Below, one piece after another: positions 1 to 64,000 of a stretch of DNA of 64,000 bases. Position 1 is the first letter of the stretch, and each line of letters starts with the position of its first letter. A program made the position numbers and the translations under genes. Below the pieces are notes generated by a model. That model made no database searches and was not told the origin of the DNA. It saw only the letters and a list, made by a program, of their open reading frames with translations. This stretch comes from Ferruginibacter sp. HRS2-29 (GTDB lineage: Bacteria > Bacteroidota > Bacteroidia > Chitinophagales > Chitinophagaceae): positions 1 to 64,000 of the forward strand of contig NZ_RJUB01000123.1 of NCBI RefSeq assembly GCF_024343615.1, read 5' to 3'.

Positions 1-288
1 TCTATCGGCGATTATGTACTGAGCGGCGGAGAACTGGCAGCCGCGGTACTTACAGATGCCATCGGCAGACTTATCCCCGGTGTGCTGAATGATGAAAGCT
101 CAGCGCTAACGGACAGTTTCCAGGACAACCTGCTGGCACCACCGGTGTACACTAGGCCGGAAGTATTCAGGGGCTGGGGAATACCGGATGTGTTGAAAAG
201 CGGCAATCACAAACTGATAGAAGAATGGCGGCACGAACAATCGGTGCAGCGTACCACGGAAAGAAGGCCGGATTTACTCTCCGAGTAA
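1..288 (+). CDS. trmD: tRNA (guanine-N1)-methyltransferase, 3' part
   Basis: C-terminal 95 residues of TrmD, which methylates N1 of G37 in tRNAs using S-adenosylmethionine. The fragment opens inside the SAM-binding trefoil-knot region ([14 protein letters not shown]) and continues with the flexible linker and the C-terminal tRNA-binding domain ([19 protein letters not shown], then [11 protein letters not shown]). The frame is open from base 1, so the 5' end lies outside the window. The stop is followed directly by an inverted repeat shared with the convergent gene. Identification is firm because the SGGE and GNHxxIxxWR motifs are diagnostic. Confidence 0.95.
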
Positions 289-466
289 ATTAATTACGAA
301 TTAACAATTACGAATTACGAATGAGTTCATTCAGGTGAAAGATATTAATTGCAAAACCTTTCTATAACTTGCACTGCCAAAAATCAATTCGTAATTCGTA
401 ATTCGTAATTCGTAATTCGTAATTCGTAATTCGTAATTCGTAATTCGTAATTCGTAATTCGTAATT
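289..466. repeat. Heptad inverted repeat (aattacg / attcgta)
   Basis: The gap between two convergent genes is nearly all repeat. The left arm (about 291-322) is made of aattacg-type heptads. The right arm (387-463) is 11 perfect head-to-tail copies of the reverse complement, attcgta. The arms can pair, with a spacer of about 65 bp between them. The same word family recurs at 27540-27635 and 52736-52831. Confidence 0.9.
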
Positions 467-469
467 TCC

Positions 470-1171
470 TTACTTACTAAATACCTTATCGTCTACCGGA
501 ATATTCGTCTCGATGGTGCTATACAGGATCGTTCCGCGATCATTGGTTACACTGTACGGGAACCAATATCCACCGGCATTTTGTTTATAGTCTGCAAATA
601 AAAGTCCTTCTATTTTTTCTTCTCCATTTGCGGTAACGGCAGCTTTTGTTTTTGCTACGCGATAAGTATTTTTATCTATGAAATAATTCATCGTCTTGCC
701 ATTTTTATATGTAACCAGTAAATTCCAGGTATCGGCTCCCTCAACTTTTTCAGTACCTTTCAATTCTATCGCGATCCCTTTTTCTTTGTAATCAACAAAT
801 GGCCCCTGCAGGTCGAACAACACCTGTTTGGATGTTAATAACGAAGGTTCCATCGCTACCGGTTCCTCCATACGAAAGATCGGGAAGAACGTCCAACCTT
901 CTTTATTATTAGCTACTTCGTAGTTGGAAGTACCCATTACTTCGATATCATTGCGGCTCCCTATGTTGTGCGACCTGGTACCCACGATAGATACATCGGC
1001 ACCATTTACGCTCATACCACCGGTCAGTTTCACCGTTTTCAACATGAGCATTTTTTCTTTTCCGCCCATAGCATCCATATGTTTAGCTACGATCTCATCT
1101 ACGGTTTGTGCAGAAAGATTGATGGTCAAAAAAGAGATGACGGTAGTCAGTAACAGTTTGAAAAAATTCAT
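470..1171 (-). CDS. Secreted LolA-like / outer-membrane lipoprotein-sorting-like protein
   Basis: A 233-residue protein with a clear N-terminal signal peptide (MNFFKLLLTTVISFLTINLSA, cleavage near SAQ). The mature part starts VDEIVAKHMDAMGGKEKM, a pattern common in Bacteroidota periplasmic proteins annotated as outer-membrane lipoprotein-sorting (LolA/LolB-like) proteins; the rest looks beta-rich. An upstream in-frame start at 1273 would add 34 charged residues before the signal peptide, so the internal ATG at 1171 is preferred. It diverges from adenine deaminase and converges on trmD. The substrate is unknown, and the LolA-like fold is an inference from the general pattern. Confidence 0.6.
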   Translation of the reverse strand: MNFFKLLLTTVISFLTINLSAQTVDEIVAKHMDAMGGKEKMLMLKTVKLTGGMSVNGADVSIVGTRSHNIGSRNDIEVMGTSNYEVANNKEGWTFFPIFRMEEPVAMEPSLLTSKQVLFDLQGPFVDYKEKGIAIELKGTEKVEGADTWNLLVTYKNGKTMNYFIDKNTYRVAKTKAAVTANGEEKIEGLLFADYKQNAGGYWFPYSVTNDRGTILYSTIETNIPVDDKVFSK

Positions 1172-1285
1172 AGTATTCGTTTTATGATGATGCGTATGTA
1201 TGCCTGATAAAGATATATTTTTTAGTTCAGATATTCTTTTTGCAAAATTAACTTTTACCTTGTGCCTGTACATAAAAAAACAGCA

Positions 1286-2917
1286 ATGTCAGCAGCAACT
1301 ATCAACGGGAATATAGTATCAATCATTGAAAAAAGGATCTTCTTCGGGGAAGTGACGATAGAAAACGGGAACATCGTCTCCATTATGGAACTGGGGGGAG
1401 AAAAAGCCGGCGAAAGCTATATTCTTCCCGGGTTCATCGATAGCCATGTGCATGTGGAAAGCAGCATGCTGGTACCTTCGGAGTTTGCCAAGCTTGCCGT
1501 TGTACATGGCACCACGGGTACCATCAGCGATCCGCACGAAATTGCCAATGTATGCGGAATGGAAGGGGTGAAATATATGATCGCGAATGGCAAAACTGTC
1601 CCTTTCAAATTTCATTTTGGTGCACCGAGCTGCGTGCCGGCCACAGTTTTTGAAACGGCAGGCGCTGCGCTTGACGCGGATGCGGTGGATGAATTATTGT
1701 CGTTGCCCGACATCAGCTACCTCAGTGAAATGATGAACTTTCCGGGTGTGCTGCACAACGATCCCGAAGTGATGAAAAAAATTGCTTCGGCAAAAAAATA
1801 CAACAAGCCTGTAGATGGCCATGCGCCAGGCTTACGGGGTGAAACCGCCAAACAATATATAGATGCGGGCATCAGCACCGACCATGAATGTTTTACGGCT
1901 GAAGAGGCATTGGACAAACTTGGATATGGCATGAAAATATTGATCCGTGAAGGGAGCGCTGCTAAAAATTTTGAAGCGTTGATCGGCCTGATGAATGAGC
2001 ATTATGAAAACATGATGTTTTGCAGCGATGACAAACATCCCGACAGCCTGGTAGAAGGCCATATCAATCTTTTGTGTGAAAGGGCGGTGTCAAAAGGGAT
2101 CGATGTTTTTAAAGTGTTGCAGGCGGCCTGCATCAATCCTGTGCTGCATTATAAGATGAGCAACGGCTTGTTGCAAAAGGGAGATGCTGCAGATCTGATC
2201 GTGGTGAAAGACCTGAAGAAATTCCAGGTAACGCATACCTATATCGATGGGCAACTGGTGGCTGAAAATGGAAAATCTTTAATCACTACCAAACCTGCGG
2301 AGGTGATCAATGAATTCAACTGTGATAAAAAAACGATCAGTGACTTTGCGGTTCCCGCGAACGATCTGCAGAAAGAGATCCCGGTGATCGAAGCGCTGGA
2401 AGGGCAACTGATCACGAACAAACTGATGCTTGAGCCAAGCGTTGCCGATGGGCAGATCATCAGTGATCCTACGCGGGATATTTTGAAGATCGTGGTGGTG
2501 AACCGCTATAATAATGCGCCCGTGGCGAAAGCGTTCATCAAAAATATCGGGTTGAAAGAAGGCGCCATCGCTTCTACTGTTGCGCACGACAGCCATAATA
2601 TTGTAGCAGTAGGTGTGGATGATGACAGTCTTTGCGAAGCAGTAAACTTACTGGTAACACAACGGGGAGGCGTAAGCGCAGTTTCGGAAGAAAAAATGAT
2701 GGTGCTCCCGCTTCCGGTTGCCGGATTGATGAGCAATGAAGACGGATACAAAGTGGCGGCAGATTACACCGCGATAGATGCATTTGTAAAAGAAAGGCTG
2801 GGAAGCGGACTGGCCGCACCTTTCATGACATTATCCTTCATGGCATTGCTGGTGATACCGCATTTGAAACTGAGCGATAAGGGGCTTTTTGATGGAGACG
2901 AGTTTAAATTCGTATAA
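1286..2917 (+). CDS. ade: Adenine deaminase
   Basis: Converts adenine to hypoxanthine and ammonia in purine salvage. It belongs to the amidohydrolase superfamily Ade family, and at 543 residues it has the usual length. Metal-binding motifs are in order: HVHVESS near residues 54-60, DPHEIANV near 82-89, DGHAPGLRG near 177-185 and DDKHPD near 249-254. The C-terminal half holds the family's DSHN and GLMS segments. The ATG at 1286 is preferred over a GTG at 1262 because it gives the normal N terminus. Its TAA stop is the first copy of a taatgga repeat word. Together with upp nearby it suggests nucleobase salvage, though the genes are not an operon. Confidence 0.95.
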
Positions 2918-3025
2918 TGGATAATGTAATAATTGATAATGGATAATGTTTTAGGCGTATCTGATTTTCTGCTATTTCACAGCACTTACGAGTGGAAGAC
3001 ATTGTTCATTATAACATTATCCATT
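2914..3025. repeat. Heptad inverted repeat (taatgga / tccatta)
   Basis: Between convergent genes. The left arm of taatgga-type words starts inside the ade stop codon. A 13-bp perfect match pairs 2938-2950 with 3013-3025. The same word family occurs at 39739-39812 and 63268-63391. Confidence 0.85.
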
Positions 3026-3028
3026 GAT

Positions 3029-3445
3029 TCAAAACTTCGCCGATAGCACTTTTATCGCCACACTATCCGTGCCCTTGGGGGCAAAATATTTTGTCTTGAA
3101 ACTTTTGCTGCCACCCGGCTCTACGGTTTCATAGATGGTTTCATGGTCTTCTTCAAGAAGGGCGCCGGTTTTGCTGTAGAAAGATAATTTAAGGTCTACA
3201 TCCTTATAGGAAACGATTTTTGCACTGTTGAATAAATTGCCTTTTATTACTGTCTGTCCCAGGAGATTGCGTTTATCCGAGCCCGTTACTTTAATAAACC
3301 GTTCCGGATTTTTTTGTTCGGTTACCGACAACTCTTCTTTAGTGCTTTCATATTTATCCTTCGCTTTCACATCGTATTTATTGTTGCTGGTACAGGCAAA
3401 GACCAGTATGGAGGCGCTGAGAAAAAGAACAGGCAATCGTTTCAT
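3029..3445 (-). CDS. Hypothetical lipoprotein
   Basis: A 138-residue protein with a lipoprotein signal (MKRLPVLFLSASILVFAC, lipobox cysteine at 18), so probably membrane-anchored on the periplasmic side. The mature part reads as a small beta-sandwich: NLLGQTVIKGNLFNSAKIVSYKDV followed by LKLSFYSKTGALLEEDHETI resembles the FxLYD/extracellular-domain style, but I cannot name the family. A longer start at 3487 would put 14 residues before the signal, so 3445 is chosen. It is transcribed towards ade and diverges from upp. Confidence 0.6.
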   Translation of the reverse strand: MKRLPVLFLSASILVFACTSNNKYDVKAKDKYESTKEELSVTEQKNPERFIKVTGSDKRNLLGQTVIKGNLFNSAKIVSYKDVDLKLSFYSKTGALLEEDHETIYETVEPGGSKSFKTKYFAPKGTDSVAIKVLSAKF

Positions 3446-3514
3446 ATAACTGAATTTGGGGTGGGTTTGTAAAAAAGACATAACCAAAAATAAAGATACT
3501 GCGCTATTTTATTA

Positions 3515-3522
3515 TAGATTTG
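3515..3522 (+). promoter_or_regulatory. Candidate -7 element for upp
   Basis: TAGATTTG fits the Bacteroidota TAnnTTTG -7 consensus. It lies 63 bp before the upp ATG, implying a leader of roughly 55-60 nt. No clear TTTG -33 box is visible upstream. Confidence 0.4.
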
Positions 3523-3585
3523 TCGGCAGGAAAAGAAATTTAACTTATCGTTGCCGCAGGCTACATTCGAACAAAACAAAAACAG

Positions 3586-4236
3586 ATGGTACACAATTTA
3601 AGCAAGGATCATTCATTGGTGAGTAACTGGGTGGCAGAACTAAGAAACGTAGATGTTCAGCAGGACCGGATGCGTTTTCGTCGCAACCTGGAGAGGATCG
3701 CTGAAGTGATCGGGTATGAGATCAGCAAACAACTGGAAACGGTAGATACGGAGATCACCACACCGATGGGAACGGCTACCTGCAAAATGCTGAAGGAACA
3801 ACCGGTGCTGGCCACCATCCTGCGGGCGGGCCTGGCGATGCACAACGGGTTGCTGAGTTATTACGACCGTGCCGACAACGCATTCTTAAGCGCTTATCGT
3901 AAACATCATGCCGACGGGTCTTTTGATATCCAGGTAGAATACATGAGTTGTCCTGAAATTGATGGCCGGGTAGTGATCATCAGCGATCCGATGCTGGCTA
4001 CCGGCGCTTCGCTGGTGAAATGCATCCGCTACCTGAAAGACGAAGGCAATATCAAAGAATTACATATAGTTTGTGCCATAGCCTGTACCGTGGGCATCGA
4101 ATTTGTAAAACGCGAAGAACCCAAAGCGATCATCTGGTGCGGAGATATTGATGATGAACTTACGGCAAAAGGATATATTGTTCCGGGATTAGGTGATGCA
4201 GGGGACCTGGCTTACGGAGCGAAAATGCAGAGTTGA
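3586..4236 (+). CDS. upp: Uracil phosphoribosyltransferase
   Basis: Makes UMP from uracil and PRPP in the cytoplasm (pyrimidine salvage). The 216-residue length matches the family. The PRPP-binding loop is seen as DPMLATGAS near residues 134-142, preceded by the VVII strand. The uracil-binding C-terminal segment is PGLGDAGDLAYGAK at the end. The ATG at 3586 gives a normal start. It is a single gene bounded by an upstream divergent lipoprotein and a downstream inverted repeat that begins at its stop codon. Confidence 0.95.
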   Translation: MVHNLSKDHSLVSNWVAELRNVDVQQDRMRFRRNLERIAEVIGYEISKQLETVDTEITTPMGTATCKMLKEQPVLATILRAGLAMHNGLLSYYDRADNAFLSAYRKHHADGSFDIQVEYMSCPEIDGRVVIISDPMLATGASLVKCIRYLKDEGNIKELHIVCAIACTVGIEFVKREEPKAIIWCGDIDDELTAKGYIVPGLGDAGDLAYGAKMQS

Positions 4237-4407
4237 GTTTAGAGAACAGGGTTTAGGGGTTTAGGGCTTTAGAATATTCATGGGTTTGGATTGAAGGAGA
4301 ATCTTTGTTCGCTTCCATCTAAACCTTTTGTTTTTTAATATTTCCGTATAGTTTAAAAATTTCTACTATAACAAACCTTCCTACCCCTGATCCCTGTTCT
4401 CTAAACT
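4236..4407. repeat. Heptad inverted repeat (tttagag / ctctaaa)
   Basis: A perfect 16-bp inverted repeat: AGTTTAGAGAACAGGG at 4236-4251 pairs with its complement at 4392-4407. Further tttaggg-like words follow the left arm. It lies between two co-directional genes, directly after the upp stop. Related words occur at 26461-26516, 50525-50626 and 51961-52052. Confidence 0.85.
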
Positions 4408-4519
4408 AATTAATAACCAGCCAATTGGCATTCCTTCCACTGTTAGCAAAAACTTTTGGCCAATTCGTGCAGCATTTTACCTCATTTCCTTATCTTTAAT
4501 GCCTAAGAACTGTTTAGAA

Positions 4520-5533
4520 ATGAGAAAAATACTATTAGTTGTTTTTGTACTACTGCTTACCGGTACCCTGAAAGCGCAAGACCCACATTTTTCGCAATTT
4601 TTTTCTTCCCCATTGACATTAAACCCTGCATTTACAGGTAAATTCGACGGTTTGTGGAGGCTCGCTGCCAACCACAGGGACCAATGGCCTTCCATACCAA
4701 AAGCATACGTAACTACCAGCGCCTCCATCGATTTCCCGATCCTCAAGAGTCGCATTCCGGAAGGGGATGTATTTGGTGTGGGCATATCAGGAGTGAGCGA
4801 TCAGAGTGCAAATAACGCGTTGAAACTTAATTATGGTTCTGTTTCCATGTCGTATCACAAGGCATTGGATGAAAATGGTTACAATACGATCGGTGCAGGT
4901 TTCCAGGGAACATATTCCAGCATGAACCTCGATCTTTCCAAGCTTACTTTTGAAGATGAATTAAGGGCCAATGGCTTCGCACAAGGCACTTCACAGGATA
5001 TTCCGATCATTCTTGCCAACGGCAATAAACAAAGTTATCTTGATCTGAATGCCGGTTTGTTATTCTCAGGTTCTACTAATGGGGAAAATAACTATTACCT
5101 CGGTGCTTCTATGTATCATATCAACAGGCCTAAGGTAAATTACACCGATAAAAGCTGGTACCTCAGTGGCAGGGTAACCATTCATGGTGGAGGTACTTTC
5201 CCTGTGTCGGATGTGGTTTCTGTAAATGCCTCGGTGATCCACCAGATGCAGAACAAAGCCAGCGAAACCACCTTGGGTGCTGCACTTTCACTGAATGCCG
5301 GTGGCGAAAGCACCAATCCTACAAATGTTTATATCGGTTCATGGGTACGCCTGAATGACGCAGTCATTCCTTATATCGGGCTTGAATTTGGCGGCCTCCG
5401 TATCGGCGCCAGTTATGATGTAAATATCAGCGACCTCAAAGCTGCAACCGGCAGCCGTGGTGGTTCTGAATTTTCTATCATTTACATCAAACGCCCATCG
5501 GATGTGAAGGGTATTCCTTGTCCTAAGTTCTAA
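4520..5533 (+). CDS. PorP/SprF family type IX secretion membrane protein
   Basis: A 337-residue outer-membrane protein of the PorP/SprF family, a helper component for secretion or attachment of gliding/adhesin cargo. Signal peptide MRKILLVVFVLLLTGTLKAQ, then the family's hallmark N terminus DPHFSQFFSSPLTLNPAFTG and the WRLAANHRDQWPSI segment. The remainder is a run of alternating beta strands with barrel-like aromatic girdles and ends IKRPSDVKGIPCPKF. The ATG at 4520 fits the signal peptide better than the one at 4499. No large adhesin partner is adjacent, although such proteins are often encoded next to PorP paralogues. Confidence 0.9.
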   Translation: MRKILLVVFVLLLTGTLKAQDPHFSQFFSSPLTLNPAFTGKFDGLWRLAANHRDQWPSIPKAYVTTSASIDFPILKSRIPEGDVFGVGISGVSDQSANNALKLNYGSVSMSYHKALDENGYNTIGAGFQGTYSSMNLDLSKLTFEDELRANGFAQGTSQDIPIILANGNKQSYLDLNAGLLFSGSTNGENNYYLGASMYHINRPKVNYTDKSWYLSGRVTIHGGGTFPVSDVVSVNASVIHQMQNKASETTLGAALSLNAGGESTNPTNVYIGSWVRLNDAVIPYIGLEFGGLRIGASYDVNISDLKAATGSRGGSEFSIIYIKRPSDVKGIPCPKF

Positions 5534-5535
5534 CT

Positions 5536-5701
5536 TTATTACACGAATTAAAGCGAATTACACGAATTAGCGAAGATTAAATAATTAGATTAAATGACAA
5601 ACCCCACAGAAGTGGGGTTTGTCATTTAAAAGGTGGGCTACTTATAAAGCGGTCAACCTTTAAACCGTAATTCGTGTAATTCGCTTTAATTCGTGTAATA
5701 A
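5536..5701. repeat. 34-bp perfect inverted repeat (acacgaatt family)
   Basis: The arm at 5536-5569 pairs without mismatch with 5668-5701. The words are attacacga and attaaagcga, with a 9-10 bp period. The inner 98 bp holds a separate terminator hairpin (5591-5628). It fills the gap between two convergent genes. Confidence 0.95.
5591..5628. terminator. Bidirectional terminator-like hairpin
   Basis: A perfect 17-bp stem TAAATGACAAACCCCAC with an AGAA loop. The GC-rich core is flanked by A/T tracts on both sides, so it can serve the PorP-like gene and the glycosylase gene that converge on it. Confidence 0.85.
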
Positions 5702-5706
5702 AAAAA

Positions 5707-6318
5707 TCAGTTTACCGGCCGCCCACTCACAAACTTATTCCCTTTGATATAAAACCTGTAAGGCAGCAACGCATCTTCACCGGCACTATCTATCCCTATT
5801 CTTTTACTTATGCCGATCTCGGCTTCTGCAACATTGGAATTCTTATCTTCATAAATACTGATCACATCATCCAGGAAGAGCAAACCCGAATGTTGTTTAT
5901 TTATGCCCAATGCTTTCCCCACATTGCCGGGGCCTTTGGTAAGTGTATTGTCCGGCTTTGATTTGCCCGTACGTATCAGCATATCTTCTACTCCCTGCAC
6001 CGGCTCCAGCGCCCGTATCAATACGGCATCCGGGATGCCCTTTTCATTCGTCACCACATTGAGCATCTGGTGCATGCCATAACATATATACACATATGCC
6101 GTACCCGCGGGTGAATACATATGCTCATTGCGGGCTGTCCGTTTACCCTTGTAAGAATGTGAAGCTTTGTCCGAAATAGCCATGTACGCTTCCGTTTCCA
6201 CAATGCGGCCACTGGTGATAATACCTTCGATGTTGGTCACCACCACTTTGCCCAATAATTCGCGGGCAATGCGAACGACATCTTTGCGTTGGTAGAATTT
6301 GAGGGGAAGCTTCTTCAT
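5707..6318 (-). CDS. mpg: DNA-3-methyladenine glycosylase (AAG/MPG family)
   Basis: Base-excision repair enzyme that removes alkylated purines. The 203 residues match the MPG family. Visible motifs are LLGKVVVTNIEGIITSGRIV near residues 22-41, the catalytic-glutamate segment VETEAY, then DKASHSYKGKRTARNEHMY and the substrate-pocket segment GTAYVYICYGMH near 73-84, and GPGNVGKALGI towards the C terminus. It diverges from the EI24-domain gene; the short gap between them is occupied by another inverted repeat. Confidence 0.93.
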   Translation of the reverse strand: MKKLPLKFYQRKDVVRIARELLGKVVVTNIEGIITSGRIVETEAYMAISDKASHSYKGKRTARNEHMYSPAGTAYVYICYGMHQMLNVVTNEKGIPDAVLIRALEPVQGVEDMLIRTGKSKPDNTLTKGPGNVGKALGINKQHSGLLFLDDVISIYEDKNSNVAEAEIGISKRIGIDSAGEDALLPYRFYIKGNKFVSGRPVN

Positions 6319-6320
6319 AT

Positions 6321-6437
6321 GTCAATAGTGAATAGTCAATAGTCAAGCCTTCGAAGTTAATTCGTTTTATATAAAGTCTTTTCTGTCTGTAGTATAAAGT
6401 TCAGAGGTTTGACTATTGACTATTCACTATTCACTAT
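6321..6437. repeat. Heptad inverted repeat (atagtca / tgactat)
   Basis: A 23-bp perfect arm at 6324-6346 pairs with 6409-6431, built from 7-bp atagtga/atagtca words. It sits between divergent genes, so it lies in both 5' regions, unlike the convergent cases. The spacer contains CTTCGAAG, a short palindrome that recurs in other spacers. Confidence 0.9.
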
Positions 6438-6447
6438 CTTTATTCCC

Positions 6448-7218
6448 ATGCTGAAGGAAATCATCATCTCCATACAGTCCTTTTTTGATGCGCACAAGTT
6501 TATCGTAAAAAATAAATTGTGGAAATGGATCATTGTTCCCGGGCTTATCTATACCATTCTTTTCATCGCCGGGCTTTGGTTGTTTCTCGTATCCAGCAAT
6601 ATGGCCATTGAATATATTTTTCTCAAAACAGGAGTAAAAGGCTGGCTCGATCGCAGCCAGGATGGTTTTTTAAGCTTCCTCTTCATCGTAGGCCAGGTGA
6701 TGCTGCGATTGGTATTGCTGTTGTTTTATTTTTCCTTATTCAAATACCTGTTTCTCATCATCGGTTCGCCGGTATTCGCCTACCTGAGCGAAAAAACGGA
6801 AAGTATCATCGAAGGAAAAGATTTCCCGTTCAGCCTGGGCCAGCTGATGAAAGATATTGTACGGGGTATCCGGATCGCCTTGCGGAATGTGTTGTGGCAA
6901 ACGGTTTACATCGTCACCATTCTGATCCTGTCTTTTATTCCGCTGGTAGGCTGGATCGCTCCGCTGGTGGCTTTCCTGGTGGAATGTTACTATTTCGGTT
7001 TTTCGATGCTCGATTATAGTTCCGAAAGAAACAAGCTGACGGCACAGCAAAGCATTCATTTTATCGGCAACCATAAAGGGTTGGCCATCGGCAACGGGCT
7101 GGTATTTTACCTGATGCACCTCGTGCCATTCATCGGGTGGTTATTTGCCCCCAGCTACGCTGTGATTGCGGCTACGCTCAGCCTGCTGAATGCCCGGAAA
7201 AACCATGTAATCATCTGA
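6448..7218 (+). CDS. EI24 / CysZ-like integral membrane protein
   Basis: A 256-residue membrane protein of the EI24 domain family, which includes E. coli CysZ, a sulfate permease. Hydrophobic segments are near residues 24-46, 72-102, 150-180 and 210-240. The family pattern LFKYLFLIIGSPVFAYLSE and the SFIPLVGWIAPLVAFLVECY hairpin are seen. The ATG at 6448 is chosen because an upstream TTG frame would only translate the repeat arm. It is followed after 8 bp by the RsmI-like gene and probably co-transcribed. The transported solute is not shown by the sequence. Confidence 0.8.
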   Translation: MLKEIIISIQSFFDAHKFIVKNKLWKWIIVPGLIYTILFIAGLWLFLVSSNMAIEYIFLKTGVKGWLDRSQDGFLSFLFIVGQVMLRLVLLLFYFSLFKYLFLIIGSPVFAYLSEKTESIIEGKDFPFSLGQLMKDIVRGIRIALRNVLWQTVYIVTILILSFIPLVGWIAPLVAFLVECYYFGFSMLDYSSERNKLTAQQSIHFIGNHKGLAIGNGLVFYLMHLVPFIGWLFAPSYAVIAATLSLLNARKNHVII

Positions 7219-7226
7219 CCTCCATC

Positions 7227-7931
7227 ATGACGACAATCTACCTGATACCTTGTGTGCTCGCCGACGACGCTTTAGAAACCATTCCTCCATACATCATGGA
7301 TGCGGTAAAAAAATGCACGGTGATATTTGCAGAAAACGAACGCACGGCGAGGCGTTTTTTGAAAAGTATGGACAAAAGCATCGTCATCGACGACTACGAA
7401 TGGTATGCCATACATAAAGCTGAAGAAGAGCAGCTGCAACATTTCAGGCAAAAAATAAAGGAGAAAAAAACGATCGCGATCATCAGTGAAGCGGGCTGCC
7501 CCGGCATTGCCGACCCCGGGCAAATACTGATCAAAGCTGCACAGGAACTGAATTGCCTCGTAAAACCGCTTGTTGGGCCAAGTTCCATCTTACTGGCGCT
7601 GATGGCGAGTGGCATGAGCGGACAACAATTTGAATTTACCGGCTATCTTCCTATCGATAATGCTGAAAGAATAAAAAAACTGAAAGAACTGGAACTTGCT
7701 TCGCAAAAACACAACAGCACTAAGATCTTCATTGAAACTCCTTACCGCAATAACCAGCTGCTGGAATCCATCATCAAGACCTGCGATGGAAAAACGAAAT
7801 TATGCATCGGTGTAAATATCACCGCTCCAAATGAAAGCATTCAGACACACACCGTTTGCGAATGGAAAAATAAAAAGCCGGAGCTTCATAAGCAACCGGC
7901 TATATTCCTGCTCTACGCAGGAAATCTATGA
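7227..7931 (+). CDS. RsmI-like tetrapyrrole-methylase-fold SAM methyltransferase
   Basis: A 234-residue protein with the fold of RsmI, the 16S rRNA C1402 2'-O-methyltransferase. The N terminus TTIYLIPCVLADDALETIPP replaces the usual RsmI LYVVATPIGN start, while FAENERTARRFL, ISEAGCPGIADPGQ, VGPSSILLALMASG and the FTGYLP segment match the family. It is shorter than typical RsmI (about 270-290) and lacks the C-terminal domain, as does a second paralogue seen in many Bacteroidota, so the substrate may differ. The start at 7227 is 8 bp after the preceding stop. Its TGA stop lies in a repeat word. Confidence 0.8.
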   Translation: MTTIYLIPCVLADDALETIPPYIMDAVKKCTVIFAENERTARRFLKSMDKSIVIDDYEWYAIHKAEEEQLQHFRQKIKEKKTIAIISEAGCPGIADPGQILIKAAQELNCLVKPLVGPSSILLALMASGMSGQQFEFTGYLPIDNAERIKKLKELELASQKHNSTKIFIETPYRNNQLLESIIKTCDGKTKLCIGVNITAPNESIQTHTVCEWKNKKPELHKQPAIFLLYAGNL

Positions 7932-8040
7932 TCTACGATGTATGATCTATGATACCTTTAATAAGTCAGTGTGTTTAATTATCGAAGACCTTCGAATTGA
8001 AGAAACCATAGATCATAGATCATCCATCTCAGATCATAGA
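7928..8040. repeat. Heptad inverted repeat (gatctat / atagatc)
   Basis: Between convergent genes. The perfect 12-bp arms are at 7942-7953 and 8012-8023, inside longer 7-bp word runs. The left arm begins in the stop codon of the methylase gene. The spacer again holds CCTTCGAA. Confidence 0.8.
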
Positions 8041-8041
8041 T

Positions 8042-8464
8042 TTATGGATTTATTTCCTTCATGTTCTTGATCTCATCCACAATGTATACCGTATAACCTC
8101 TCCAGGGCAGGGTGTGCTTGTATTCTTTGTAGTGCAGGTCAAAATATTTACCGCTGTTATTCATCAGTACAGTGGCGATGCTGTCGTTGGAAACGGAAAA
8201 TTCAAATTCGTACGATTGCACCGTACCCGCCGCTTTCGACCTGAAACCTGACTGGATCAATTTGCCTTCGTATGTTTTGAAAACGTTTCCTTTTTTAACG
8301 AGATAATTCAATTCCCCGGATTTGACGCCTTCGCCAAATACATACCAGTATTGCCACCAGAGAAATACCCCGAGTATCAATACTATCACAAATGTAAATT
8401 TCCAGAAAAACCCTTTCCAGCCACTTTTCTTCTTTTCGGGCAAAGCACCTTTAAAATCTTCCAT
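8042..8464 (-). CDS. Hypothetical single-pass membrane protein
   Basis: A 140-residue protein with a short cytoplasmic N terminus (MEDFKGALPEKKKSGWKGFF), one membrane helix near residues 20-42, and a periplasmic or extracellular domain with the segment KKGNVFKTYEGKLIQSGF near 65-80. I recognise the pattern as a conserved Bacteroidota protein of unknown role that is sometimes mislabelled as 6-phosphogluconate dehydrogenase; nothing in the sequence supports that activity. It lies downstream of the M28 peptidase gene on the same strand, separated by a repeat block. Confidence 0.6.
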   Translation of the reverse strand: MEDFKGALPEKKKSGWKGFFWKFTFVIVLILGVFLWWQYWYVFGEGVKSGELNYLVKKGNVFKTYEGKLIQSGFRSKAAGTVQSYEFEFSVSNDSIATVLMNNSGKYFDLHYKEYKHTLPWRGYTVYIVDEIKNMKEINP

Positions 8465-8477
8465 ATGAATACTTTTT

Positions 8478-8636
8478 TATTACACGAATTTAAAATCGAA
8501 TTACACGAATTACCTTAATTGGAATGCAACTTATACAACTTCCGGTTCTCTTATGACCTTCGAATATTTCACTATTCACTATTCACCATTCACTATTCAC
8601 CATTCACTATTCACCATTCACTATTCACCATTCACA
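8478..8636. repeat. Mixed-word repeat: acacgaatt left arm, ttcacta right arm
   Basis: The left side (8478-8513) carries attacacgaatt words. The right side (8566-8636) is about ten 7-bp ttcacta/ttcacca words, and its end supplies the TGA stop of the peptidase gene. The two sides are not complementary to each other. The identical mixed pairing occurs at 61222-61366. Confidence 0.85.
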
Positions 8637-10008
8637 ACCCATATTCACTTACCAGCCACATCAACGCCGCCATATTCACTGCACCCAGATCAAGCTCTCG
8701 TTTGCTCACTGCTTCAAACACATCCGTTTCAGCATGATGCAGATCGAAGTAACGCTGGCTATCCGGACTAAGCCCTGCCAGGGCCGTGCCGATATTTTTC
8801 AATGGCGCAATATCAGAGCCGCTGCCTTTGCCGGCAAAATCATATACGCCATAATCGTAAAACAAGGGTGCCCACTGTTTCACTTTATTTCTTCTGCCTT
8901 CACTCATATCCAGGTTGAACCCTCTCGGCGTATACCCGCCACCATCACTCTCCAATGCAAAAATATGCTGTTCATTTTTTTCCTTCGCCATTCTGAGATA
9001 TGCCGCCCCACCGCCGCCGCCATTTTCTTCATTCATGAACAGCACGGCCCTTACCGTCCTTTTCGGGCGAAGGCCCAACGCTTTATATGCCCTGATGATC
9101 TCAATGCTTTGCATACAGCCCGCGCCATCGTCCTGCGCCCCTTCCGCCAGGTCCCAGCTATCGAGATGGCCGCCCACACTCAGTATCTCCTGCGGAAATT
9201 CGCTGCCCCTTATTTCGCCTATCACATTAAAAGACGGCACATCCGGAAACATAGTGCAGTTTGTTTTGAAATAACCGGTCAGCTGCATCTTACGCTTCAA
9301 CTGGCTGCTGAGCCATTCCGCATCCTGCGTGCTGATAGCCACCGCGGGTATTTTTGGAAAAGAATCATTGTATTGGGTGGCCCCGGTATGCGGATGATCA
9401 TCGATATTGCTCGCCAGCGAACGGACCATTACACCAATGGCGCCATACTTCGCCGCTTGCGCCGGACCGCTTCTACGCCCGCCACCATTGGTTCCGTAAG
9501 CCACAAACGTGCGCACATAGGTAGGGTTCATGGCGATATTAAAAAAGACGATGTTTCCTTTGATTACTTTTTCTCCCAAAGCCTGCAATTCTTCCATGCT
9601 GCGGACTTCGATGATGGAAGCCTTCACCCCATTTTTTCCTGTGCCAACACTATTTCCCAACGCAGTGAGCCTGAGGGGATATTTTGTGCCATTGGCCAGT
9701 TGAATGAACCCCGTTTCTTTTGCTCCCCGTTCCCAATGGGTCACCATACAGGGCTGGAGGTAAACCGTATCGGCCCCAGCCTGGCGAAGCATTTTTGCCG
9801 TGGCGTCAATGGCCAGTTGCGCATTGGCCGAACCGCTCAGCCTAGGGCCTATTTTTTTACAGAGATAACGCAGGTTTTCATAAGCGGTACTATTGCTCAT
9901 TATTTCGTCGGAAAGTCTTTTGATAACCAGCGAATCGTTCTGCCGGCCATTTGCCATACCGGAACTGCAGAGGATGATTGTCGCGATAAGGAAAAATTTA
10001 TTTCGCAT
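8632..10008 (-). CDS. Secreted M28 family metallopeptidase (carboxypeptidase Q-like)
   Basis: A 458-residue zinc peptidase with a signal peptide (first 21 residues, ending near MANGRQ). An inserted PA-like region lies near residues 120-220. The M28 catalytic part shows GGHLDSWD (first Zn His and catalytic Asp), GAQDDGAG (bridging Asp), MNEENGGGGGAAY (catalytic Glu and ligand) and DLHHAETD (last Zn His) in order. The layout resembles carboxypeptidase Q. It probably degrades peptides in the periplasm or outside the cell. The last codons, GGG TTG TGA, run into the repeat. Confidence 0.88.
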   Translation of the reverse strand: MRNKFFLIATIILCSSGMANGRQNDSLVIKRLSDEIMSNSTAYENLRYLCKKIGPRLSGSANAQLAIDATAKMLRQAGADTVYLQPCMVTHWERGAKETGFIQLANGTKYPLRLTALGNSVGTGKNGVKASIIEVRSMEELQALGEKVIKGNIVFFNIAMNPTYVRTFVAYGTNGGGRRSGPAQAAKYGAIGVMVRSLASNIDDHPHTGATQYNDSFPKIPAVAISTQDAEWLSSQLKRKMQLTGYFKTNCTMFPDVPSFNVIGEIRGSEFPQEILSVGGHLDSWDLAEGAQDDGAGCMQSIEIIRAYKALGLRPKRTVRAVLFMNEENGGGGGAAYLRMAKEKNEQHIFALESDGGGYTPRGFNLDMSEGRRNKVKQWAPLFYDYGVYDFAGKGSGSDIAPLKNIGTALAGLSPDSQRYFDLHHAETDVFEAVSKRELDLGAVNMAALMWLVSEYGL

Positions 10009-10122
10009 AAGCGGGAATTAGTGAAACAAACTTAAACAATTAACCCTTCATCCTAATAATAAACTTATCTGATTATTTAATCGGTAAATTGCAGTCTCTT
10101 TTACAATTGAATATCATTCCTT

Positions 10123-11241
10123 ATGAATATAGCGATCGTATGTTACCCTACATTTGGCGGCAGCGGGGTGCTTGCCACAGAACTGGGAAAAGCCCTTGCG
10201 GATAAAGGCCACAACATCCATTTTATCACTTACCAGCAACCGGTGAGACTCGGTGGTTTTCATGCAAATATTTTTTATCATGAAGTAAGGGTCCCTACTT
10301 ATCCGTTGTTTGATTTTCCGCCATACGAAACTGCCCTGGCAAGTGCCATGGTGGATGTGGTGAACAATCATAAAATCGATCTTTTGCATGTGCATTATGC
10401 TATTCCGCATGCGTCAGCAGCTTATATGGCCAAGCAGATCCTGGCCAAACAAAACAAACGCATCCCGGTGATCACCACGCTTCATGGAACCGACATCACG
10501 CTGGTGGGCCGCGACAGCACCTACAGCCCTGTAGTGACATTTTCGATGGAAGAAAGTGACATACTCACCGCCGTATCGGAGAACCTGAAAGAAGAAACCT
10601 ACAAAAATTTCACGATCGACAAGCCAATAGAAGTGATCCATAATTTTGTGGATGTAAAACGTTTTCACAAAAAGAAAGTGGATGCTTTTAAAAAGCTCAT
10701 TGCGCCAAATGGCGAAAAGATCATTGTACATGCGTCCAATTTCCGCAAGGTGAAAAGAGTGGATGATGTATTGAAAACTTTCCTGCTCATCAATGAAAAA
10801 ATACCGAGCAAATTATTACTGATAGGCGATGGCCCTGAAAGGCCGCATGTAGAGTCGCTTACAAGAGATTGTGTTCCTTGCGCCGAAGTGAAATTTTTGG
10901 GCAAGCAGGAACAGATGGAAGAATTGCTTTCTATCGCAGACCTCTTTTTACTCACCAGTGAATATGAAAGTTTCGGATTGGCCGCACTCGAAGCGATGGC
11001 CGCCGAAGTACCCGTTATATCTACCAATGCAGGTGGTTTGCCGGAAATAAATATCAATGGCTATTGCGGTTATATGAGCGACATCGGCGATGTGGAAGAT
11101 ATGGCGAAAAATGCCATCAGCATTTTACAGGATGAAGCCGTGCATGCGCAATTCCGGCATAATGCTTTGGCACAGGCGAAAAAATTTGATATACATAATA
11201 TAGTTCCGAAATACGAGGCGTTGTATAAAAGCGTTCTGTAA
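10123..11241 (+). CDS. bshA: N-acetyl-alpha-D-glucosaminyl L-malate synthase
   Basis: First enzyme of bacillithiol synthesis: joins GlcNAc from UDP-GlcNAc to L-malate. A 372-residue GT4 glycosyltransferase. The N terminus MNIAIVCYPTFGGSGVLATE is diagnostic of BshA, followed by HIHFITY-like and PVITTLHGTDITLVG segments. The nucleotide-sugar part ends with the EX7E-type ESFGLAALEAMAAEVPVIST near residues 285-305. It stands alone here; bshB and bshC are not in the window. It implies bacillithiol as a low-molecular-weight thiol. Confidence 0.93.
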   Translation: MNIAIVCYPTFGGSGVLATELGKALADKGHNIHFITYQQPVRLGGFHANIFYHEVRVPTYPLFDFPPYETALASAMVDVVNNHKIDLLHVHYAIPHASAAYMAKQILAKQNKRIPVITTLHGTDITLVGRDSTYSPVVTFSMEESDILTAVSENLKEETYKNFTIDKPIEVIHNFVDVKRFHKKKVDAFKKLIAPNGEKIIVHASNFRKVKRVDDVLKTFLLINEKIPSKLLLIGDGPERPHVESLTRDCVPCAEVKFLGKQEQMEELLSIADLFLLTSEYESFGLAALEAMAAEVPVISTNAGGLPEININGYCGYMSDIGDVEDMAKNAISILQDEAVHAQFRHNALAQAKKFDIHNIVPKYEALYKSVL

Positions 11242-11358
11242 ATGTATGATGTGAAATGTATGATGTATGATTTCTTCAAATTTGAAGTTCGTTGTATCCA
11301 TGCATAAGTCTTACAATCCGAAAGACATCATACATCTTACATCAAAGATCATACATTG
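11240..11358. repeat. Heptad inverted repeat (gatgtat / atacatc)
   Basis: Between convergent genes. Words gatgtat and aatgtat on the left; catacat, cttacat and catacat on the right, all in 7-bp register. A perfect 11-bp core pairs 11256-11266 with 11325-11335. The family recurs at 38908-39023. Confidence 0.85.
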
Positions 11359-11361
11359 CAT

Positions 11362-12702
11362 TTATCTTCTTCTGAGCCATTTTTCTGCATCGAAACTGCT
11401 TTTTTCGTCGCTCATATAGAAGTCGATGGAGCCGGTACCATCATAGCCCGCAGCTACTTTGCCTAATACCTGGCCATATTTAACCTGTTGTCCTTTACTT
11501 ACGTTTACTCCACTAAGGTTGGTATATGTGGTAAAATATTCTCCATGTTGTATTACAACAAACGGCTGCTCATCATTCGGAAAAGAAGCCACTACTTCGC
11601 CATCGAATATGGCCTTTACCGGTGTGCCAATCGCTGCCGCAATGGTAGTACAGGTTGTTACGATACTGCCTCCGCCAGGTAATGTATTCGATCCGAAATG
11701 CATGCTGACACCACCATTATCCACGGGCCATGGAAGGCTTCCCCGATTCTTTTTAAAGTTATTGTTTAACGTGATATTCTCCGCATTCAACAACACGCTC
11801 TCCACTTTTTTAGCAGGCGTTTTTGCAACCGGTGTCTTTACAGATTTGGTGGTAGTAGTTGTAGGATTACTGGTAGTTGGATTGTTTGTAGGCGTATTAT
11901 TCTTTGCCGCAAGGCGGTCTGCTTCTTTTCTTCTGCGTTCATCTTCTGCAGCTTTTGCCAGTGCAGCTTTACGGGCTTCATCCTGCGCACGTTTAATAGC
12001 AGCAGTGATAGCAGAATTCACTTTTTTCATCTGCTTTTGCTTGGCCGCCATCTGGTTGCTCAATTGTTTTCCCTGCTTTTGCAATTCAGCCAGTATTCTG
12101 TCCTTTTCCTTTTTCTGTTCTTCCAGCGTCTGCATTTCTTTGCTCTGCACCTGCAGCGTACTGCTCTTCTTCACTTTTGCACCGCCAAGATCTTCAATCC
12201 TTTGCTTACGCAGATCCTGGGTACGCAAAATATTCTGTCCCTGCATTTCACGATAGTTGCGGTAACTTTTCAGATACGCGATACGTTTGATGGCATCATT
12301 GAAATTATCGGCGGAAAAAATAAAATTGAGGAAGTCGTAATTGCTTCGGTTCTTGTAAGCATACACCATGCTCCTGGCGTATTCCTGTTTCAATGTATCC
12401 AGTAAACGGTCGTACCTGTTGATGTCTTTCTGGATGCTGTACATATTGTTGTCCAGCACACGCAGATCCTTGTTCAGGTTTTCGATCACCCTGTCCTGCA
12501 GGTTTACTTTTTTGGTGATGGTCTGCCATTGAAAGAGACTGGCTTTGGTTTCCGTCTTGTTGGCCTTAAGTAATTTCTCCGTTTCATCTATCTCGCGTTT
12601 CAGATCCTGGCGCTGCTTTTCTAATTCTTCTCTTGTTTGTTGTGCAAACGAAAAAGTAGTGATCATACAAAAAAAAGAAAGGCAGAAAAAGGCTCTGAGC
12701 AT
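11362..12702 (-). CDS. EnvC-like murein hydrolase activator (degenerate LytM/M23 domain)
   Basis: A 446-residue protein: signal peptide (1-21), a long coiled coil (about 22-250, rich in E, K, Q), a Thr/Pro/Asn linker (about 265-300) and a C-terminal LytM domain (about 325-446). The domain keeps the fold markers LPWPVDNGGVSMHFG, GTPVKAIFDGEVVASF and YGQVLGKVA, but the zinc ligands are altered: no Asp follows the first His, and the usual HxH is SID. That matches EnvC-type activators, which bind and switch on amidases instead of cutting peptidoglycan. Downstream of dut and the DUF4292 gene on the same strand. Confidence 0.85.
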   Translation of the reverse strand: MLRAFFCLSFFCMITTFSFAQQTREELEKQRQDLKREIDETEKLLKANKTETKASLFQWQTITKKVNLQDRVIENLNKDLRVLDNNMYSIQKDINRYDRLLDTLKQEYARSMVYAYKNRSNYDFLNFIFSADNFNDAIKRIAYLKSYRNYREMQGQNILRTQDLRKQRIEDLGGAKVKKSSTLQVQSKEMQTLEEQKKEKDRILAELQKQGKQLSNQMAAKQKQMKKVNSAITAAIKRAQDEARKAALAKAAEDERRRKEADRLAAKNNTPTNNPTTSNPTTTTTKSVKTPVAKTPAKKVESVLLNAENITLNNNFKKNRGSLPWPVDNGGVSMHFGSNTLPGGGSIVTTCTTIAAAIGTPVKAIFDGEVVASFPNDEQPFVVIQHGEYFTTYTNLSGVNVSKGQQVKYGQVLGKVAAGYDGTGSIDFYMSDEKSSFDAEKWLRRR

Positions 12703-12726
12703 AGTTGAAATTTAAATTAGGTTTTA

Positions 12727-12734
12727 CAAATATA
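12727..12734 (-). promoter_or_regulatory. Candidate -7 element for the EnvC-like gene
   Basis: On the minus strand TATATTTG fits TAnnTTTG, 25 bp before the ATG at 12702. This suggests the gene has its own promoter in addition to any read-through from the DUF4292 gene. Confidence 0.35.
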
Positions 12735-12788
12735 AATTTTACCCGCATAAGATGCCGTGTAAAATTCATACCTGCTTAAAAATAACGA

Positions 12789-13604
12789 CTATTTCCTTTT
12801 ATAATTTTTGGGGATAGTTAAACCCACCGATAAATCTTTGTTAAAGTCAAACTGTTTGTATTTCATCTGCACATCCAGTTTGTTTTTTTCGGAGATGCTG
12901 AGCTCTCTGTAAGTAGAGAAAGAAACATCATTCGACTTTTCATATTCATCATAGGAGATGTTGGCGGTCCTGTTGCGGGCCATATCCACATCATCGAGTT
13001 TGATGCGATAGAGAAGGCTATTATCAGGAGTCAGTGTCATGAGGTTTTTAAAATTCGCGTCGGATGAATTGACTAAAATATAATTATCTACTTTCTTAAA
13101 CGTAGCGGATTGGTCGTTGAAAAAAATCGGGTTGCCGATCAGCAGATCCTGTAATGTTTTAAAATCGAAAGGGATCTTTGTCACTTCCTGCAGGTAATCC
13201 AGCGAACGGTATTGCACGGTCTTTTCGCGTTTGTCCATCAGTACCACACTATCCTTTGTAATGAGCGCCCTGTATACTTCTACGTTGAGGAAGGTAGCCG
13301 ACAACGATATCCATATAGCACTGTCTTTTACTATACGCACCACCGCGGTGATGTCCGGATTTTTTCCTTTGCTATCCTGCGATTCCACTTTTATCTTAGC
13401 CGAAAAAGTCTTGAAATCGATGTAATTCTTCTGAAGGTTTTCACGGGTTGTCTGCGCCAGCTGGATGGCTTCCTTACTCGTCTGATCCCTGATCACATTT
13501 GTAGTGTCCTTCGGGGCTATCGCATTGTTGATCACCCGTTTTGTAGGGCTGCAGGAAAATAAAAAAATACTACTTAGTATCGTTAAATAAAAAAATGTCT
13601 TCAT
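12789..13604 (-). CDS. DUF4292 outer-membrane lipoprotein
   Basis: A 271-residue lipoprotein with signal MKTFFYLTILSSIFLFSC (lipobox FSC). The mature part has the DUF4292 pattern: KNYIDFKTFSAKIKVE, then IVKDSAIWISLSATFLNVEVYRALITKDSVVLMDK and LQDLLIGNPIF. The half-barrel layout resembles LolB/LppM-type lipid-binding proteins. It starts 16 bp after the dut stop. The order dut, DUF4292, M23 peptidase is a gene neighbourhood I associate with Bacteroidota, which points to an envelope role. A longer start at 13655 would overlap dut and place residues before the signal. Confidence 0.8.
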   Translation of the reverse strand: MKTFFYLTILSSIFLFSCSPTKRVINNAIAPKDTTNVIRDQTSKEAIQLAQTTRENLQKNYIDFKTFSAKIKVESQDSKGKNPDITAVVRIVKDSAIWISLSATFLNVEVYRALITKDSVVLMDKREKTVQYRSLDYLQEVTKIPFDFKTLQDLLIGNPIFFNDQSATFKKVDNYILVNSSDANFKNLMTLTPDNSLLYRIKLDDVDMARNRTANISYDEYEKSNDVSFSTYRELSISEKNKLDVQMKYKQFDFNKDLSVGLTIPKNYKRK

Positions 13605-13620
13605 CTGTTGATTTGCTTGA

Positions 13621-14064
13621 TTAATTTGTTCCTGTGTGGCCGAATCCTCCGGCACCTCTTACCGTTTCATTCAATTGTTGTACCAATATCAGCGAAGCTG
13701 TTTCCACTTTGGCCACAACCAGCTGCGCAATGCGGTCGCCGTTGACAATGGTTTGTTCTTCGTTGCTGAGATTTATCAGCAATACTTTCACTTCGCCCCG
13801 GTAATCGCTGTCGATGGTGCCTGGCGTATTAAGACAGGTGATACCGTTTTTTACCGCAAGCCCGCTTCTTGGCCTCACCTGCACTTCATACCCCACCGGA
13901 ATTTCCATGAATATCCCTGTAGGTATCAACTGCCGCTCCAGTGATTTCAATACTACCGGCGAATCAAGTTTTGCCCTTATATCCATACCTGCCGATCCTT
14001 CTGTAGCATAGGCCGGTACAGGGTTTTCCGATTCATTGATGATGTTGATCCTTACCTCGTTCAT
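13621..14064 (-). CDS. dut: dUTP diphosphatase
   Basis: Hydrolyses dUTP to dUMP and pyrophosphate, keeping uracil out of DNA. The 147 residues form the trimeric dUTPase type. All five motifs are visible: [10 protein letters not shown] (I), [11 protein letters not shown] (II), [14 protein letters not shown] (III), [10 protein letters not shown] (IV) and [10 protein letters not shown] (V) at the C terminus. It is the second gene of a minus-strand run and sits 9 bp after the T9SS cargo gene that precedes it. Confidence 0.96.
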
Positions 14065-14073
14065 TATTATTTT

Positions 14074-16191
14074 TTATCTGATTAATAAAACTGTTCCCTT
14101 TATTATTTGCTCAGGTCCGCTGCCCGTCCTGAAACGCATCAACCATACATATGTCCCCGTTGGTTGCTCTTTTGAGCGAGTTGTACCATCCCAGCGGATA
14201 TTCTGATCATTTGATCTGAAGACCATTTCTCCGTACCTGTTATACACACTCAACTCGAATAATTTTGCTGAGGTATTTTGCAGCAATCCGAACTGATCAT
14301 TCCAGCCATCCCCATTGGGAGTAAAGGCCGAAGGAAAATATATTTCACAATTACCATACGCGACTTTTATCGTATCGCTGATGATGCAATTAACATTACT
14401 TTCAAATGTAACCCAATATTTGCCAGGTTTTGTAATCGTTATCAACGGGCCTGTAGTGCCATCGTTCCATACAAACTTACTTCCCTGCAGGTTTGTTTGC
14501 AAAACAACAGGTTTTTCCACACATACGGTTGTATCGTTACCAAGATTTACATGGATGGATGGTTTTTGTGACAGGATGATCGTATCCCTGGAAATACAAC
14601 CTGATAATTCAGCTTCCAGCCAATACAAGCCAGGCTGGCTCACCAATATGGAATCCGACACCTGGCCGCTACTCCAAAGATAATTTTCAGCCTTTGTTGA
14701 TGGGCGGATGATGAGCGTATCGCTCCTGCACAACGCTTTGTCCTGCGGAAGTACAACTCCCGAGTTTTCGAGCACCAGCGACTGTGTATAAGTCAGTGCC
14801 TGCAATTCATTGAGGGCGCATCCCTTACGATAAATAATGAGTGTGATTGTGTAAGTGCCGTATGCCGCATATTCGTGCTGCGGATCCAGCTGGGTAGATT
14901 GCTGGCCATCGCCGAAATTCCAGCGGGCTGAATCTACATCTGCGGTATAACTGATAGTACATTGTATTTTTTTTGTAACGCAATCGTTACGTGTAGTCGA
15001 AAATTTATACTCCGCATATCGCGGCACAAGATCGCTGGCTATGAAATTAGGCAACCCGGATTCGGAAAGATAGCCTCCCGCTACATTGCGCCTGAGTATG
15101 ATTGCATTGTAATTGAAATTGCAACCCGGGCCGGCTACATCCGGATCTTCTATAACAGATAATGCCGAGTCTTTCCAGAGTGTGAGGTAAATTTTCTGAT
15201 CGGGGCCAAGCTGCATGCCGCCTGCAAACCAGTCGGCCCGCTGTGTGACCAATTGCCCGGATGCGATGATAGCCGCATTACCCGGCAGGGCTATATTGTA
15301 CTGGTAAAGCGCCAGTGTTTGTGAAGCGCTGTTGTTGGAACTTACATACAACATATTGCCACCCGGCGAAAACTCAATTCCGTATACGCCCCTGTATGCG
15401 CTTTGTACTGGTGTTGGGTTGGGATCAAAATCCATCGAACCCGATATCACCCCGGTGGTATTATTGAACCTGGCCAGCTGAACCCGGTTAAGATTTCCGG
15501 CAAATGCCGCCGCCATCCATTGACCATCAGCAGAAAATTTTATGGCCCCGATCGAATTATTCTGAATGCCACCCACAACAAGTGATGTATTACTGATCAC
15601 AGGGCTCGTGTTCAATCCGGCAGAAGTGAGCAGGTAACTGTAATACATGCTGCTGTTCCAGGCTTTGACCACTACCCACACATCTTTTTTGTTGCAATGG
15701 CGCACAGCAGCTATTTTTTCAAATATCGGTTCGTTTATTTCGATATTCTTTTCGGTTGGAATGACAGCCCCCAGACCACCATCGGATGTCATATCCACTA
15801 CCGAATACGTGAGCGGCTGATAATCCACGCTGGCGGCGCTTACAATAAAAATATAATACCGGGTAGATGAGCCGGGCTGAAGTATGGCCACACTGTTGCT
15901 CGTGCTGCTCATGTCGCCATAAAGGCCATCACCATTCTGCATGACCTGATTTTTCCTGTTGTAAACTTTTACCCCATTGGTGTAAAAAAGCAGTCTGCCA
16001 TTTCCATCAGAAACAGATGAACTGCCCTCGAAGCTGGACAATTGGCCATTCATGATCGCCTGAGGCGGCGATTGATTGAAAGTAATACCCGCCCTGTTGC
16101 CAAACAACCAGTTATTGGCCGTTTTTTGGGCACCCCCTTTCATTCCGGAAAACGAAAGGAGCAGGGTGGCAATATAAAAGGGCTTTTTCAA
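14074..16191 (-). CDS. T9SS type B sorting-domain protein with PKD-like domain
   Basis: A 705-residue secreted protein: signal peptide (to about GGAQ, residue 22), a beta-propeller-like N-terminal region of WD/kelch style (about 25-390, with repeated FSADGQWMA and FSPGGNMLYVSS-type strands), a PKD-like domain (ARWNFGDGQQSTQLDPQHEYAAYG split across about 425-445), two Ig-like repeats with GLYWLEAE and GKYWVTFE, and the type B C-terminal signal (FPSAFTPNGDGWNDQF near 625, then YNRYGEMVF and GTYVWLM). The last block is the gliding motility-associated C-terminal domain used for export by the type IX system. Function at the surface is unknown. Confidence 0.9.
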   Translation of the reverse strand: MKKPFYIATLLLSFSGMKGGAQKTANNWLFGNRAGITFNQSPPQAIMNGQLSSFEGSSSVSDGNGRLLFYTNGVKVYNRKNQVMQNGDGLYGDMSSTSNSVAILQPGSSTRYYIFIVSAASVDYQPLTYSVVDMTSDGGLGAVIPTEKNIEINEPIFEKIAAVRHCNKKDVWVVVKAWNSSMYYSYLLTSAGLNTSPVISNTSLVVGGIQNNSIGAIKFSADGQWMAAAFAGNLNRVQLARFNNTTGVISGSMDFDPNPTPVQSAYRGVYGIEFSPGGNMLYVSSNNSASQTLALYQYNIALPGNAAIIASGQLVTQRADWFAGGMQLGPDQKIYLTLWKDSALSVIEDPDVAGPGCNFNYNAIILRRNVAGGYLSESGLPNFIASDLVPRYAEYKFSTTRNDCVTKKIQCTISYTADVDSARWNFGDGQQSTQLDPQHEYAAYGTYTITLIIYRKGCALNELQALTYTQSLVLENSGVVLPQDKALCRSDTLIIRPSTKAENYLWSSGQVSDSILVSQPGLYWLEAELSGCISRDTIILSQKPSIHVNLGNDTTVCVEKPVVLQTNLQGSKFVWNDGTTGPLITITKPGKYWVTFESNVNCIISDTIKVAYGNCEIYFPSAFTPNGDGWNDQFGLLQNTSAKLFELSVYNRYGEMVFRSNDQNIRWDGTTRSKEQPTGTYVWLMRFRTGSGPEQIIKGTVLLIR

Positions 16192-16207
16192 TCAGAGTGA
16201 TGATGAC

Positions 16208-16684
16208 TTATTTTTTTAGCAGGATGCTTGCATAGGCAAACAATCCTTCCTCACGTCCTGCAAACCCCATCGTTTCAGTTGTTGTCGCTTTTATGGAAAC
16301 ATCTTCCTGCCCGATATTCAGGATGGAGGCAATGGCTTCCTGCATCTGCGGGGCGTGCTTCATGATCTTAGGCTCTTCCAGGCATACTGTACTGTCGATA
16401 TTCACGATCTCATAACCTCTGGCCGCAATAAGGGCATATGTTTCTTTCAATAATATCTTGCTGTCGATATTCCTGAAGCGGTCATCCGTATTTGGAAAAT
16501 GCTTGCCTATATCGCCCAGGCAGAGCGCCCCCAGCATTGCATCGCAAATGGCGTGAAGTAATACGTCGGCATCGCTGTGCCCAACGGCGCCTTTATGATG
16601 CGGTATCTTCACTCCGCCTATCCATAGATCCCTTCCTTCTTCCAGCTGATGGAAATCCACGCCTGATCCTATTCTATATGACAT
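16208..16684 (-). CDS. ispF: 2-C-methyl-D-erythritol 2,4-cyclodiphosphate synthase
   Basis: Fifth step of the MEP isoprenoid pathway, releasing CMP. A 158-residue homotrimeric enzyme. Zinc ligands are the DxH in GSGVDFHQL (residues 7-14) and the later His in GHSDADVLLHAICDAMLGA. Other family motifs are GDIGKHFPNTD and KATTTETMGFAGREEGL near the C terminus. It stands 16 bp before the T9SS cargo gene on the same strand and may share a transcript with it, dut and the DUF4292 gene. Confidence 0.96.
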   Translation of the reverse strand: MSYRIGSGVDFHQLEEGRDLWIGGVKIPHHKGAVGHSDADVLLHAICDAMLGALCLGDIGKHFPNTDDRFRNIDSKILLKETYALIAARGYEIVNIDSTVCLEEPKIMKHAPQMQEAIASILNIGQEDVSIKATTTETMGFAGREEGLFAYASILLKK

Positions 16685-16720
16685 GTTGATTAAGTTGATT
16701 GTAAATATCGTGTTTATTAT

Positions 16721-16753
16721 AATAAAAAAGCGCTCCGTAAATACGGAGCGCTT
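16721..16753 (-). terminator. Rho-independent terminator after porV
   Basis: A 12-bp perfect stem AAGCGCTCCGTA (16728-16739) paired with 16742-16753. Read on the minus strand it is followed by a run of T residues. It lies 23 bp after the porV stop. Confidence 0.9.
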
Positions 16754-16775
16754 AATAAATATTTATTAAGTCAGC

Positions 16776-17918
16776 TTATTTTCCTTCGAAGATAAGGCTG
16801 AAACGCAATGTGTTTGAAAGTGGGTTACGGTTGATACCAGAACCTGAAGGCAGAAGGTATGCAAAGTTCAAACCAACAGTGTTGTATTTCAAACCAGCAC
16901 CTACAGTGAAGTATTTACGGTTACCTTTCAGTGGGCTTTCGTAGAAATAACCAGCACGGAAAGAGAATTGATCTTTGTACCAGTATTCAGCACCGATAGC
17001 AGCAGTGATCTCACGGAATTCTTCGCTTCCTTTACCATCACCGAATGAGCTGAACCAGCTGCTAACAACACCTTTAGAACGGTAGTCAGCGATACCAGCG
17101 CTGTCATCTAATTGTGGAGGAGTTGGAACCAACAGTTTGTTTACGTCAGCTGCGAAAGTGATTTTGTTATCAGCATCGAATACTTTGGTGTATGCTGCAC
17201 CGATTCCAAGGTTAGCAGGGATGAAATCTTTCTGATTGTCATCGCTGGTGTAACCAATTTTACCACCAAGGTTGCTCAAAGTAACACCCCAGTTCAAACC
17301 ACCGCCGTTTTCTTTAACGCCATTGTGGAAGTAATGAAGGTCACCGGCAACAGTAGAACCTTTTTTATAGTTAACACCGTTTACAGATCCACCTGCGAGG
17401 TCAGAGCTGATATAACGTACCGCTACACCCAAACCGGATTTGGCACCCAGTTTCCTTGAGTAGCCGAGGTCAACCGCATATTCGCGTGGACGGAAGGTAT
17501 TCAATTCTGTACCCTGGTCGTTTGTGAAAGTAATATTACCAAGACTGAAATACCTGAAACCAAGAGACAAAGCCTGGTTATCATCTAATTTATAAAAACC
17601 AGCGCCTGTAGCAAGATAAACATCTTTCAGGTCAAGATCGTTCAACCATGGAGTATAAGTAACACCAGCACCATATTTCTGAGATGAGAATGGAGTTTTT
17701 GCAAGGTTCCAGAAGCCAGAATAGGCATCAGGAGATGTTGCTATACCTACATCACCCATACCGCCTGCACGGGCATCTGGTGATATTCTTAAAAAAGGAA
17801 CTGCGGTCGTTACCACGCTTGGGTTTCTTACACCTGTTCCGCTCTGTGCTTCAGCCACAGTTGCGGTGCCTGCTAATAATAACATTAAGGCAGTTAGTTT
17901 CAATGTTGCTTTTTTCAT
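16776..17918 (-). CDS. porV: Type IX secretion system outer membrane protein PorV
   Basis: A 380-residue outer-membrane beta-barrel that binds T9SS cargo signals and shuttles them from the translocon to the attachment complex. Signal peptide through about AEAQ (residue 25), then the PorV-specific segment AVPFLRISPDARAGGMGDVG and ATSPDAYSGFWNLAK, continuous barrel strands, and a C-terminal Phe-rich strand ending RFSLIFEGK. A strong terminator follows it and a 437-bp gap precedes it. The codon pattern looks smoother than in neighbours, as in highly expressed genes. It is divergent from gldJ. Confidence 0.93.
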   Translation of the reverse strand: MKKATLKLTALMLLLAGTATVAEAQSGTGVRNPSVVTTAVPFLRISPDARAGGMGDVGIATSPDAYSGFWNLAKTPFSSQKYGAGVTYTPWLNDLDLKDVYLATGAGFYKLDDNQALSLGFRYFSLGNITFTNDQGTELNTFRPREYAVDLGYSRKLGAKSGLGVAVRYISSDLAGGSVNGVNYKKGSTVAGDLHYFHNGVKENGGGLNWGVTLSNLGGKIGYTSDDNQKDFIPANLGIGAAYTKVFDADNKITFAADVNKLLVPTPPQLDDSAGIADYRSKGVVSSWFSSFGDGKGSEEFREITAAIGAEYWYKDQFSFRAGYFYESPLKGNRKYFTVGAGLKYNTVGLNFAYLLPSGSGINRNPLSNTLRFSLIFEGK

Positions 17919-18355
17919 GCGTTTTGTTTGTCTTGGTTAGGTAGACTTACCTCTATAAGCGTTTATTTAATTGTTTTTGCTGTGTTTGTAAAAATAGTAG
18001 ATTTCTCTTAATTAAGACAATAAAATTATAAAATCTTGTTAAAAATCACCTTCTATTATTCCTCAAATATAGTCGAATTTGCAATTGTCGGCAAAATTTC
18101 TTAAAATCTTTGTAAAATGCTGCCTGTGTTTAGAGAAACGATATTACGCAAAAAATATTATTTTAAAATTATTTTTCTTGCAATAATATCTTTATCAGGC
18201 AAATACCAAATCCTTTGCAGATTTCGTTTTTATGCTAAATATTTAAAATTGGGGATAACGAAAAACCGAAATCAATCAAAAACATTTATATTCGCAGCTA
18301 GTATTCCCCAAACAATAATAAAGAAAACCTTTCGTTAAAAGAATTGGAAAAACGA
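17919..18355. other. AT-rich divergent regulatory gap between porV and gldJ
   Basis: A 437-bp stretch without a supported gene, very A/T-rich. It must hold the promoters of porV (minus) and gldJ (plus). I see no repeat words, no hairpin and no unambiguous TTTG/TAnnTTTG pair. Short open frames in it have no recognisable protein. Confidence 0.5.
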
Positions 18356-19924
18356 ATGCACATGCAAAAAATCATTTCAGGTAAAAGTCTGATGCTGGTA
18401 GCGATAGCTGCCCTGTCTTTAAGCGCTTGTAAGAACGGTGGCTTATTTGGCAAGAAAAAAGGAAAGTCTGATGTAACAGGCTGGAACTACGATGACAAGA
18501 ACATGGGTAATTTCCATGTGGCTAAAGTAAAGTACCCTAAAGCCGGGCCAGGACTTGTATTCGTACAGGGTGGTTCGTTTGTAATGGGTGCAAAAGATGA
18601 AGATGTTATGGGCGACTGGAACAATGTTCCCCGCCGTGTGACTGTTCCTTCATTCTTTATCGATGAAACTGAAGTAGCCAATGTTCACTACCGTGAATAC
18701 CTCTACTGGCTGGAAAACACTTTCAGCAACGATACCAACATCATCAACAAAGCGCTTCCTGATACCCTGGTATGGAGGGAAGAGCTCGCTTATAACGAAC
18801 CTTACGTGGAGTACTACTTCCGTTACCCTTCTTATAACTACTATCCGGTAGTTGGGGTAACCTGGCAGCAGGCTTACGATTTTTGTATCTGGAGAACGGA
18901 TCGTGTGAACGAACTGAACCTGATGAAAAAAGGTTATCTGAAAAAAGATGCCGCGAAAAGGGAAATGAAAGGTGCAGGTGCTGATGGGTCCTTCAACACT
19001 GAAACTTACCTGATGAACCCGGAAATGATCCAGGCAAGGAACAAACCTAAAAAATCTGACCTGAAAGATATAAATGGTAAACCTCGTGCCAACATCCGTA
19101 TGGAAGATGGTATCCTCAACATGGGCTACCGCCTGCCAACAGAAGCTGAGTGGGAATATGCCGCTTATGGTTTGCTGGATCAGAACCCTAATCCACGTAA
19201 AAAAGAAAACAAGTCCGGTGAAGAAAACCGTTCTAACCAGCAGATATATTCCTGGAGCAAAAACCCGAATGGCCTGAGGGACAACCGCAGGGGTTCATGG
19301 CAGGGTAAATTCCTGGCTAACTTCAAACGCGGTAATGGTGACAACATGGGTATCGCCGGTGGTCTGAATGACCGTGCTGCTATTCCAGGTAACGTAAAGA
19401 CTTTTTACCCGAACGCATTTGGTCTGTATAATATGAGTGGTAACGTAAGCGAGTGGGTTGGTGACGTTTACAGGCCGATGACTTCTGTGGATGCACAGGA
19501 TTTCAACTACTTCCGTGGTAACAAATTCCAGAAATACTACAAGAACAGCTCCGGCGAATACGAAAGGGACAGCCTTGGCCGTCTGAAGAAAACGGATATT
19601 TCTGATGAAGAAGTTAAGAACCGTGCTAACTACCAGCACAATAACGTGATCAACTACCTTGATGGTGATTCTTCAAGTGGTGTGTTCTACGGTTATGGTG
19701 TTACTTCCCTGATCAACGATTCATCAAGGGTGATCAAAGGTGGTAGCTGGAACGACAGGGCTTACTGGTTGTCACCAGGTGCACGCCGCTTCATGCAGCA
19801 GAACACCGGGGCCAGTACAGTTGGTTTCCGTTGCGCACAGACTTACCTCGGCCCTCCGGAAGGACCCGGGTTTAAAGAAGGTAACAACTTCGCTAAAAGA
19901 AAGCAAAAAGGTAAAAAGAAATAA
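18356..19924 (+). CDS. gldJ: Gliding motility lipoprotein GldJ (FGE-sulfatase fold)
   Basis: A 522-residue lipoprotein required for gliding and T9SS stability in Flavobacterium. Lipoprotein signal with lipobox LSLSAC, then the formylglycine-generating-enzyme-like domain: VFVQGGSFVMGAKDEDV, DETEVANVHYREYLYWL, RLPTEAEWEYAAYG near residue 260, GNVSEWVGDVYRP near 365 and IKGGSWNDRAYWL with VGFRCAQ at the end. The sulfatase-modifying active-site function is not expected in Gld proteins. Met codons at 18356 and 18362 both precede the signal; a TTG at 18344 seems less likely. It is followed by a strong terminator and then murF, the same order as in Flavobacterium. Confidence 0.92.
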   Translation: MHMQKIISGKSLMLVAIAALSLSACKNGGLFGKKKGKSDVTGWNYDDKNMGNFHVAKVKYPKAGPGLVFVQGGSFVMGAKDEDVMGDWNNVPRRVTVPSFFIDETEVANVHYREYLYWLENTFSNDTNIINKALPDTLVWREELAYNEPYVEYYFRYPSYNYYPVVGVTWQQAYDFCIWRTDRVNELNLMKKGYLKKDAAKREMKGAGADGSFNTETYLMNPEMIQARNKPKKSDLKDINGKPRANIRMEDGILNMGYRLPTEAEWEYAAYGLLDQNPNPRKKENKSGEENRSNQQIYSWSKNPNGLRDNRRGSWQGKFLANFKRGNGDNMGIAGGLNDRAAIPGNVKTFYPNAFGLYNMSGNVSEWVGDVYRPMTSVDAQDFNYFRGNKFQKYYKNSSGEYERDSLGRLKKTDISDEEVKNRANYQHNNVINYLDGDSSSGVFYGYGVTSLINDSSRVIKGGSWNDRAYWLSPGARRFMQQNTGASTVGFRCAQTYLGPPEGPGFKEGNNFAKRKQKGKKK

Positions 19925-19930
19925 TATTGA

Positions 19931-19957
19931 TCCCCCGGTTTACCGGGGGATTTTTTT
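19931..19957 (+). terminator. Rho-independent terminator after gldJ
   Basis: The stem TCCCCCGG (19931-19938) pairs with 19943-19950 around a TTTA loop, followed by seven T. It lies 6 bp after the gldJ stop. Confidence 0.93.
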
Positions 19958-19969
19958 GCCTATACTTTG

Positions 19970-20057
19970 CCGGGAAGACAGGAAGAAAAATAAATTCCTT
20001 CCTGTCTTCCCGGTATTATTTTATGTTCCTGAAATTTTTTCTTCCCGTCTTCCCGGC
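19970..20057. repeat. GC-rich inverted repeat between gldJ and murF
   Basis: A perfect 16-bp stem CCGGGAAGACAGGAAG (19970-19985) pairs with 19998-20013. A third, direct copy of the right arm (cttcccgtcttcccggc) follows at about 20041-20057, 20 bp before the murF start. The polarity matches the other intergenic repeats. Confidence 0.85.
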
Positions 20058-20077
20058 AAAAAAATTACTTTTGAAAT

Positions 20078-21355
20078 ATGCAAATCGAAGACCTCTATAA
20101 AATATATTTAGAATATCCCGGCATACAGACCGATACCAGAAAGATTAAACCAGGTGACATTTTTTTCGCATTGAAAGGCCCTAATTTCAATGGCAACGAT
20201 TACCTGCAGAAAGCCCTGGAACTGGGAGCAGCCTATTGTGTAGGCGATGAGCCGCAGTCCGGAATCAATGACCGCATACTGATCTTTGATGACTCACTCG
20301 AGACGTTGCAGCAGCTGGCAAAATATCATCGCCAGCAATTCAAGATCCCGTTCATCGCCATCACCGGAAGTAATGGAAAGACCACTACTAAAGAACTGGT
20401 GCATGAAGTGTTGTCTGCAAAATATAAATGTTATACCACCGAAGGCAATCTCAACAATCACATCGGCATCCCGTTAACCATCCTGAAAATAAAACCCGAT
20501 GCGGAAATTGCTGTAATAGAAATGGGCGCCAATCACCAGAAAGAAATTGAAGGTTACTGCCGCTATGCTTTGCCTACACATGGCAATATCACCAACATCG
20601 GCAAGGCGCACCTCGAAGGCTTTGGCGGCGAAGAAGGCGTAAAAAAAGGCAAGGGAGAGTTGTTGGTTTATCTCCGGCAAAATGGTGGCACCGCTTTTAT
20701 CAATAATGATTACGCGGTTTTAATAGAATTATCAGCCGGAATCAGCGATATTATTACTTACGGCACATCCGCCGCAGACTATATTGGCGAAATCAGGCAA
20801 GACAGCGGATTGCTGGAAGTAGCCATTACAAAAGGCGCTGATCTGCCTTCCATAAAAACCCAGCTTGTCGGCGGCTACAATCTGCCGAATGTACTTACAG
20901 CGGTATGTATAGGAAAGACATTCGGCGTGCCGGATGAACACATCAGGACTGCCCTGGAGCAATATGTTCCGTCCAACAGCCGCTCTCAATTACTGCAGAA
21001 AGGAACCAACAGGATCATCCTCGATGCCTACAATGCCAACCCAACCAGCATGAAAGCCGCTATTGAGAATTTTGCAAAAATGGAAGGTGGAAATAAAGTA
21101 CTGGTGCTGGGCGGAATGATGGAACTGGGTGATGCCAGCGAAAAAGAACATGCACAGATCGTGGAAACTATAGCAAAATACCATTGGACAAAAGTGGTGC
21201 TTGCCGGCAAAGACTATCAGCAACTTCCCGCCGGTTACCTGCATTTCAATAATTCAGCCGAAGCGGCGGAATGGTACAAAACGCAGCATTTTGAACATGC
21301 ACAGATTTTGGTAAAAGGCAGCAGGAGCATGCAGATGGAAAAAATATTGGAGTGA
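20078..21355 (+). CDS. murF: UDP-N-acetylmuramoyl-tripeptide--D-alanyl-D-alanine ligase
   Basis: Adds D-Ala-D-Ala to the UDP-MurNAc-tripeptide in the cytoplasm. 425 residues with all MurF marks: [15 protein letters not shown] near residue 20, the ATP P-loop [13 protein letters not shown] near 92-104, [32 protein letters not shown], and the C-terminal [10 protein letters not shown] near 315. This copy looks fully functional. A second MurF domain with altered residues is fused to alanine racemase at 39814-42291. A terminator and hairpin separate it from gldJ, so it probably has its own promoter. Confidence 0.95.
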
Positions 21356-21407
21356 TTTTCCTTTACAGTGTAGAAAAGCCCTACATTTGCAACCCACAAT
21401 AATAAAA

Positions 21408-21494
21408 GGAGACGTGTCCGAGTGGTTGAAGGAGCACGCCTGGAAAGTGTGTATATGGGAAACTGTATCGCGAGTTCGAATCTCGCCGTCTCCG
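21408..21494 (+). tRNA. tRNA-Ser (anticodon GGA)
   Basis: An 87-nt class II tRNA. The acceptor stem GGAGACG pairs with CGTCTCC (21487-21493), with discriminator G at 21494. The anticodon loop CTGGAAA in stem CACGC/GTGTG gives anticodon GGA. A long variable arm (TATATGGGAAACTGTATC region) and the T arm GCGAGTTCGAATCTCGC follow. The 3' CCA is not encoded. Confidence 0.95.
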
Positions 21495-21495
21495 C

Positions 21496-21535
21496 AAAAA
21501 GGTTCAATGTTGAAAGTTCAACGTTGAACCTTTTT
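21496..21535 (+). terminator. Terminator after tRNA-Ser
   Basis: A long imperfect stem: aaaaaggttcaatgttgaa (21496-21514) pairs with 21517-21535 and ends in T residues. It starts right after the tRNA 3' end. The stem uses the same ggttcaa/ttgaacc words as the intergenic repeats. Confidence 0.8.
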
Positions 21536-21563
21536 TAGTTTTGAGTATTATCAATGCCCCCGT

Positions 21564-21612
21564 CAACCATCAACCATCAACCATCAACCATCAACCTTCA
21601 ACCTTCAACCTC
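21564..21612. repeat. 7-bp tandem repeat (caaccat/caacctt)
   Basis: About seven head-to-tail 7-bp words. It enters the 3' end of the DUF3817 gene and encodes its last residues, Val-Glu-Gly, and the TGA stop. Confidence 0.85.
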
Positions 21613-21900
21613 CGCTGCTTTCTTCAGTTTCCTCTCGAGAACAAAAGTGCCAAATGGCAGCAATGATGCGATAAAAGCCAGCACCACTTTGCCAAAGCTC
21701 CATTTATATTTTATCCATACCATCAGCAGCAATGCCATGAACGCAACGAACAGCACGCCATGCGCCCAGCCTACATATTTCACCGCATGAGGAAAATTGC
21801 CCCAGTATTTCAGCGGCATCGCAATAAGTAATAATACTAAATAGGAAACGCCTTCGGCGACTGCTACGGAGAGAAAGTTTTTTAGTAGGCTATTTTTCAT
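21598..21900 (-). CDS. DUF3817 family membrane protein
   Basis: A 100-residue integral membrane protein with three predicted helices (about 8-30, 42-62 and 68-90). The family signature is AEGVSYLVLLLIAMPLKYW near residues 14-33 and VKYVGWAHGVLFVAFMALL near 40-60, then a FLLP-like turn SLLPFGTFVLERKLKK. The role is unknown. The C-terminal VEG and stop are specified by repeat words, so the original end may have differed. It faces the tRNA convergently. Confidence 0.8.
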   Translation of the reverse strand: MKNSLLKNFLSVAVAEGVSYLVLLLIAMPLKYWGNFPHAVKYVGWAHGVLFVAFMALLLMVWIKYKWSFGKVVLAFIASLLPFGTFVLERKLKKAAEVEG

Positions 21901-22021
21901 AAAGTGAATGGTGAATAGTGAAACCGCCGAAGTTTGTAAATAGTTCTGGAAGGCTTATAAAATTGCAAGATCATATTTAACCTTCGCGAATTCCTGCCTG
22001 TTGCGGAGCAAAATTGTGGCT

Positions 22022-22780
22022 TTACCCAAATAGTTTCTCCGCATTTGCCGTGGTTGCCGCAATTACTTCCTCCTCTGTTATTTCTTTTGCTTCGGCGATC
22101 TTTTTTACTATATAACCGAGATAACTGCTTTCATTTCTTTTGCCCCGCATCGGCACTGGTGCCAGGTAGGGCGCATCAGTTTCGAGTACAAGATGCTGCA
22201 GATCCAAGTGCTTCAATACTTCCGCCAGCCCGGAATTCTTATACGTCACTACCCCACCTATCCCCAGTAAAAATCCTGCATCTGTTATCTGTTTTGCCTG
22301 GTCGGGTGTGCCGCCAAAACAATGAAAGATCCCGTTCAGGGATGTATCCCTATATTTTTTGATTATATCGATCGTTTCCTGCATCGCATCCCGGGTGTGC
22401 AATACCAACGGAAGGTCGTATTGAAGTGCAAGCCTGATCTGGTGTTCCAGCGCAAGATATTGTTGCTCAACAAAAGTTTTATCCCAGTAGAAATCCAATC
22501 CTGTTTCTCCGATGGCGGAAAACTTTCTTTCAGAAAGCCATTGTTCAATGATCTCCAGCTCCCGTGCATATCCTGCATTTACCGAGCAGGGATGCAAACC
22601 TATCATGGCAAAACATTTTCCGGCATATTCGTCTGCCAGCGATATCATGGCATCATGCGTGCCGCTATCGATTGCAGGAAGATAAAATTTATTCACTCCC
22701 GCCGCCTCTGCCCTCTGTATCATTTCAGTCCGGTCGCTGTCAAATTCCGACGAGTAAAGATGGCAATGTGTATCTATCAT
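22022..22780 (-). CDS. tatD: TatD family metal-dependent hydrolase
   Basis: A 252-residue TatD-type DNase/hydrolase. Metal ligands in order: MIDTHCHLY (His5, His7), GETGLDF (Glu92), LHTRD (His128), IFHCFGG (His153) and LETDAPYLAP (Asp202). The family acts as a 3'-5' exonuclease in DNA repair and quality control. The start at 22780 gives the canonical N terminus; a longer frame to 22885 adds 35 residues not seen in the family. A TAnnTTTG element lies 6 bp upstream of the ATG. Confidence 0.93.
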   Translation of the reverse strand: MIDTHCHLYSSEFDSDRTEMIQRAEAAGVNKFYLPAIDSGTHDAMISLADEYAGKCFAMIGLHPCSVNAGYARELEIIEQWLSERKFSAIGETGLDFYWDKTFVEQQYLALEHQIRLALQYDLPLVLHTRDAMQETIDIIKKYRDTSLNGIFHCFGGTPDQAKQITDAGFLLGIGGVVTYKNSGLAEVLKHLDLQHLVLETDAPYLAPVPMRGKRNESSYLGYIVKKIAEAKEITEEEVIAATTANAEKLFG

Positions 22781-22785
22781 AACCA

Positions 22786-22793
22786 CAAATTTA
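22786..22793 (-). promoter_or_regulatory. Candidate -7 element for tatD
   Basis: TAAATTTG on the minus strand, ending 5 bp before the ATG at 22780. If used, the transcript would be leaderless or nearly so. Confidence 0.4.
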
Positions 22794-22928
22794 TCAAAAG
22801 TTTTCCGTGTTGCTCGATGTCGAAACATTAAAAAATGCGGGAAACCATGTTTTCGCAAAAAAAATTTTGCTTGTATTATTTCCATGTTGTAACTTGTCGT
22901 CAGTTTTCATAGGGTACGGATTAAAAAC

Positions 22929-22961
22929 GGGCCAGGGTTTCTACCCAGGCCCACTTTTTTT
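22929..22961. terminator. Bidirectional terminator-like hairpin
   Basis: GGGCCAGGGT and ACCCAGGCCC form a stem with one internal mismatch and a TTCT loop. There is a T tract on the plus strand side and an A run on the other. It lies about 20 bp after the deacetylase stop, so it mainly terminates that minus-strand gene. Confidence 0.75.
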
Positions 22962-22969
22962 TAAGACAT

Positions 22970-23596
22970 TTAAGCCGATAATTTTTCAAAAGAAAACCCT
23001 TTCCCCGAGAAATAATTCAACACCCGCGGCAACGCAAACTTCACTTTTTCCCCGGCTTTTTCACTATCATGAAATACGATCACCGATCCTTCTTTTGCAT
23101 GTAGTACCACGTTTTGGAGACATCTTTCGTTATTAACAGATGTATCAAAATCACCGCTCAACACAGTCCACATGATCGTCTTCAATTCAAACCTGTCCGC
23201 CTTAAGTTGTTTTTGCTGAAAAGAAGATATCCTGCCGTAAGGTGGCCTGAAAAGTTTACTGTCAATATATTTTTTAGCTTCGGCTATATCATCCAGGTAA
23301 ATGGCATCCCCTGTTTTCCATCCATTCAGATGGTTAAACGTATGATTGCCTACTGCATGGCCTTCGTCGAGTATCCTGCTGTAAATTTCAGGATGTGCCA
23401 CCACGTTTTTTCCTATACAAAAAAAAGTGGCTTTGGCGCCCACTTTTTGCAATTCATCCAATACAAATGGCGTCACTGCAGGATGCGGCCCATCATCAAA
23501 AGTGAGGAACAATTGTTTCTCCGTAGTAGCTATTTCCCATACCCTGTCGCTGTAAATTTTTTTGAGCCAGCCGGGCGTTTTAACAAAATAAAACAT
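22970..23596 (-). CDS. Polysaccharide deacetylase (NodB family)
   Basis: A 208-residue carbohydrate esterase family 4 enzyme that removes acetyl groups from N-acetylated glycans such as peptidoglycan or chitin oligomers. Motifs: FLTFDDGPHP (catalytic Asp and metal Asp, near residues 30-39), VGNHTFNHLN (metal HxxxH, near 82-91), FRPPYGR (near 115-121), a WTVLSGDFD segment, and VIVFHDSEKA towards the C terminus. No signal peptide; a hydrophobic start (MFYFVKTPGWLKKIYSD) may be membrane-associated. It is followed by a bidirectional terminator. Confidence 0.9.
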   Translation of the reverse strand: MFYFVKTPGWLKKIYSDRVWEIATTEKQLFLTFDDGPHPAVTPFVLDELQKVGAKATFFCIGKNVVAHPEIYSRILDEGHAVGNHTFNHLNGWKTGDAIYLDDIAEAKKYIDSKLFRPPYGRISSFQQKQLKADRFELKTIMWTVLSGDFDTSVNNERCLQNVVLHAKEGSVIVFHDSEKAGEKVKFALPRVLNYFSGKGFSFEKLSA

Positions 23597-23604
23597 GAGG
23601 CAAA

Positions 23605-23752
23605 TTAGAATTAATAATTAATAATGTGTAATTAATAATTGCCTTACCCCTCAGGATGCTCCAACACCAATAAAAATGCAGTTTACAAAGTAATAGTTAC
23701 TCTATAAACTGCATTCCCCATTTCAATTCTTAATTCTTAATTCTTAATTCAA
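23605..23752. repeat. Heptad inverted repeat (attaata / aattctt)
   Basis: The left block (about 23605-23642) has attaata words and the right block (about 23724-23750) has aattctt words, both in 7-bp register. The right block gives the TGA stop of the downstream-coordinate lipoprotein gene. It lies between two co-directional minus-strand genes. Confidence 0.8.
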
Positions 23753-24675
23753 TAAGGTAGTATGTACGTACTCACAATACCGTTCGTCCCCGTCCATACG
23801 ATCTTGAAGTAAAAGTTTCCTGAAGGGCACGAAACCGGGTTGCCCGCCGAATCCAGTCCGAAAGTGACTACCGTTGTCGCCAGCAGCCGCTGATGCGTCA
23901 CCTGCCCGCTTACCAGCCTGAAATTGCAATCCTGGCGGATAACCATCGGCGTAGAGATGGAGGTAACAAATTCATTTCCAAACCGGTTTGTTCCCCATTC
24001 GGAAATACCGGTGATATTTCCATCCGTATGCGTTCCATTCGTAGTTATCACAACGCCGTTATTATAAGTAAATACCCTTTCTTTAGCGATCTGCCATACA
24101 CGCTGCGACCCATTGTCAAATGTGATACTCATGCCCGTACTTGAAATAGTATGTTTGATAGTTCCCAGCGTTGCCAGGTCGCGAAGCCGGCCGCCCGACA
24201 CGTTTGTGATGGTAGTGGTACCATTGATAGTGATACTTTTTCCATCTAAAATACGGGTGACTTTCAGCTGCTGAACATCCACTGTCAACACCGCACCGGC
24301 ATCTTTCCAACGGGAAGCCAGTGGCATCGACAGCACCACAACACCGGTACGGGTGCGGGTTCCGCTGCAATTTTGTCCATTGTAAGTGATGGTGATCCTC
24401 CGTTTTCCATCGGCAGAATCCAGTACTGCCGTTGCATCGCAGATAACTCCCATGGTGCTTTCTACAAAGCCATCAAAAGCTACAAAATTGTCAATGGAGG
24501 TGTTGGCATCATTCGCCACCGCATCGATCTCCTGCGAAAAACGTGATTGATCATCTGAATGTTGCGCCAGGTCGGTGTTGTCCGCTACAGGGTTTGTATC
24601 ATCTTTTTTACAGCTGGTAAAAAGTACCGCCACTGCCAGCAGGCAGCTTAAAAAGAATGGAATTACCTTTTTCAT
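23749..24675 (-). CDS. Hypothetical lipoprotein
   Basis: A 308-residue lipoprotein (signal MKKVIPFFLSCLLAVAVLFTSC, lipobox TSC followed by KKDD). After an Asp-rich linker the mature part is beta-rich: GKRRITITYNGQNC near residue 86, RTGVVVLSMP, KSITINGTTTITNVSGG, ITFDNGSQRVWQIAKERVFTYNN, and a terminal CPSGNFYFKIVWTG. I do not recognise the family. The lipid anchor and KKDD suggest outer-membrane or surface placement. It diverges from gltX across a long inverted repeat. Confidence 0.65.
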   Translation of the reverse strand: MKKVIPFFLSCLLAVAVLFTSCKKDDTNPVADNTDLAQHSDDQSRFSQEIDAVANDANTSIDNFVAFDGFVESTMGVICDATAVLDSADGKRRITITYNGQNCSGTRTRTGVVVLSMPLASRWKDAGAVLTVDVQQLKVTRILDGKSITINGTTTITNVSGGRLRDLATLGTIKHTISSTGMSITFDNGSQRVWQIAKERVFTYNNGVVITTNGTHTDGNITGISEWGTNRFGNEFVTSISTPMVIRQDCNFRLVSGQVTHQRLLATTVVTFGLDSAGNPVSCPSGNFYFKIVWTGTNGIVSTYILPY

Positions 24676-24777
24676 AAATTTAGTTTAAAAGTTAGTTAAA
24701 TATTTCGGCCTGCTCATAGAGTCTGTTGGAGCGGGAAGGTTTAACGCTATCCGTAATTTATTTTTTCGGGGAGATCA

Positions 24778-24910
24778 AAAGGTTCAAAAGGTTCAAGAGT
24801 TCAACGGTTCAATGTTTGCGCCCCCCAACCTCCTGAACCTTTTGAACCTTTGAACCGTTGAACTCTTGAACTGGTGAACCTTTGAACTTTCAACCATCAA
24901 CCTTCAACTT
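24778..24910. repeat. Inverted repeat (ggttcaa / ttgaacc)
   Basis: A perfect 22-bp arm at 24791-24812 pairs with 24850-24871, with further 7-9 bp words outside. It is followed by caaccat/caacctt words up to the gltX promoter. It lies in a divergent gap, upstream of both genes. Confidence 0.9.
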
Positions 24911-24913
24911 TCT

Positions 24914-24921
24914 TATCTTTG
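24914..24921 (+). promoter_or_regulatory. Candidate -7 element for gltX
   Basis: TATCTTTG matches TAnnTTTG exactly and ends 4 bp before the gltX ATG. A start about 5-7 bp downstream would give a leaderless mRNA. Confidence 0.5.
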
Positions 24922-24925
24922 CCGC

Positions 24926-26455
24926 ATGAGTAAAAAAGTAAGGGTACGTTTTGCCCCAAGTCCTACAGGCGGCCTGCATTTAGGCGGTGTGCGCACTGTT
25001 TTATATAATTATTTATATGCAAAAAAACATGGTGGCGATTTCATCGTGAGGGTGGAAGATACCGACCAGACAAGGTTTGTACCTGGTGCTGAAGAATATA
25101 TTTTCCAGTGCCTGGAGTGGTGCGGTTTGCAACCGGATGAAAGTGTATTGCACGGAGGCGAATACGCCCCATACCGCCAGAGCGAAAGAAAAGAAATGTA
25201 CAGGCAATATGCCGAGCAGCTGGTAAAAAATGGCCATGCCTATTATGCATTCGACACACCCGAAGAGATCGAAGAGATGCGGGAATCGCTGAAAGCCAAA
25301 GGAAGCCACAGCCTGCAATACGATTATAACATCCGCCATAAAATGAATAATTCCGTGCGCCTTTTGCCGGAAGAAACACAAAAATTACTGGATGCAGGCA
25401 CTCCACATGTGATCCGTATCAAGATAGAACCTAACCAGACAGTGAGCTTCACGGATATGATCCGCGGAGAGATCACCTTCGATACCAATACGGTTGACGA
25501 TAAAGTTTTACTCAAAGCAGATGGCATGCCCACTTACCATCTTGCTGTGGTGGTAGACGACCACCTGATGAAAATATCGCATGCTTTCCGTGGCGAAGAA
25601 TGGCTGCCGAGTGCGCCTGTTCATATTCTTTTATGGAAGTATTTGTTCGGAGTAAATGAAATGCCCGAGTGGGCGCATCTCCCGTTGATATTGAAACCGG
25701 ATGGCAATGGCAAGCTCAGCAAACGCGATGGAGACCGGCTGGGCTTTCCGGTGTATGCGATGGACTGGACAGATCCTAAAACCGGCGACCTTACCAAAGG
25801 CTTCAAAGAGATCGGATTTTTACCGGAAGCGTTCAACAACCTGCTGGCAGTGCTTGGCTGGAATGATGGTACGGAACAGGAAATTTTTTCACTGGAAGAA
25901 CTCATTGAAAAATTCTCGATGGACCGGGTGCATAAAGGCGGTGCAAAATTTGATTTTGAAAAAGCCAAGTGGTATAACCACGAATGGATAAAAAAATTGC
26001 CCGCCTCCAATTATTCCGGCAGGGTGAAAGATATTTTTATCGCCAGCGGAATTGAAGTGAAAGATGAGGCATATTTCATCTCCGTGCTCGACCTGGTAAA
26101 AGACCGTTGCACCTTGCTTCCCGACTTTGTACAACAGGCCGGCTACTTTTTCTCTGCTCCGCAAACATTGGATACAGAAGCGGTAAAACCAAAATGGAGT
26201 GAAGCCAAAAATGATTTTTTCGAAGAATACATCCAACAGTTAACTGCTCTTGCAACATGGGATGTTGCTTCCATTGAAAATACCTTCAAAGATCTTGCGG
26301 CAGCAAAAAACATCAAGCCAGGTGAATTGCAACTACCGATGCGCATCATGCTGGTAGGTGGGAAATTCGGGCCCGCTGTATTTACGATTGCTGAAATGAT
26401 CGGGAAGGAAGAAACGATTGCACGAATAAAAAATGCATTGGTTATATTTGGATAA
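24926..26455 (+). CDS. gltX: Glutamate--tRNA ligase
   Basis: Charges tRNA-Glu in the cytoplasm. A 509-residue class I synthetase with the HIGH-type signature PSPTGGLHLGG at residues 11-21, EDTDQTR near 48, the KMSKS-type signature KLSKRDG near 262, and the anticodon-binding helical domain in the last 180 residues. Start and length fit the family. It has its own promoter-like element directly before the ATG and is not linked to a partner gene by spacing. Confidence 0.96.
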   Translation: MSKKVRVRFAPSPTGGLHLGGVRTVLYNYLYAKKHGGDFIVRVEDTDQTRFVPGAEEYIFQCLEWCGLQPDESVLHGGEYAPYRQSERKEMYRQYAEQLVKNGHAYYAFDTPEEIEEMRESLKAKGSHSLQYDYNIRHKMNNSVRLLPEETQKLLDAGTPHVIRIKIEPNQTVSFTDMIRGEITFDTNTVDDKVLLKADGMPTYHLAVVVDDHLMKISHAFRGEEWLPSAPVHILLWKYLFGVNEMPEWAHLPLILKPDGNGKLSKRDGDRLGFPVYAMDWTDPKTGDLTKGFKEIGFLPEAFNNLLAVLGWNDGTEQEIFSLEELIEKFSMDRVHKGGAKFDFEKAKWYNHEWIKKLPASNYSGRVKDIFIASGIEVKDEAYFISVLDLVKDRCTLLPDFVQQAGYFFSAPQTLDTEAVKPKWSEAKNDFFEEYIQQLTALATWDVASIENTFKDLAAAKNIKPGELQLPMRIMLVGGKFGPAVFTIAEMIGKEETIARIKNALVIFG

Positions 26456-26460
26456 TTTTA

Positions 26461-26516
26461 TGGCTTAGAGATCAGATTTTAGTATCCTCTTCATCCCTAA
26501 ACCCTAATCGTTAAAC
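26461..26516. repeat. Short inverted words (cttagag / ctaaacc)
   Basis: Gap between gltX and the B12-binding gene. Words ccctaaa-ccctaat in 7-bp register on the right, and a degraded left arm (gcttagagatcag). It ends 3 bp before the next ATG. Confidence 0.6.
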
Positions 26517-26519
26517 TTT

Positions 26520-26927
26520 ATGAACAGACCCATACGGATATTGGTTGCAAAAGTAGGATTGGATGGCCACGACCGTGGCGCCAAGGTGATCGCTACCGCA
26601 TTGCGTGATGCAGGTATGGAAGTGATCTACACCGGCCTTCGGCAAACACCGGAAATGGTAGTGAATGCTGCCTTGCAGGAAGATGTGGATGCCATCGGCG
26701 TAAGCATACTCAGTGGAGCACACATGACTGTTTTTCCAAAGATCATGCAGCTGCTGAAAGAAAAAAATATGAACGATGTATTGCTCACCGGTGGTGGCAT
26801 CATCCCGGAAGATGATATCAAAACATTGAATGAAATGGGTGCAGGAAAATTATTCGTACCGGGCACTACTACTTCTGAAATATCAGAATACATTAAAAAC
26901 TGGGTGAAAGAAAATCGTAATTTTTAA
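26520..26927 (+). CDS. Stand-alone cobalamin (B12)-binding subunit of a methylmalonyl-CoA mutase-type enzyme
   Basis: A 135-residue B12-binding domain with the base-off signature LDGHDRG (DxHxxG, residues 15-21), then [24 protein letters not shown] and [12 protein letters not shown], as in the C-terminal domain of methylmalonyl-CoA mutase and the small subunits of related acyl-CoA mutases. A free-standing domain needs a separate catalytic subunit, which is not in the window. A methylmalonyl-CoA epimerase is encoded at 50125. It overlaps the convergent TRIC-like gene by 4 bp at the stop codons. Confidence 0.9.
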
Positions 26928-27526
26928 ATATCGGGCAGCATGATGCGTTTGCGCTTGCTGTAGATCCTCAGTGCCACTACAAATACTACACAGGTGGCAA
27001 GGTTGATATCAGAAGGAAGATTGAATCCTTTCAACAGAAGGTACACCACTCCACCCGCTGCACAAACCGTAGCATACAATTCGCCCCGTTTAAAAAGATT
27101 GGGGACTGCATTACAAAATATATCGGCGATCAGTCCCCCGAAAGTGGCAGTGATAACGCCCATCACCAACGCATAGGGATCGTTGAGCTGATTGCGCAGA
27201 CTTACTTCTATACCTGCCGCCGTAAAGAGCCCTAACCCGATAGCATCTGTAAAAAATATCGTACGGTGAAATTTGTTCACGTTTGTTTTCAACAGGAAAG
27301 TAATCGCTGTACCGGCAAAAACCAATAGTAAAGCCCCATTGTTATTTACCCAATTCACCGGCCTTATCCCGATCAGCAGGTCACGCAGGGTACCGCCTCC
27401 ATACGCTGTAGCAAAAGCCACCACAAGCCCGCCAAATATATCCATATTGTAGGCACGTGCTTTCAATGCGCCGGTGATAGCGAAAATGAATATACCCAGG
27501 TATGTAATGATATTTAATGCGCTCAT
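26924..27526 (-). CDS. TRIC-like / UPF0126 membrane channel protein
   Basis: A 200-residue integral membrane protein with two repeats of three helices, each with a glycine-rich motif: [23 protein letters not shown] near residues 29-51 and [19 protein letters not shown] near 122-140. This matches bacterial UPF0126 proteins, homologous to TRIC cation channels. The gene's stop overlaps the stop of the B12-binding gene. It diverges from enoyl-CoA hydratase across a repeat. Confidence 0.9.
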
Positions 27527-27539
27527 GGACTTAAAAATA

Positions 27540-27635
27540 CAAATTACGAATTACCAGCGAGTAATAAGGTAATCATTCGCAGAAAGCTTAAATTGCATTT
27601 CATAACTGTAATTCGTAATTCTTAATTCTTAATTA
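27540..27635. repeat. Heptad inverted repeat (aattacg / attcgta, attctta)
   Basis: The left arm acaaattacgaattacc and the right arm gtaattcgtaattctta plus attctta words fill the divergent gap. The same word family is found at 289-466. Confidence 0.8.
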
Positions 27636-27637
27636 TA

Positions 27638-28432
27638 ATGTACCAGACTTTGCTATTTGATATCCGGGATTCCATCTGCACTATCACCATCAACAGGCCC
27701 GACAAGATGAATGCGCTTAATAAAGATGTATTTACCGAGCTCGATCAGGCGATGGATGAAGTGTACCGGAATGATGCTATCAGGTCGGTGATCATCACGG
27801 GGACCGGGGCGAAAGCTTTTGTGGCCGGAGCTGACATTACCGAGTTTTCGGCATTGAACAAAGATGAGGCGATGGCGCTCGCCAAACGCGGGCAGGATGT
27901 TTTTTTTAAGATCGAAAATTCTTATAAACCTGTAGTCGCGGCTGTAAACGGGTTTGCGCTTGGTGGGGGATGCGAATTGGCCATGGCTTGTCATTTCAGG
28001 TTGTGCAGCGAAAATGCTAAATTCGGACAACCGGAAGTGAACCTCGGATTGATACCCGGTTATGGCGGCACGCAACGCCTTACACAACTGGTAGGTAAAG
28101 GAAGGAGCATGGAATTGCAGATGAGCGCAAAGCTGGTAGATGCTGCTGAAGCACTGCAGATAGGCCTGGTTAATTACGTAACCTCACCCGAAGGGCTGCT
28201 CGAAAAAACAAAAGAAATACTAACCCTGATCAATACAAAAGCACCGATCGCAATCGGCAAAGTGATCGACTGCATCAACACTGCTGTGGTAAGCGACAGC
28301 GCCTATACCAATGGTAAAAGTGGCTACGATAAAGAGGTTGAAGCATTCGGCGATTGTTTTGACACAGCGGATATGAAAGAAGGAACCACTGCATTCCTCG
28401 AAAAAAGAAAAGCAGTTTTTACCGGCAAATAA
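27638..28432 (+). CDS. Enoyl-CoA hydratase/isomerase family protein
   Basis: A 264-residue crotonase. N-terminal ITINRPDKMNALN, oxyanion-hole motif AFVAGADITEF near residues 63-73, and both catalytic glutamates are present: GGGCELAMACH near 109-119 and GQPEVNLGLIPGYGGTQRL near 130-148. This fits 2-enoyl-CoA hydratase in fatty-acid or amino-acid breakdown. It is followed 9 bp later by a Crp-family regulator on the same strand, so the two may be co-transcribed. The acyl chain preference cannot be told. Confidence 0.9.
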   Translation: MYQTLLFDIRDSICTITINRPDKMNALNKDVFTELDQAMDEVYRNDAIRSVIITGTGAKAFVAGADITEFSALNKDEAMALAKRGQDVFFKIENSYKPVVAAVNGFALGGGCELAMACHFRLCSENAKFGQPEVNLGLIPGYGGTQRLTQLVGKGRSMELQMSAKLVDAAEALQIGLVNYVTSPEGLLEKTKEILTLINTKAPIAIGKVIDCINTAVVSDSAYTNGKSGYDKEVEAFGDCFDTADMKEGTTAFLEKRKAVFTGK

Positions 28433-28441
28433 CCTTGATAA

Positions 28442-29080
28442 ATGACCAAACGAATCCCTAAAACAACAATACCGGAAAACATTTCGGCACCCATTGTACA
28501 TGTTCTGAATTATCTGCATCCTGTAAATCCCGGGATCATCGAATATTTCAACAAACATATTTACCCATGCAATTTTCGCAAGGGAAAAATGTTATTGAAG
28601 GCCGGCGAAAAATGTGATCACGTATATTTCATTCTCAAAGGCGCCATACGCGGATTTGTAAAAGAAGGCAACAGGGAGATCACCACATGGATTACGGCGG
28701 AAAATGAATTTGTGACTTCTATCACCAGTTACGCTCTGGATACACCCGCCATAGAAAATATGCAGGCGCTGGAAGACTGCCAGATGCTGTGTATGAAATT
28801 CAGCGATATGCAGGAGCTGTATGAGATAGAACCGGAATTCAACATCATTGGCCGAAAATTATTGCAGCGATATTACCGCGACGCGGAAGGAAGGGCCTTC
28901 ATCGTACGCCTCACAAAAGCAGAATACAAATACAATTATTTCGTAAAAATGCATGGGGCATTAGCCAACAGGGTGCCTTTGAAATACATCGCTTCTTATA
29001 TTGGCATCACGCTGGAAACCTTAAGCAGGGTACGAAAAAAGATCTCCATCGCCAACGGCACTAATAAAGAAACAATTTAG
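28442..29080 (+). CDS. Crp/Fnr family transcriptional regulator
   Basis: A 212-residue regulator: cyclic-nucleotide-binding-like beta-roll (about 35-140) with KGKMLLKAGEKCDHVYFILKG in two pieces, and a C-terminal winged helix-turn-helix (about 165-205) containing VPLKYIASYIGITLETLSRVR. The phosphate-binding cassette of true cAMP binders is not intact, so the ligand is open, as in most Bacteroidota members. Adjacent to enoyl-CoA hydratase, which may be a target. The stop overlaps the 3' end of the AraC remnant on the other strand by 4 bp. Confidence 0.9.
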   Translation: MTKRIPKTTIPENISAPIVHVLNYLHPVNPGIIEYFNKHIYPCNFRKGKMLLKAGEKCDHVYFILKGAIRGFVKEGNREITTWITAENEFVTSITSYALDTPAIENMQALEDCQMLCMKFSDMQELYEIEPEFNIIGRKLLQRYYRDAEGRAFIVRLTKAEYKYNYFVKMHGALANRVPLKYIASYIGITLETLSRVRKKISIANGTNKETI

Positions 29081-29311
29081 TTCAGCAATTGCTTTTTGAA
29101 CTGGTTCGGGCTCAGGCCCGTTTCTTTTTTGAATAACCGTGAAAAATATGGAAGGTTGTCTAAACCCAGTGCGTATGAAGTATCAGCAATATTATTTTGT
29201 AATGAGCGTATAAGATTTTTCGCTTCCGAGATGAGAAACATATGAATGAGCCCGATGGCTGTTTTACCTGTTTCCTGTTTCAACACATCACTCAAATACC
29301 GGAAAGATATT
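29077..29311 (-). pseudogene. AraC family regulator remnant (C-terminal HTH only)
   Basis: About 78 residues of an AraC-type DNA-binding domain: YLSDVLKQETGKTA, LFLISEAKNLI-like helix, LGLDNLPYFSRLFKKETGLSPNQFKK. The frame is closed by a stop just upstream of RISFRYLSD, and no ATG or N-terminal domain exists. At 29305-29318 it joins directly to a short-chain dehydrogenase fragment in another frame. The HTH helices look intact, so decay seems recent, but nothing indicates expression. Confidence 0.8.
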
Positions 29312-29460
29312 CTTCAAGGGTGCCGAATAACCCAAAGCCGGCATTGTTGATCAGCACATCGATATTTGCGACATGCTCTTTCCCTTTGGCTACCGCGGCA
29401 AATGAATCTGCCCACCTGAAATAAAAATTGTCTTTGCTATTGTTATTGTTTTTAAACTTT
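29312..29460 (-). pseudogene. Short-chain dehydrogenase/reductase remnant
   Basis: On the minus strand a frame reads KDNFYFRWADSFAAVAKG, KEHVANIDVLINNAGFGLFG and TLEEYLSGI then stop. IDVLINNAGFG is the NNAG motif of classical SDR enzymes. Neither the N-terminal TGxxxGIG nucleotide motif nor the YxxxK active site is present. An internal part of an SDR gene has been left after deletion. The upstream limit near 29460 is approximate. Confidence 0.7.
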
Positions 29461-30085
29461 GAAACAGAAAGCTATCAGGCCGCCGGTTGGATCATTTATA
29501 CAAAAGTGGGCAATACTGATACGGAATTACGAAAACTTCAACCTGAAAGTATTGTACTTATGGGCGGAAAAATTGAGTTACGTCAATTTTGTCACAACAT
29601 CGTTTTTTTAGGCAAAGAAAAACTGTTTGACTATTGTCAAAAATAAAACCCATCAGTCTACCGGTACCGCATACACGAAAAACTCTGAAACCTTTTACAA
29701 TAAGGCATCACAGGAACCCTATGAGATAATATCTTTCCAGAATTAACATTCTTTGTGATTGACCCAAACATGACAAACCAATATTTATTCGTTACTTGCA
29801 GACCGGTCGGGATTAAAGCCTGGCTGGTCACAATTAATTCACTCGGGGGTTTACATATAATAGTATTCAATTGTTTAAATGCAACTATACTATTTTATAG
29901 AAAGGCTGCTTTTTTGAGCAGCTTTTTTTTTGGGGGACGCCGATGACGGACGGCAGACCACCATGGACGGACAACGGACAACTAACCACAGGCGACACAC
30001 TACAGATAAACTACGACCGGCCGGCCAAGCCCACCAGCGGCGGCTGATGTTCACTTTAAAATAAATCAGTTAATTTTAAAGGAAA
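29461..30085. other. Decayed intergenic stretch before gapN
   Basis: 625 bp without a supported gene. Short frames on both strands (for example 29658-29870 minus) show no recognisable motif. It contains a terminator-like hairpin at 29905-29931 and, from about 29935 to 30050, a G/C-rich segment made of gacggac/ggacaac words that resembles the 3' end of the CreD-like gene (58983-59030). Composition differs from the flanking genes. Confidence 0.5.
29905..29931 (+). terminator. Terminator-like hairpin with T tract
   Basis: GCTGCT (29905-29910) pairs with AGCAGC (29917-29922), followed by nine T. No intact plus-strand gene precedes it, so it may be a leftover from a lost gene. Confidence 0.6.
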
Positions 30086-31702
30086 ATGTCAGTATTAAAC
30101 AATATTTTTCCTCAGCCTGAAGGTATCCCCGCCGAATGGCGACTCAATGGCTTTATCGAACAACGTGAATACTTAGTGAATGGTGAACTCAGGACCTGGC
30201 AGGGGCAGATGAATGAAGTTATCTCACCTGTTTCGCTCAACAATAGTGGATTGGTAGAAAAAAATATCATCGGCAGCACCCCTCTGCTTACAGAGGCTGA
30301 ATCGCTGGAAGCATTGGATGCTGCAGTGAATGCCTATCAGAATGGTACGGGCGAATGGCCTACGATGAGTGTGGCGAAAAGGATCGGTCACATCGAGTTG
30401 TTTTTGAAAGAAATGAAAAACCAACGGGCGGAAATCGTGAAACTGCTGATGTGGGAGATCGGGAAAAACCTGCCAGACAGTGAGAAAGAATTTGACCGTA
30501 CCTGCATTTACATCGAAGATACTATCAAAGGGCTGAAACATATCGACCACGGCAATTCTACTTTTGAAAACGAAGAAGGCATCATAGCACAGATCAGGCG
30601 GGTACCGCTTGGTGTGGCGTTGTGCATGGGGCCTTACAATTACCCGCTCAACGAAACATTCTCTACACTCATCCCGGCGCTGATCATGGGAAATACGGTG
30701 GTATTCAAACCGGCGAAATTTGGGGTATTGCTTTTAAAACCTTTGCTGAATGTATTCAAAGTTTGTTTCCCGAAAGGTGTCATTAATGTGATCTATGGAA
30801 AAGGAAGGGAAACAGTTGGGGCCATCATGGAGACCGGGAAGATAGATGTCTTCGCGTTTATCGGCACCAACAAAGGCGCCAGCGAAATTAAAAAGCAGCA
30901 TCCGAAACCTCACAGGTTGCGTGGTGTACTGGGGCTTGATGCAAAAAACCCTGCCATCATTTTACCGGATGCGGATATGGATGTAACGCTGGCTGAATGT
31001 GTTGCCGGGTCGCTTTCGTACAACGGCCAGCGATGTACCGCACTCAAGATCATTTTCGTTCACGAAGATGTTGCGGAAGATTTTACAAAAAAATATGTGG
31101 AGGCTGTTTCAAAACTGAAGTGTGGCATGCCATGGGAAAAAGATGTGAAGATCACTCCACTACCCGAACCCGGTAAAAGTGCCTACCTCACCGGTTTGGT
31201 GGATGATGCAAAAAAATACGGCGCCGTTGTCATCAATGAAAATGGCGGTGAAGTAAATGATACTTTCTTTTATCCCGCCGTGCTTTATCCTGTGAATGCA
31301 CAGATGAGAGTTTATTCTGAAGAGCAATTCGGCCCGGTTGTCCCGATCGTTCCTTATAAAGAACTGGATGAAGTGATCAACTATGTAGTACAATCTAACT
31401 TTGGCCAGCAGATCAGCATCTTCAGCAACGACCCAGCGAAAGTGGGGCACCTGATCGATGAGTTCGCCAACCAGGTTGGTCGTATCAACATCAATGCACA
31501 ATGCCAGCGCGGGCCGGATGTATACCCGTTCAACGGAAGGAAAGACAGTGCAGAAGGCACTTTGAGTGTAAGTGATGCATTAAGGGCATTCAGTATCCGT
31601 TTGCTGATCAGCACAAAAGACAATGCTGCCAATAAAGCGATCGTAGGATCAATTGTACGGGAACACCAGAGTAATTACCTGCGGATGGATTATATTTTTT
31701 AA
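30086..31702 (+). CDS. NADP-dependent glyceraldehyde-3-phosphate dehydrogenase (GapN-type aldehyde dehydrogenase)
   Basis: A 538-residue aldehyde dehydrogenase of the non-phosphorylating GAPDH (ALDH11) group, oxidising glyceraldehyde 3-phosphate to 3-phosphoglycerate with NADP. Visible: PLGVALCMGPYNYPLNE near residues 173-189, VFKPAKFG, catalytic Glu segment RGVLGLDAKNPAII, catalytic Cys in YNGQRCTALK near 317, EEQFGPVVPIVPY near 412 and QCQRGPDVYPFNGRKDS near 472. The length exceeds bacterial GapN (about 475), as in plant-like members. Aldehyde specificity is inferred from the RCTALK and QCQRGPD motifs. Confidence 0.85.
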   Translation: MSVLNNIFPQPEGIPAEWRLNGFIEQREYLVNGELRTWQGQMNEVISPVSLNNSGLVEKNIIGSTPLLTEAESLEALDAAVNAYQNGTGEWPTMSVAKRIGHIELFLKEMKNQRAEIVKLLMWEIGKNLPDSEKEFDRTCIYIEDTIKGLKHIDHGNSTFENEEGIIAQIRRVPLGVALCMGPYNYPLNETFSTLIPALIMGNTVVFKPAKFGVLLLKPLLNVFKVCFPKGVINVIYGKGRETVGAIMETGKIDVFAFIGTNKGASEIKKQHPKPHRLRGVLGLDAKNPAIILPDADMDVTLAECVAGSLSYNGQRCTALKIIFVHEDVAEDFTKKYVEAVSKLKCGMPWEKDVKITPLPEPGKSAYLTGLVDDAKKYGAVVINENGGEVNDTFFYPAVLYPVNAQMRVYSEEQFGPVVPIVPYKELDEVINYVVQSNFGQQISIFSNDPAKVGHLIDEFANQVGRININAQCQRGPDVYPFNGRKDSAEGTLSVSDALRAFSIRLLISTKDNAANKAIVGSIVREHQSNYLRMDYIF

Positions 31703-31711
31703 CCAGGGTCT

Positions 31712-31748
31712 TATCGTTTCGTGGATATGGCCTGTTCACGAAACGATA
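31712..31748. terminator. Bidirectional terminator-like hairpin
   Basis: A perfect 12-bp stem TATCGTTTCGTG with a 13-nt loop, between convergent genes. T residues follow on the plus strand. Confidence 0.75.
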
Positions 31749-31759
31749 TTTTAAATTTC

Positions 31760-32317
31760 TCATTTCAATATCCGTATCACTTTTACAAAATGTGTTTTGT
31801 AATATCCCGTCAACGTATTGATGATGACGCCCACTGATCTGCCGGAGGCAGAATGAATGAATTTTAGCAGCGGGCCGCTTTCTGTTATGATGCCCATGTG
31901 GCCTACAATTCCTGATGAATTATCGGAACCTGTAAAGAGTATGATATCGCCGGGCTCAGCATCTTTCACATCGATCGTTTCTCCTTCATTGGTAAAATCG
32001 ACTGAGGATCTTGGCGCTTTCACGTTAAAATGTCCAAATACATAATAGATGAATCCCGAACAATCCAGCCCGTTGGCCGGGATGGCCGACGCATATTTGT
32101 ATCGTGTACCCAGCAAGGTTTTTGCGAAGCCCACAAATTCTTCCCGATCGATGTCCAATGGTTGTGTAAATGTTTTTTTACGGGTGGAAGTTGGTCTTGT
32201 AACAGCTGGATTGGTTTTCGTTGTTTCATTTTTTTCCACTGTCGTCTTACGGGAAGTGCTGCACGAAATCAATAAAAGGCAACATGATACAACAACAAGA
32301 GGTAGTTTAAAATTCAT
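31760..32317 (-). CDS. NlpC/P60 family lipoprotein (paralogue 1)
   Basis: A 185-residue lipoprotein (lipobox LISC, residue 19). NlpC/P60 cysteine peptidase domain from about residue 58: catalytic Cys in GLDCSGFIYYVF near 83-94, His in IVGHMGIITES near 137, and the third residue in IHSASGRS. Expected to cut within or near stem peptides of peptidoglycan. It is highly similar to the next upstream gene on the same strand (for example APRSSVDFTNEG against VPRSSVDFTNVG), so the two are a tandem duplication. Confidence 0.9.
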   Translation of the reverse strand: MNFKLPLVVVSCCLLLISCSTSRKTTVEKNETTKTNPAVTRPTSTRKKTFTQPLDIDREEFVGFAKTLLGTRYKYASAIPANGLDCSGFIYYVFGHFNVKAPRSSVDFTNEGETIDVKDAEPGDIILFTGSDNSSGIVGHMGIITESGPLLKFIHSASGRSVGVIINTLTGYYKTHFVKVIRILK

Positions 32318-32407
32318 AGATATTTTTTCTCTCTGACTGATTGGTAAAACAATGGTTTAAGAGTCTGACAAATCGCAAACGATCAACAAACCCGCACCCC
32401 GCCACTC

Positions 32408-32998
32408 TCAACTATTTCTTTTTCCAAAGATATCAATCACTTTTACAAATCTACCCTGGTAATAATTATTTAAGGCAGTGATGGTCACCCCGTTTGCTTT
32501 ACCCGAAGTAGAATGTATGAACCGTAGTGAATCGGTATTTTCAATAATGATGCCCATATGGCCCACAATACGCACCAGGCTATCCGTGCCGGTAAATAAG
32601 ATAAGGTCTCCCGCAACTGCTTCCGCAGGTTTTATTTCTTTACCAACATTGGTAAAATCGACCGAAGAACGCGGAACGGTAATATTGAAATGATTGAACA
32701 CATAGGTGATGAAACCCGAACAATCGAAACCCTGCGACGGATCTGAAGAAGCATATTTATACGGAACCCCTGATAAAGTTTTTGCATATTGTACCAATTG
32801 TATCCTTTCGGTAGCACCTGTGTTGATGACAGAAGTTTGCCCCGTAATGTGAGCAGAATCCGCTGGAATTTCAGCCACTGCCGTTGCAGTATCTTTTACG
32901 ACAACGACTGTATCTGTTGATAACGGCTTCGTTTCCGACGGCATCCCATTGCAGCCCGTAAGCAGTATCAATGCGAAAATGCCCGTTTTTATTGACAT
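32408..32998 (-). CDS. NlpC/P60 family lipoprotein (paralogue 2)
   Basis: A 196-residue paralogue of the neighbouring gene, with lipobox LTGC at residues 14-17 and catalytic Cys in GFDCSGFITYVF and His in IVGHMGIIIEN. The linker after the lipid anchor differs and is Thr/Val-rich (STDTVVVVKDTATAVAEIP). The start at 32998 is chosen since earlier in-frame Met codons would put 25 residues before the signal. It shares the same strand as paralogue 1 with a 90-bp gap and diverges from fumC. Confidence 0.9.
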   Translation of the reverse strand: MSIKTGIFALILLTGCNGMPSETKPLSTDTVVVVKDTATAVAEIPADSAHITGQTSVINTGATERIQLVQYAKTLSGVPYKYASSDPSQGFDCSGFITYVFNHFNITVPRSSVDFTNVGKEIKPAEAVAGDLILFTGTDSLVRIVGHMGIIIENTDSLRFIHSTSGKANGVTITALNNYYQGRFVKVIDIFGKRNS

Positions 32999-33080
32999 GC
33001 CATAGTTTTTTTTCAAAAAAATCAATCCTTTAAGATAAGGGTAATTGGTGAAACTGTGATAATGCATTTTCATTTACACG

Positions 33081-33088
33081 TATCTTTG
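33081..33088 (+). promoter_or_regulatory. Candidate -7 element for fumC
   Basis: TATCTTTG matches TAnnTTTG and lies 25 bp before the fumC ATG, giving a leader of about 20 nt. Confidence 0.5.
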
Positions 33089-33113
33089 CACCTCAAAATC
33101 AATAACCTTTTTT

Positions 33114-34511
33114 ATGGAATACAGAATAGAGAAAGACACGATGGGTGAAGTAAAAGTGCCCGTTGATGCCTATTATGGTGCCCAAACACAAAGGAGCATC
33201 GACAACTTCAAGATTGCACAGGACATCAACAAGATGCCGAAAGAGATCATCCGGGCATTTGCTTACCTGAAAAAATCGGCAGCACTTACCAACACGGATG
33301 CGGGCGTATTACCAAAAGAAAAAAGTGACCTGATAGGAAAAGTTTGCGATGAGATCCTGGAAGGCAAACTCGATGATTATTTTCCATTGGTGGTATGGCA
33401 GACCGGCAGCGGCACACAAAGCAACATGAATGTAAATGAAGTGATCGCTTATCGCGGACATGTTTTGAACGGTGGAAAGCTTGCCGACAAGGACAAATTT
33501 CTTCACCCGAATGATGATGTAAATAAATCGCAAAGCAGCAACGATACGTTCCCCACAGCCATGCACATTGCAGCTTATAAGATATTACTGGAAGTGACGA
33601 TCCCCGGCATTGAAAAATTGCGTGATACGCTTGAAGCTAAAAGCAAGGCCTTCATGAAAGTGGTGAAGATCGGCCGTACCCATTTTATGGATGCTACGCC
33701 ACTCACTGTGGGACAGGAGTTCAGCGGATATGTATCACAGCTTAATCATGGTTTGAAAGCGATCAAAAATACGCTTGCTCATCTGAGCGAACTGGCGCTG
33801 GGCGGCACTGCTGTTGGAACAGGCATCAACACGCCTGAAAATTATTCTGAAAATGTAGCGAAACACATCGCTTCGCTGACAGGCATTCCTTTCATTACTG
33901 CTGAAAATAAATTTGAAGCTTTAGCCGCACACGACGCGATCGTAGAAGCGCATGGCGCTTTGAAAACCGTTGCTGTAAGCCTGATGAAGATCGCGAACGA
34001 TATCCGTATGTTATCGAGCGGACCAAGGAGTGGCATCGGTGAAATTTTTATTCCTGATAATGAACCTGGTTCTTCCATCATGCCGGGCAAAGTGAATCCA
34101 ACGCAATGTGAGGCGCTTACCATGATCGCTGCGCAGGTGATGGGTAACGATGTTACAGTCGGTATCGGCGGAAGTCTCGGCCATTTTGAATTGAATGTAT
34201 TCAAACCTGTGATGATCTTCAACTTCCTGCATAGCGCAAGACTGATCGGCGATGGTTGTGTTTCATTCAACGATAAATGTGCGACCGGGCTCGAACCTAT
34301 CGAGGCTAACATTAAAAAACATGTAGACAATTCATTGATGCTCGTAACTGCTCTCAATACGAAGATCGGATATTACAAAGCGGCTGAAATTGCACAGACA
34401 GCCCATAAAGAAGGGACTACATTGAAAGAAATGGCAGTGAAACTCGGGTATGTAACTCCTGAAGAATTTGATGCCTGGGTAGTGCCGGCAGATATGGTAG
34501 GGAAGCTCTAA
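33114..34511 (+). CDS. fumC: Fumarate hydratase class II
   Basis: Converts fumarate to malate in the TCA cycle. 465 residues, the usual class II length. Motifs: [13 protein letters not shown] near residues 97-109, [11 protein letters not shown] near 139, [19 protein letters not shown] near 186-204, and the superfamily signature [16 protein letters not shown] near 318-333. The start gives the normal [17 protein letters not shown] terminus. It has a clear promoter element and is bounded downstream by a perfect 28-bp inverted repeat shared with the convergent sugar dehydrogenase gene. Confidence 0.96.
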
Positions 34512-34521
34512 ACCGTTTAAC

Positions 34522-34670
34522 GTTCAAGAGGTTTAAAACGTTCAAAAGGTTCAAAAGGTTGTGACATTTTGAACCTTTTAAACCTTTTAAACCTTTTAAA
34601 CCTTTTAAACCTTTTGAACGTTTTAAACCTCTTGAACATTTTGAACCTCTTGAACCTCTTGAACTTTAAA
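34522..34670. repeat. 28-bp perfect inverted repeat with 9-bp words (gttcaaaag / ccttttgaac)
   Basis: The arm at 34522-34549 pairs without mismatch with 34610-34637. The inner right part holds about four ccttttaaa copies and the outer part has more cttgaac words up to the next gene. It lies between convergent genes. Confidence 0.95.
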
Positions 34671-34675
34671 ACCTT

Positions 34676-36412
34676 CTATTGAACCACAAACTTTTCCGTG
34701 GCCAGAAGCACATCCCTGCCGTTATACATCTTTATAATATAAGTTCCGCTGTTTAATTTTTCTACATTCAATTCAAAACGGTCAGTGAATTTTTTCCCTT
34801 CCATTATTTTCCTTCCGGTGATATCGTAAATGGTATACTGCACCGGTTTGGTGACATTCCGCTTATTTTCTACAAATAATATTTTGGTCGTAGGGTTCGG
34901 ATATAATTTTATGGTAGACTTATCGGCTATTAACGGGGCAGGATTAGTCAGCGACAAAACCCCACCGATATAGCGGTATACCAATATGCTGCCGCGATTG
35001 TTGAGCACGTTCGTATTTCCATTGGTCGGCCCGGAAGTCTGCCCCACGCTATCGGTAATAAGATAAAAGCTAAGCCCGTCTTTGCCGATGGCAATATCGC
35101 GTATGCGGTTTTCTTCACGGAAATAACGGGCCGTATCGGAGCCGTTACTCATATTCACAAAGCCTGTTCCTGAGGCATTCAGTTTTAGTCGAAAGACTGT
35201 CCCTTCTTTCAAAGTAGTCATGAGTATTGAATTCTGCCAGCCAGGTATCCTGGTATCAAAGCCATAATAATCCATGCTCGATGGAGCCACGGTAGGATTG
35301 CTCAGCCAGTTGCAGGGAAGCGATGAGGTTGGCGTAAAAAAAGTACGCATAGGTGTTTTGAAATCAGGCAATACCGTATCCATTTCATTTTTTATTACAG
35401 CGCCTGCCGGCGGTGTCGAGCATTCAGGTTCGGAGGAAGGTGCTGCAGTTCCGCTGCAATTTATTGCCGAAGACCAGTTCTTATATTGATACCGGTTATT
35501 ATCCTGGTAGCCTGAAATGTACGGCCAGCCATAGTTTTGGCCCGCTACCAATTCGTTGATCTCGTCATCTTCGGCAGGGCCGTTTTCGGCACTGTATAAT
35601 TTTGCACCGGTATAATTTTGCTGAAGAAAATTCTTAGCGAATACCAGGCTGTTGGGATTGCGATGGCCAAATGTATAAATATGACTGCGGATACCTTTTA
35701 CTACAGGGTTATCAGCAGGAATGCTTCCATCCATATTTATCCTTAATATCTTTCCCTGGTAAGCGGCAAAGTTATTCGCCGATAATTCCGCACTTGTTGG
35801 CACATCCTGCGAGCGGACAGGATTGCATCGCAATGAAAACTGATTGGCTCCCTGATCGCCTGCGGCGTAATATAATTTACGGTCCGGCCCTACCAATAAT
35901 CTTCCGGAACTGTGATCGCTGCTGGCTGGTATGTTTTCGATGATGACCGTTTCATTTCCCGCTCTTGTAGTGATGGTGCTATTTTTTACGGGATACTGTG
36001 CAATACGGGCCTTTCGTACACCTGCACCGGCATCATATACATACACGATATAAAATGAATCGACCAATGGATAATCCGGATGTAATGCAAGCCCCATCAT
36101 CCCGTCCTGGCTGATGGATGTAACGGGAGAACCCGAAGTCGTAAATTTTACCGAAGGTCTTATATCGAGAATAATTCTTCTTTTGCCTGTGGTGGGATCC
36201 ACTTTGATAACCCTGCCTCTTCTTTCGCTGATCCAGAGAGAATCATCTGCACCGTATAATATTTCAAAAGGATGTTGGAGAAAATATCTGTCTCCCGGGA
36301 TTGCAGGCGCCTGGTTAAGTACTTGCTTTACAGAAAACACTTCCTGCTGAGCTTTTGTTTCAGGGGCTAAAAAATATAATAAAAAAATTAAAAAAGGTAA
36401 CGATTTGATCAT
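34676..36412 (-). CDS. PQQ-dependent sugar dehydrogenase-like secreted protein with T9SS type A signal
   Basis: A 578-residue secreted protein: signal peptide (to about ETKAQ, 22), a soluble quinoprotein glucose/sorbosone dehydrogenase-type propeller (about 25-470) and a type A C-terminal T9SS signal (about 490-578; IKLYPNPTTKILFV, YDITGRKIMEG, LNSGTYIIKMYNG). Propeller marks include HPFEILYGADDSLWISERRGRV, ALHPDYPLVDSFYIVY, FGHRNPNSLVFA and ENGPAEDDEINEL with GQNYGWPYISG. Probably oxidises aldose sugars outside the cell if PQQ is available. No electron acceptor gene is adjacent. Confidence 0.88.
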   Translation of the reverse strand: MIKSLPFLIFLLYFLAPETKAQQEVFSVKQVLNQAPAIPGDRYFLQHPFEILYGADDSLWISERRGRVIKVDPTTGKRRIILDIRPSVKFTTSGSPVTSISQDGMMGLALHPDYPLVDSFYIVYVYDAGAGVRKARIAQYPVKNSTITTRAGNETVIIENIPASSDHSSGRLLVGPDRKLYYAAGDQGANQFSLRCNPVRSQDVPTSAELSANNFAAYQGKILRINMDGSIPADNPVVKGIRSHIYTFGHRNPNSLVFAKNFLQQNYTGAKLYSAENGPAEDDEINELVAGQNYGWPYISGYQDNNRYQYKNWSSAINCSGTAAPSSEPECSTPPAGAVIKNEMDTVLPDFKTPMRTFFTPTSSLPCNWLSNPTVAPSSMDYYGFDTRIPGWQNSILMTTLKEGTVFRLKLNASGTGFVNMSNGSDTARYFREENRIRDIAIGKDGLSFYLITDSVGQTSGPTNGNTNVLNNRGSILVYRYIGGVLSLTNPAPLIADKSTIKLYPNPTTKILFVENKRNVTKPVQYTIYDITGRKIMEGKKFTDRFELNVEKLNSGTYIIKMYNGRDVLLATEKFVVQ

Positions 36413-36641
36413 AAATACGCATTTAAACTACAGGAATCTACGAAGTAATAATACCTTAAAACCCTTTTCAGTAAAGGATTTTACAAAACGGGCCACTTTG
36501 TAACGCATTAACAACCGGAAAAGTATATGCATATTCAAAATATTTCTTCCGGAATGAAATATTAAACATCAAACTACGTTATTATTAAGGACTATCCATC
36601 CAATCTATGTAATTTCTTTTAACTGCTTAAATCCAATACGC

Positions 36642-38906
36642 ATGAAAAGACTTTTACGTGATGTAATTCTTTTAACTATATTCTTCCTGTCCATCGCCAA
36701 ACAATCGGCCAATGCGCAGGGTGCAAACCGTGTTGACATTGGTAAAAGTTTTGCCAATATGAGCAAGCTTTCAACCGGCGGAACATTCAACCCCGGAGAC
36801 ACTATAGAAATTCGCGTAACCATCGCCGTAATTACACAGGGTACAAGAACGATCATTGATAGTGTACAGGTATTCGACCAGGTACCTGCCAATACGATCT
36901 ACATTCCCGGCAGCATGCGGGTAGCCACCAACCAGGGGCTCACTTACAAAGGGCCTTTTACGGAAGGTATCGATGGTGATGCCGGCAGAAAAGTCGGGAG
37001 TAATATCACCATCAATCTTGGCAATGGTGCCAATGGTACCAAAGGGGGCAGAATACGTTCCGACTCCAGCCGTCCGAGTTTTTATAATTCACATTGCATC
37101 ATGATGGCCTGTTACAAAGTGAGGATAGATCCGGCCGCGAATTATGGCGACACACTTTTCATCAATGGTTCTGTCAGGTACAAGATGATCACGCCGGCGA
37201 ATGGCTGGACGATCACCACATTTCCTACTTACCATATCTTGCTTTTCCAAAACAACGGCTATTGCCAGAATGGCTCGAACATCAGCGCCGCATCCGATTC
37301 GTTGGGTACTTTTGCAAGCGGCAGCACGCAAAACAGGGTGGCACCATTGGCTTTCACCACGTCTTATATCAAGCAAAATGTTTCAACCGGTCAACCAAAC
37401 GATTATTATTATTCGATCGTAAATAACAGCAGCGCCGATGGCTCGACCAATCCAAATTCGCCGATGCCCGAAGCTACTGTTGCACACCGGGTCTTTGGGT
37501 TATGGGATATCTGCGGCGATCACACAGGCGCTGCGAACCCTGCATTGGGCAATGCACCTGCAGCACCCGGCTCACGAAAAGGATATTTTGTGATGGTGAA
37601 TGCCAGTTATAATACCAACATAGCTTATGAAGAAACGTTAACCAATCTCTGCCCGAATACTTATTACGAATTCAGTGCCTGGTTCAGAAATCTTTGTCCA
37701 CGATGCAGCTGCGACAGTATGGGCAGAGGCAGTGGCAACTCCGGATTTTTGCCCTACCCGGGAAATGATTCTTCAGGTGTACGTCCCAACCTGAGTTTTG
37801 AAATTGATGGCCTCGCTTATTTCACATCAGGCGATATAAAATATGACCGTACTGCGCCATGGAAACAATATGGGTTTACATTTCTTACAAAATCCACGCA
37901 GACGACTGCACAATTTGTGATCAGGAATAATTCTCCAGGCGGTGGTGGTAACGACTGGGCGATAGATGATATCAAAGTGGCGCATTGCGGCCCATCGCTG
38001 AATATGAATTACACGCCGTATGCATCGGGCTGTAAGGAAGGCCCTTTTGTCGTCAATCTCTCTGATACCATACGTTTTATTTATAACAGCTACGTGTATT
38101 TCCAATGGCAGAAAAGTAATGTTGGCGGCACTATCTGGACTGATCTCACCGGCCCCGGCACCTCCGGAATTGGAAGCCCTGTGCTGGTAAACGGATTGTG
38201 GGAATATGTAACAAACCTTCCGCCATTTATTGCAAGCTATGCCGATAGCGGCACTTACTACCGTGTGATCGTGGCCACCACCGCCGCTAATCTCAGCAGT
38301 ACCTCCTGTTCGTACCAGGATGGCAGTTCAACAATGGTAAGGGTGACCACCTGCGGACTTGTGCTCAATGGGAATTTCACCCAGTTCAAAGGATCGCTTA
38401 ACGACAACAAAGGCTACCTTGTTTGGAATACTTCTAATGAAAAAGAGCTCAGTTATTTTGACATTGAAAAAAGTAATGATGGTGTACACTTTGAAAAGAT
38501 CGGTTCGGTGTACGCGAAGAATACAACAGAAGCATCTTACAATTTCAGCGACCCGGAAGCAATCAATGGTAACCGCTATTATCGGTTGAAAATGGCAGAC
38601 ATCGATCAGCGCTACAAATACAGCAATACGATCGTACTCAATACAAACATGTCATTTGAATTCAAGAATATTCAAAACCCATTCAGTAATAAGATCACGG
38701 CTGATGTGATCGCTCCATCGGATGGATTGCTCAACATTGTTGTATATAATGATAAAGGGCAAAAGATATCTTCGCACCCAATGCTCGTAAAGAAAGGGCT
38801 GACAAGGGTTTCAACGGATAACCTTCCGGCGATAAGCAGCGGGGTTTATATTGTATCAGCAGAATTTAATAAAGAAAATATCAGGCAAAAAGTAATAAAA
38901 AGATAA
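36642..38906 (+). CDS. Large secreted protein with T9SS type A C-terminal signal
   Basis: A 754-residue secreted protein with a signal peptide ending near ANAQG (residue 26). The first 200 residues read as a DUF11-like repeat-containing surface domain (GDTIEIRVTIAVITQGTRTI, FDQVPANTIYIPGSM). A central region has NLCPNTYYEFSAWFRNLCPRC, resembling a jelly-roll carbohydrate-binding-type fold with a calcium-like loop. The C-terminal 80 residues are a type A sorting signal (NPFSNKITADVIAP, LNIVVYNDKGQKISS, ISSGVYIVSAEF). Ligand and activity are unknown. It is cysteine-rich for a Bacteroidota surface protein. Confidence 0.75.
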   Translation: MKRLLRDVILLTIFFLSIAKQSANAQGANRVDIGKSFANMSKLSTGGTFNPGDTIEIRVTIAVITQGTRTIIDSVQVFDQVPANTIYIPGSMRVATNQGLTYKGPFTEGIDGDAGRKVGSNITINLGNGANGTKGGRIRSDSSRPSFYNSHCIMMACYKVRIDPAANYGDTLFINGSVRYKMITPANGWTITTFPTYHILLFQNNGYCQNGSNISAASDSLGTFASGSTQNRVAPLAFTTSYIKQNVSTGQPNDYYYSIVNNSSADGSTNPNSPMPEATVAHRVFGLWDICGDHTGAANPALGNAPAAPGSRKGYFVMVNASYNTNIAYEETLTNLCPNTYYEFSAWFRNLCPRCSCDSMGRGSGNSGFLPYPGNDSSGVRPNLSFEIDGLAYFTSGDIKYDRTAPWKQYGFTFLTKSTQTTAQFVIRNNSPGGGGNDWAIDDIKVAHCGPSLNMNYTPYASGCKEGPFVVNLSDTIRFIYNSYVYFQWQKSNVGGTIWTDLTGPGTSGIGSPVLVNGLWEYVTNLPPFIASYADSGTYYRVIVATTAANLSSTSCSYQDGSSTMVRVTTCGLVLNGNFTQFKGSLNDNKGYLVWNTSNEKELSYFDIEKSNDGVHFEKIGSVYAKNTTEASYNFSDPEAINGNRYYRLKMADIDQRYKYSNTIVLNTNMSFEFKNIQNPFSNKITADVIAPSDGLLNIVVYNDKGQKISSHPMLVKKGLTRVSTDNLPAISSGVYIVSAEFNKENIRQKVIKR

Positions 38907-38907
38907 A

Positions 38908-39023
38908 TCGATGTATGATGTGAGATGTATGATGTATGATATTTTTTAAGAGAACGTACTAGTTACAAAATGCAAGTCCTTTCAACCGAAAGAAATCATA
39001 CATCTCACATCATACATCATACA
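38908..39023. repeat. Heptad inverted repeat (gatgtat / atacatc)
   Basis: A perfect 23-bp arm at 38911-38933 pairs with 38995-39017, in 7-bp words. It lies between convergent genes and has the same word family as 11240-11358. Confidence 0.95.
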
Positions 39024-39025
39024 TT

Positions 39026-39724
39026 TTACGAAACTTGCGTGGCATCATCCACTCTCGAATCCGTTTCCACTGTATGTACATCCGTTTGTTTGTTGCGGTC
39101 TTTGAAGAACCGTTTCTGAAACACCATGATGCTGATGATACCTGTGCTGATGGCTGCATCGGCTATATTGAAGATCGGACGGAAGAATTCGAAATCTTCG
39201 CCACCCCAGATCGGGAACCAGGAAGGGAAATGCCCTTTCAGTACCGGGAAGTATAACATGTCTACTACATTACCGTGAAGGAATGTTGCATATCCATGTT
39301 TGGAAAAATGAGCCAGCCCATTGTAGCCAACATATTCATTGATCTGCGGATCGAAGATCATTCCTTTATCGAATATCATTCCGTAAAAACACGAATCGAT
39401 GAGATTACCCAAAGCACCCGCGTATACAAGCCCGGCGCAAATGATAAATCCGCGATGATATTTTTGTTTGATGATATTTCCGAGATACCAGGTACCGAAA
39501 ACCACTGCCAACATCCTGAAAACAGTCAGCGCCAATTTACCCCAGTTACCTCCGAATTTCCAGCCATAAGCCATACCGGGATTTTCTACAAAATACAACT
39601 GGAACCAGTTACCTGCCACATGTTTGGAGGTGTTGATAGGAAAAGTCGTTTTGATATATATTTTCAGCAGCTGGTCAACGAGCACAACCAATGCAATGAT
39701 GATGATCAGGTTTCTTTTTTTCAT
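39026..39724 (-). CDS. lspA: Lipoprotein signal peptidase (signal peptidase II)
   Basis: Inner-membrane aspartic protease that removes the signal peptides of prolipoproteins. 232 residues, longer than the E. coli type because of an insertion between helices (DKGMIFDPQINEYVGYNG) and a charged C-terminal tail, both usual in Bacteroidota. Catalytic Asp residues are in GNLIDSCFYG and FNIADAAISTG; the N-terminal FVENPGMAYGW is the conserved family segment. The ATG at 39724 starts MKKRNLIIIIALVVLVDQLL. A longer frame to 39808 would translate the repeat region and is rejected. Confidence 0.94.
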   Translation of the reverse strand: MKKRNLIIIIALVVLVDQLLKIYIKTTFPINTSKHVAGNWFQLYFVENPGMAYGWKFGGNWGKLALTVFRMLAVVFGTWYLGNIIKQKYHRGFIICAGLVYAGALGNLIDSCFYGMIFDKGMIFDPQINEYVGYNGLAHFSKHGYATFLHGNVVDMLYFPVLKGHFPSWFPIWGGEDFEFFRPIFNIADAAISTGIISIMVFQKRFFKDRNKQTDVHTVETDSRVDDATQVS

Positions 39725-39735
39725 AATTAAGATTG

Positions 39736-39743
39736 CAAAGATA
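39736..39743 (-). promoter_or_regulatory. Candidate -7 element for lspA
   Basis: TATCTTTG on the minus strand, 12 bp before the lspA ATG. It merges into the edge of the adjacent repeat arm. Confidence 0.45.
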
Positions 39744-39812
39744 ATGGTAATTGATAATGGTATAATGGATAATGCCAGCCGAACATTATGCATTATACAA
39801 TTATCCATTATT
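39739..39812. repeat. Heptad inverted repeat (gataatg / cattatc)
   Basis: Left words gataatg, gtaattg, ataatgg; right words cattatg, cattata, caattat, ccattat, in 7-bp register. It fills the gap between the MurF-Alr fusion gene (ending) and lspA (starting) on the minus strand. Confidence 0.85.
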
Positions 39813-39813
39813 T

Positions 39814-42291
39814 TTATTCTTCAAAATACACCCGCTTCACCCTCTGCGAAATGCTGGTAAGTATTTCATAAGCAATTGTTTCGGCGGCATTTGCCACAGT
39901 GTCTACCGGAAGCGCTTCCCCAAATACGATCACATCATCTTCTTCGCTGGCGGGGATATCTGTAATGTCCAGCATCGTCATATCCATACAAACATTTCCG
40001 ATCACCGGCGCCAGTTGGCCATTGATATACATGTGACCTTTTCCGTTACCCAGCGAACGCCGATACCCATCGGCATAACCTATCCTTACTGTTGCTATCA
40101 CTGAATCACGCAGCACAACTCCCTGCCGGTTATAACCTACGGTCTCTCCTTTTTTGATATGTTTGATCTGCGCAATAGTTGTTTTCAAAGTGGCTACAGT
40201 CCGCAGCTTTTCCTGCATGACAGGATTGGAATCGACGCCGTACAAACCGATCCCCAATCGTACCATATCCAGCTGCAATACCGGCAACCTCGCTATGCCT
40301 GAAGTATTGGAAATATGTTTGATGAAAGGCTCTTTGATCACTGCGGAGATTTTTTGCGAAATGTGTTCAAATATTTCAGCCTGCTGTTTTGTGAAAGCAT
40401 CATGTTTGCTATCGCCGCTGGCGACAAGATGAGAGAACACCGATCTTATATGGAATACATCAGTGTCTTTTAATATTGTCACCAATCCATCGGCCTCATG
40501 CTCTTCAAATCCAAGACGGTGCATACCCGTATCCAGCTTGATGTGCACGGGATAATGAGTGAGTTGATGTTGCTGCAGGTACTGCCTGAAAGCATCGAGT
40601 ATATTAAAAGAATAAAGTTCGGGTTCGAGGTTATATTTTACGAGACTATTGAACGTATCGCTTTCCACATTCATCACCATGATCGGCAAGCGAATGCCTG
40701 CTTTGCGCAGTTCCACACCTTCATCCGCATAAGCCACGGCAAGATAATCCACACCGGCATGTTGCAGGATATTCGCTATTTCAAAACTGCCGCTCCCATA
40801 ACTGAACGCTTTTACCATTGCCATCAGTTTCACGCCGGGATTCAATTGACGCCGGTAAGCATCCAGGTTGTGACGCAATGCATTCAGATTTATTTCGAGT
40901 AAAGTCTGATGCGTTTTTTGCTCCAGCACATTGCTGATCCTTTCAAATTCAAAGACGCGGGCTCCTTTCAGGAGAATGGTTTCATCTCGGAAATTCAGCA
41001 CAGGTACCTGCGCCAGGAATTCTTCGGTAGAAATAAAAAAACTATTGTTTGGGATCGTTGAAAAAAGATGTGCATTTTCCTTTATTTCCGGACCTACACC
41101 GATAAAACGATCAATGCTCTTTCCTGTTACCATGGTTGCAATCTGTTGGTACAATTCCCTTCCGTCCTGTCCGCCCTGCATCATGTCGCTCAATACTACT
41201 GTTTTCTTTTCATGCTGTTGTTGCTGCTGTAAAAAATCGAGCGCAATGCCAAGTGAATTGATATCGGCACTATACCCGTCGTTGATGATGGAACAGTTAT
41301 TATTTCCCTGTTTCAGCTCCAGCCTCATCTCTACAGGCTTCAGTTGCGCCATACGCTGCGAGATTATTACCGCAGGGAATTTCAGATAAATCAATACACA
41401 GCAACAGGTAAGCGCATTATGGATGGAAGCATCGTCTGTAAATGGGATGGTAAAATCGAACACTTCATTTCCGTATGTACATTCAAGAAGAGTGTCGCCG
41501 TGCAATTTTTTTACAGATTGCAGCACTACAGATGCATCCTTATTTTTTCCCCAGGTAAATAATTGCAACCCCTGATTCTTATCCTGAACAAAAGCTTTTA
41601 TCACATCATCCAGCAATTTTTCATCTTTGTTATAAAACAATAATTTACTCTTCGCAAACAGCGACAACTTCTCTTCTATTTTTTGCCTAATCCCTGAAAA
41701 GCCCGAAGCATGGGCATCTCCGATGAATGTAAATATCCCGGTGCCCGGATCGATTACTTTTTGCAGCTTTTCCATTTCACCCGGCAGGGAAATTCCCGCT
41801 TCAAAAATTCCCAGCGTATGTTCATTACTCATTTGCCACACACTCAGCGGCACACCGATCTGGGAGTTATAACTTTTCGGACTGCGTACAATGGTGTAAT
41901 CACTGTTCAACAACTGGTAAAGCAATTCCTTCACAATGGTTTTCCCATTACTACCGGTAATACCGATCACAGGAAATGAAAAATTCCGGCGATGCCATGC
42001 GGCCACCTGCTGCAGTGAATTCAGTGTATCCGTAACCGTTATGAAGCGTGCTCCGGGAAATTCATCTTTTGCCACCGGCTGGCTCACCACAAAATTGCGG
42101 ATACCTTTTTCGTAAAGTTCAGGGATATATGTATGACCATCTTTTACCGGCCCTGTCAAAGCAAAAAACAAGGAGGTTGCCGGAAAGTGCACTTTACGGC
42201 TGTCTATCAGCAATTGCTCGATAGGAGCATCTTCTTCAAAAATTTCTGAAGAACCTGTTGCCGCTGCAATTTGATTAATGGTGTACCTCAC
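39814..42291 (-). CDS. alr: MurF-like domain fused to alanine racemase
   Basis: An 825-residue fusion. Residues 1-450 are MurF-like with the P-loop [15 protein letters not shown]; residues 460-825 are a PLP-dependent alanine racemase with MAMVKAFSYGSG (PLP Lys), HIKLDTGMHRLGF, HISNTSGIARLP, RLGIGLYGV and the catalytic Tyr region ETVGYNRQGVV. The MurF half has changed positions compared with the intact MurF at 20078: FIGDAHASGF replaces [10 protein letters not shown] and DGYSADINSL replaces [10 protein letters not shown]. It may therefore be poorly active or regulatory. Racemase supplies D-Ala for D-Ala-D-Ala. Such fusions are common in Bacteroidota. Confidence 0.93.
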   Translation of the reverse strand: MRYTINQIAAATGSSEIFEEDAPIEQLLIDSRKVHFPATSLFFALTGPVKDGHTYIPELYEKGIRNFVVSQPVAKDEFPGARFITVTDTLNSLQQVAAWHRRNFSFPVIGITGSNGKTIVKELLYQLLNSDYTIVRSPKSYNSQIGVPLSVWQMSNEHTLGIFEAGISLPGEMEKLQKVIDPGTGIFTFIGDAHASGFSGIRQKIEEKLSLFAKSKLLFYNKDEKLLDDVIKAFVQDKNQGLQLFTWGKNKDASVVLQSVKKLHGDTLLECTYGNEVFDFTIPFTDDASIHNALTCCCVLIYLKFPAVIISQRMAQLKPVEMRLELKQGNNNCSIINDGYSADINSLGIALDFLQQQQQHEKKTVVLSDMMQGGQDGRELYQQIATMVTGKSIDRFIGVGPEIKENAHLFSTIPNNSFFISTEEFLAQVPVLNFRDETILLKGARVFEFERISNVLEQKTHQTLLEINLNALRHNLDAYRRQLNPGVKLMAMVKAFSYGSGSFEIANILQHAGVDYLAVAYADEGVELRKAGIRLPIMVMNVESDTFNSLVKYNLEPELYSFNILDAFRQYLQQHQLTHYPVHIKLDTGMHRLGFEEHEADGLVTILKDTDVFHIRSVFSHLVASGDSKHDAFTKQQAEIFEHISQKISAVIKEPFIKHISNTSGIARLPVLQLDMVRLGIGLYGVDSNPVMQEKLRTVATLKTTIAQIKHIKKGETVGYNRQGVVLRDSVIATVRIGYADGYRRSLGNGKGHMYINGQLAPVIGNVCMDMTMLDITDIPASEEDDVIVFGEALPVDTVANAAETIAYEILTSISQRVKRVYFEE

Positions 42292-42308
42292 AAAGAAGGA
42301 TTAAAATA

Positions 42309-43316
42309 TTAATGCGCCTGGTCGTCTGATTGTCGTTGTTCCCGTCCTTCGGCTTTTTGTTTGTCGATGAACATGGAATAAAAAATAGAACCCGCCAGGC
42401 ATATCATGATGATGCCAAGTGATATGAAGACCTGCGTGGTCTTGTCTACCCATTGGTTGATCCAATGTTCACCCAGCATTTTCAGCCCGATGAATACCAG
42501 CACGATAGCAATCCCTTTTGGCAGGTAATCGAATTTATTGACTGCTCCGCGAAGAAGGAAAAATAAAGAACGCAGGCCAAGCACCGCGAAAATATTGGAA
42601 GTGTAGATCACGAGTTTGGCCGTAGCGCCATAACCCGGTGTGCGGGTGTCTACAATACCCATCACCGCGGGAATGGAATCCAATGCAAATACGAGATCTA
42701 TGCCTCCGAGCATCAGTACCACCACAAACAAGGTGGTGTAATGACGCTTCCCTTCGTGATGCACACTAAATTTACCATCCCCATCATGTGGTACCAATGG
42801 CAGCACACGTTTCAGGAATTTGTACCCTTTGCTTTTTTGCGGATCGAAGCCATCGTCGTCATCTTCCGATGCAAACATCTTGTAGCCGGTATATACCAGG
42901 AATACGCCGAAAATATAAAGTAACCAATGAAATTTTTCCACCAGCGTTACTCCAAGCGTAATGAAGATGATACGGAATACGATCGCCATCAGGATTCCCA
43001 GCAGCAACACCCTCCCGTAATTTTTTTCTTTCACACCGAAGGCGGAAAAAATGAGTATGAAAACAAATATATTATCGATACTCAGGCTCCATTCCATGAG
43101 GTAGGCGCTAAGGTATTCCAGCGCTGGTTTTTGCCCGTTCTCTATCCATAAAAAAATACAGAATGCCAGTGCCAGCCCTACCCAGAAGAAGGTCTGGTAC
43201 AAAGCCTGTTTGATCGTGACCTTCTTGTCTTTTTTGCTCAGCAAACCAAGATCGAAGATTAGGGCCACGACGATCACGATGCCAAATACTAGGTATAATA
43301 ATTCGGTTTTGCTCAT
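42309..43316 (-). CDS. TerC family integral membrane protein
   Basis: A 335-residue TerC/Alx-type protein with eight or nine predicted membrane helices. Acidic TerC motifs are seen: MEWSLSIDNIFVFILIFSAFG near residues 73-93 and LGGIDLVFALDSIPAVMGI near 204-222. The central loop is acidic (SEDDDDGFDPQ). Family members handle manganese efflux or metal loading of secreted proteins. It lies 17 bp upstream of the MurF-Alr gene and 6 bp after gldG on the same strand, so it is probably in one transcript with the gld genes. Confidence 0.92.
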   Translation of the reverse strand: MSKTELLYLVFGIVIVVALIFDLGLLSKKDKKVTIKQALYQTFFWVGLALAFCIFLWIENGQKPALEYLSAYLMEWSLSIDNIFVFILIFSAFGVKEKNYGRVLLLGILMAIVFRIIFITLGVTLVEKFHWLLYIFGVFLVYTGYKMFASEDDDDGFDPQKSKGYKFLKRVLPLVPHDGDGKFSVHHEGKRHYTTLFVVVLMLGGIDLVFALDSIPAVMGIVDTRTPGYGATAKLVIYTSNIFAVLGLRSLFFLLRGAVNKFDYLPKGIAIVLVFIGLKMLGEHWINQWVDKTTQVFISLGIIMICLAGSIFYSMFIDKQKAEGREQRQSDDQAH

Positions 43317-43322
43317 GATAAT

Positions 43323-45038
43323 TTATTTGGTATACCTGCGTTTGCGCAGCCATTGAAAAATGAATGCAAATAATAGCACCAACAGAACCGGCAAACCGAT
43401 ATTAATAAGCTGCCATTTCTTTTTTTCTTCTTCCACCTTTTTACTGTCCAATAACCTTACCACATAATCTTTCGATTTGGCTTCGCTGAGATCATTTTCA
43501 TTGATGAGGTAATCCAGGCAGTTCTGGATAAAATCCTTATTGGCAAACGGGAAAGCCCTTTGTGTACCATATGTGTAAGGGTTCATTCCCATCGGGATCG
43601 GCTCGCCTTTGATCACGGAATTCAATACGATATCGCCATCCGACACGATCACCATTTTATTATCGCCGCTTTGCGGAATGAATGTAGCCCCATATTTTGT
43701 AATGCTGTCGTTCATCGCCTGCGTAACCCTGTTGGCATAAAGTGAACTGAATTTTCCTTCGAGCAATACCGCCACAGGTATATGCGGTTTATTGTATTTT
43801 GCATTTTCCGGTTCCACACTATTTTCTTTTCCGCTGATGATGGCAGGCGTGGCGATCGTTCTTGCATTGGGAGAAGAAGTGAGCAGGATCGTTTTTTTGA
43901 TCCCTTCTGTTTCAATGGTATCAATGGAATTGACAAAACGCCCGGCTACAAAACCAAGATTTTTATTGATCGGGTTATTGGAAGGTGACTCCAGTACGGG
44001 AAAATAATTCCAGGGTAATAATTCAAACTGTCCATTGCCATTTACATCGAACGGAAGAAAATCGCATTGCAGATCCATCACCAGGTCAGGATTGATCCTT
44101 ACCCCGTATTTGAACAGCAGGTCATTGAGATTCAATTCCCGATCATATGCCACCACTTCACCCTTTTGCAGACTATCCAGTTCGGCATTCAGCCTGTCTA
44201 CAAACATGAGCAGTTTACCGCCACCCATCACATATTGGTCAAGTTTGAGTTTGGCTTCTTCGCTGAAACCTTGTGCTGGTTTCACCACCATCAACACTTT
44301 GAAATCCTCGGGTATGCGTGGCTGTGAGTTGGGGTCAAAAGTAAATACATCGTATTCGGGGCGGAGTATATTTTCTACCAGGTCGTAGGTGTTTATCTGA
44401 ACCGGCTCACCGTTGCCGATGGCGTACCCCACGATGGGCCTGGTTTCCCGGCTGATCTTTGAGATCGCATCAGCAAATTTGTATTCGAGTGTAGCTTCGG
44501 CGCTGTTGAGCTCGCCGGAAGTGATCCGGTTTTTAAAGGAAGGATCGGCTACTGCTTTCTTTTCAAAAATCGTAACAGGAATGGTATCATTACCGTCATA
44601 TACTAATGCTATCGGGTATACGACCTGCTGTTGCTGGCCTTGTTCTACCTGCGAAGTTAGATTGATATAATTGAAGCCCAGCGCAGGAAGTGTATCATTG
44701 TATGTAACCCCGGTACCCGGCACTACATCTTCCAGCGATTTAAAATTGAAGCGAACCCTGGCCCCTGCCACTTCCTTGAATTCCTGCAAAATATCGGCTG
44801 TGGAAGAAGCCAGTTTCTTAAACCCGCTCGGATAATTTCCTTTCAGAAAAACATCTATCGTTACAGGTTCCTTGATATTGCGGAGCAATTTCCTGGTAGG
44901 ATGACTGAGCGTAAACCTTTTTTCATCGGTAAAGTCGAGCCTACTATGCCATACCGACGCGGCCCAGTTGAGCGACACCAATATCAGCAGTGCCACCGGC
45001 AACCATGCTTTTTTATATATGGATCTGAATATGCTCAT
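43323..45038 (-). CDS. gldG: Gliding motility ABC transporter component GldG
   Basis: A 571-residue membrane protein of the GldG family. One N-terminal helix (near 10-30), then the large periplasmic GldG-type domain starting TDEKRFTLSHPTRKLLRNIKEP near 37-58, with VMGGGKLLMFVDRLNAELDS near 268-288 and FPVLESPSNNPINKNLGF near 345-363, and a C-terminal helix followed by WLRKRRYTK. GldA, F and G form an ABC transporter needed for gliding in Flavobacterium. Its start abuts the gldF stop with no gap, so they are co-translated. The ATPase gldA is not in the window. Confidence 0.93.
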   Translation of the reverse strand: MSIFRSIYKKAWLPVALLILVSLNWAASVWHSRLDFTDEKRFTLSHPTRKLLRNIKEPVTIDVFLKGNYPSGFKKLASSTADILQEFKEVAGARVRFNFKSLEDVVPGTGVTYNDTLPALGFNYINLTSQVEQGQQQQVVYPIALVYDGNDTIPVTIFEKKAVADPSFKNRITSGELNSAEATLEYKFADAISKISRETRPIVGYAIGNGEPVQINTYDLVENILRPEYDVFTFDPNSQPRIPEDFKVLMVVKPAQGFSEEAKLKLDQYVMGGGKLLMFVDRLNAELDSLQKGEVVAYDRELNLNDLLFKYGVRINPDLVMDLQCDFLPFDVNGNGQFELLPWNYFPVLESPSNNPINKNLGFVAGRFVNSIDTIETEGIKKTILLTSSPNARTIATPAIISGKENSVEPENAKYNKPHIPVAVLLEGKFSSLYANRVTQAMNDSITKYGATFIPQSGDNKMVIVSDGDIVLNSVIKGEPIPMGMNPYTYGTQRAFPFANKDFIQNCLDYLINENDLSEAKSKDYVVRLLDSKKVEEEKKKWQLINIGLPVLLVLLFAFIFQWLRKRRYTK

Positions 45039-45761
45039 TTATCTTTTTTGAAGATTTTTTACCGTGATCAATAAGGAAAGAAATATTATGCTGAAAAAAT
45101 AGACGACATCGCGGCTATCGAGTACGGCACGGCTGATACTTCTGTAATGGAAATCGATACCCAGCATTTCAATATAATAATCAGCATTCCCCTGGAAAAC
45201 AGGAAGATTGCTGAGTGCGTTGAAACCGAAATATAACAACAGGCAAACAAAGGCGCTTACCAGGAATGCTACTACTGCGTTGCTTGTAAAGCTGCTGCAG
45301 CAGAGGCTTATAGCGGCAAAAACAGCTGCCAGCAAAAACAAACCGATGTAGCTTCCGATGATGCCGCCCTTATCGATGCCCCCAGATGCGCTCAACGAAC
45401 TGATGGTGATTATATAAATAAAAGTGGGGATGATGACGAATACCAACACGATCAATACCGCTACATATTTACCTGTAGTGATCTGTGCGCTGGTCAGTGG
45501 CTTTGTTTTTAATATTTCAAAAGTGCCTCCCCTGAATTCATCGGAAAACGAACGCATGGTGATGGCTGGTACGAGGAACAGGAGTACCCAGGGAGCCAGT
45601 TCGAAGAATTTATCCAGCGAAGCATACCCGTATTCAAAAATACTGCTGTCGGGCAGCATGAAGAGGAATACCCCGTTGACCAGGAGAAACAATACGATAG
45701 CGATATAACCTGTCAGGTTACTGAAAAATTGCGCCAGTTCTTTTTTACAAATGCTCCACAT
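45039..45761 (-). CDS. gldF: Gliding motility ABC transporter permease GldF
   Basis: A 240-residue ABC-2 type permease with six predicted helices. The sequence MWSICKKELAQFFSNLTGYIA is the standard GldF N terminus; FELAPWVLLFLVPAITMRSFSDEFRGGTFE near 48-77 is the ABC-2 conserved block, and the C terminus reaches FLSLLITVKNLQKR. First gene of the gldF-gldG-TerC-MurF/Alr run on the minus strand. Its 5' region is the 374-bp gap that also holds two terminator-like hairpins. Confidence 0.92.
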   Translation of the reverse strand: MWSICKKELAQFFSNLTGYIAIVLFLLVNGVFLFMLPDSSIFEYGYASLDKFFELAPWVLLFLVPAITMRSFSDEFRGGTFEILKTKPLTSAQITTGKYVAVLIVLVFVIIPTFIYIITISSLSASGGIDKGGIIGSYIGLFLLAAVFAAISLCCSSFTSNAVVAFLVSAFVCLLLYFGFNALSNLPVFQGNADYYIEMLGIDFHYRSISRAVLDSRDVVYFFSIIFLSLLITVKNLQKR

Positions 45762-46135
45762 CAGGTTTAAAATTGCTGCAATTTACTATTTACCAAACTA
45801 ATAGCGCCGTTAATCGTGGCAATACAAAAATTATTTTTTTAATACAAGCAGCGAATCCTGCCGGCGTTGTGTCATTATTCCGGACCTGATTGACACGCAT
45901 ACAAATTTATAACTGACCTAATTATTTGACCGGGTGGCATGCCACCTGCTTTTTGACAAACAATCGTAGTTTTCAGAAAGTTCAGATACCAAGTCGTTTA
46001 CCAAACCCAACTGCCTCCCCCGTTACCAAGCGGGGGATTTTTATTTCCTTCTGCGTGGCAAAAAAATTTGTTCCTTTTCTCAAAACAGAATAACTTAAGC
46101 GTTCACAAATTTTTAACAAATTCAATTTATCTTGT
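45762..46135. other. Divergent gap between gldF and the M43 protease gene
   Basis: 374 bp without a protein gene. It holds a perfect 14-bp palindrome GGTGGCATGCCACC (45933-45946) followed by TGCTTTTT, and a second hairpin at 46016-46042 with a T tract. Between them a TTTTTGAC...TAGTTTTC stretch (about 45950-45975) resembles a weak plus-strand promoter. A small RNA or leader transcript of about 70 nt ending at 46042 is possible. Confidence 0.4.
46016..46042 (+). terminator. Rho-independent-type hairpin upstream of the M43 gene
   Basis: TCCCCCG (46016-46022) pairs with CGGGGGA (46031-46037), then TTTTT. It lies 94 bp before the protease start with no plus-strand gene before it, so it would end a short leader or small RNA. 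Confidence 0.7.
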
Positions 46136-47113
46136 ATGAAGAAAATGATTGCCATTTTTTCCTGCGCTCTTGTATTTGCAGGATGTAGTAAAACTGCCGT
46201 TGAAAATATTGAAGATGAGAATCTTAGAACCAGTGAACCGCAAGGGGTTGTCATGCGTTGTGCCTCGGAGGAAGTATTACAGCAGCAGTTAAAAGCCGAC
46301 CCTTCCCTTCGCCTGCGAATGGAAGCTATTGAGGAAGCCCGCCTTGCTTTTGAAAGAAATCCGGCAGCTGCAAGATTGTTGGCGGATGGTACTATCGAGA
46401 TCCCGGTGGTGGTGAATGTATTATATAAAACCGCCGCTCAAAATATCTCGCTGGCACAGATACAAAGCCAGATTGATGTATTAAATAAGGATTATGCCGC
46501 AACAAACACTGATATAACCAAAGTGCCTACTATTTTCCAGGGAGTGAAAGCGGGTGATGTGGGGATTCGTTTTGTGCTGGACCAGGTGATCCGGAAGAGC
46601 ACAACCAAAACCAGCTGGGGTACAAATGATGCCATGAAAAAAAACAGCGGCGGTGGACTGAGCCCTACCAGTCCTACCACAAAACTGAATATGTGGTGCT
46701 GTAACCTCAGCGGCGGAATTTTGGGATATGCACAGTTTCCTGGTGGCAGCAGTGCTACCGATGGCGTAGTGATCGACGACAACGCATTTGGAGTAACTAC
46801 TGCCGGTGCGCCTTACAATAAAGGCCGTACAGCAACGCACGAAGTTGGTCACTGGCTTAACCTCCGCCATATCTGGGGAGATGCTCAATGTGGCAATGAT
46901 CTTGTAGGCGATACCCCATTACATACCGGAGCTAACTACGGATGCCCTGCAAGCGGCGCCAAAAGTACCTGCTCAGGCACACCTGTAATGATGACCATGA
47001 ACTATATGGATTATACTGATGATCTTTGCATGTATATGTTCAGTGCTGGTCAGAAAACAAGGATGAAAGCAACTTTTGCCTCCGGTGGCGGAAGAAACAG
47101 TTTTGCTCAATAA
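46136..47113 (+). CDS. M43 family (pappalysin/cytophagalysin-type) zinc metalloprotease lipoprotein
   Basis: A 325-residue protease with a lipoprotein signal (lipobox FAGC, residue 17). The zinc-binding HEVGHWLNLRHIWGD lies near residues 235-249 (HExxHxxGxxH pattern with Leu-Asn in the spacer), followed by the metzincin Met-turn MTMNYMDYTDDLCMYMFS near 283-300. The N-terminal propeptide-like part begins MRCASEEVLQQQLKADP. Cysteine pairs flank the active site, as in the family. Expected to act on proteins at the cell surface. Followed by a strong terminator. Confidence 0.92.
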   Translation: MKKMIAIFSCALVFAGCSKTAVENIEDENLRTSEPQGVVMRCASEEVLQQQLKADPSLRLRMEAIEEARLAFERNPAAARLLADGTIEIPVVVNVLYKTAAQNISLAQIQSQIDVLNKDYAATNTDITKVPTIFQGVKAGDVGIRFVLDQVIRKSTTKTSWGTNDAMKKNSGGGLSPTSPTTKLNMWCCNLSGGILGYAQFPGGSSATDGVVIDDNAFGVTTAGAPYNKGRTATHEVGHWLNLRHIWGDAQCGNDLVGDTPLHTGANYGCPASGAKSTCSGTPVMMTMNYMDYTDDLCMYMFSAGQKTRMKATFASGGGRNSFAQ

Positions 47114-47130
47114 TACTTACACATCGTTAC

Positions 47131-47165
47131 CAATAGCCCCGCTGTATAGCGGGGCTATTGTTTTT
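47131..47165 (+). terminator. Rho-independent terminator after the M43 gene
   Basis: A perfect 13-bp stem CAATAGCCCCGCT with a GTAT loop (47131-47160), then TTTTT. Confidence 0.92.
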
Positions 47166-47221
47166 ATGGATAGTTTATGGATTTCTAAAAGGATTGCATC
47201 TCAGTGAAAAAATTATTGTTT

Positions 47222-47704
47222 ATGAAAAAAATCATTGTTTTAAGTGCGGCGTGCATCGCGATTGTGGGTATATATGCACAAACAAAACAGGAGGGCAAAG
47301 GAAAGGGTACGGTCATTTCTTCTTCTGCCAATCTCCCGGTTCCACCACCACCACCACCACCGCCACCGCCATCCCCGATTCCTCCCGTTCCTCCAATTCC
47401 TCCCGTTCCTCCATTACCGCCGGCTCCTCCTGTTCCGCCTGTGATTGAAAATGATGGAAGCGATTACAATTATGCCGAGATCATCAACGGCAACGGCATG
47501 GAAATAAGTATCCGTAAAATAAACGGTATAGAAACAATCACCGTAAAAAAAGACGGAAATGTACAGCATATTAAAATGTCGACCTGGCAGGCAAACAGGA
47601 AATATTATGAAAAGAAGTATGGCCAGTTGCCGCCACCTCCTCCACCTCAATTACAAATAAAGGAAACCGACGAAACTCCTGCCGAAACCCCGAAAGAAAA
47701 CTGA
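47222..47704 (+). CDS. Proline-rich secreted protein of unknown function
   Basis: A 160-residue protein with signal peptide MKKIIVLSAACIAIVGIYAQ. A long proline stretch follows (about residues 38-76, first ten Pro in a row and then PPVP/PPIP units), next a small mixed domain (NYAEIINGNGMEISIRKING near 85-104), and a second Pro cluster with an acidic tail. The poly-Pro repeats are a likely source of length variation. The ATG at 47222 is chosen over a GTG at 47204. I do not recognise the family; a cell-wall or membrane linker role is guesswork. Confidence 0.65.
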   Translation: MKKIIVLSAACIAIVGIYAQTKQEGKGKGTVISSSANLPVPPPPPPPPPPSPIPPVPPIPPVPPLPPAPPVPPVIENDGSDYNYAEIINGNGMEISIRKINGIETITVKKDGNVQHIKMSTWQANRKYYEKKYGQLPPPPPPQLQIKETDETPAETPKEN

Positions 47705-47716
47705 CGATAAATAAAA

Positions 47717-47743
47717 ATGCCTCCCGTTGTTACCGGGAGGCAT
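47717..47743. terminator. Bidirectional terminator-like hairpin
   Basis: ATGCCTCCCG pairs with CGGGAGGCAT (10 bp, 7-nt loop). A TTTTTATTT tract follows on the minus strand, matching the end of the isc cluster. Confidence 0.85.
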
Positions 47744-47766
47744 ACTTGTATAATATATATCTTAAT

Positions 47767-48117
47767 TTAAACCGCGAAACTTTCACCACAACCGCAACTG
47801 CGGCTCGCGTTAGGATTATTGAAGTAAAAACCTTTACCGTTCAATCCGTCGCTAAACTCCAGTTCGGTATTTACGAGGTATAAAAAACTCTTCAGGTCAG
47901 TCACGATCTTGATGCCATTGTCTTCAAATACCTGGTCCATCGGCTTGGCTTCGTTATCAAAGTCAAGCTTATAGCTCAATCCACTGCAACCGCCGCCCAC
48001 TACGCCTACACGCAGAAAGTAGCTGCTATCGTCCGCCACTCCGGCATCGGCCATCAATTGCTGAACCTTGGCTTTCGCCTTGTCGCTGATGTATATGCTG
48101 TTATCTGTTGCTACCAT
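47767..48117 (-). CDS. iscA: IscA/HesB-type iron-sulfur assembly protein
   Basis: A 116-residue A-type carrier. The three cluster-binding cysteines are seen: GGGCSGLSYKL (near residue 44) and SCGCGESF at the C terminus. Such proteins accept or deliver Fe-S clusters to target enzymes. The start at 48117 (MVATDNSIYISDKAKAKV) fits the family; the upstream frame to 48189 would translate a repeat block. Last gene of the minus-strand isc group, but separated from iscU by about 115 bp of hairpins. Confidence 0.92.
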   Translation of the reverse strand: MVATDNSIYISDKAKAKVQQLMADAGVADDSSYFLRVGVVGGGCSGLSYKLDFDNEAKPMDQVFEDNGIKIVTDLKSFLYLVNTELEFSDGLNGKGFYFNNPNASRSCGCGESFAV

Positions 48118-48232
48118 ACCCCTGTCCCCTATAGGGGAACTTAGATTTATAGTGAATAATATTGTTAACCCTCCTAATAATAGAAACACTTTAATTATTG
48201 AGTCCAGTTCCCCCTTCAGGGGGCGGAGGGGG
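48118..48232. repeat. GC-rich hairpin repeats between iscU and iscA
   Basis: Contains TCCCCTATAGGGGA (palindrome, about 48126-48139) and GTTCCCCCTTCAGGGGG followed by CGGAGGGGG (about 48207-48231). These hairpins look like a recurrent Bacteroidota intergenic element, and they interrupt an otherwise continuous operon. No promoter is obvious. Confidence 0.7.
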
Positions 48233-48652
48233 TTAATGTACTACGCTTTCTTCAAACTTAATCGCTTCCATACCATTCTTGGTACGGTAGTCGTTGATGG
48301 CGGCTTTGATCGCATCTTCTGCCAATACAGAGCAATGTATCTTAACCGGAGGAAGGTTCAATTCTTCTACGAAGTCCATGTTGTCTACTTTCAACGCTTC
48401 ATCCACGCTTTTACCTTTCAGCCATTCTGTAGCCAGGGAGGAAGAAGCGATCGCGGATCCGCAACCGAAGGTCTTGAATTTTGCATCGGTGATTACGCCG
48501 GTAGCATCATCTACTTCAATCTGCAAACGCATCACGTCGCCACATTCCGGCGCACCTACCAATCCTGTGCCTACACTTTTGCTGGCTTTATCAAGCGTCC
48601 CTACATTCTTCGGGTTCTGGTAGTGGTCTATTACTTTTTCTGAGTATGCCAT
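48233..48652 (-). CDS. iscU: Fe-S cluster assembly scaffold IscU
   Basis: A 139-residue scaffold on which [2Fe-2S] clusters are built. MAYSEKVIDHYQNPKNVG start, cluster ligands Cys in GAPECGDVMRLQ (near 35), FKTFGCGSAIASSS (near 63) and LPPVKIHCSVLAEDAI (near 107). The ATG at 48652 fits the family start; a TTG/ATG frame further upstream adds 13 residues. It sits between iscS and iscA on the minus strand. Confidence 0.95.
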   Translation of the reverse strand: MAYSEKVIDHYQNPKNVGTLDKASKSVGTGLVGAPECGDVMRLQIEVDDATGVITDAKFKTFGCGSAIASSSLATEWLKGKSVDEALKVDNMDFVEELNLPPVKIHCSVLAEDAIKAAINDYRTKNGMEAIKFEESVVH

Positions 48653-48665
48653 TGTCTTAGGTTTT

Positions 48666-48775
48666 AAATGTGCAAATCTGCTGATATGCAAATGTGCAAA
48701 TATTTTAAATTGTTACTTTATTAATTCCAATGAACTTAATTATTCCGAGGCCTTTGCACGTTTGCAAATTCTATT
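48666..48775. repeat. Inverted repeat (tgtgcaaa / tttgcac)
   Basis: The left part holds tgtgcaaa and tatgcaaa words in 8-bp register and the right part has tttgcacgtttgca. Lies between iscS (end) and iscU (start). Confidence 0.75.
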
Positions 48776-49991
48776 AATGTGCTGCCCACTCAATCGTGCT
48801 CAGATCAATGCCTTCTTTGTACATTTCCCACAACGGGCTCATTTCCCTTAGCTTGATCACTGTTTCGCTGATCGCTTTCACAGTGTAATCAATTTCTTCT
48901 TCGGTGGTGAACCTGCTTAATCCGAAACGCAATGAACTGTGTGCGAGATCGTCGCCAAGACCAAGTGCTTTTAACACATATGATGGTTCCAGTGAAGCTG
49001 AGGTACAAGCCGAGCCTGAGCTCAGGGCAATATTTTTATTAAAGCCCATCAGCAAACCTTCTCCTTCCACGTGTTTGAAAGAGATGTTGGTTACGTGTGG
49101 CAGACGATGTGCTACACTGCCGTTGATATAAGCTTCTTCCAAAAGCATCAAAGCGCTTTCCAGTTTATCCCTCAGTTTGATGATGCGTTTGTTATCGGCT
49201 TCCATATCCAGCATACAGATTTCACAGGCTTTACCAAAACCAACGATACCCGGTACGTTCAATGTTCCGCTGCGCATTCCACGTTCGTGGCCGCCGCCGT
49301 CCATCTGTGCGGTAACTTTCACCCTTGGATTTTTACGGCGTACATACAATGCACCAACTCCTTTAGGGCCGTACATTTTATGAGCAGTAAAGGCCATCAG
49401 GTCAATTCCGTCTTTATTCACATCCACAGGTATTTTACCTACCGCCTGGGTAGCATCCGAAAACACTAACGCTCCGTGCCTGCGTGCTATTGCGCTTATC
49501 TCTTTAACAGGCTGTATAGTACCTATTTCGTTGTTGGCATACATGATGGCAACCAGAATAGTAGTCGGCCTCATGGCTGCTTCCAGCTCTTTAAGGTCGA
49601 TCAACCCTTCCGCATTTACGGGCAGGTAAGTCACTTCGCCACCCAGTTTTTCAATGTGCTTACAGGTATCCAGAACCGCTTTATGTTCGGTAGTGGCGGT
49701 GATGATATGATTGCCCTTGCTGGCGTACATTTCAAATACACCCTTGATGCCCAGGTTGTCGGCTTCGGTAGCCCCGGAAGTGAAAATGATCTCTTTCGGA
49801 TCAGCGCCTATCAGTTTCGCCACCTGCTCACGTGCATAGTCAACCGCTTCTTCAGCCTGCCAGCCAAAAGGATGGTTACGGCTCGCCGCATTACCGAAGT
49901 TCTGCATAAAGTAAGGTATCATCGCTTCCAGCACACGGGGATCCATGGGTGTAGTGGCATTATTATCAAGGTAAATCGGTAATTTCAACAT
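48774..49991 (-). CDS. iscS: Cysteine desulfurase IscS
   Basis: A 405-residue PLP enzyme that takes sulfur from cysteine for Fe-S clusters. [15 protein letters not shown] start, the aminotransferase class V blocks [16 protein letters not shown] near 73-88, [12 protein letters not shown] near 102, the PLP Lys in [14 protein letters not shown] near 204-217, and the active-site Cys loop in [17 protein letters not shown] near 329-345. First gene of the isc cluster. A TAnnTTTG element lies 35 bp upstream. No IscR-like regulator is next to it. Confidence 0.95.
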
Positions 49992-50026
49992 AATCTTCAA
50001 TATGAATTTAGTTCTTTATTATAATA

Positions 50027-50034
50027 CAAAATTA
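50027..50034 (-). promoter_or_regulatory. Candidate -7 element for the isc cluster
   Basis: TAATTTTG on the minus strand matches TAnnTTTG and lies 35 bp before the iscS ATG, giving a leader of about 29 nt. Confidence 0.5.
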
Positions 50035-50124
50035 CTATAAAAGGTTCTATTTTAGCTATCTCATTTACAGGCCTCTCCCATTTTATCCAATTTCGTAAAT
50101 ATCTGGCCTAAAATTGTGATTTAT

Positions 50125-50526
50125 ATGCTAAAAGTTGAACATATCGGCATCGCCGTAAAGGATTTTGCAAATGCCGTTCCATTATTTGAAAAGCTGCTGA
50201 ATAGTCAGTGTTACAAGACAGAAATGGTGGAATCGGAGCAGGTGAATACCGCTTTTTTTGCGCAGGGCGAAACCAAGATAGAGCTTGTGCAAAGCCTGAC
50301 GGAAGACGGCGTGATTGCCCGCTACATCGAAAAAAAGGGAGAAGGCATCCATCATATCGCTTTCGAAGTGGAAGATATTCATGCGGAAATGGCGCGCCTG
50401 CAGCAGGAAGGATTCATTTTGCTCAACGAAACACCGAAAAAAGGCGCCGATAACAAACTGGTGTGCTTTTTACATCCCAAATCGACGAATGGGGTATTGG
50501 TGGAATTATGCATGGAAATAGTTTAG
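50125..50526 (+). CDS. mce: Methylmalonyl-CoA epimerase
   Basis: A 133-residue vicinal-oxygen-chelate fold enzyme that epimerises (2R/2S)-methylmalonyl-CoA between the mutase and carboxylase steps. MLKVEHIGIAVKDFANAVPLFEKLL is the family start with metal His7; GIHHIAFEVEDI supplies a second His (near 75), and the C terminus NGVLVELCME has the metal Glu. The start at 50125 is chosen over a GTG at 50116. With the B12-binding subunit at 26520 it points to methylmalonyl-CoA metabolism. The gene is isolated between repeat blocks. Confidence 0.92.
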   Translation: MLKVEHIGIAVKDFANAVPLFEKLLNSQCYKTEMVESEQVNTAFFAQGETKIELVQSLTEDGVIARYIEKKGEGIHHIAFEVEDIHAEMARLQQEGFILLNETPKKGADNKLVCFLHPKSTNGVLVELCMEIV

Positions 50527-50626
50527 AGATTAGGGTTTAGAGATTAGGGTTTAATAGGGTCTCACGCACTAAACCCTAATCTCTGATCTCTAAACTTCTA
50601 CTCAACACTCATCTCTAATCTCTAAA
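50525..50626. repeat. Heptad inverted repeat (tttagag-attaggg / ccctaat-ctctaaa)
   Basis: Words tttagag and attaggg on the left pair with ctaaacc, ctaatct and ctgatct on the right. It fills the gap between two co-directional genes, the epimerase and the histidine kinase. Confidence 0.9.
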
Positions 50627-50628
50627 CC

Positions 50629-51981
50629 ATGCTCAGCATCACCACCAGCATCAACCTTCTCTGCCTTGGTGCCTGCATCCTTGCAACGGCCTATCATTCG
50701 GTGCTGTATACCTACTACCGCGATAAATTGTTGCTGCATTACGTGCTGTATCTCGCGTTCATGAGCGTTTTTATTTTTATCCGCAGTGATCTTTACGGGT
50801 TGCTTTTTGGCCAGCCGGCTGCTGACAAAACGCATTTTCTTTTCAATGAAGGGTTGCAGGTCATCTATTTTACCCTCTATATAAATTTCGGCGCCCATGC
50901 CGTGGAAGTACCTCGGATAAAGGGCTCGTTCGTGTATAAAGGCTGGGTATTCCTGAGTTTTGTATTGCTGGGATATGCTACATCCGTCATCCTTTTGCAT
51001 GCCAATAACATCGTGTTACCGGTTCATTTTTTTGTGGCCATCCGCATCTTCATCCTTGCGATGAGTTGTGTGCTTTTGTGGCGTACTTATATGCTCAAAG
51101 TATCGGTGTTTCAACGGTGGATATTGTGGGGGTGCATCTATTTCCTGGTGTGCGGGCTCATGAGTTTTATCACCAACATCATTCCGGGGCAGCAACTTAT
51201 TTTTTATCCCCTGGAATGGTTGCAGATCGGCAATTTCGGCGAGATCTTATTTTTTTCCTCCGCCATGGGCTACCGCCTGAAAAAGGTGAATGATGAACGT
51301 ACATTGGCACTCAACCAGGCGCAGCAACTAAGGTTTGAAAAGACAAATGCCGTGATACAGACCCGGCTCGAAGAACGCAACCGCATTGCCCACGATATGC
51401 ACGACGACCTGGGAAGTGGCCTCACCAAGATCGCCATCCTGAGCGAAGTGGCCAAAACACAACTCATGCAGCCCGAAAAAGCCAGGGTACAACTGGAAAG
51501 CATCGCTGTTTCTTCCCGCGAACTGGTAGACAGTCTCCAGGATATCATCTGGATCCTCAACCCCAAAAATGACACACTAGAGAGTCTGGCTTCCTACATC
51601 CGTGAGTATGCACTTAAGTTTTTTGAACCTACGGAAACAGTCGCTGTATTTGATTACCCGGATGAAATAGTGGATACAAAGCTTACAGAAGAGCAACGCC
51701 GCAATCTTTTTCTCGCGGTAAAAGAAACACTTAACAATACCGCCAAATATGCGCAGGCGGGCAAACTGAATATCCTGCTGTCGCAAACAAATGAGAAGAT
51801 CCGTTTTGTCATAACCGATGATGGCAAAGGGTTTGACGTAAACAATACCCGTTCATTCGGCAACGGACTACAAAACATGCAGGAAAGGATGAAACGGGCG
51901 AACGGGGTCTTTTTGATCAACTCCGAATATGGAAAAGGAACTGTGGTAACTCTGGAGATAAGTTTAGAGTTTAGAGTTTAG
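50629..51981 (+). CDS. Sensor histidine kinase (7TM-DISM type, HisKA_3)
   Basis: A 450-residue membrane kinase. The N-terminal half has seven predicted helices (about 5-220) in a 7TM-diverse-intracellular-signalling pattern without a periplasmic domain. Next comes HisKA_3 with the phosphoacceptor His in RNRIAHDMHDDLGSGLT near residue 258, then the HATPase_c domain (LFLAVKETLNNTAKYAQAG, ITDDGKGFD, FGNGLQNMQERM, GTVVTLEI). The residues SLEFRV and the stop are read from tttagag repeat words. The partner response regulator is the next gene. The sensed signal is unknown. Confidence 0.9.
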   Translation: MLSITTSINLLCLGACILATAYHSVLYTYYRDKLLLHYVLYLAFMSVFIFIRSDLYGLLFGQPAADKTHFLFNEGLQVIYFTLYINFGAHAVEVPRIKGSFVYKGWVFLSFVLLGYATSVILLHANNIVLPVHFFVAIRIFILAMSCVLLWRTYMLKVSVFQRWILWGCIYFLVCGLMSFITNIIPGQQLIFYPLEWLQIGNFGEILFFSSAMGYRLKKVNDERTLALNQAQQLRFEKTNAVIQTRLEERNRIAHDMHDDLGSGLTKIAILSEVAKTQLMQPEKARVQLESIAVSSRELVDSLQDIIWILNPKNDTLESLASYIREYALKFFEPTETVAVFDYPDEIVDTKLTEEQRRNLFLAVKETLNNTAKYAQAGKLNILLSQTNEKIRFVITDDGKGFDVNNTRSFGNGLQNMQERMKRANGVFLINSEYGKGTVVTLEISLEFRV

Positions 51982-52052
51982 GGTTTAGAGGAAGTCTAGA
52001 GATTTTAGTTTAGATGGTTAGTTGGTTCGACCTTCTAAACCCTAAACCCTTC
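51961..52052. repeat. Heptad repeat (agtttag / ctaaacc) at the kinase 3' end
   Basis: agtttag words from 51961 overlap the last codons of the kinase; the right arm ccttctaaaccctaaaccc (about 52030-52048) is in 7-bp register. Confidence 0.85.
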
Positions 52053-52103
52053 ATAACACTTTTTAGGTATTTCATCCGCATTAAAATTAAATACCTTAGC
52101 TGT

Positions 52104-52736
52104 ATGCAAAACGACATGATCACGGTAGCGATAGTGGAAGACATCAGAGAGATCAGGGAAGGATTGAAATTGCTGATCGATAACAGCGATGGTTTTACGT
52201 GCAGCGAAGTGTATGTCAATGCAGAAGATGCCTTAAAAGGACTGGTGCTTTCGCGTCCCGATGTGGTGCTGATGGATATTAACCTGCCCGACATGAATGG
52301 CATAGAAGCGGTGAGGATACTGAAAGAAAAATGCGGCGATACACAGTTCATTATGAGTACCGTGTATGAAGACGATACCAATATTTTTGAATCGCTGAAA
52401 GCCGGTGCCAGCGGATACCTGTTGAAAAAGACCGCACCTGCCAACATTTTGCAGGGTATTACAGAAGTAGTGAACGGCGGCAGCCCGATGAGCACACAGA
52501 TAGCCCGGAAAGTGATCGCTTCTTTCCAGAAAAAAGATTCGATCGACGAGAACGAAATACTCACGCCCAAAGAAAAGGAAGTACTAAAATCCCTCGCAAA
52601 AGGCTTACGTTACAAAGAGATCGCCGGTGAGTTGAACGTAAGCATGGAAACAGTACGTACACACGCCAGGAATATCTACGAAAAATTGCAGGTGCAAAGC
52701 AGAACGGAAGCGTTGAATAAGGTATACGGGAGATAA
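52104..52736 (+). CDS. NarL/LuxR family response regulator
   Basis: A 210-residue regulator: receiver domain with the phosphoacceptor Asp58 in VVLMDINLPD, acidic pocket VEDIREI (near 11-17) and Lys in YLLKKTA near 108; LuxR-type helix-turn-helix near 150-205 (LTPKEKEVLKSLAKGLRYKEIA, VSMETVRTHARNIYEKL). The start at 52104 (MQNDMITVAIVED) avoids a longer frame that reads the repeat region. Encoded directly downstream of the histidine kinase, forming a two-component pair with a 122-bp spacer. Confidence 0.93.
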   Translation: MQNDMITVAIVEDIREIREGLKLLIDNSDGFTCSEVYVNAEDALKGLVLSRPDVVLMDINLPDMNGIEAVRILKEKCGDTQFIMSTVYEDDTNIFESLKAGASGYLLKKTAPANILQGITEVVNGGSPMSTQIARKVIASFQKKDSIDENEILTPKEKEVLKSLAKGLRYKEIAGELNVSMETVRTHARNIYEKLQVQSRTEALNKVYGR

Positions 52737-52831
52737 TTACGAATGATCAATTACAAATTACGAATGGAGGACTTTATAAGCCTGATGACTTTCTTTGTGA
52801 AGGTTTTCATTCGTAATTAGTAATTTTTAAT
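52736..52831. repeat. Heptad inverted repeat (aattacg / attcgta)
   Basis: Left words aattacg, aatgatc, aattaca, aattacg; right words attcgta, attagta. It lies between convergent genes, and the MBL gene takes its last codon and TAA from it. Confidence 0.85.
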
Positions 52832-53465
52832 TGAAGAACGGGTTTTGCTTTTTTTCTTCCCCGATAGTCGTTTCTGGGCCATGACCGCTGTATACTTTTG
52901 TTGAGTCCGGCAAAACGAATAATTGCCCGCGGATACTGTTGATAAGGGTTTCATAATCGCCCCCCGGCAGGTCTGTACGGCCGATGCTACGCTTGAAAAG
53001 TGCATCGCCACTGATCACAAATCCATCTTTTTTACTATAAAAACTGAGGCTTGCAGGGCTATGCCCCGGCGTAAGCCGTATTTCCAGTTCATCTTCACCC
53101 AACCTGAGCACCTCGCCTTCCTGCAGAAAAACCAGTTCGCCGGCATAGCTATCAAAGGGCATCCCGTACATGAGCCCACGCACAGGCGAATCTTCCAGCA
53201 CCACTCTCTCCCCTTCATGGATCTGCAGCGTCAATCCGTATTTTTCGGCAACAAACTTGTTACCAAACACATGATCCAGGTGACAATGGGTGTTAAGCAG
53301 CATTTTGGGGGTCAGTTCCATCTTGTTGATGAACGCGGCCAACCGGTCCTTTTCGGTATCCGAATAACATCCGGGGTCGATGATCACGCATTCGTTAAAC
53401 TCATTGTAAAGTATATACGTATTTTCCTGTATTGGGCTAAATTCGAAAGATTTTACACGTAACAT
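52827..53465 (-). CDS. MBL-fold metallo-hydrolase (glyoxalase II-like)
   Basis: A 212-residue metallo-beta-lactamase-fold enzyme. Metal motifs: NTHCHLDHVFGN (THxHxDH, near residues 58-69), LTPGHSPASL (His near 134), SGDALFKRSIGRTDLPGGD (Asp near 153) and SGHGPETTIGEEKKQNPFF (His near 198). This is the hydroxyacylglutathione hydrolase-like branch, here without the glutathione domain; with bshA in the window a bacillithiol thioester substrate is possible but unproven. The last codon and stop lie in a repeat. Confidence 0.85.
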   Translation of the reverse strand: MLRVKSFEFSPIQENTYILYNEFNECVIIDPGCYSDTEKDRLAAFINKMELTPKMLLNTHCHLDHVFGNKFVAEKYGLTLQIHEGERVVLEDSPVRGLMYGMPFDSYAGELVFLQEGEVLRLGEDELEIRLTPGHSPASLSFYSKKDGFVISGDALFKRSIGRTDLPGGDYETLINSIRGQLFVLPDSTKVYSGHGPETTIGEEKKQNPFFN

Positions 53466-53654
53466 TTATAACTGGTTTTTATAATAAGACAGGCCTGATC
53501 ATAAACTACTGTCAGGGTGAGCCTGTTGAATCCCGATTTTACCTTTGACAAGCGCAGGCTGACAACTTTTGGTTGCCCGGCAACGGTTTTCAAAATGATT
53601 TTTAACTATTAAAGCTAAACAAGTAATTTTATACTCAATATCAACATTATCAGT

Positions 53655-56600
53655 ATGGCAAAGTTCAGTAGAATAATTTTCATTTCCTCACTTTTGATCA
53701 TTGCGGCCACAGGTAGCTTTGCCCAGGTAAACGCGGTTACTTTTGGCAAGAACCGGCTGCAGTTCAAAAAATTCAAATGGCAATATTACCAGACGAAGAA
53801 TTTCAATGTATACTTCTACGAGGGAGGTCAGGAACTTGCAAAATACGTAGCACAGGCGGCAGAAAAGGAATTGCCCGAAATAGAAGCCGCTACTGAATAC
53901 AGTCTTCAGCGAAGGGCGAATATCATTTTGTATAATAATTATACAGACAGGAAACAAACGAATATCGGGCTTGAAACCGACATCATTGCTGCAGGGAATG
54001 TAACGAGGCTGGTGAACAATAAAATGGTTGTATTTTATGATGCCAACCATGCCAACCTCAAAAGGCAGGTAAGGCAGGGCATTGCAGATATCATTACCAA
54101 AAATCTTTTATTCGGTGATGATATAGGCGAAGTAGCCGGCAACCAGACTTTACTGGATCTCCCGGTTTGGCTTACGGATGGTTATGTAGCTTACGTGGGC
54201 GAAAACTGGAATACCGACCTGGATGATGAGCTGAAAAGCGAAATGCTGAGCGGTAATTATTCAAAATTTTCCAAATTCTCATTTGAAAAACCGTTGCTGG
54301 CCGGCCATGCTTTCTGGTATTTCATAGAAGAAAAATATAAAAAAGAGAATGTCACTTATTTCCTTTACCTGGCACGTACTTATAAGAACCTGAATAAAGC
54401 AAGTGTTCAGATCACGAAGAAAAAGTTCAACGAATTGCTGCAGGAATTCATGGAATACAATGAGGAAAAGTATTACAAGGATATCACCCGCCGCAAAGGT
54501 TATCCGAAAGGAAATTATATAGAAGGTTTCGACATCAGCAAAAGGCTTAATTATTATCGCTTCAATGTGAACCCCAATAAAAAAGATAATTCCTACGTGG
54601 TAACACAATTTAAAAAAGGAATTGTGAGGGTGATCCTAAACATTGATTATGAAAATAAGACCTTGTTGAAATACGGTATCCGCACGTACGAAAATTCCAT
54701 GAACCCTAATTATCCGTTGATGGCCTGGGACCCGAAAGGCACCCGCATCTCGGTGATCTATTCCGAAGAAGGAAAGCTGAAATTATTTGTGTATGATATC
54801 ATTACAAGGATAAAAACAAAGATCGACCTCACCGAACAATTCGACCAGGTGCAGGATGTGAAATACATGCTCAATAGCGGTACCCTGCTGCTTTCGGCAG
54901 TAAAGAACGGCCATGCGGATATTTTCACGCTCAATCTTCAGAATGAGAAAGTACAACAGATCACCAATGATGTGTACGACAACCTCGATGCATCGTTTGT
55001 AGCTTTTCCCAACAAGACCGGTATCATCTTCAGCAGCAACCGCCCATCGGCGAATGCAAAAAGCAGCGATACTGTTTTGCCGAGCAACAATCGTTACAAT
55101 GTATTCCTGATCACAGATTTTGGCGACAAGCCGGAACTTAACCAGATATCGCAGCTCACCAACCTGAAATATGGCAATGCCCGTTTCCCGATGCAATACA
55201 ACCAGAACCACTTCACTTTTGTAAGCGATGAAAATGGTATCAACAACAGGTATGCAGGTTTCTTCACCACCAAAAAAGCAGGGCTTGATACGTTGGTGCT
55301 GATCGGCGAAGAAATACTGAGGAACCCTTCTCCAAAAGATGTGGACAGCACATTGAGAGTGTATAAAAAAACAGATGTGGATTCAGTGGCGGTGGTTTCC
55401 GTTTCGGAAGATTCGGCTTATAGTTTCCCGCTCACCAACTACCCGAGCGGGCTTGCTGAAACGAGGATCGCGGGTGATAACAACCAGGTAAGTGAAGTGA
55501 CCCGCCAGAGCGACGAAAAAGTTCTCTACAAGCTGAAGATAGACGAGATGACGCTCAATCGCAGGAACGTTACGGCGCAGCCTACTGAATATGCCAAAAA
55601 GCTGATGCGGGAAAGCAGGCTTACCAGCACACAGCCAGGGCCCATTACACCTAATAAACCTGTTAACAATACTCCTGAGCCTGTAAAGAAACAGGATGAT
55701 TTTTTCCAGAATGAATTCTCTAACGAGAAAAAAGATACGAGCCAGGCCAATACTACAGCGAAGTCAAATGATCCGACAACAAACGAGGAAAATTTCTCCA
55801 ACCTTACTCCCTACCAGGAAGAGAGTGTATTAAAATCGGCTAAGCTTTACCGTTATAAACCGTTGAAATTTTCTGCGGATTTCGGAGGTGCAAGCCTGAC
55901 TAATAATATTCTGATCAACCGTTACCAGGTGTACGGTGGTGGTTCGGGCCCAATTCAGCTCACCAGTTCTTCGCCACTGAACGGGCTTTTCAAACTTGGT
56001 ACATCCGATCTGATGGAAGACATAAAGATCAATGGGGCTTTCAAGATCGGGACCAACCTGAAAGACAACGAATGGCTGATGAATTACCAGAACCTCAAAC
56101 GCAGGTTCGACTGGGGACTGACCTACTATCGTAATGTTCAGAATACGGATATTGGCCTTACTGACGCCAGTGGCAATCTGCTGGCCAGTTACCCTGGAAA
56201 GATCTTTACTAATCTGTACCAGGCAAATGTTTCTTATCCGTTTGATGAAGCAAAAAGCCTTCGCCTTTCAGGCGGGCTGCGGTCAGAAAATATACAGGTG
56301 CTGATCACAGATAATATCAGTCCATTCATTGATATCAGAAGGAGATTGTACTCCGTTTCACACCTTGAATTTGTATACGACAATAGTCTGAATACCGCTA
56401 CCAATATCTGGAACGGCCTGCGTTATAAAGTTTATGCCGACTGGAATGTGCAGGTTGGTAAAAAAGAAACGATGGCTGGCCGCAATACTTACAATGTGGG
56501 GCTTGATGCAAGATACTACTACCCGATCTACCGCAACTTCATCTGGGCAGGAAGGGCCGCAGCTGATTTCAGCTTTGGTAATCAGAAGATCATTTATTAC

Positions 56601-57122
56601 CTCGGTGGTACAGATGGCTGGCTGATGTTTGGCAACAATCAAAAAAGTAATGGCGGTTACCGTTATTTTAACGAAGCGAACAAACCTGCCAATGATCAGG
56701 AATATGCTTTCCAGGGACTGGCTGTAAATATGAGGGGTTATATCCAAAACCTTGCGAGTGGCAACAACGCGGTGGTCATCAACAGTGAATTCAGGTTGCC
56801 GGTTTGGTCTACGTTTTTCGACAAAACCGTAAATAATGCATTCGTAAGGGATTTCCAGATCGTTCAGTTCATCGACCTTGGTACTGCATGGAACGGAGGA
56901 TATGAAGGCATCAAAAGACCAAGCAATACTTATGTTGATCAAAATGGCAGTGTAAGTGTAAAGGTGAAAGCCGGTGGTGTAGGGCCTTTCGCTGGCGGTT
57001 ATGGATTTGGTGCAAGAAGCACGCTGCTGGGTTATTTCGTAAAATTTGATGCCGGATGGCCGATGGATGGTTTCTTCAAAGGAAAGCCGGTATATTATTT
57101 CAGCTTAGGGCTTGATTTTTAA
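53655..57122 (+). CDS. Large outer-membrane protein: peptidase-MA-like, TolB/PD40 propeller and Omp85-like barrel
   Basis: An 1155-residue protein with a signal peptide (to about GSFAQ). Parts in order: a peptidase-MA-like domain (about 30-270) in which the HExxH is replaced by RQVRQGIADI and the later Glu by WLTDG; a beta-propeller with PD40-type strands (about 300-520; YPLMAWDPKGTRISVIYSEEG, GIIFSSNRP); a linker rich in Ser, Asn, Thr, Lys (about 590-740); and a C-terminal barrel resembling Omp85/surface antigen (GFGARSTLLGYFVKFDAGWP near the end, final Phe). The role is unknown; the mix suggests outer-membrane assembly or secretion. Confidence 0.75.
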   Translation: MAKFSRIIFISSLLIIAATGSFAQVNAVTFGKNRLQFKKFKWQYYQTKNFNVYFYEGGQELAKYVAQAAEKELPEIEAATEYSLQRRANIILYNNYTDRKQTNIGLETDIIAAGNVTRLVNNKMVVFYDANHANLKRQVRQGIADIITKNLLFGDDIGEVAGNQTLLDLPVWLTDGYVAYVGENWNTDLDDELKSEMLSGNYSKFSKFSFEKPLLAGHAFWYFIEEKYKKENVTYFLYLARTYKNLNKASVQITKKKFNELLQEFMEYNEEKYYKDITRRKGYPKGNYIEGFDISKRLNYYRFNVNPNKKDNSYVVTQFKKGIVRVILNIDYENKTLLKYGIRTYENSMNPNYPLMAWDPKGTRISVIYSEEGKLKLFVYDIITRIKTKIDLTEQFDQVQDVKYMLNSGTLLLSAVKNGHADIFTLNLQNEKVQQITNDVYDNLDASFVAFPNKTGIIFSSNRPSANAKSSDTVLPSNNRYNVFLITDFGDKPELNQISQLTNLKYGNARFPMQYNQNHFTFVSDENGINNRYAGFFTTKKAGLDTLVLIGEEILRNPSPKDVDSTLRVYKKTDVDSVAVVSVSEDSAYSFPLTNYPSGLAETRIAGDNNQVSEVTRQSDEKVLYKLKIDEMTLNRRNVTAQPTEYAKKLMRESRLTSTQPGPITPNKPVNNTPEPVKKQDDFFQNEFSNEKKDTSQANTTAKSNDPTTNEENFSNLTPYQEESVLKSAKLYRYKPLKFSADFGGASLTNNILINRYQVYGGGSGPIQLTSSSPLNGLFKLGTSDLMEDIKINGAFKIGTNLKDNEWLMNYQNLKRRFDWGLTYYRNVQNTDIGLTDASGNLLASYPGKIFTNLYQANVSYPFDEAKSLRLSGGLRSENIQVLITDNISPFIDIRRRLYSVSHLEFVYDNSLNTATNIWNGLRYKVYADWNVQVGKKETMAGRNTYNVGLDARYYYPIYRNFIWAGRAAADFSFGNQKIIYYLGGTDGWLMFGNNQKSNGGYRYFNEANKPANDQEYAFQGLAVNMRGYIQNLASGNNAVVINSEFRLPVWSTFFDKTVNNAFVRDFQIVQFIDLGTAWNGGYEGIKRPSNTYVDQNGSVSVKVKAGGVGPFAGGYGFGARSTLLGYFVKFDAGWPMDGFFKGKPVYYFSLGLDF

Positions 57123-57139
57123 TTGATGTTATAAAATTT

Positions 57140-57175
57140 AAATCCCCGGACCAACCAGGTTCGGGGATTTTTTAT
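57140..57175 (+). terminator. Rho-independent terminator
   Basis: AAATCCCCGGACC pairs with GGTTCGGGGATTT (one G-U pair), followed by TTTTT. It lies 18 bp after the large gene's stop. The next 235 bp hold no gene or repeat that I can see. Confidence 0.9.
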
Positions 57176-57410
57176 TGGCCTGTATATTTCCTTTATTACA
57201 AATCGTACCTACGGAACAACATGATATTTTCAAACCTGTACCGGAAGGAGATCGTTCAGGTTACTTTTAAAATACACCCTGGCTGCGTGAATAGGCAATA
57301 AGTGAATGAATCAAAGAATTAAATTTACATATCTCCGGAAAACTTTCACAACTAATCACTAACCCCTACCCCATAAACCCTCTCCGTAGATACGGCTTGT
57401 ACAAACGGAT

Positions 57411-58067
57411 TTATCCCCGCCTTTCCTCAGACAACGCCTGCGGCAATTTTTTCAGGAAAAAATATAGCATTGTGTAAATGCCGGTAAATAAAATAGTGAT
57501 CGCCCATGTGCGGTAATTGTCAACCGGCGAAATGAAATTGCTCAATATATCCATACTCAACGCCAGCGGATCCTGGATCACATCCCAACTGTTCCAGCGC
57601 TGAAACCTGCCAAGATAAACGCCAAAAGACGCCGTGAATAATATGATCGGGACCAGCGCTGTTACTACTTTTCTTGAAAAAATATTCCGCAGGTATGATT
57701 CCACTTTTGCGAGTGACACAAACGCCATCATGATGCCGATAAAAGAAGAGGCAAATAAAAGTATCGCATCATACCACACCGCGATGTCTTTATTGTCTTC
57801 AATATGTATGAGGTCTGTAACGATGTACAAGGCGTTTGGAAAAAACAACAGCCAGGTTATAAAAAGTACGGCCTGTTTCCATTTCGCTTTACGCAAGTAT
57901 TCTGAAAAATACTGGCTGAGTATATATGGTATCCATGCCAGGAAAATATTCCAGCTAAGAAAAAGATGCTGCAAACTTCCGGTGTAAGCGATCCTGAAAC
58001 CGATCAGCAACCCGATAAAGAACAGGAAAGTGATCAGTAATCGATTGAAAGAAGATATTTTTTTCAT
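57411..58067 (-). CDS. DUF1361 family membrane protein
   Basis: A 218-residue integral membrane protein with six predicted helices. The DUF1361 signature WNIFLAWIPYILSQYF (near 39-54) and LFFPNALYIVTDLIH (near 72-86) with DAILLFASSFIGIMMAF (near 100-116) is clear, and the C-terminal YFLKKLPQ is cytoplasmic. The role is unknown. Its start overlaps the stop of the kinase gene upstream by 4 bp, so the two are translationally coupled. Last gene of a minus-strand trio. Confidence 0.85.
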   Translation of the reverse strand: MKKISSFNRLLITFLFFIGLLIGFRIAYTGSLQHLFLSWNIFLAWIPYILSQYFSEYLRKAKWKQAVLFITWLLFFPNALYIVTDLIHIEDNKDIAVWYDAILLFASSFIGIMMAFVSLAKVESYLRNIFSRKVVTALVPIILFTASFGVYLGRFQRWNSWDVIQDPLALSMDILSNFISPVDNYRTWAITILFTGIYTMLYFFLKKLPQALSEERRG

Positions 58068-58441
58068 GGTGAAATGGATGAGTGGTTAAAAAGGTGAATG
58101 ATTTTTGGAATGAAAATGATGGCTCCGCAAACCGCCGCCGCTATCGCGGTCAGCAATACCGCCCCGGCTGCCACATCTTTAATGATCTTTATCTGCGGAT
58201 GAAAATCGGTTTGTTGTACATCACAAAAACGTTCGATGGCAGTATTGACCATCTCCATAGAAATAACGAGGCCAATGCTCAGCAGGATGATCATCCATTC
58301 GTTTGCAGAGCAATTAAAAAATTGCGCCATCAATATCGCGGCCAGCGCCGCAACAAGATGAATTTTAAAATTCTGTTCGTGCGCAAAACAATAACGGATG
58401 CCCTGTCCTGCAAAATAAAATGAGCGAAAAAATTTTTTCAT
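58064..58441 (-). CDS. Undecaprenol/diacylglycerol kinase family protein (DgkA type)
   Basis: A 125-residue kinase with three membrane helices. DgkA signature: SFYFAGQGIRYCFAHEQNFKIH near residues 7-28, then EMVNTAIERFCD near 62-73 and IKDVAAGAVLLTAIAA near 87-102, where Glu, Asn and Asp bind metal and ATP. Gram-negative versions phosphorylate diacylglycerol, others undecaprenol; the sequence does not settle which. Middle gene of a trio with the Coq4-like gene (10-bp gap) and DUF1361 (4-bp overlap). Confidence 0.92.
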   Translation of the reverse strand: MKKFFRSFYFAGQGIRYCFAHEQNFKIHLVAALAAILMAQFFNCSANEWMIILLSIGLVISMEMVNTAIERFCDVQQTDFHPQIKIIKDVAAGAVLLTAIAAAVCGAIIFIPKIIHLFNHSSISP

Positions 58442-58450
58442 ATTTTAAAT

Positions 58451-58930
58451 TTAAACTACCGGAATGATCTGCCGCCGTAGCCCCACCACAGGTTCTTCCA
58501 GCAATTCAAACCATTTCCAATCGCTGATGCGTACAGCAGCTTTACCCCTCCTGTATGCTTTCCGAAATAAGTGCCAATGTTCGGGCATCGTCAAAAAACA
58601 ATAAACAACTGTTGCCGCCACCGGGAAGGAAAGATGCCCATTCCCCAGCATAAAACATTGCAGGCTCCCCTCGCCTTCGTCGGTGGTTTCATATTCCAGC
58701 AGGATGTGCTTTATATCGTGCCGGGCATAATAGGGCAACAGCTGTAAATTGTTTACATCTAAAAACTCCGCAAGTTGGTTCCCAAGGGTACCGGGTGCAA
58801 AAAAATGCAGCTCTTCTCCAGAGTACGGAAAAACGTCGTTCTTGCGGAGAAGCTTCAGCAAAGGCAAAGCCATATGATGTGTGAGATACACCAGTATCAA
58901 CGACCTTAACTTTACGATCCGCTTGTACAT
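58451..58930 (-). CDS. Coq4-like protein
   Basis: A 159-residue protein with the Coq4 zinc motif HDxxH(x11)E: H71, D72, H75, then E87 in ARHDIKHILLEYETTDEGE. N-terminal SLILVYLTHHMALPLL fits the family's hydrophobic start, and the helices around FPVAATVVYCF match the Coq4 fold. Eukaryotic and proteobacterial Coq4 acts in ubiquinone synthesis; Bacteroidota use menaquinone, so this family member must do something else or act on another prenylated compound. First of the three-gene minus-strand run. Confidence 0.8.
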   Translation of the reverse strand: MYKRIVKLRSLILVYLTHHMALPLLKLLRKNDVFPYSGEELHFFAPGTLGNQLAEFLDVNNLQLLPYYARHDIKHILLEYETTDEGEGSLQCFMLGNGHLSFPVAATVVYCFLTMPEHWHLFRKAYRRGKAAVRISDWKWFELLEEPVVGLRRQIIPVV

Positions 58931-58982
58931 TGTTTTATTATTTATTATTTAATTGTTTTATCGTTCACCCCTGTAAGGATCA

Positions 58983-60875
58983 TCACTGATCGGTTGTCGG
59001 TGGTTGGTTGTGATTGATCTGTCGTCCGTCGTCTGCATTCGCTCCGTACCAATTGATCCGCCTGCTTGCAAACATCACCAGCGACAGCACGATGAACAAA
59101 CCGATGCTTCCTACCAGCAACGCAGTATCTTCCAGGCTGATGAGGATGAATATGAATCCATAAAGGCAACCAAGTAGGGTGAAGAAAATCCCGCCCGTTT
59201 TCCAACTGTTGAAGTGTGCCTTTGCATAAAAACTGATGAGCAGTACCGTAGCCAGTGAAGCTATGATGTAGGCATGATTGAACAGGATATATTCGCTGAT
59301 GGATAATAACAATGTGTAAAATATCACAAGTGCAAGTCCTACCAAAACATACTGCACCGGGTGAAAAGGTTTCTTTTGCATCAGCTCTATGATGAAGAAG
59401 AAGGCAAAAGTGAGGCCGATGAACAGGATCGCATATTTTACGCTCCTCATGGTTTTGTCGTACTGATCGGCTGTCTGTACAAGGCTTACACCAAATTCCA
59501 TACTTTTAACCTGGGCCGAATTCGTTTTCATCACTTTTGCAAAAGGAAGGTTCGCCTGGTTAAAATTCCAGCTGGCAACAAAACCGCTATCGGAAATTTT
59601 CCTTTCGCCGGGTAAAGATTCTCCATTGAAAGATGCATTGGGCCACGCGGAACTCAATGTGTATTTACTGGCTGCAGCCAATGGCGTAAAATGCAGTTCT
59701 TCACTGCCTTTTATTTTTACCTGCATGGAAAATGGCATGCTGCCTGCCATCTGTTCCGCGGTCAGACTAACGGGAACGGATAGCCCAATATTTCCAAAAT
59801 CATCCACAGGCAAACCCGGGCTCATCAGTAGTTTCTGCCCGTTGAAATTCACATATATCTCTTCTTCGATCCCTTTGAAATCGCTCAGTGTAAAACAAAG
59901 CCTTGCATTGGCATAATCGACGTTGGCTGCCTGAATATCCTGCGGCAGGCTTACTTTGAAGGAGCCGGCAAAACTGATATCTGTTTTATAAAGCAATACT
60001 TTATAGATCGATCTCGGACGTTGTTCAGGAATTATTTTCCCATTCACATTCAGATCATTTGCCAGCAGTAAAAGCTTTGTTTTGTTAGCAACGGCCTTGC
60101 CTTCACTATTGACAAATGTATCTGTATAGGGTACTACTAAAAACGGAGCCGAAAGTGTTTGAGCATTCGCCCATTTGCTGCTGACTTCTTTCACCACTTC
60201 TTTTTGCCTTTTCTCCCTCTCGGAAATGAGGCTGTTGATAAATACGGTCGGGATAAGCATCAGCAGGATCAGCCCACCCGTTACTAAGCCTTTGATGAGG
60301 ATACGGTTGGGTTGATTGGACGCAGGAACAGGGTTGGGTGGTGTGGAATACGAAGTTTCCATGATGGTGTGTGTTTTAGATGTGTTATGAAAAAGAGTCT
60401 GACTGATAAATTGAAAGGAATCATCCGGTGCGGTATTGTCATACAGGTAATTAAAAATGCGCTTTGCAAGTAAAACAGCTGCCAGCAATGCGCTGCCAAA
60501 TAGTACACCTATTACAATCACCATTGTTTCAAAAAAAGCCAGGTGGCCGGATCCATAGAATATATCTGAAATGACACTCGCTGATGCACCGAGCAATGCA
60601 TAAGGTAGCGTTACCAGGAGAAGAAGTGCCAGCAGGCTGAAGCATCGTACCTGTATCGAAGAAAATATTCTTTTGATGAACTTTAAAGTTAAAACAAGGG
60701 TGATCAAAACCGGGGTCCTGCAGATGAGTGTCACCACGAATATTATCACAGGTACCCCAAGGTTGAAGTCGTGGGCATTTATCGACAGGCAAACATTGAT
60801 GACCAGGGCCGTAAAAAAGGCTGTCAATACCCATATCCTTGCAGAGGTACCTAATGTTGAATATTCTTTTTTCAT
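58983..60875 (-). CDS. CreD-like inner-membrane protein with N-terminal extra membrane domain
   Basis: A 630-residue protein. Residues 1-171 form a separate four-helix region (MKKEYSTLGTSARIWVL onwards). A Met at 60362 (METSYSTPPNPVPASNQPNR) then begins a full CreD-type protein of 459 residues: LMLIPTVFINSLISEREKRQ, VVPYTDTF, a beta-rich periplasmic middle, then five or six helices (KPFHPVQYVLVGLALVIFYT). CreD is associated with envelope integrity. The last 18 residues (NADDGRQINHNQPPTTDQ) are written in a gacggac/ggacaac repeat. The 60875 start keeps the two parts fused; internal initiation at 60362 is possible. Confidence 0.8.
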   Translation of the reverse strand: MKKEYSTLGTSARIWVLTAFFTALVINVCLSINAHDFNLGVPVIIFVVTLICRTPVLITLVLTLKFIKRIFSSIQVRCFSLLALLLLVTLPYALLGASASVISDIFYGSGHLAFFETMVIVIGVLFGSALLAAVLLAKRIFNYLYDNTAPDDSFQFISQTLFHNTSKTHTIMETSYSTPPNPVPASNQPNRILIKGLVTGGLILLMLIPTVFINSLISEREKRQKEVVKEVSSKWANAQTLSAPFLVVPYTDTFVNSEGKAVANKTKLLLLANDLNVNGKIIPEQRPRSIYKVLLYKTDISFAGSFKVSLPQDIQAANVDYANARLCFTLSDFKGIEEEIYVNFNGQKLLMSPGLPVDDFGNIGLSVPVSLTAEQMAGSMPFSMQVKIKGSEELHFTPLAAASKYTLSSAWPNASFNGESLPGERKISDSGFVASWNFNQANLPFAKVMKTNSAQVKSMEFGVSLVQTADQYDKTMRSVKYAILFIGLTFAFFFIIELMQKKPFHPVQYVLVGLALVIFYTLLLSISEYILFNHAYIIASLATVLLISFYAKAHFNSWKTGGIFFTLLGCLYGFIFILISLEDTALLVGSIGLFIVLSLVMFASRRINWYGANADDGRQINHNQPPTTDQ

Positions 60876-60884
60876 TTTAAAAGC

Positions 60885-60901
60885 ACTTTGTTTTTCAAAG
60901 T
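60885..60901. promoter_or_regulatory. Candidate operator 1 (ACTTTG-N5-CAAAGT)
   Basis: A perfect 6-5-6 palindrome, ending 9 bp before the CreD-fusion ATG. An identical 17-mer in opposite orientation occurs at 62004-62020. On the minus strand the shared block continues GTGCTTTTA. Confidence 0.6.
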
Positions 60902-60917
60902 ATAAATACAAAAAAAA

Positions 60918-61214
60918 TTATTTTGTAGAACGGATCATTTTTTCCAATGCTTCAATGTGCGCTTTGAATACTTTTTCACCTGCTTTGGTAATGGCATAAG
61001 TGGTGTTTGTTTTTCGGCCGATAAAGCCTTTATTGACTTTGATGATATTATTTTCTTCCAATGCCTTCAGGTGGCTGGCGAGGTTGCCATCCGTGATCTC
61101 CAGCAACTCTTTCAGCTCATTGAAATTCACCGCATCGTTCACCATGAGTGCGCTCATGATGCCGAGCCGAACACGGCTATCAAAAAGTTTATTTAAGTTG
61201 TTGATCGGATTCAC
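60918..61214 (-). CDS. Winged-helix transcriptional regulator (ArsR/PadR-like)
   Basis: A 98-residue one-domain regulator: LFDSRVRLGIMSALMVNDAV, NFNELKELLEITDGNLASHLKALEENN (recognition helix region, near 30-57) and wing TYAITKAGEKVF. It matches the short winged-helix group that sits with CreD-like or membrane genes in Bacteroidota. The start is a GTG at 61214. A palindrome in front of each of its two neighbours is the likely target. It sits between the CreD fusion (42-bp gap) and the membrane protein gene. Confidence 0.9.
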   Translation of the reverse strand: MNPINNLNKLFDSRVRLGIMSALMVNDAVNFNELKELLEITDGNLASHLKALEENNIIKVNKGFIGRKTNTTYAITKAGEKVFKAHIEALEKMIRSTK

Positions 61215-61221
61215 TTACTTT

Positions 61222-61366
61222 TTATTACACGAATTTTATCGGATTACACGAATTCGCGAAGGTTAATTATCAAATTTGTGGGCTTTAACACTCTCAAAGA
61301 ATGTATAAACTTCGAAGGTTTCACCATTCACCATTCACTATTCACTATTCACTATTCACTATTCAC
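61222..61366. repeat. Mixed-word repeat: acacgaatt left arm, ttcacta right arm
   Basis: The left side (61222-61255) holds attacacgaatt words and the right side (about 61321-61366) holds 7-bp ttcacta/ttcacca words which provide the final Ser-Glu and TAG of the membrane protein gene. The sides do not match each other; the same unmatched combination is at 8478-8636. The spacer holds CTTCGAAGG. Confidence 0.85.
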
Positions 61367-61997
61367 TTCTTTCATATTTATACCACATATATGTTCCGTA
61401 CAAAATATGCAACACCCCAAAACCCAGTGCCCAGAAGTACAACCCATATCCTACAAATAAAAGATTGATGAGGCCCACTATGATCTGGCAATAGCCAAGG
61501 TATCGTATTTCATCGAGTGTGTATTTGCTGGCGTTGATCAGCGCAAGTCCGTAAAACAACAGGCATCCCGGGGCTACAAGCCCGAAAGTGCCAAACTGCA
61601 GCAACTTGAGTAAGAATATACCGCCCACAATCAAAGGGATACTAACGTTGAAGAGTAAACGCTTTGCTGTTTTACCCCAGATTGGAATACCTTCCTTTTT
61701 ACTTTTCAGATACGTAAAGATAAAGGCGGTGATCAGGGCGGCAAAAAAAGTTCCCGCCGCTATCCAGAATAACCAGGTATTGAACAACACTTCTATCCCG
61801 GGATGAAAATCTTTATGGATATCTATGAACAGGGGGCGACAACCAAAAACATAAGGATACGCCAGCCACGCTCCTATCAATGCACAGATACCGGCACTGA
61901 TACCACTAAGCCCGCTAAGGCTGATAAAACGGCTGCTGCGTTCCATCATCCTCTTGATGTCCTGCAGGGTTTCTAAAGATTGATCATGTTCGGTCAT
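61359..61997 (-). CDS. Hypothetical membrane protein
   Basis: A 212-residue membrane protein: MTEHDQSLETLQDIKRMMERSSRFISLSG (soluble N terminus), then six predicted helices between about 30 and 205, with LSGISAGICALIGAWLAYP near 30-48 and YALINASKYTLDEIRYLGYC-type loop. Family unknown to me, but it pairs with a short winged-helix regulator here, as such proteins often do. The start at 61997 avoids a longer frame that reads the candidate operator. Its last two codons and stop come from repeat words. Confidence 0.7.
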   Translation of the reverse strand: MTEHDQSLETLQDIKRMMERSSRFISLSGLSGISAGICALIGAWLAYPYVFGCRPLFIDIHKDFHPGIEVLFNTWLFWIAAGTFFAALITAFIFTYLKSKKEGIPIWGKTAKRLLFNVSIPLIVGGIFLLKLLQFGTFGLVAPGCLLFYGLALINASKYTLDEIRYLGYCQIIVGLINLLFVGYGLYFWALGFGVLHILYGTYMWYKYERSE

Positions 61998-62003
61998 AAA
62001 AGC

Positions 62004-62020
62004 ACTTTGAAAAACAAAGT
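62004..62020. promoter_or_regulatory. Candidate operator 2 (ACTTTG-N5-CAAAGT)
   Basis: A perfect 6-5-6 palindrome, ending 6 bp before the start of the membrane protein gene. Same sequence as operator 1 in reverse orientation, with shared GTGCTTTTA flank on the minus strand. Confidence 0.6.
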
Positions 62021-62062
62021 AAATCTTTAAAATCCACATCCGCAAATAAATAAGGGGAAATT

Positions 62063-63244
62063 TTAAAGATTATCGAGGATTCGCAGGATCGTATTGCAGG
62101 CATCGGAAATTTCTTCTTCACTGATGTTTAACGGAGGTACGATACGAAATGCATTGGCCGCAAAAAGGAACCAGTCGGTAAAAACGCCTTGCTCTATCAG
62201 CAGGTCGATGACTTTCTTGTTGGTTTCAAAACTGTCAAACTCAACCGCCATCATCAAGCCATGGCTGCTGATATTCTGGATGGCTTTGTGTTGCAAAAGG
62301 TTGCGAAAAAGCTTTTCTTTTCCAGGAACCGTATCGATCATTTTTTCCTCCAGCAACACCTGCATGCCCGCCAGGCCGGCAGCACAGCTGACCGGGTGGC
62401 CGCCGAAAGTATTGATATGCCCCAGCACGGGATTGTTGGTAAATGAATCCATGATCTTTTTATCTGAAACGAATGCGCCCAATGGCATACCGCCACCCAA
62501 TGCTTTGCCAAGTAATAAGATATCTGGTACCACATCAAACTGCTCAAAAGCCCATAACGAGCCGTTGCGCCCGAAGCCACATTGTATCTCATCCAGCACC
62601 AGTAAAGTTCCTGTGGCTGTACATCGTTCCCGCAATGCTTTCATCCAGCCATCTTTCGGTGCTATCACGCCGGCTTCGGCCTGAATGGTTTCGGCCACCA
62701 CGCATGCTGTACGCTCCGTGATATTTTCAAGGCCTTCGAAATTATTATAGCACAGTTGCATCGTATCCGGCAACAACGGACGGAAAGCCTGCTGCCAGTA
62801 TTCGCTACCCATGATGCTGAGTGCGCCTTGTGTGCTTCCGTGGTAAGAATTTTTGAAGGAAATGATCTGTGTGCGGCCGGTATAACGTTTGGCCAGCTTC
62901 ATAGCACCTTCTGTAGCTTCTGCCCCGCTTGCCGTATAAAATACGGCATTGAGCGATGAAGGCAAATGCTCCGTAATGAGTTTTGCGTACTGCACCTGCG
63001 GGTTTTCAATAAACTCTCCGTATACCATGATGTGGAGGTATTCGTCTACCTGCTTCTTAATCGCTTCCACCACTTTCGGATGCCGGTGCCCGATATTGCA
63101 GACACTGATGCCCGCTATCAGGTCGATGTATTCCTTTCCCTCCGCATCCCACATTTTGCTACCCGAAGCTTTTACTATATTCAGGCACAGGGGAGCTGCG
63201 GAAGTTTGTCCTACATGGTTCAAAAAAAGCTGACGAAGGTTCAT
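62063..63244 (-). CDS. Class III PLP aminotransferase (acetylornithine/GABA aminotransferase family)
   Basis: A 393-residue class III aminotransferase. Visible: YIDLIAGISVCNIGHRHP near residues 39-56, FYTASGAEATEGAMKLAKRYTG near 104-125, VVAETIQAEAGVIAP near 192, LLVLDEIQCGFGRNG near 222-236 with the metal-like Asp for PLP, and the PLP Lys in LLGKALGGGMPLGAFVSD near 256. The substrate cannot be told from motif alone; acetylornithine, GABA or lysine epsilon-transaminases are all in this family. It diverges from the carbonic anhydrase gene. Confidence 0.88.
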   Translation of the reverse strand: MNLRQLFLNHVGQTSAAPLCLNIVKASGSKMWDAEGKEYIDLIAGISVCNIGHRHPKVVEAIKKQVDEYLHIMVYGEFIENPQVQYAKLITEHLPSSLNAVFYTASGAEATEGAMKLAKRYTGRTQIISFKNSYHGSTQGALSIMGSEYWQQAFRPLLPDTMQLCYNNFEGLENITERTACVVAETIQAEAGVIAPKDGWMKALRERCTATGTLLVLDEIQCGFGRNGSLWAFEQFDVVPDILLLGKALGGGMPLGAFVSDKKIMDSFTNNPVLGHINTFGGHPVSCAAGLAGMQVLLEEKMIDTVPGKEKLFRNLLQHKAIQNISSHGLMMAVEFDSFETNKKVIDLLIEQGVFTDWFLFAANAFRIVPPLNISEEEISDACNTILRILDNL

Positions 63245-63249
63245 GGCTG

Positions 63250-63257
63250 CAAAATTA
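63250..63257 (-). promoter_or_regulatory. Candidate -7 element for the aminotransferase
   Basis: TAATTTTG on the minus strand fits TAnnTTTG and lies 5 bp before the ATG, again a leaderless geometry. Confidence 0.4.
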
Positions 63258-63267
63258 ATGCTTAGTT

Positions 63268-63391
63268 TTGAGTAATGGATAATGGTATAATGGATAACGG
63301 ATAATGATCTTCCGGATCTTATATCTTTCGGTAACCGAAAAACTTTCAGACGGGAAAATTATCCATTATCAATTATAAATTATCAATTATC
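63268..63391. repeat. Heptad inverted repeat (taatgga / attatcc)
   Basis: Left words taatgga, taatggt, ataatgg; right words attatcc, attatca, attataa, attatca, exactly in 7-bp register. The right arm ends directly at the carbonic anhydrase ATG. It lies between divergent genes. Confidence 0.9.
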
Positions 63392-63904
63392 ATGAGTATA
63401 ATTCTTCCTGTAAAAGGTATTCTCCCCATCATGGGTGAAGATTGTTTTGTAGCCCCGAATGCCACTATTGTCGGCGATGTGGTGATGGGCGATCAGTGCA
63501 GCGTATGGTTCAATGCGGTGATAAGGGGCGATGTGAACAGCATCCGCATGGGAAATAAGGTAAATGTTCAGGATGGCGCTGTTATTCACTGCACTTATGA
63601 GAAAACCAAGGCCATCATCGGAAATAATGTTAGCATCGGACACAATGCAATCGTACATGGATGCGTTATAGATGACAATGTTCTTATCGGGATGGGCTCC
63701 ATAGTAATGGATAATGTGCATGTCGGGAGCAATAGTATAGTGGCCGCCGGGGCAGTAGTGCTTGAAAATACGGTGATTGAGCCGGGTTCGATATACGCCG
63801 GGGTACCCGCCAAAAAGGTGAAGGATATCAGCCAGGAACTGATCCGCGGGGAAATCAACAGGATTGCAGATAATTACCTTAAATACAGCGGATGGTTTAA
63901 ATAG
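63392..63904 (+). CDS. Gamma carbonic anhydrase family protein
   Basis: A 170-residue left-handed beta-helix protein of hexapeptide repeats. Metal His ligands: NVQDGAVIHCTYEK near 56-69 and SIGHNAIVHGCVIDDNVLIG near 78-97, matching gamma carbonic anhydrase-like proteins (YrdA type) that hydrate CO2 or act as paralogues without activity. FVAPNATIVGDVVMGDQCSVWFN is the typical N-terminal coil. A C-terminal helix follows. The TAG stop is the first codon of a tagtgaatgg repeat word. Confidence 0.9.
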   Translation: MSIILPVKGILPIMGEDCFVAPNATIVGDVVMGDQCSVWFNAVIRGDVNSIRMGNKVNVQDGAVIHCTYEKTKAIIGNNVSIGHNAIVHGCVIDDNVLIGMGSIVMDNVHVGSNSIVAAGAVVLENTVIEPGSIYAGVPAKKVKDISQELIRGEINRIADNYLKYSGWFK

Positions 63905-63995
63905 TGAATGGTCAATAGTGAATAGTCAACCCTTTAAAGGGTACAGGTTTGTCGAAAGTTTTTGCCCTTTGCCTATTGCCCATTGTCTATTGGTC
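63902..63995. repeat. Heptad inverted repeat (atagtga / tattgcc)
   Basis: Left words agtgaat, ggtcaat, agtgaat, agtcaac and right words ctattgc, ccattgt, ctattgg in 7-bp register. Starts in the carbonic anhydrase stop codon and runs to the window edge. Confidence 0.8.
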
Positions 63996-64000
63996 GTTTT

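Follow-up and report, generated by a model that had tools for sequence, protein, structure and literature searches.

Heptad-armed inverted repeats in the intergenic gaps of an uncultured Ferruginibacter genome

Cyanobacterial STRRs are heptamer repeats, and MITEs usually have a conserved interior and a target-site duplication. REPINs, or REP doublets, are described as extragenic inverted short repeats with a less conserved spacer that reach hundreds of copies, with three groups in the strain studied (Bertels and Rainey 2011, PMC3116915). TAACTGA direct repeats consist of one word and lie mostly just upstream of starts; the main genome studied has 169 sets of them and a single indirect repeat (MacGregor 2015, PMC4679880). 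They also occur in five Bacteroidetes, in some of which other heptamers share the gap (PMC4679880). GTAG- and CGTC-tagged REPs are single extragenic palindromes of 20-40 bp; the GTAG type often supplies the stop codon to flanking ORFs, and the CGTC type is reported in Bacteroidetes (PMC3733652). The definition of bacterial MITEs in the same source is of non-coding elements of 70-300 bp with terminal inverted repeats (PMC3733652).

Here we analyzed the gaps between genes in a MAG of uncultured Ferruginibacter sp. HRS2-29 (GCF_024343615.1), starting from a stretch of 64,000 nt on contig NZ_RJUB01000123.1 (the window). Genes were called with a custom codon-score script, so gap edges are approximate, and gaps outside 60-450 or 40-600 bp were dropped from gap counts. 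The first-pass annotation of the window had reported a shared 7-bp period carried by diverse words, and this held in the sampled genome. Analysis of 389 gaps (724 kb) revealed intergenic autocorrelation of.304,.299 and.288 at lags 7, 14 and 21, compared with.262-.283 at the other lags between 5 and 30; coding DNA gave.244 at lag 7. Lag-7 runs of at least 10 occurred in 16% of the gaps and 0.00 of simulated gaps. Inverted-repeat scores of at least 36 were found in 40% of 62 convergent, 19% of 64 divergent and 25% of 212 tandem gaps, and in none of the shuffled gaps. These data confirm heptad-armed intergenic inverted repeats as a genuine feature, beyond chance.

Within the window, 23 of the 42 gaps of 60-450 bp bore an array, an arm scoring at least 28 or an inverted repeat scoring at least 26. 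Among these 23, the features at 19925 and 47114 belong to other kinds, and 26456 has just one weak arm. The inverted repeats in gene gaps are about 100 bases long. The longest perfect arms measured 35, 30, 24, 23 and 22 bp, close to the 34, 28, 23 and 22 bp first given, and the reported recurrence of words at distant loci was reproduced for AATTACG (292-466, 27531-27632 and 52749-52825), TAATGGA (2918-3023, 39748-39810 and 63273-63389) and GATGTAT (11242-11356 and 38910-39018). The elements are listed in Table 1. A search of Rfam at gathering scores returned tRNA as the sole match.

Table 1. Elements in the window, with gap lengths set against the median of orthologous rows in relatives (some genomes are counted twice in these rows, e.g. 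G004 and L088).
Element	Positions	Strand	Context and parts	Gap length vs median (rows)
AATTACG	292..466	.	Convergent gap 289-469; left arm 292-322, right array 386-466 (11.6 perfect units)	
TAATGGA	2918..3023	.	Convergent gap; arms 2918-2941 / 3000-3023; array begins at about 2914, covering stop codon	111 bp vs 35.5 (16)
TTTAGAG/GGG	4237..4406	.	Tandem gap; arms 4237-4260 / 4383-4406	376 bp vs 243 (35)
ACACGAATT	5535..5702	.	35-bp perfect arms 5535-5569 / 5668-5702; encloses separate inner hairpin 5590-5607 / 5612-5629	173 bp vs 62 (18)
GTGAATA/GTCAATA	6321..6437	.	Divergent gap; 23-bp perfect core arms 6324-6346 / 6409-6431	129 bp vs 87 (35)
GATCTAT/GATGTAT	7924..8041	.	Convergent gap; stop codon of 7227-7931 inside first word	110 bp vs 6 (32)
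Hybrid: left ACACGAATT arm, right (TTCACTA/TTCACCA)n	8479..8635	.	Tandem gap 8465-8631	167 bp vs 30 (15)
GATGTAT	11242..11356	.	Convergent gap; arms 11242-11276 / 11322-11356	120 bp vs 10.5 (40)
Single (TCAACCA)n array	21563..21610	.	Behind tRNA-Ser and hairpin	
Single GTGAATA-type arm	21903..21922	.		
AATTAAT left arm, AATTCTT right arm	23604..23750	.	Tandem gap 23597-23748; centre contains TGCAGTTTA...TAAACTGCA	
GGTTCAAAAG, 8-9 bp words	24778..24883	.	Divergent gap	
AATTACG/AATTAAG	27531..27634	.	Divergent gap	
GGTTCAAAAG	34519..34675	.	Convergent gap; 30-bp perfect arms 34522-34551 / 34608-34637	
GATGTAT	38910..39024	.	Convergent gap; 24-bp perfect arms 38910-38933 / 38995-39018	
TAATGGA, short centre	39740..39811	.	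Arms 39748-39774 / 39784-39810	
TTTAGAG/TTTAGGG	50520..50625	.	Arms 50527-50553 / 50570-50596	
TTTAGAG/GGG left array, CTAAACC right words	51961..52050	.	Array 51961-51990; words 52035-52050	
AATTACG	52737..52825	.	Convergent gap; arms 52749-52766 / 52808-52825	
Hybrid: left ACACGAATT, right (TTCACTA)n	61220..61367	.	Tandem gap 61215-61358; right array 61320-61367	
TAATGGA	63273..63391	.	Divergent gap; arms 63273-63305 / 63358-63389	
GTGAATA left arm, TTGCCTA/TTGCCCA right arm	63900..63992	.	Window edge	

Arm families were examined in 736 gaps (1.51 Mb, about 30% of the genome) with 17 family consensus strings in inward orientation, composed after the arms had been inspected; because some of the 17 are siblings, the counts per family are not independent of one another. 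There are about ten heptad families with arms of about 32-38 bp each, and longer-word kinds besides. Within a family, the arms follow one consensus of 32-38 bp, parts of which do not repeat: the inner tail AAAYCTTCGAAG of the GTGAATA family, the 8-bp second unit of the TAATGGA family and a frequently variant second word in the GATGTAT and AATTACG families. Such common non-repeating parts mean copying within each family. The first-pass proposal that a shared process, and not the copying of a single element, generated the repeats was half right: the families are several, yet each consists of copied arms. Same-family arms occurred in 140 gaps, different-family arms in 37 (6 of them between sibling words) and one arm in 113, with none in 446. 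Complementarity of the arms, stated for each locus in the first-pass annotation, is therefore usual but not universal. The same-family share of two-armed gaps was 140/177 (79%), compared with 9.9% expected for independent arms; inward pairs numbered 84 among 286 arms of four families, and one hybrid combination was found 10 times. Arm GC was 0.275, and the 5' arm was purine-rich in 187 and pyrimidine-rich in 23 of 219 inverted repeats. Copies of the family sequences are dispersed as arms, which usually face each other in pairs across a centre unique to the locus. The 467 arms in 1.51 Mb extrapolate to about 1,570 in this genome and would thus shape a large part of its intergenic DNA and the 3' ends of many genes.

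The centres were largely individual. When 76 heptad-armed centres were searched against the sampled 30% of the genome, 8 matched elsewhere and 68 did not. No k-mer was common to 72 centres beyond shuffles (centres above 130 bp omitted), and a shared core was rejected. TAATGGA was the only family with a tight centre length, 47-52 bp in 17 of 23 doublets. A position weight matrix (PWM) of the TAATGGA inner tail carried clearly to GATGTAT, GATCTAT and GTTGAAG (3 of 9 other heptad families), with no carry-over to the six others under strict controls; the signal appeared broader when only plain shuffles served as control. The non-heptad CGCAGATT also scored high, which we ascribe to its own hairpin because the reverse-complement PWM scored high too. 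A mini-hairpin at the inner end of each arm was rejected as a general feature (103/339 vs 104 shuffled), although CGCAGATT does possess one.

In a reading without mobility, replication slippage would build arrays of heptads, and a template switch across a hairpin would copy the array to the opposite side; the two arms of a locus would then match even though loci differ. Such local generation would leave private departures from the consensus common to both arms of a locus, and these were significant in AATTACG (27/108, with 0 of 1000 re-paired permutations as high; 23 of 28 arm pairs used, low-score pairs being omitted) and in AATGGAT of the TAATGGA family (27/200, with 6 of 1000 as high). In 93 of 122 elements, the score of an arm's own partner exceeded the mean of the family's other right arms. 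Some loci have arms on either side of an unrelated hairpin (such a hairpin lay inside 14 of 76 centres vs 3 shuffled, with some nested examples), and an array in another genome (L238) drifts stepwise. Three of the five families lacked arm-to-arm sharing, however, so that local generation is not the general rule, and the non-repeating parts common to arms across loci and the recurrent hybrid combination also count against it. We consider it rather unlikely. Doublet arms outscored single arms when pooled (P = 0.0036), with a mixed result within individual families.

The elements are placed with respect to gene ends. An array or an inverted repeat of at least 30 was present in 90/142 convergent, 49/148 divergent and 189/494 tandem gaps, and arms lay at 287/726 gene 3' edges vs 180/746 5' edges. 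Arms overlapped or came within 5 nt of 96 of 132 stop-codon edges, and in tandem gaps the arm was at the stop-codon edge in 51/70 vs 18.9 expected. This density in convergent gaps, the abutment on stop codons and the 3' bias would suit a host device that works in both directions as a 3'-end structure, either terminating transcription or stabilising the mRNA 3' end, and that is selected behind stops and, between convergent genes, read from either side. A U-tract behind the 3' arm was not found, however (T-runs of at least 4 in 24 and A-runs in 20 of 244), elements occur in divergent gaps too, relatives have gaps of only a few bases at 7932 and 11242, and the two arms depart from the consensus independently of each other in three families. 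Stops in every frame are not a general reason for the period of 7 either (1.94 frames inward, 1.59 outward, 1.94 shuffled); the trend was reversed in AATTACG and GTTCAAAAG. A host device is accordingly, in our judgement, a fairly improbable explanation.

Comparison with relatives, the nearest of which has a median protein identity of 76% (6 of 59 orthologous gaps dropped as above 450 bp), revealed that element-bearing gaps are longer than the relatives' medians and element-free gaps are not. Seven element-bearing window gaps with at least 15 orthologous rows exceeded row medians by 42 to 137 bp, and seven element-free gaps differed by -73 to +6 bp. Inverted repeats of at least 34 were found in 239/784 gaps here vs 1/85 in five same-genus relatives, and the AATTCGT array present here was absent from 58 other genomes, 35 of the same genus. 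Most sampled same-genus relatives thus lack these arms. In the gap corresponding to that of 6321..6437, relative L086 carries an inverted repeat of related heptad type, and since some relatives carry the ATTCACT word (57 and 50 matches in G067 and G068), element load is graded and not all-or-none. The named strain Ferruginibacter paludis CECT 8366 had 27 ATTCACT matches vs 1 for the reversed control, as word matches only. Further afield, AATTCGT arrays occurred in 24/395 Bacteroidia genomes, this one included (reversed control in 1), and TAATGGA in 11/295, this one included (reversed control in 5/295). The recurrence of AATTCGT across genera, not seen with its reversed control, argues against local generation, TAATGGA less sharply so. 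Two genomes of other families had a lag-7 signal, one being also rich in inverted pairs; element shares in G059, G386 and part of G070 are biased because stretches were chosen near word matches. Spread over Bacteroidia is patchy, and words recur in scattered distant relatives.

The idea of a RAYT-type transposase drew no support from the domain test. Y1_Tnp had 3 matches in this genome vs 0-6 in 35 same-genus genomes, so an expansion was rejected, and at two of the three genes, which were read, other hairpins and not element-type repeats adjoined. At the Y1_Tnp locus L209, the heptad words GTGAATG and AATTCTT lay several hundred bases away on either side, as in many gaps. A search of this genome for reverse transcriptase (RVT_1) found none; the domain was present in 4 of 16 genomes searched. 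No excess of target-site duplication (k=2-6, 8, 9) over permuted flanks was found in 122 elements. This result, the unconserved centres and the many arm families make ordinary MITEs of a DDE-transposase IS family with terminal inverted repeats a disfavoured and very improbable explanation, despite the inverted arms, short size and intergenic location. Inverton-like segments, with arms as recombinase sites and a flipping centre, would match inverted arms common to loci with unique centres, but the per-gap frequency is highest in convergent gaps, where a promoter is unneeded, and copy number is very high for a switch system; we give this almost no credence.

We would assign about an even chance to our best reading, in which the repeats are mobile but non-autonomous, fall into several families, work like REPINs and are dispersed as inverted doublets; canonical terminators and pure local slippage account less well for the evidence. 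The observed support consists of dispersed family arms, doublet excess, longer gaps, stop-codon fit, the lack of target-site duplication and patchy spread. Counted against it are the few centre copies, in contrast to ordinary mobile elements, no shared centre k-mer, doublet arms that do not outscore single ones family by family, the graded load among relatives, no enzyme match, no GTAG or CGTC tag and the TAATGGA reversed control. What marks each heptad family is an arm of about 32-38 bp with four to five degenerate heptads and an inner tail, and the unit consists of two such arms turned inward around a usually locus-unique centre, nearly fixed in length in TAATGGA. Copying may proceed via a hairpin single strand by a trans-acting enzyme, without target duplication, for which HUH-type chemistry is a guess. 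Heptads may arise and drift through slippage within arms, and elements may be retained where insertion harms least or shields the mRNA 3' end. Less probable is an undescribed class of dispersed element that is found here and there across Bacteroidia and driven by neither RAYT nor reverse transcriptase. Its arms would draw on a partly shared heptad vocabulary with a purine-rich 5' arm as the rule; whole doublets would be set against stop codons or around existing hairpins with a new centre per insertion, by an enzyme that recognises periodic words and structure, not one fixed end. We know of no mechanism that fits a vocabulary partly common to unrelated genera, unique centres and the purine-strand rule. 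The question of what spreads bacterial heptamer repeats becomes testable, for example in F. paludis CECT 8366.

Compared with known systems, the elements do not qualify as members of any of the named families, and a search of published text for six word strings gave one unrelated paper. Heptanucleotide STRRs, first named as the nearest analogue, share tandem 7-mers in gaps, patchy across phyla in the published repeats, but the nearest published heptads in the literature consulted are the TAACTGA direct repeats (PMC4679880), whereas here there are inverted pairs, many words and positions behind stop codons; TAACTGA doublets numbered 0 in 1.51 Mb of this genome. GTAG and CGTC REPs are likewise extragenic palindromes, but the tag is absent here (GTAG at the palindrome foot in 10/244 vs 13.2 shuffled, CGTC 1 vs 0.7). 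The elements resemble MITEs in a size within 70-300 bp, in terminal inverted repeats and in being non-coding, but have neither a conserved interior (8/76 centres match, in 30% of the genome) nor a target-site duplication, and unlike intrinsic terminators their low-GC arms form no GC-rich stem and are rarely followed by a T-run. They differ from REPINs in arms that are heptad arrays of about 35 bp and not compact REPs, in more families, in the absence of a GTAG tag, in centres unrelated between loci, in a strong stop-codon fit, and in Y1_Tnp genes that, where read, sit by other hairpins, with no cognate RAYT beside the same repeat. The likeness to REPINs lies in over-represented inverted doublets, here 140/177 same-family vs 9.9% expected, in several groups per genome, in extragenic position, in copy numbers of hundreds, and in a less conserved spacer, whose length here was tight in TAATGGA alone.

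The window is the opening 64 kb of contig C123 in an assembly of 5.07 Mb and 161 contigs; arrays were located with Tandem Repeats Finder and arms with an inverted-repeat scan. Two claims of the first-pass annotation, that intergenic DNA here is enriched in 7-bp periodicity and in inverted repeats, were borne out. Autocorrelation across 389 gaps (724 kb) was.304,.299 and.288 at lags 7, 14 and 21, compared with.262-.283 at other lags from 5 to 30, and lag-7 runs of at least 10 were present in 16% of gaps compared with 0.00 in simulations. Among convergent gaps, 40% had an inverted-repeat (IR) score of at least 36, as did 25% of tandem gaps and 19% of divergent gaps; no shuffle reached that score. 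Analysis of an enlarged 1.51 Mb sample revealed an array or IR ≥30 in 90/142 convergent, 49/148 divergent and 189/494 tandem gaps. The ten flanking proteins scanned appeared unremarkable; they included adenine deaminase, PorP/SprF, methylpurine-DNA glycosylase, CysZ-like, M28 peptidase and GT4 proteins, and two had no assigned family.

Heptad arms fell into the families AATTACG, TAATGGA, GTGAATA/GTCAATA, GATGTAT, GATCTAT, TTAATAA, GTTGAAG, TTTAGRG, AATTAAG and GGATGCT; longer-word kinds were ACACGAATT, GGTTCAAAAG, CGCAGATT, CGCAGAG, AAATAAG and CGCAAAG. The consensus arm in the main heptad families measured ~32-38 bp; its second unit was often longer or a variant of the word, and the GTGAATA consensus ended in AAAYCTTCGAAG. 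Median arm, centre and total lengths were 30, 22 and 104 bp (275 elements with IR ≥30), and centre medians were 48.5-56 bp by gap type for 122 elements assigned to word families. Arms faced inward 467 times and outward 103 times, compared with 1 and 1 after shuffling (736 gaps, 1.51 Mb). Outside the CTGTCAGCC family, the 5' arm was purine-rich in 187/219 IRs and pyrimidine-rich in 23/219; GC skew on the inward strand was positive in 15/16 families and about neutral in ACACGAATT. A single array in another genome (locus L238 of G405, ~1996) shifts stepwise from AATTACG through AATTAAG to AATTGAG units, a record of word drift within the array.

The arms at each locus had been described as matching. 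This held for 140 of 736 gaps, which carried same-family doublets (two-armed gaps), but not for 37 with different families or 113 with a single arm; 446 had none. The 37 included three GATCTAT/GATGTAT and three AATTAAG/AATTACG pairs. A GTGAATA/ACACGAATT hybrid was seen 10 times; in 7/8 tandem-gap cases, GTGAATA was the arm lying at the stop codon on the upstream side. Among five families compared, only AATTACG and TAATGGA had partner arms that shared more departures from consensus than re-paired arms did. Eight of 76 heptad-armed centres (≥25 bp) matched elsewhere in the sampled 30% of the genome, some of these matches arising from array words or from contig ends that are duplicated, and no k-mer was shared among centres beyond the level in shuffles. 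TAATGGA centres measured 47-52 bp in 17/23 cases and had a weak T-rich symmetric tail; this motif transferred to GATGTAT (P = 5.5e-6), GATCTAT (P = 9.1e-5) and GTTGAAG (P = 0.0099) but not to a further six of the heptad families. The pooled test gave P = 0.0028, and the motif in reverse gave P = 0.33.

Elements lay close to stop codons. At 132 stop-codon edges (122 elements), 44 were overlapped by an arm, scored after extending the repeat outward, 52 were within 5 nt, 21 at 6-20 nt and 15 beyond. Among 70 tandem-gap elements, 51 were within 5 nt of the stop and 10 near the start, compared with 18.9 expected for each. No U-tract was found behind elements, and no target-site duplication at the 122 elements; the lack of a target-site duplication would suit HUH chemistry.

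Gap lengths in the window and in orthologous gaps (gap edges approximate; some genomes counted twice among rows)
Gap	Content	Length (bp)	Orthologous median (bp)	Rows
2918	element	111	35.5	16
4237	element	376	243	35
5534	element	173	62	18
6319	element	129	87	35
7932	element	110	6	32
8465	element	167	30	15
11242	element	120	10.5	40
3446	element-free	140	183	17
7219	element-free	8	8	59
9958	element-free	165	238	31
12667	element-free	122	121.5	30
13536	element-free	85	100	30
16538	element-free	238	259	56
17760	element-free	602	596	44
19925	IR of other family (GCCGGGAAGACGGGAAGA, 19966-20060)	153	103	33

Compared with the relative G059, whose stretches were chosen near word matches so that element shares are biased, 27 element gaps had a median of 200 bp here and 159 bp there (12/27 with an element in G059 too), and 26 element-free gaps 107.5 and 103 bp (2 with an element). 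Words differed between the two species at some shared gaps (contig 10, C10:85766 and 78039). Arms or words at C10:71680 and C10:95000 sit next to native hairpins that are not the same in the two species. Nested palindromes occur in G059 at the orthologues of C10:71680 and C10:94319, with outer CGCAGATT arms enclosing a native terminator-like hairpin or a second element.

Other repeats were also present in this genome. The GCCGGGAAGACGGGAAGA inverted repeat can be seen in seven of the eight gaps that form one cluster, including C7:21378, C142:72956 and the tabulated copy. A family of near-palindromes of ~250 bp (e.g. C10:81360, C39:65831 and C126:73139; 1.51 Mb sample) has CGCAGATT...CACAGATT arms and a TGCAGTTTATAA...TTATAAACTGCA centre, several being jacketed by AATTACG-type arms; the centre motif (≤2 mismatches) occurs at 102 places genome-wide compared with 12 for the reversed control. 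Hairpin CTGTCAGCCTGAGCTTGTCGAAGGCG (C10 and others, e.g. C10:84747) lies in tandem (15/18), divergent (3/18) and convergent (0/18) gaps. A tandem repeat of 13 bp, GGTTGACTACCGC, is present in eight of the nine gaps of one cluster (C16:40763, C3:55757, C10:49911 and others).

Spread among genomes was patchy. The AATTCGT array was found in 1/59 genomes, this one. Across Bacteroidia, AATTCGT was present in 24/395 genomes from 22 genera, this one among them, compared with 1 for the reversed control. ATTCACT (2 mismatches) occurred in 9/18 genomes (seven known from the same genus, 11 reached via orthologue loci), with 433 matches here, 22-57 in six and 3-4 in two; reversed controls gave 12 here and ≤5 elsewhere. 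Five same-genus relatives had IR ≥34 in 1/85 gaps, and lag-7 gaps were few at relatives' loci. TAATGGA (1 mismatch) was present in 11/295 genomes including this one, with 101 matches in a genome of another family; its spread is less clear-cut because the reversed control also matched 5/295 (1-6 matches each). At 20 AATTCGT loci in 10 of the Bacteroidia genomes with that word, IR ≥34 was identified at 9 (5/7 in genome G386, 4/13 elsewhere). Lags 7/14/21 gave.336/.312/.305 in G386 (38 gaps) and.321/.319/.308 in genome G070 (114 gaps), with IR ≥34 in 13/38 and 5/114 compared with 0 shuffled, shares biased by stretches chosen near word matches (part of those in G070). By reading, 8/13 G386 IRs were heptad-armed, using AATTACG and its own words GAATTAT and GTAGTTA; GTTTCGG was present in G070. 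Recounting on a different set of gene calls yielded 14 IRs in G386 and 5 in G070, the 5' arm being purine-rich in 14 and 3. The phenomenon therefore extends beyond this genome, in G070 mainly as arrays.

The suggested RAYT-type driver did not find support: of three Y1_Tnp (RAYT-type domain) matches in this genome, the two examined included no cognate enzyme, each adjoining its own REP-like hairpin, CGTTCCTACGGAACG and CATGGGTTGCAACCCATG (loci L208 ~5543 and L209 ~5647). No RVT_1 (reverse transcriptase) domain was found in this genome. A literature search, with most subscription papers outside its reach, retrieved no published description of these elements, and the accessible part of a survey of structural patterns contains no such element (PMC4060949). 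Published papers describe TAACTGA direct repeats (PMC4679880), tagged REPs (PMC3733652) and REPINs (PMC3116915). We favour the reading that the elements would be mobile doublets resembling REPINs, given the copying of families, the excess of doublets, the narrow range of centre lengths in one family, gaps longer than those of relatives and a patchy spread.
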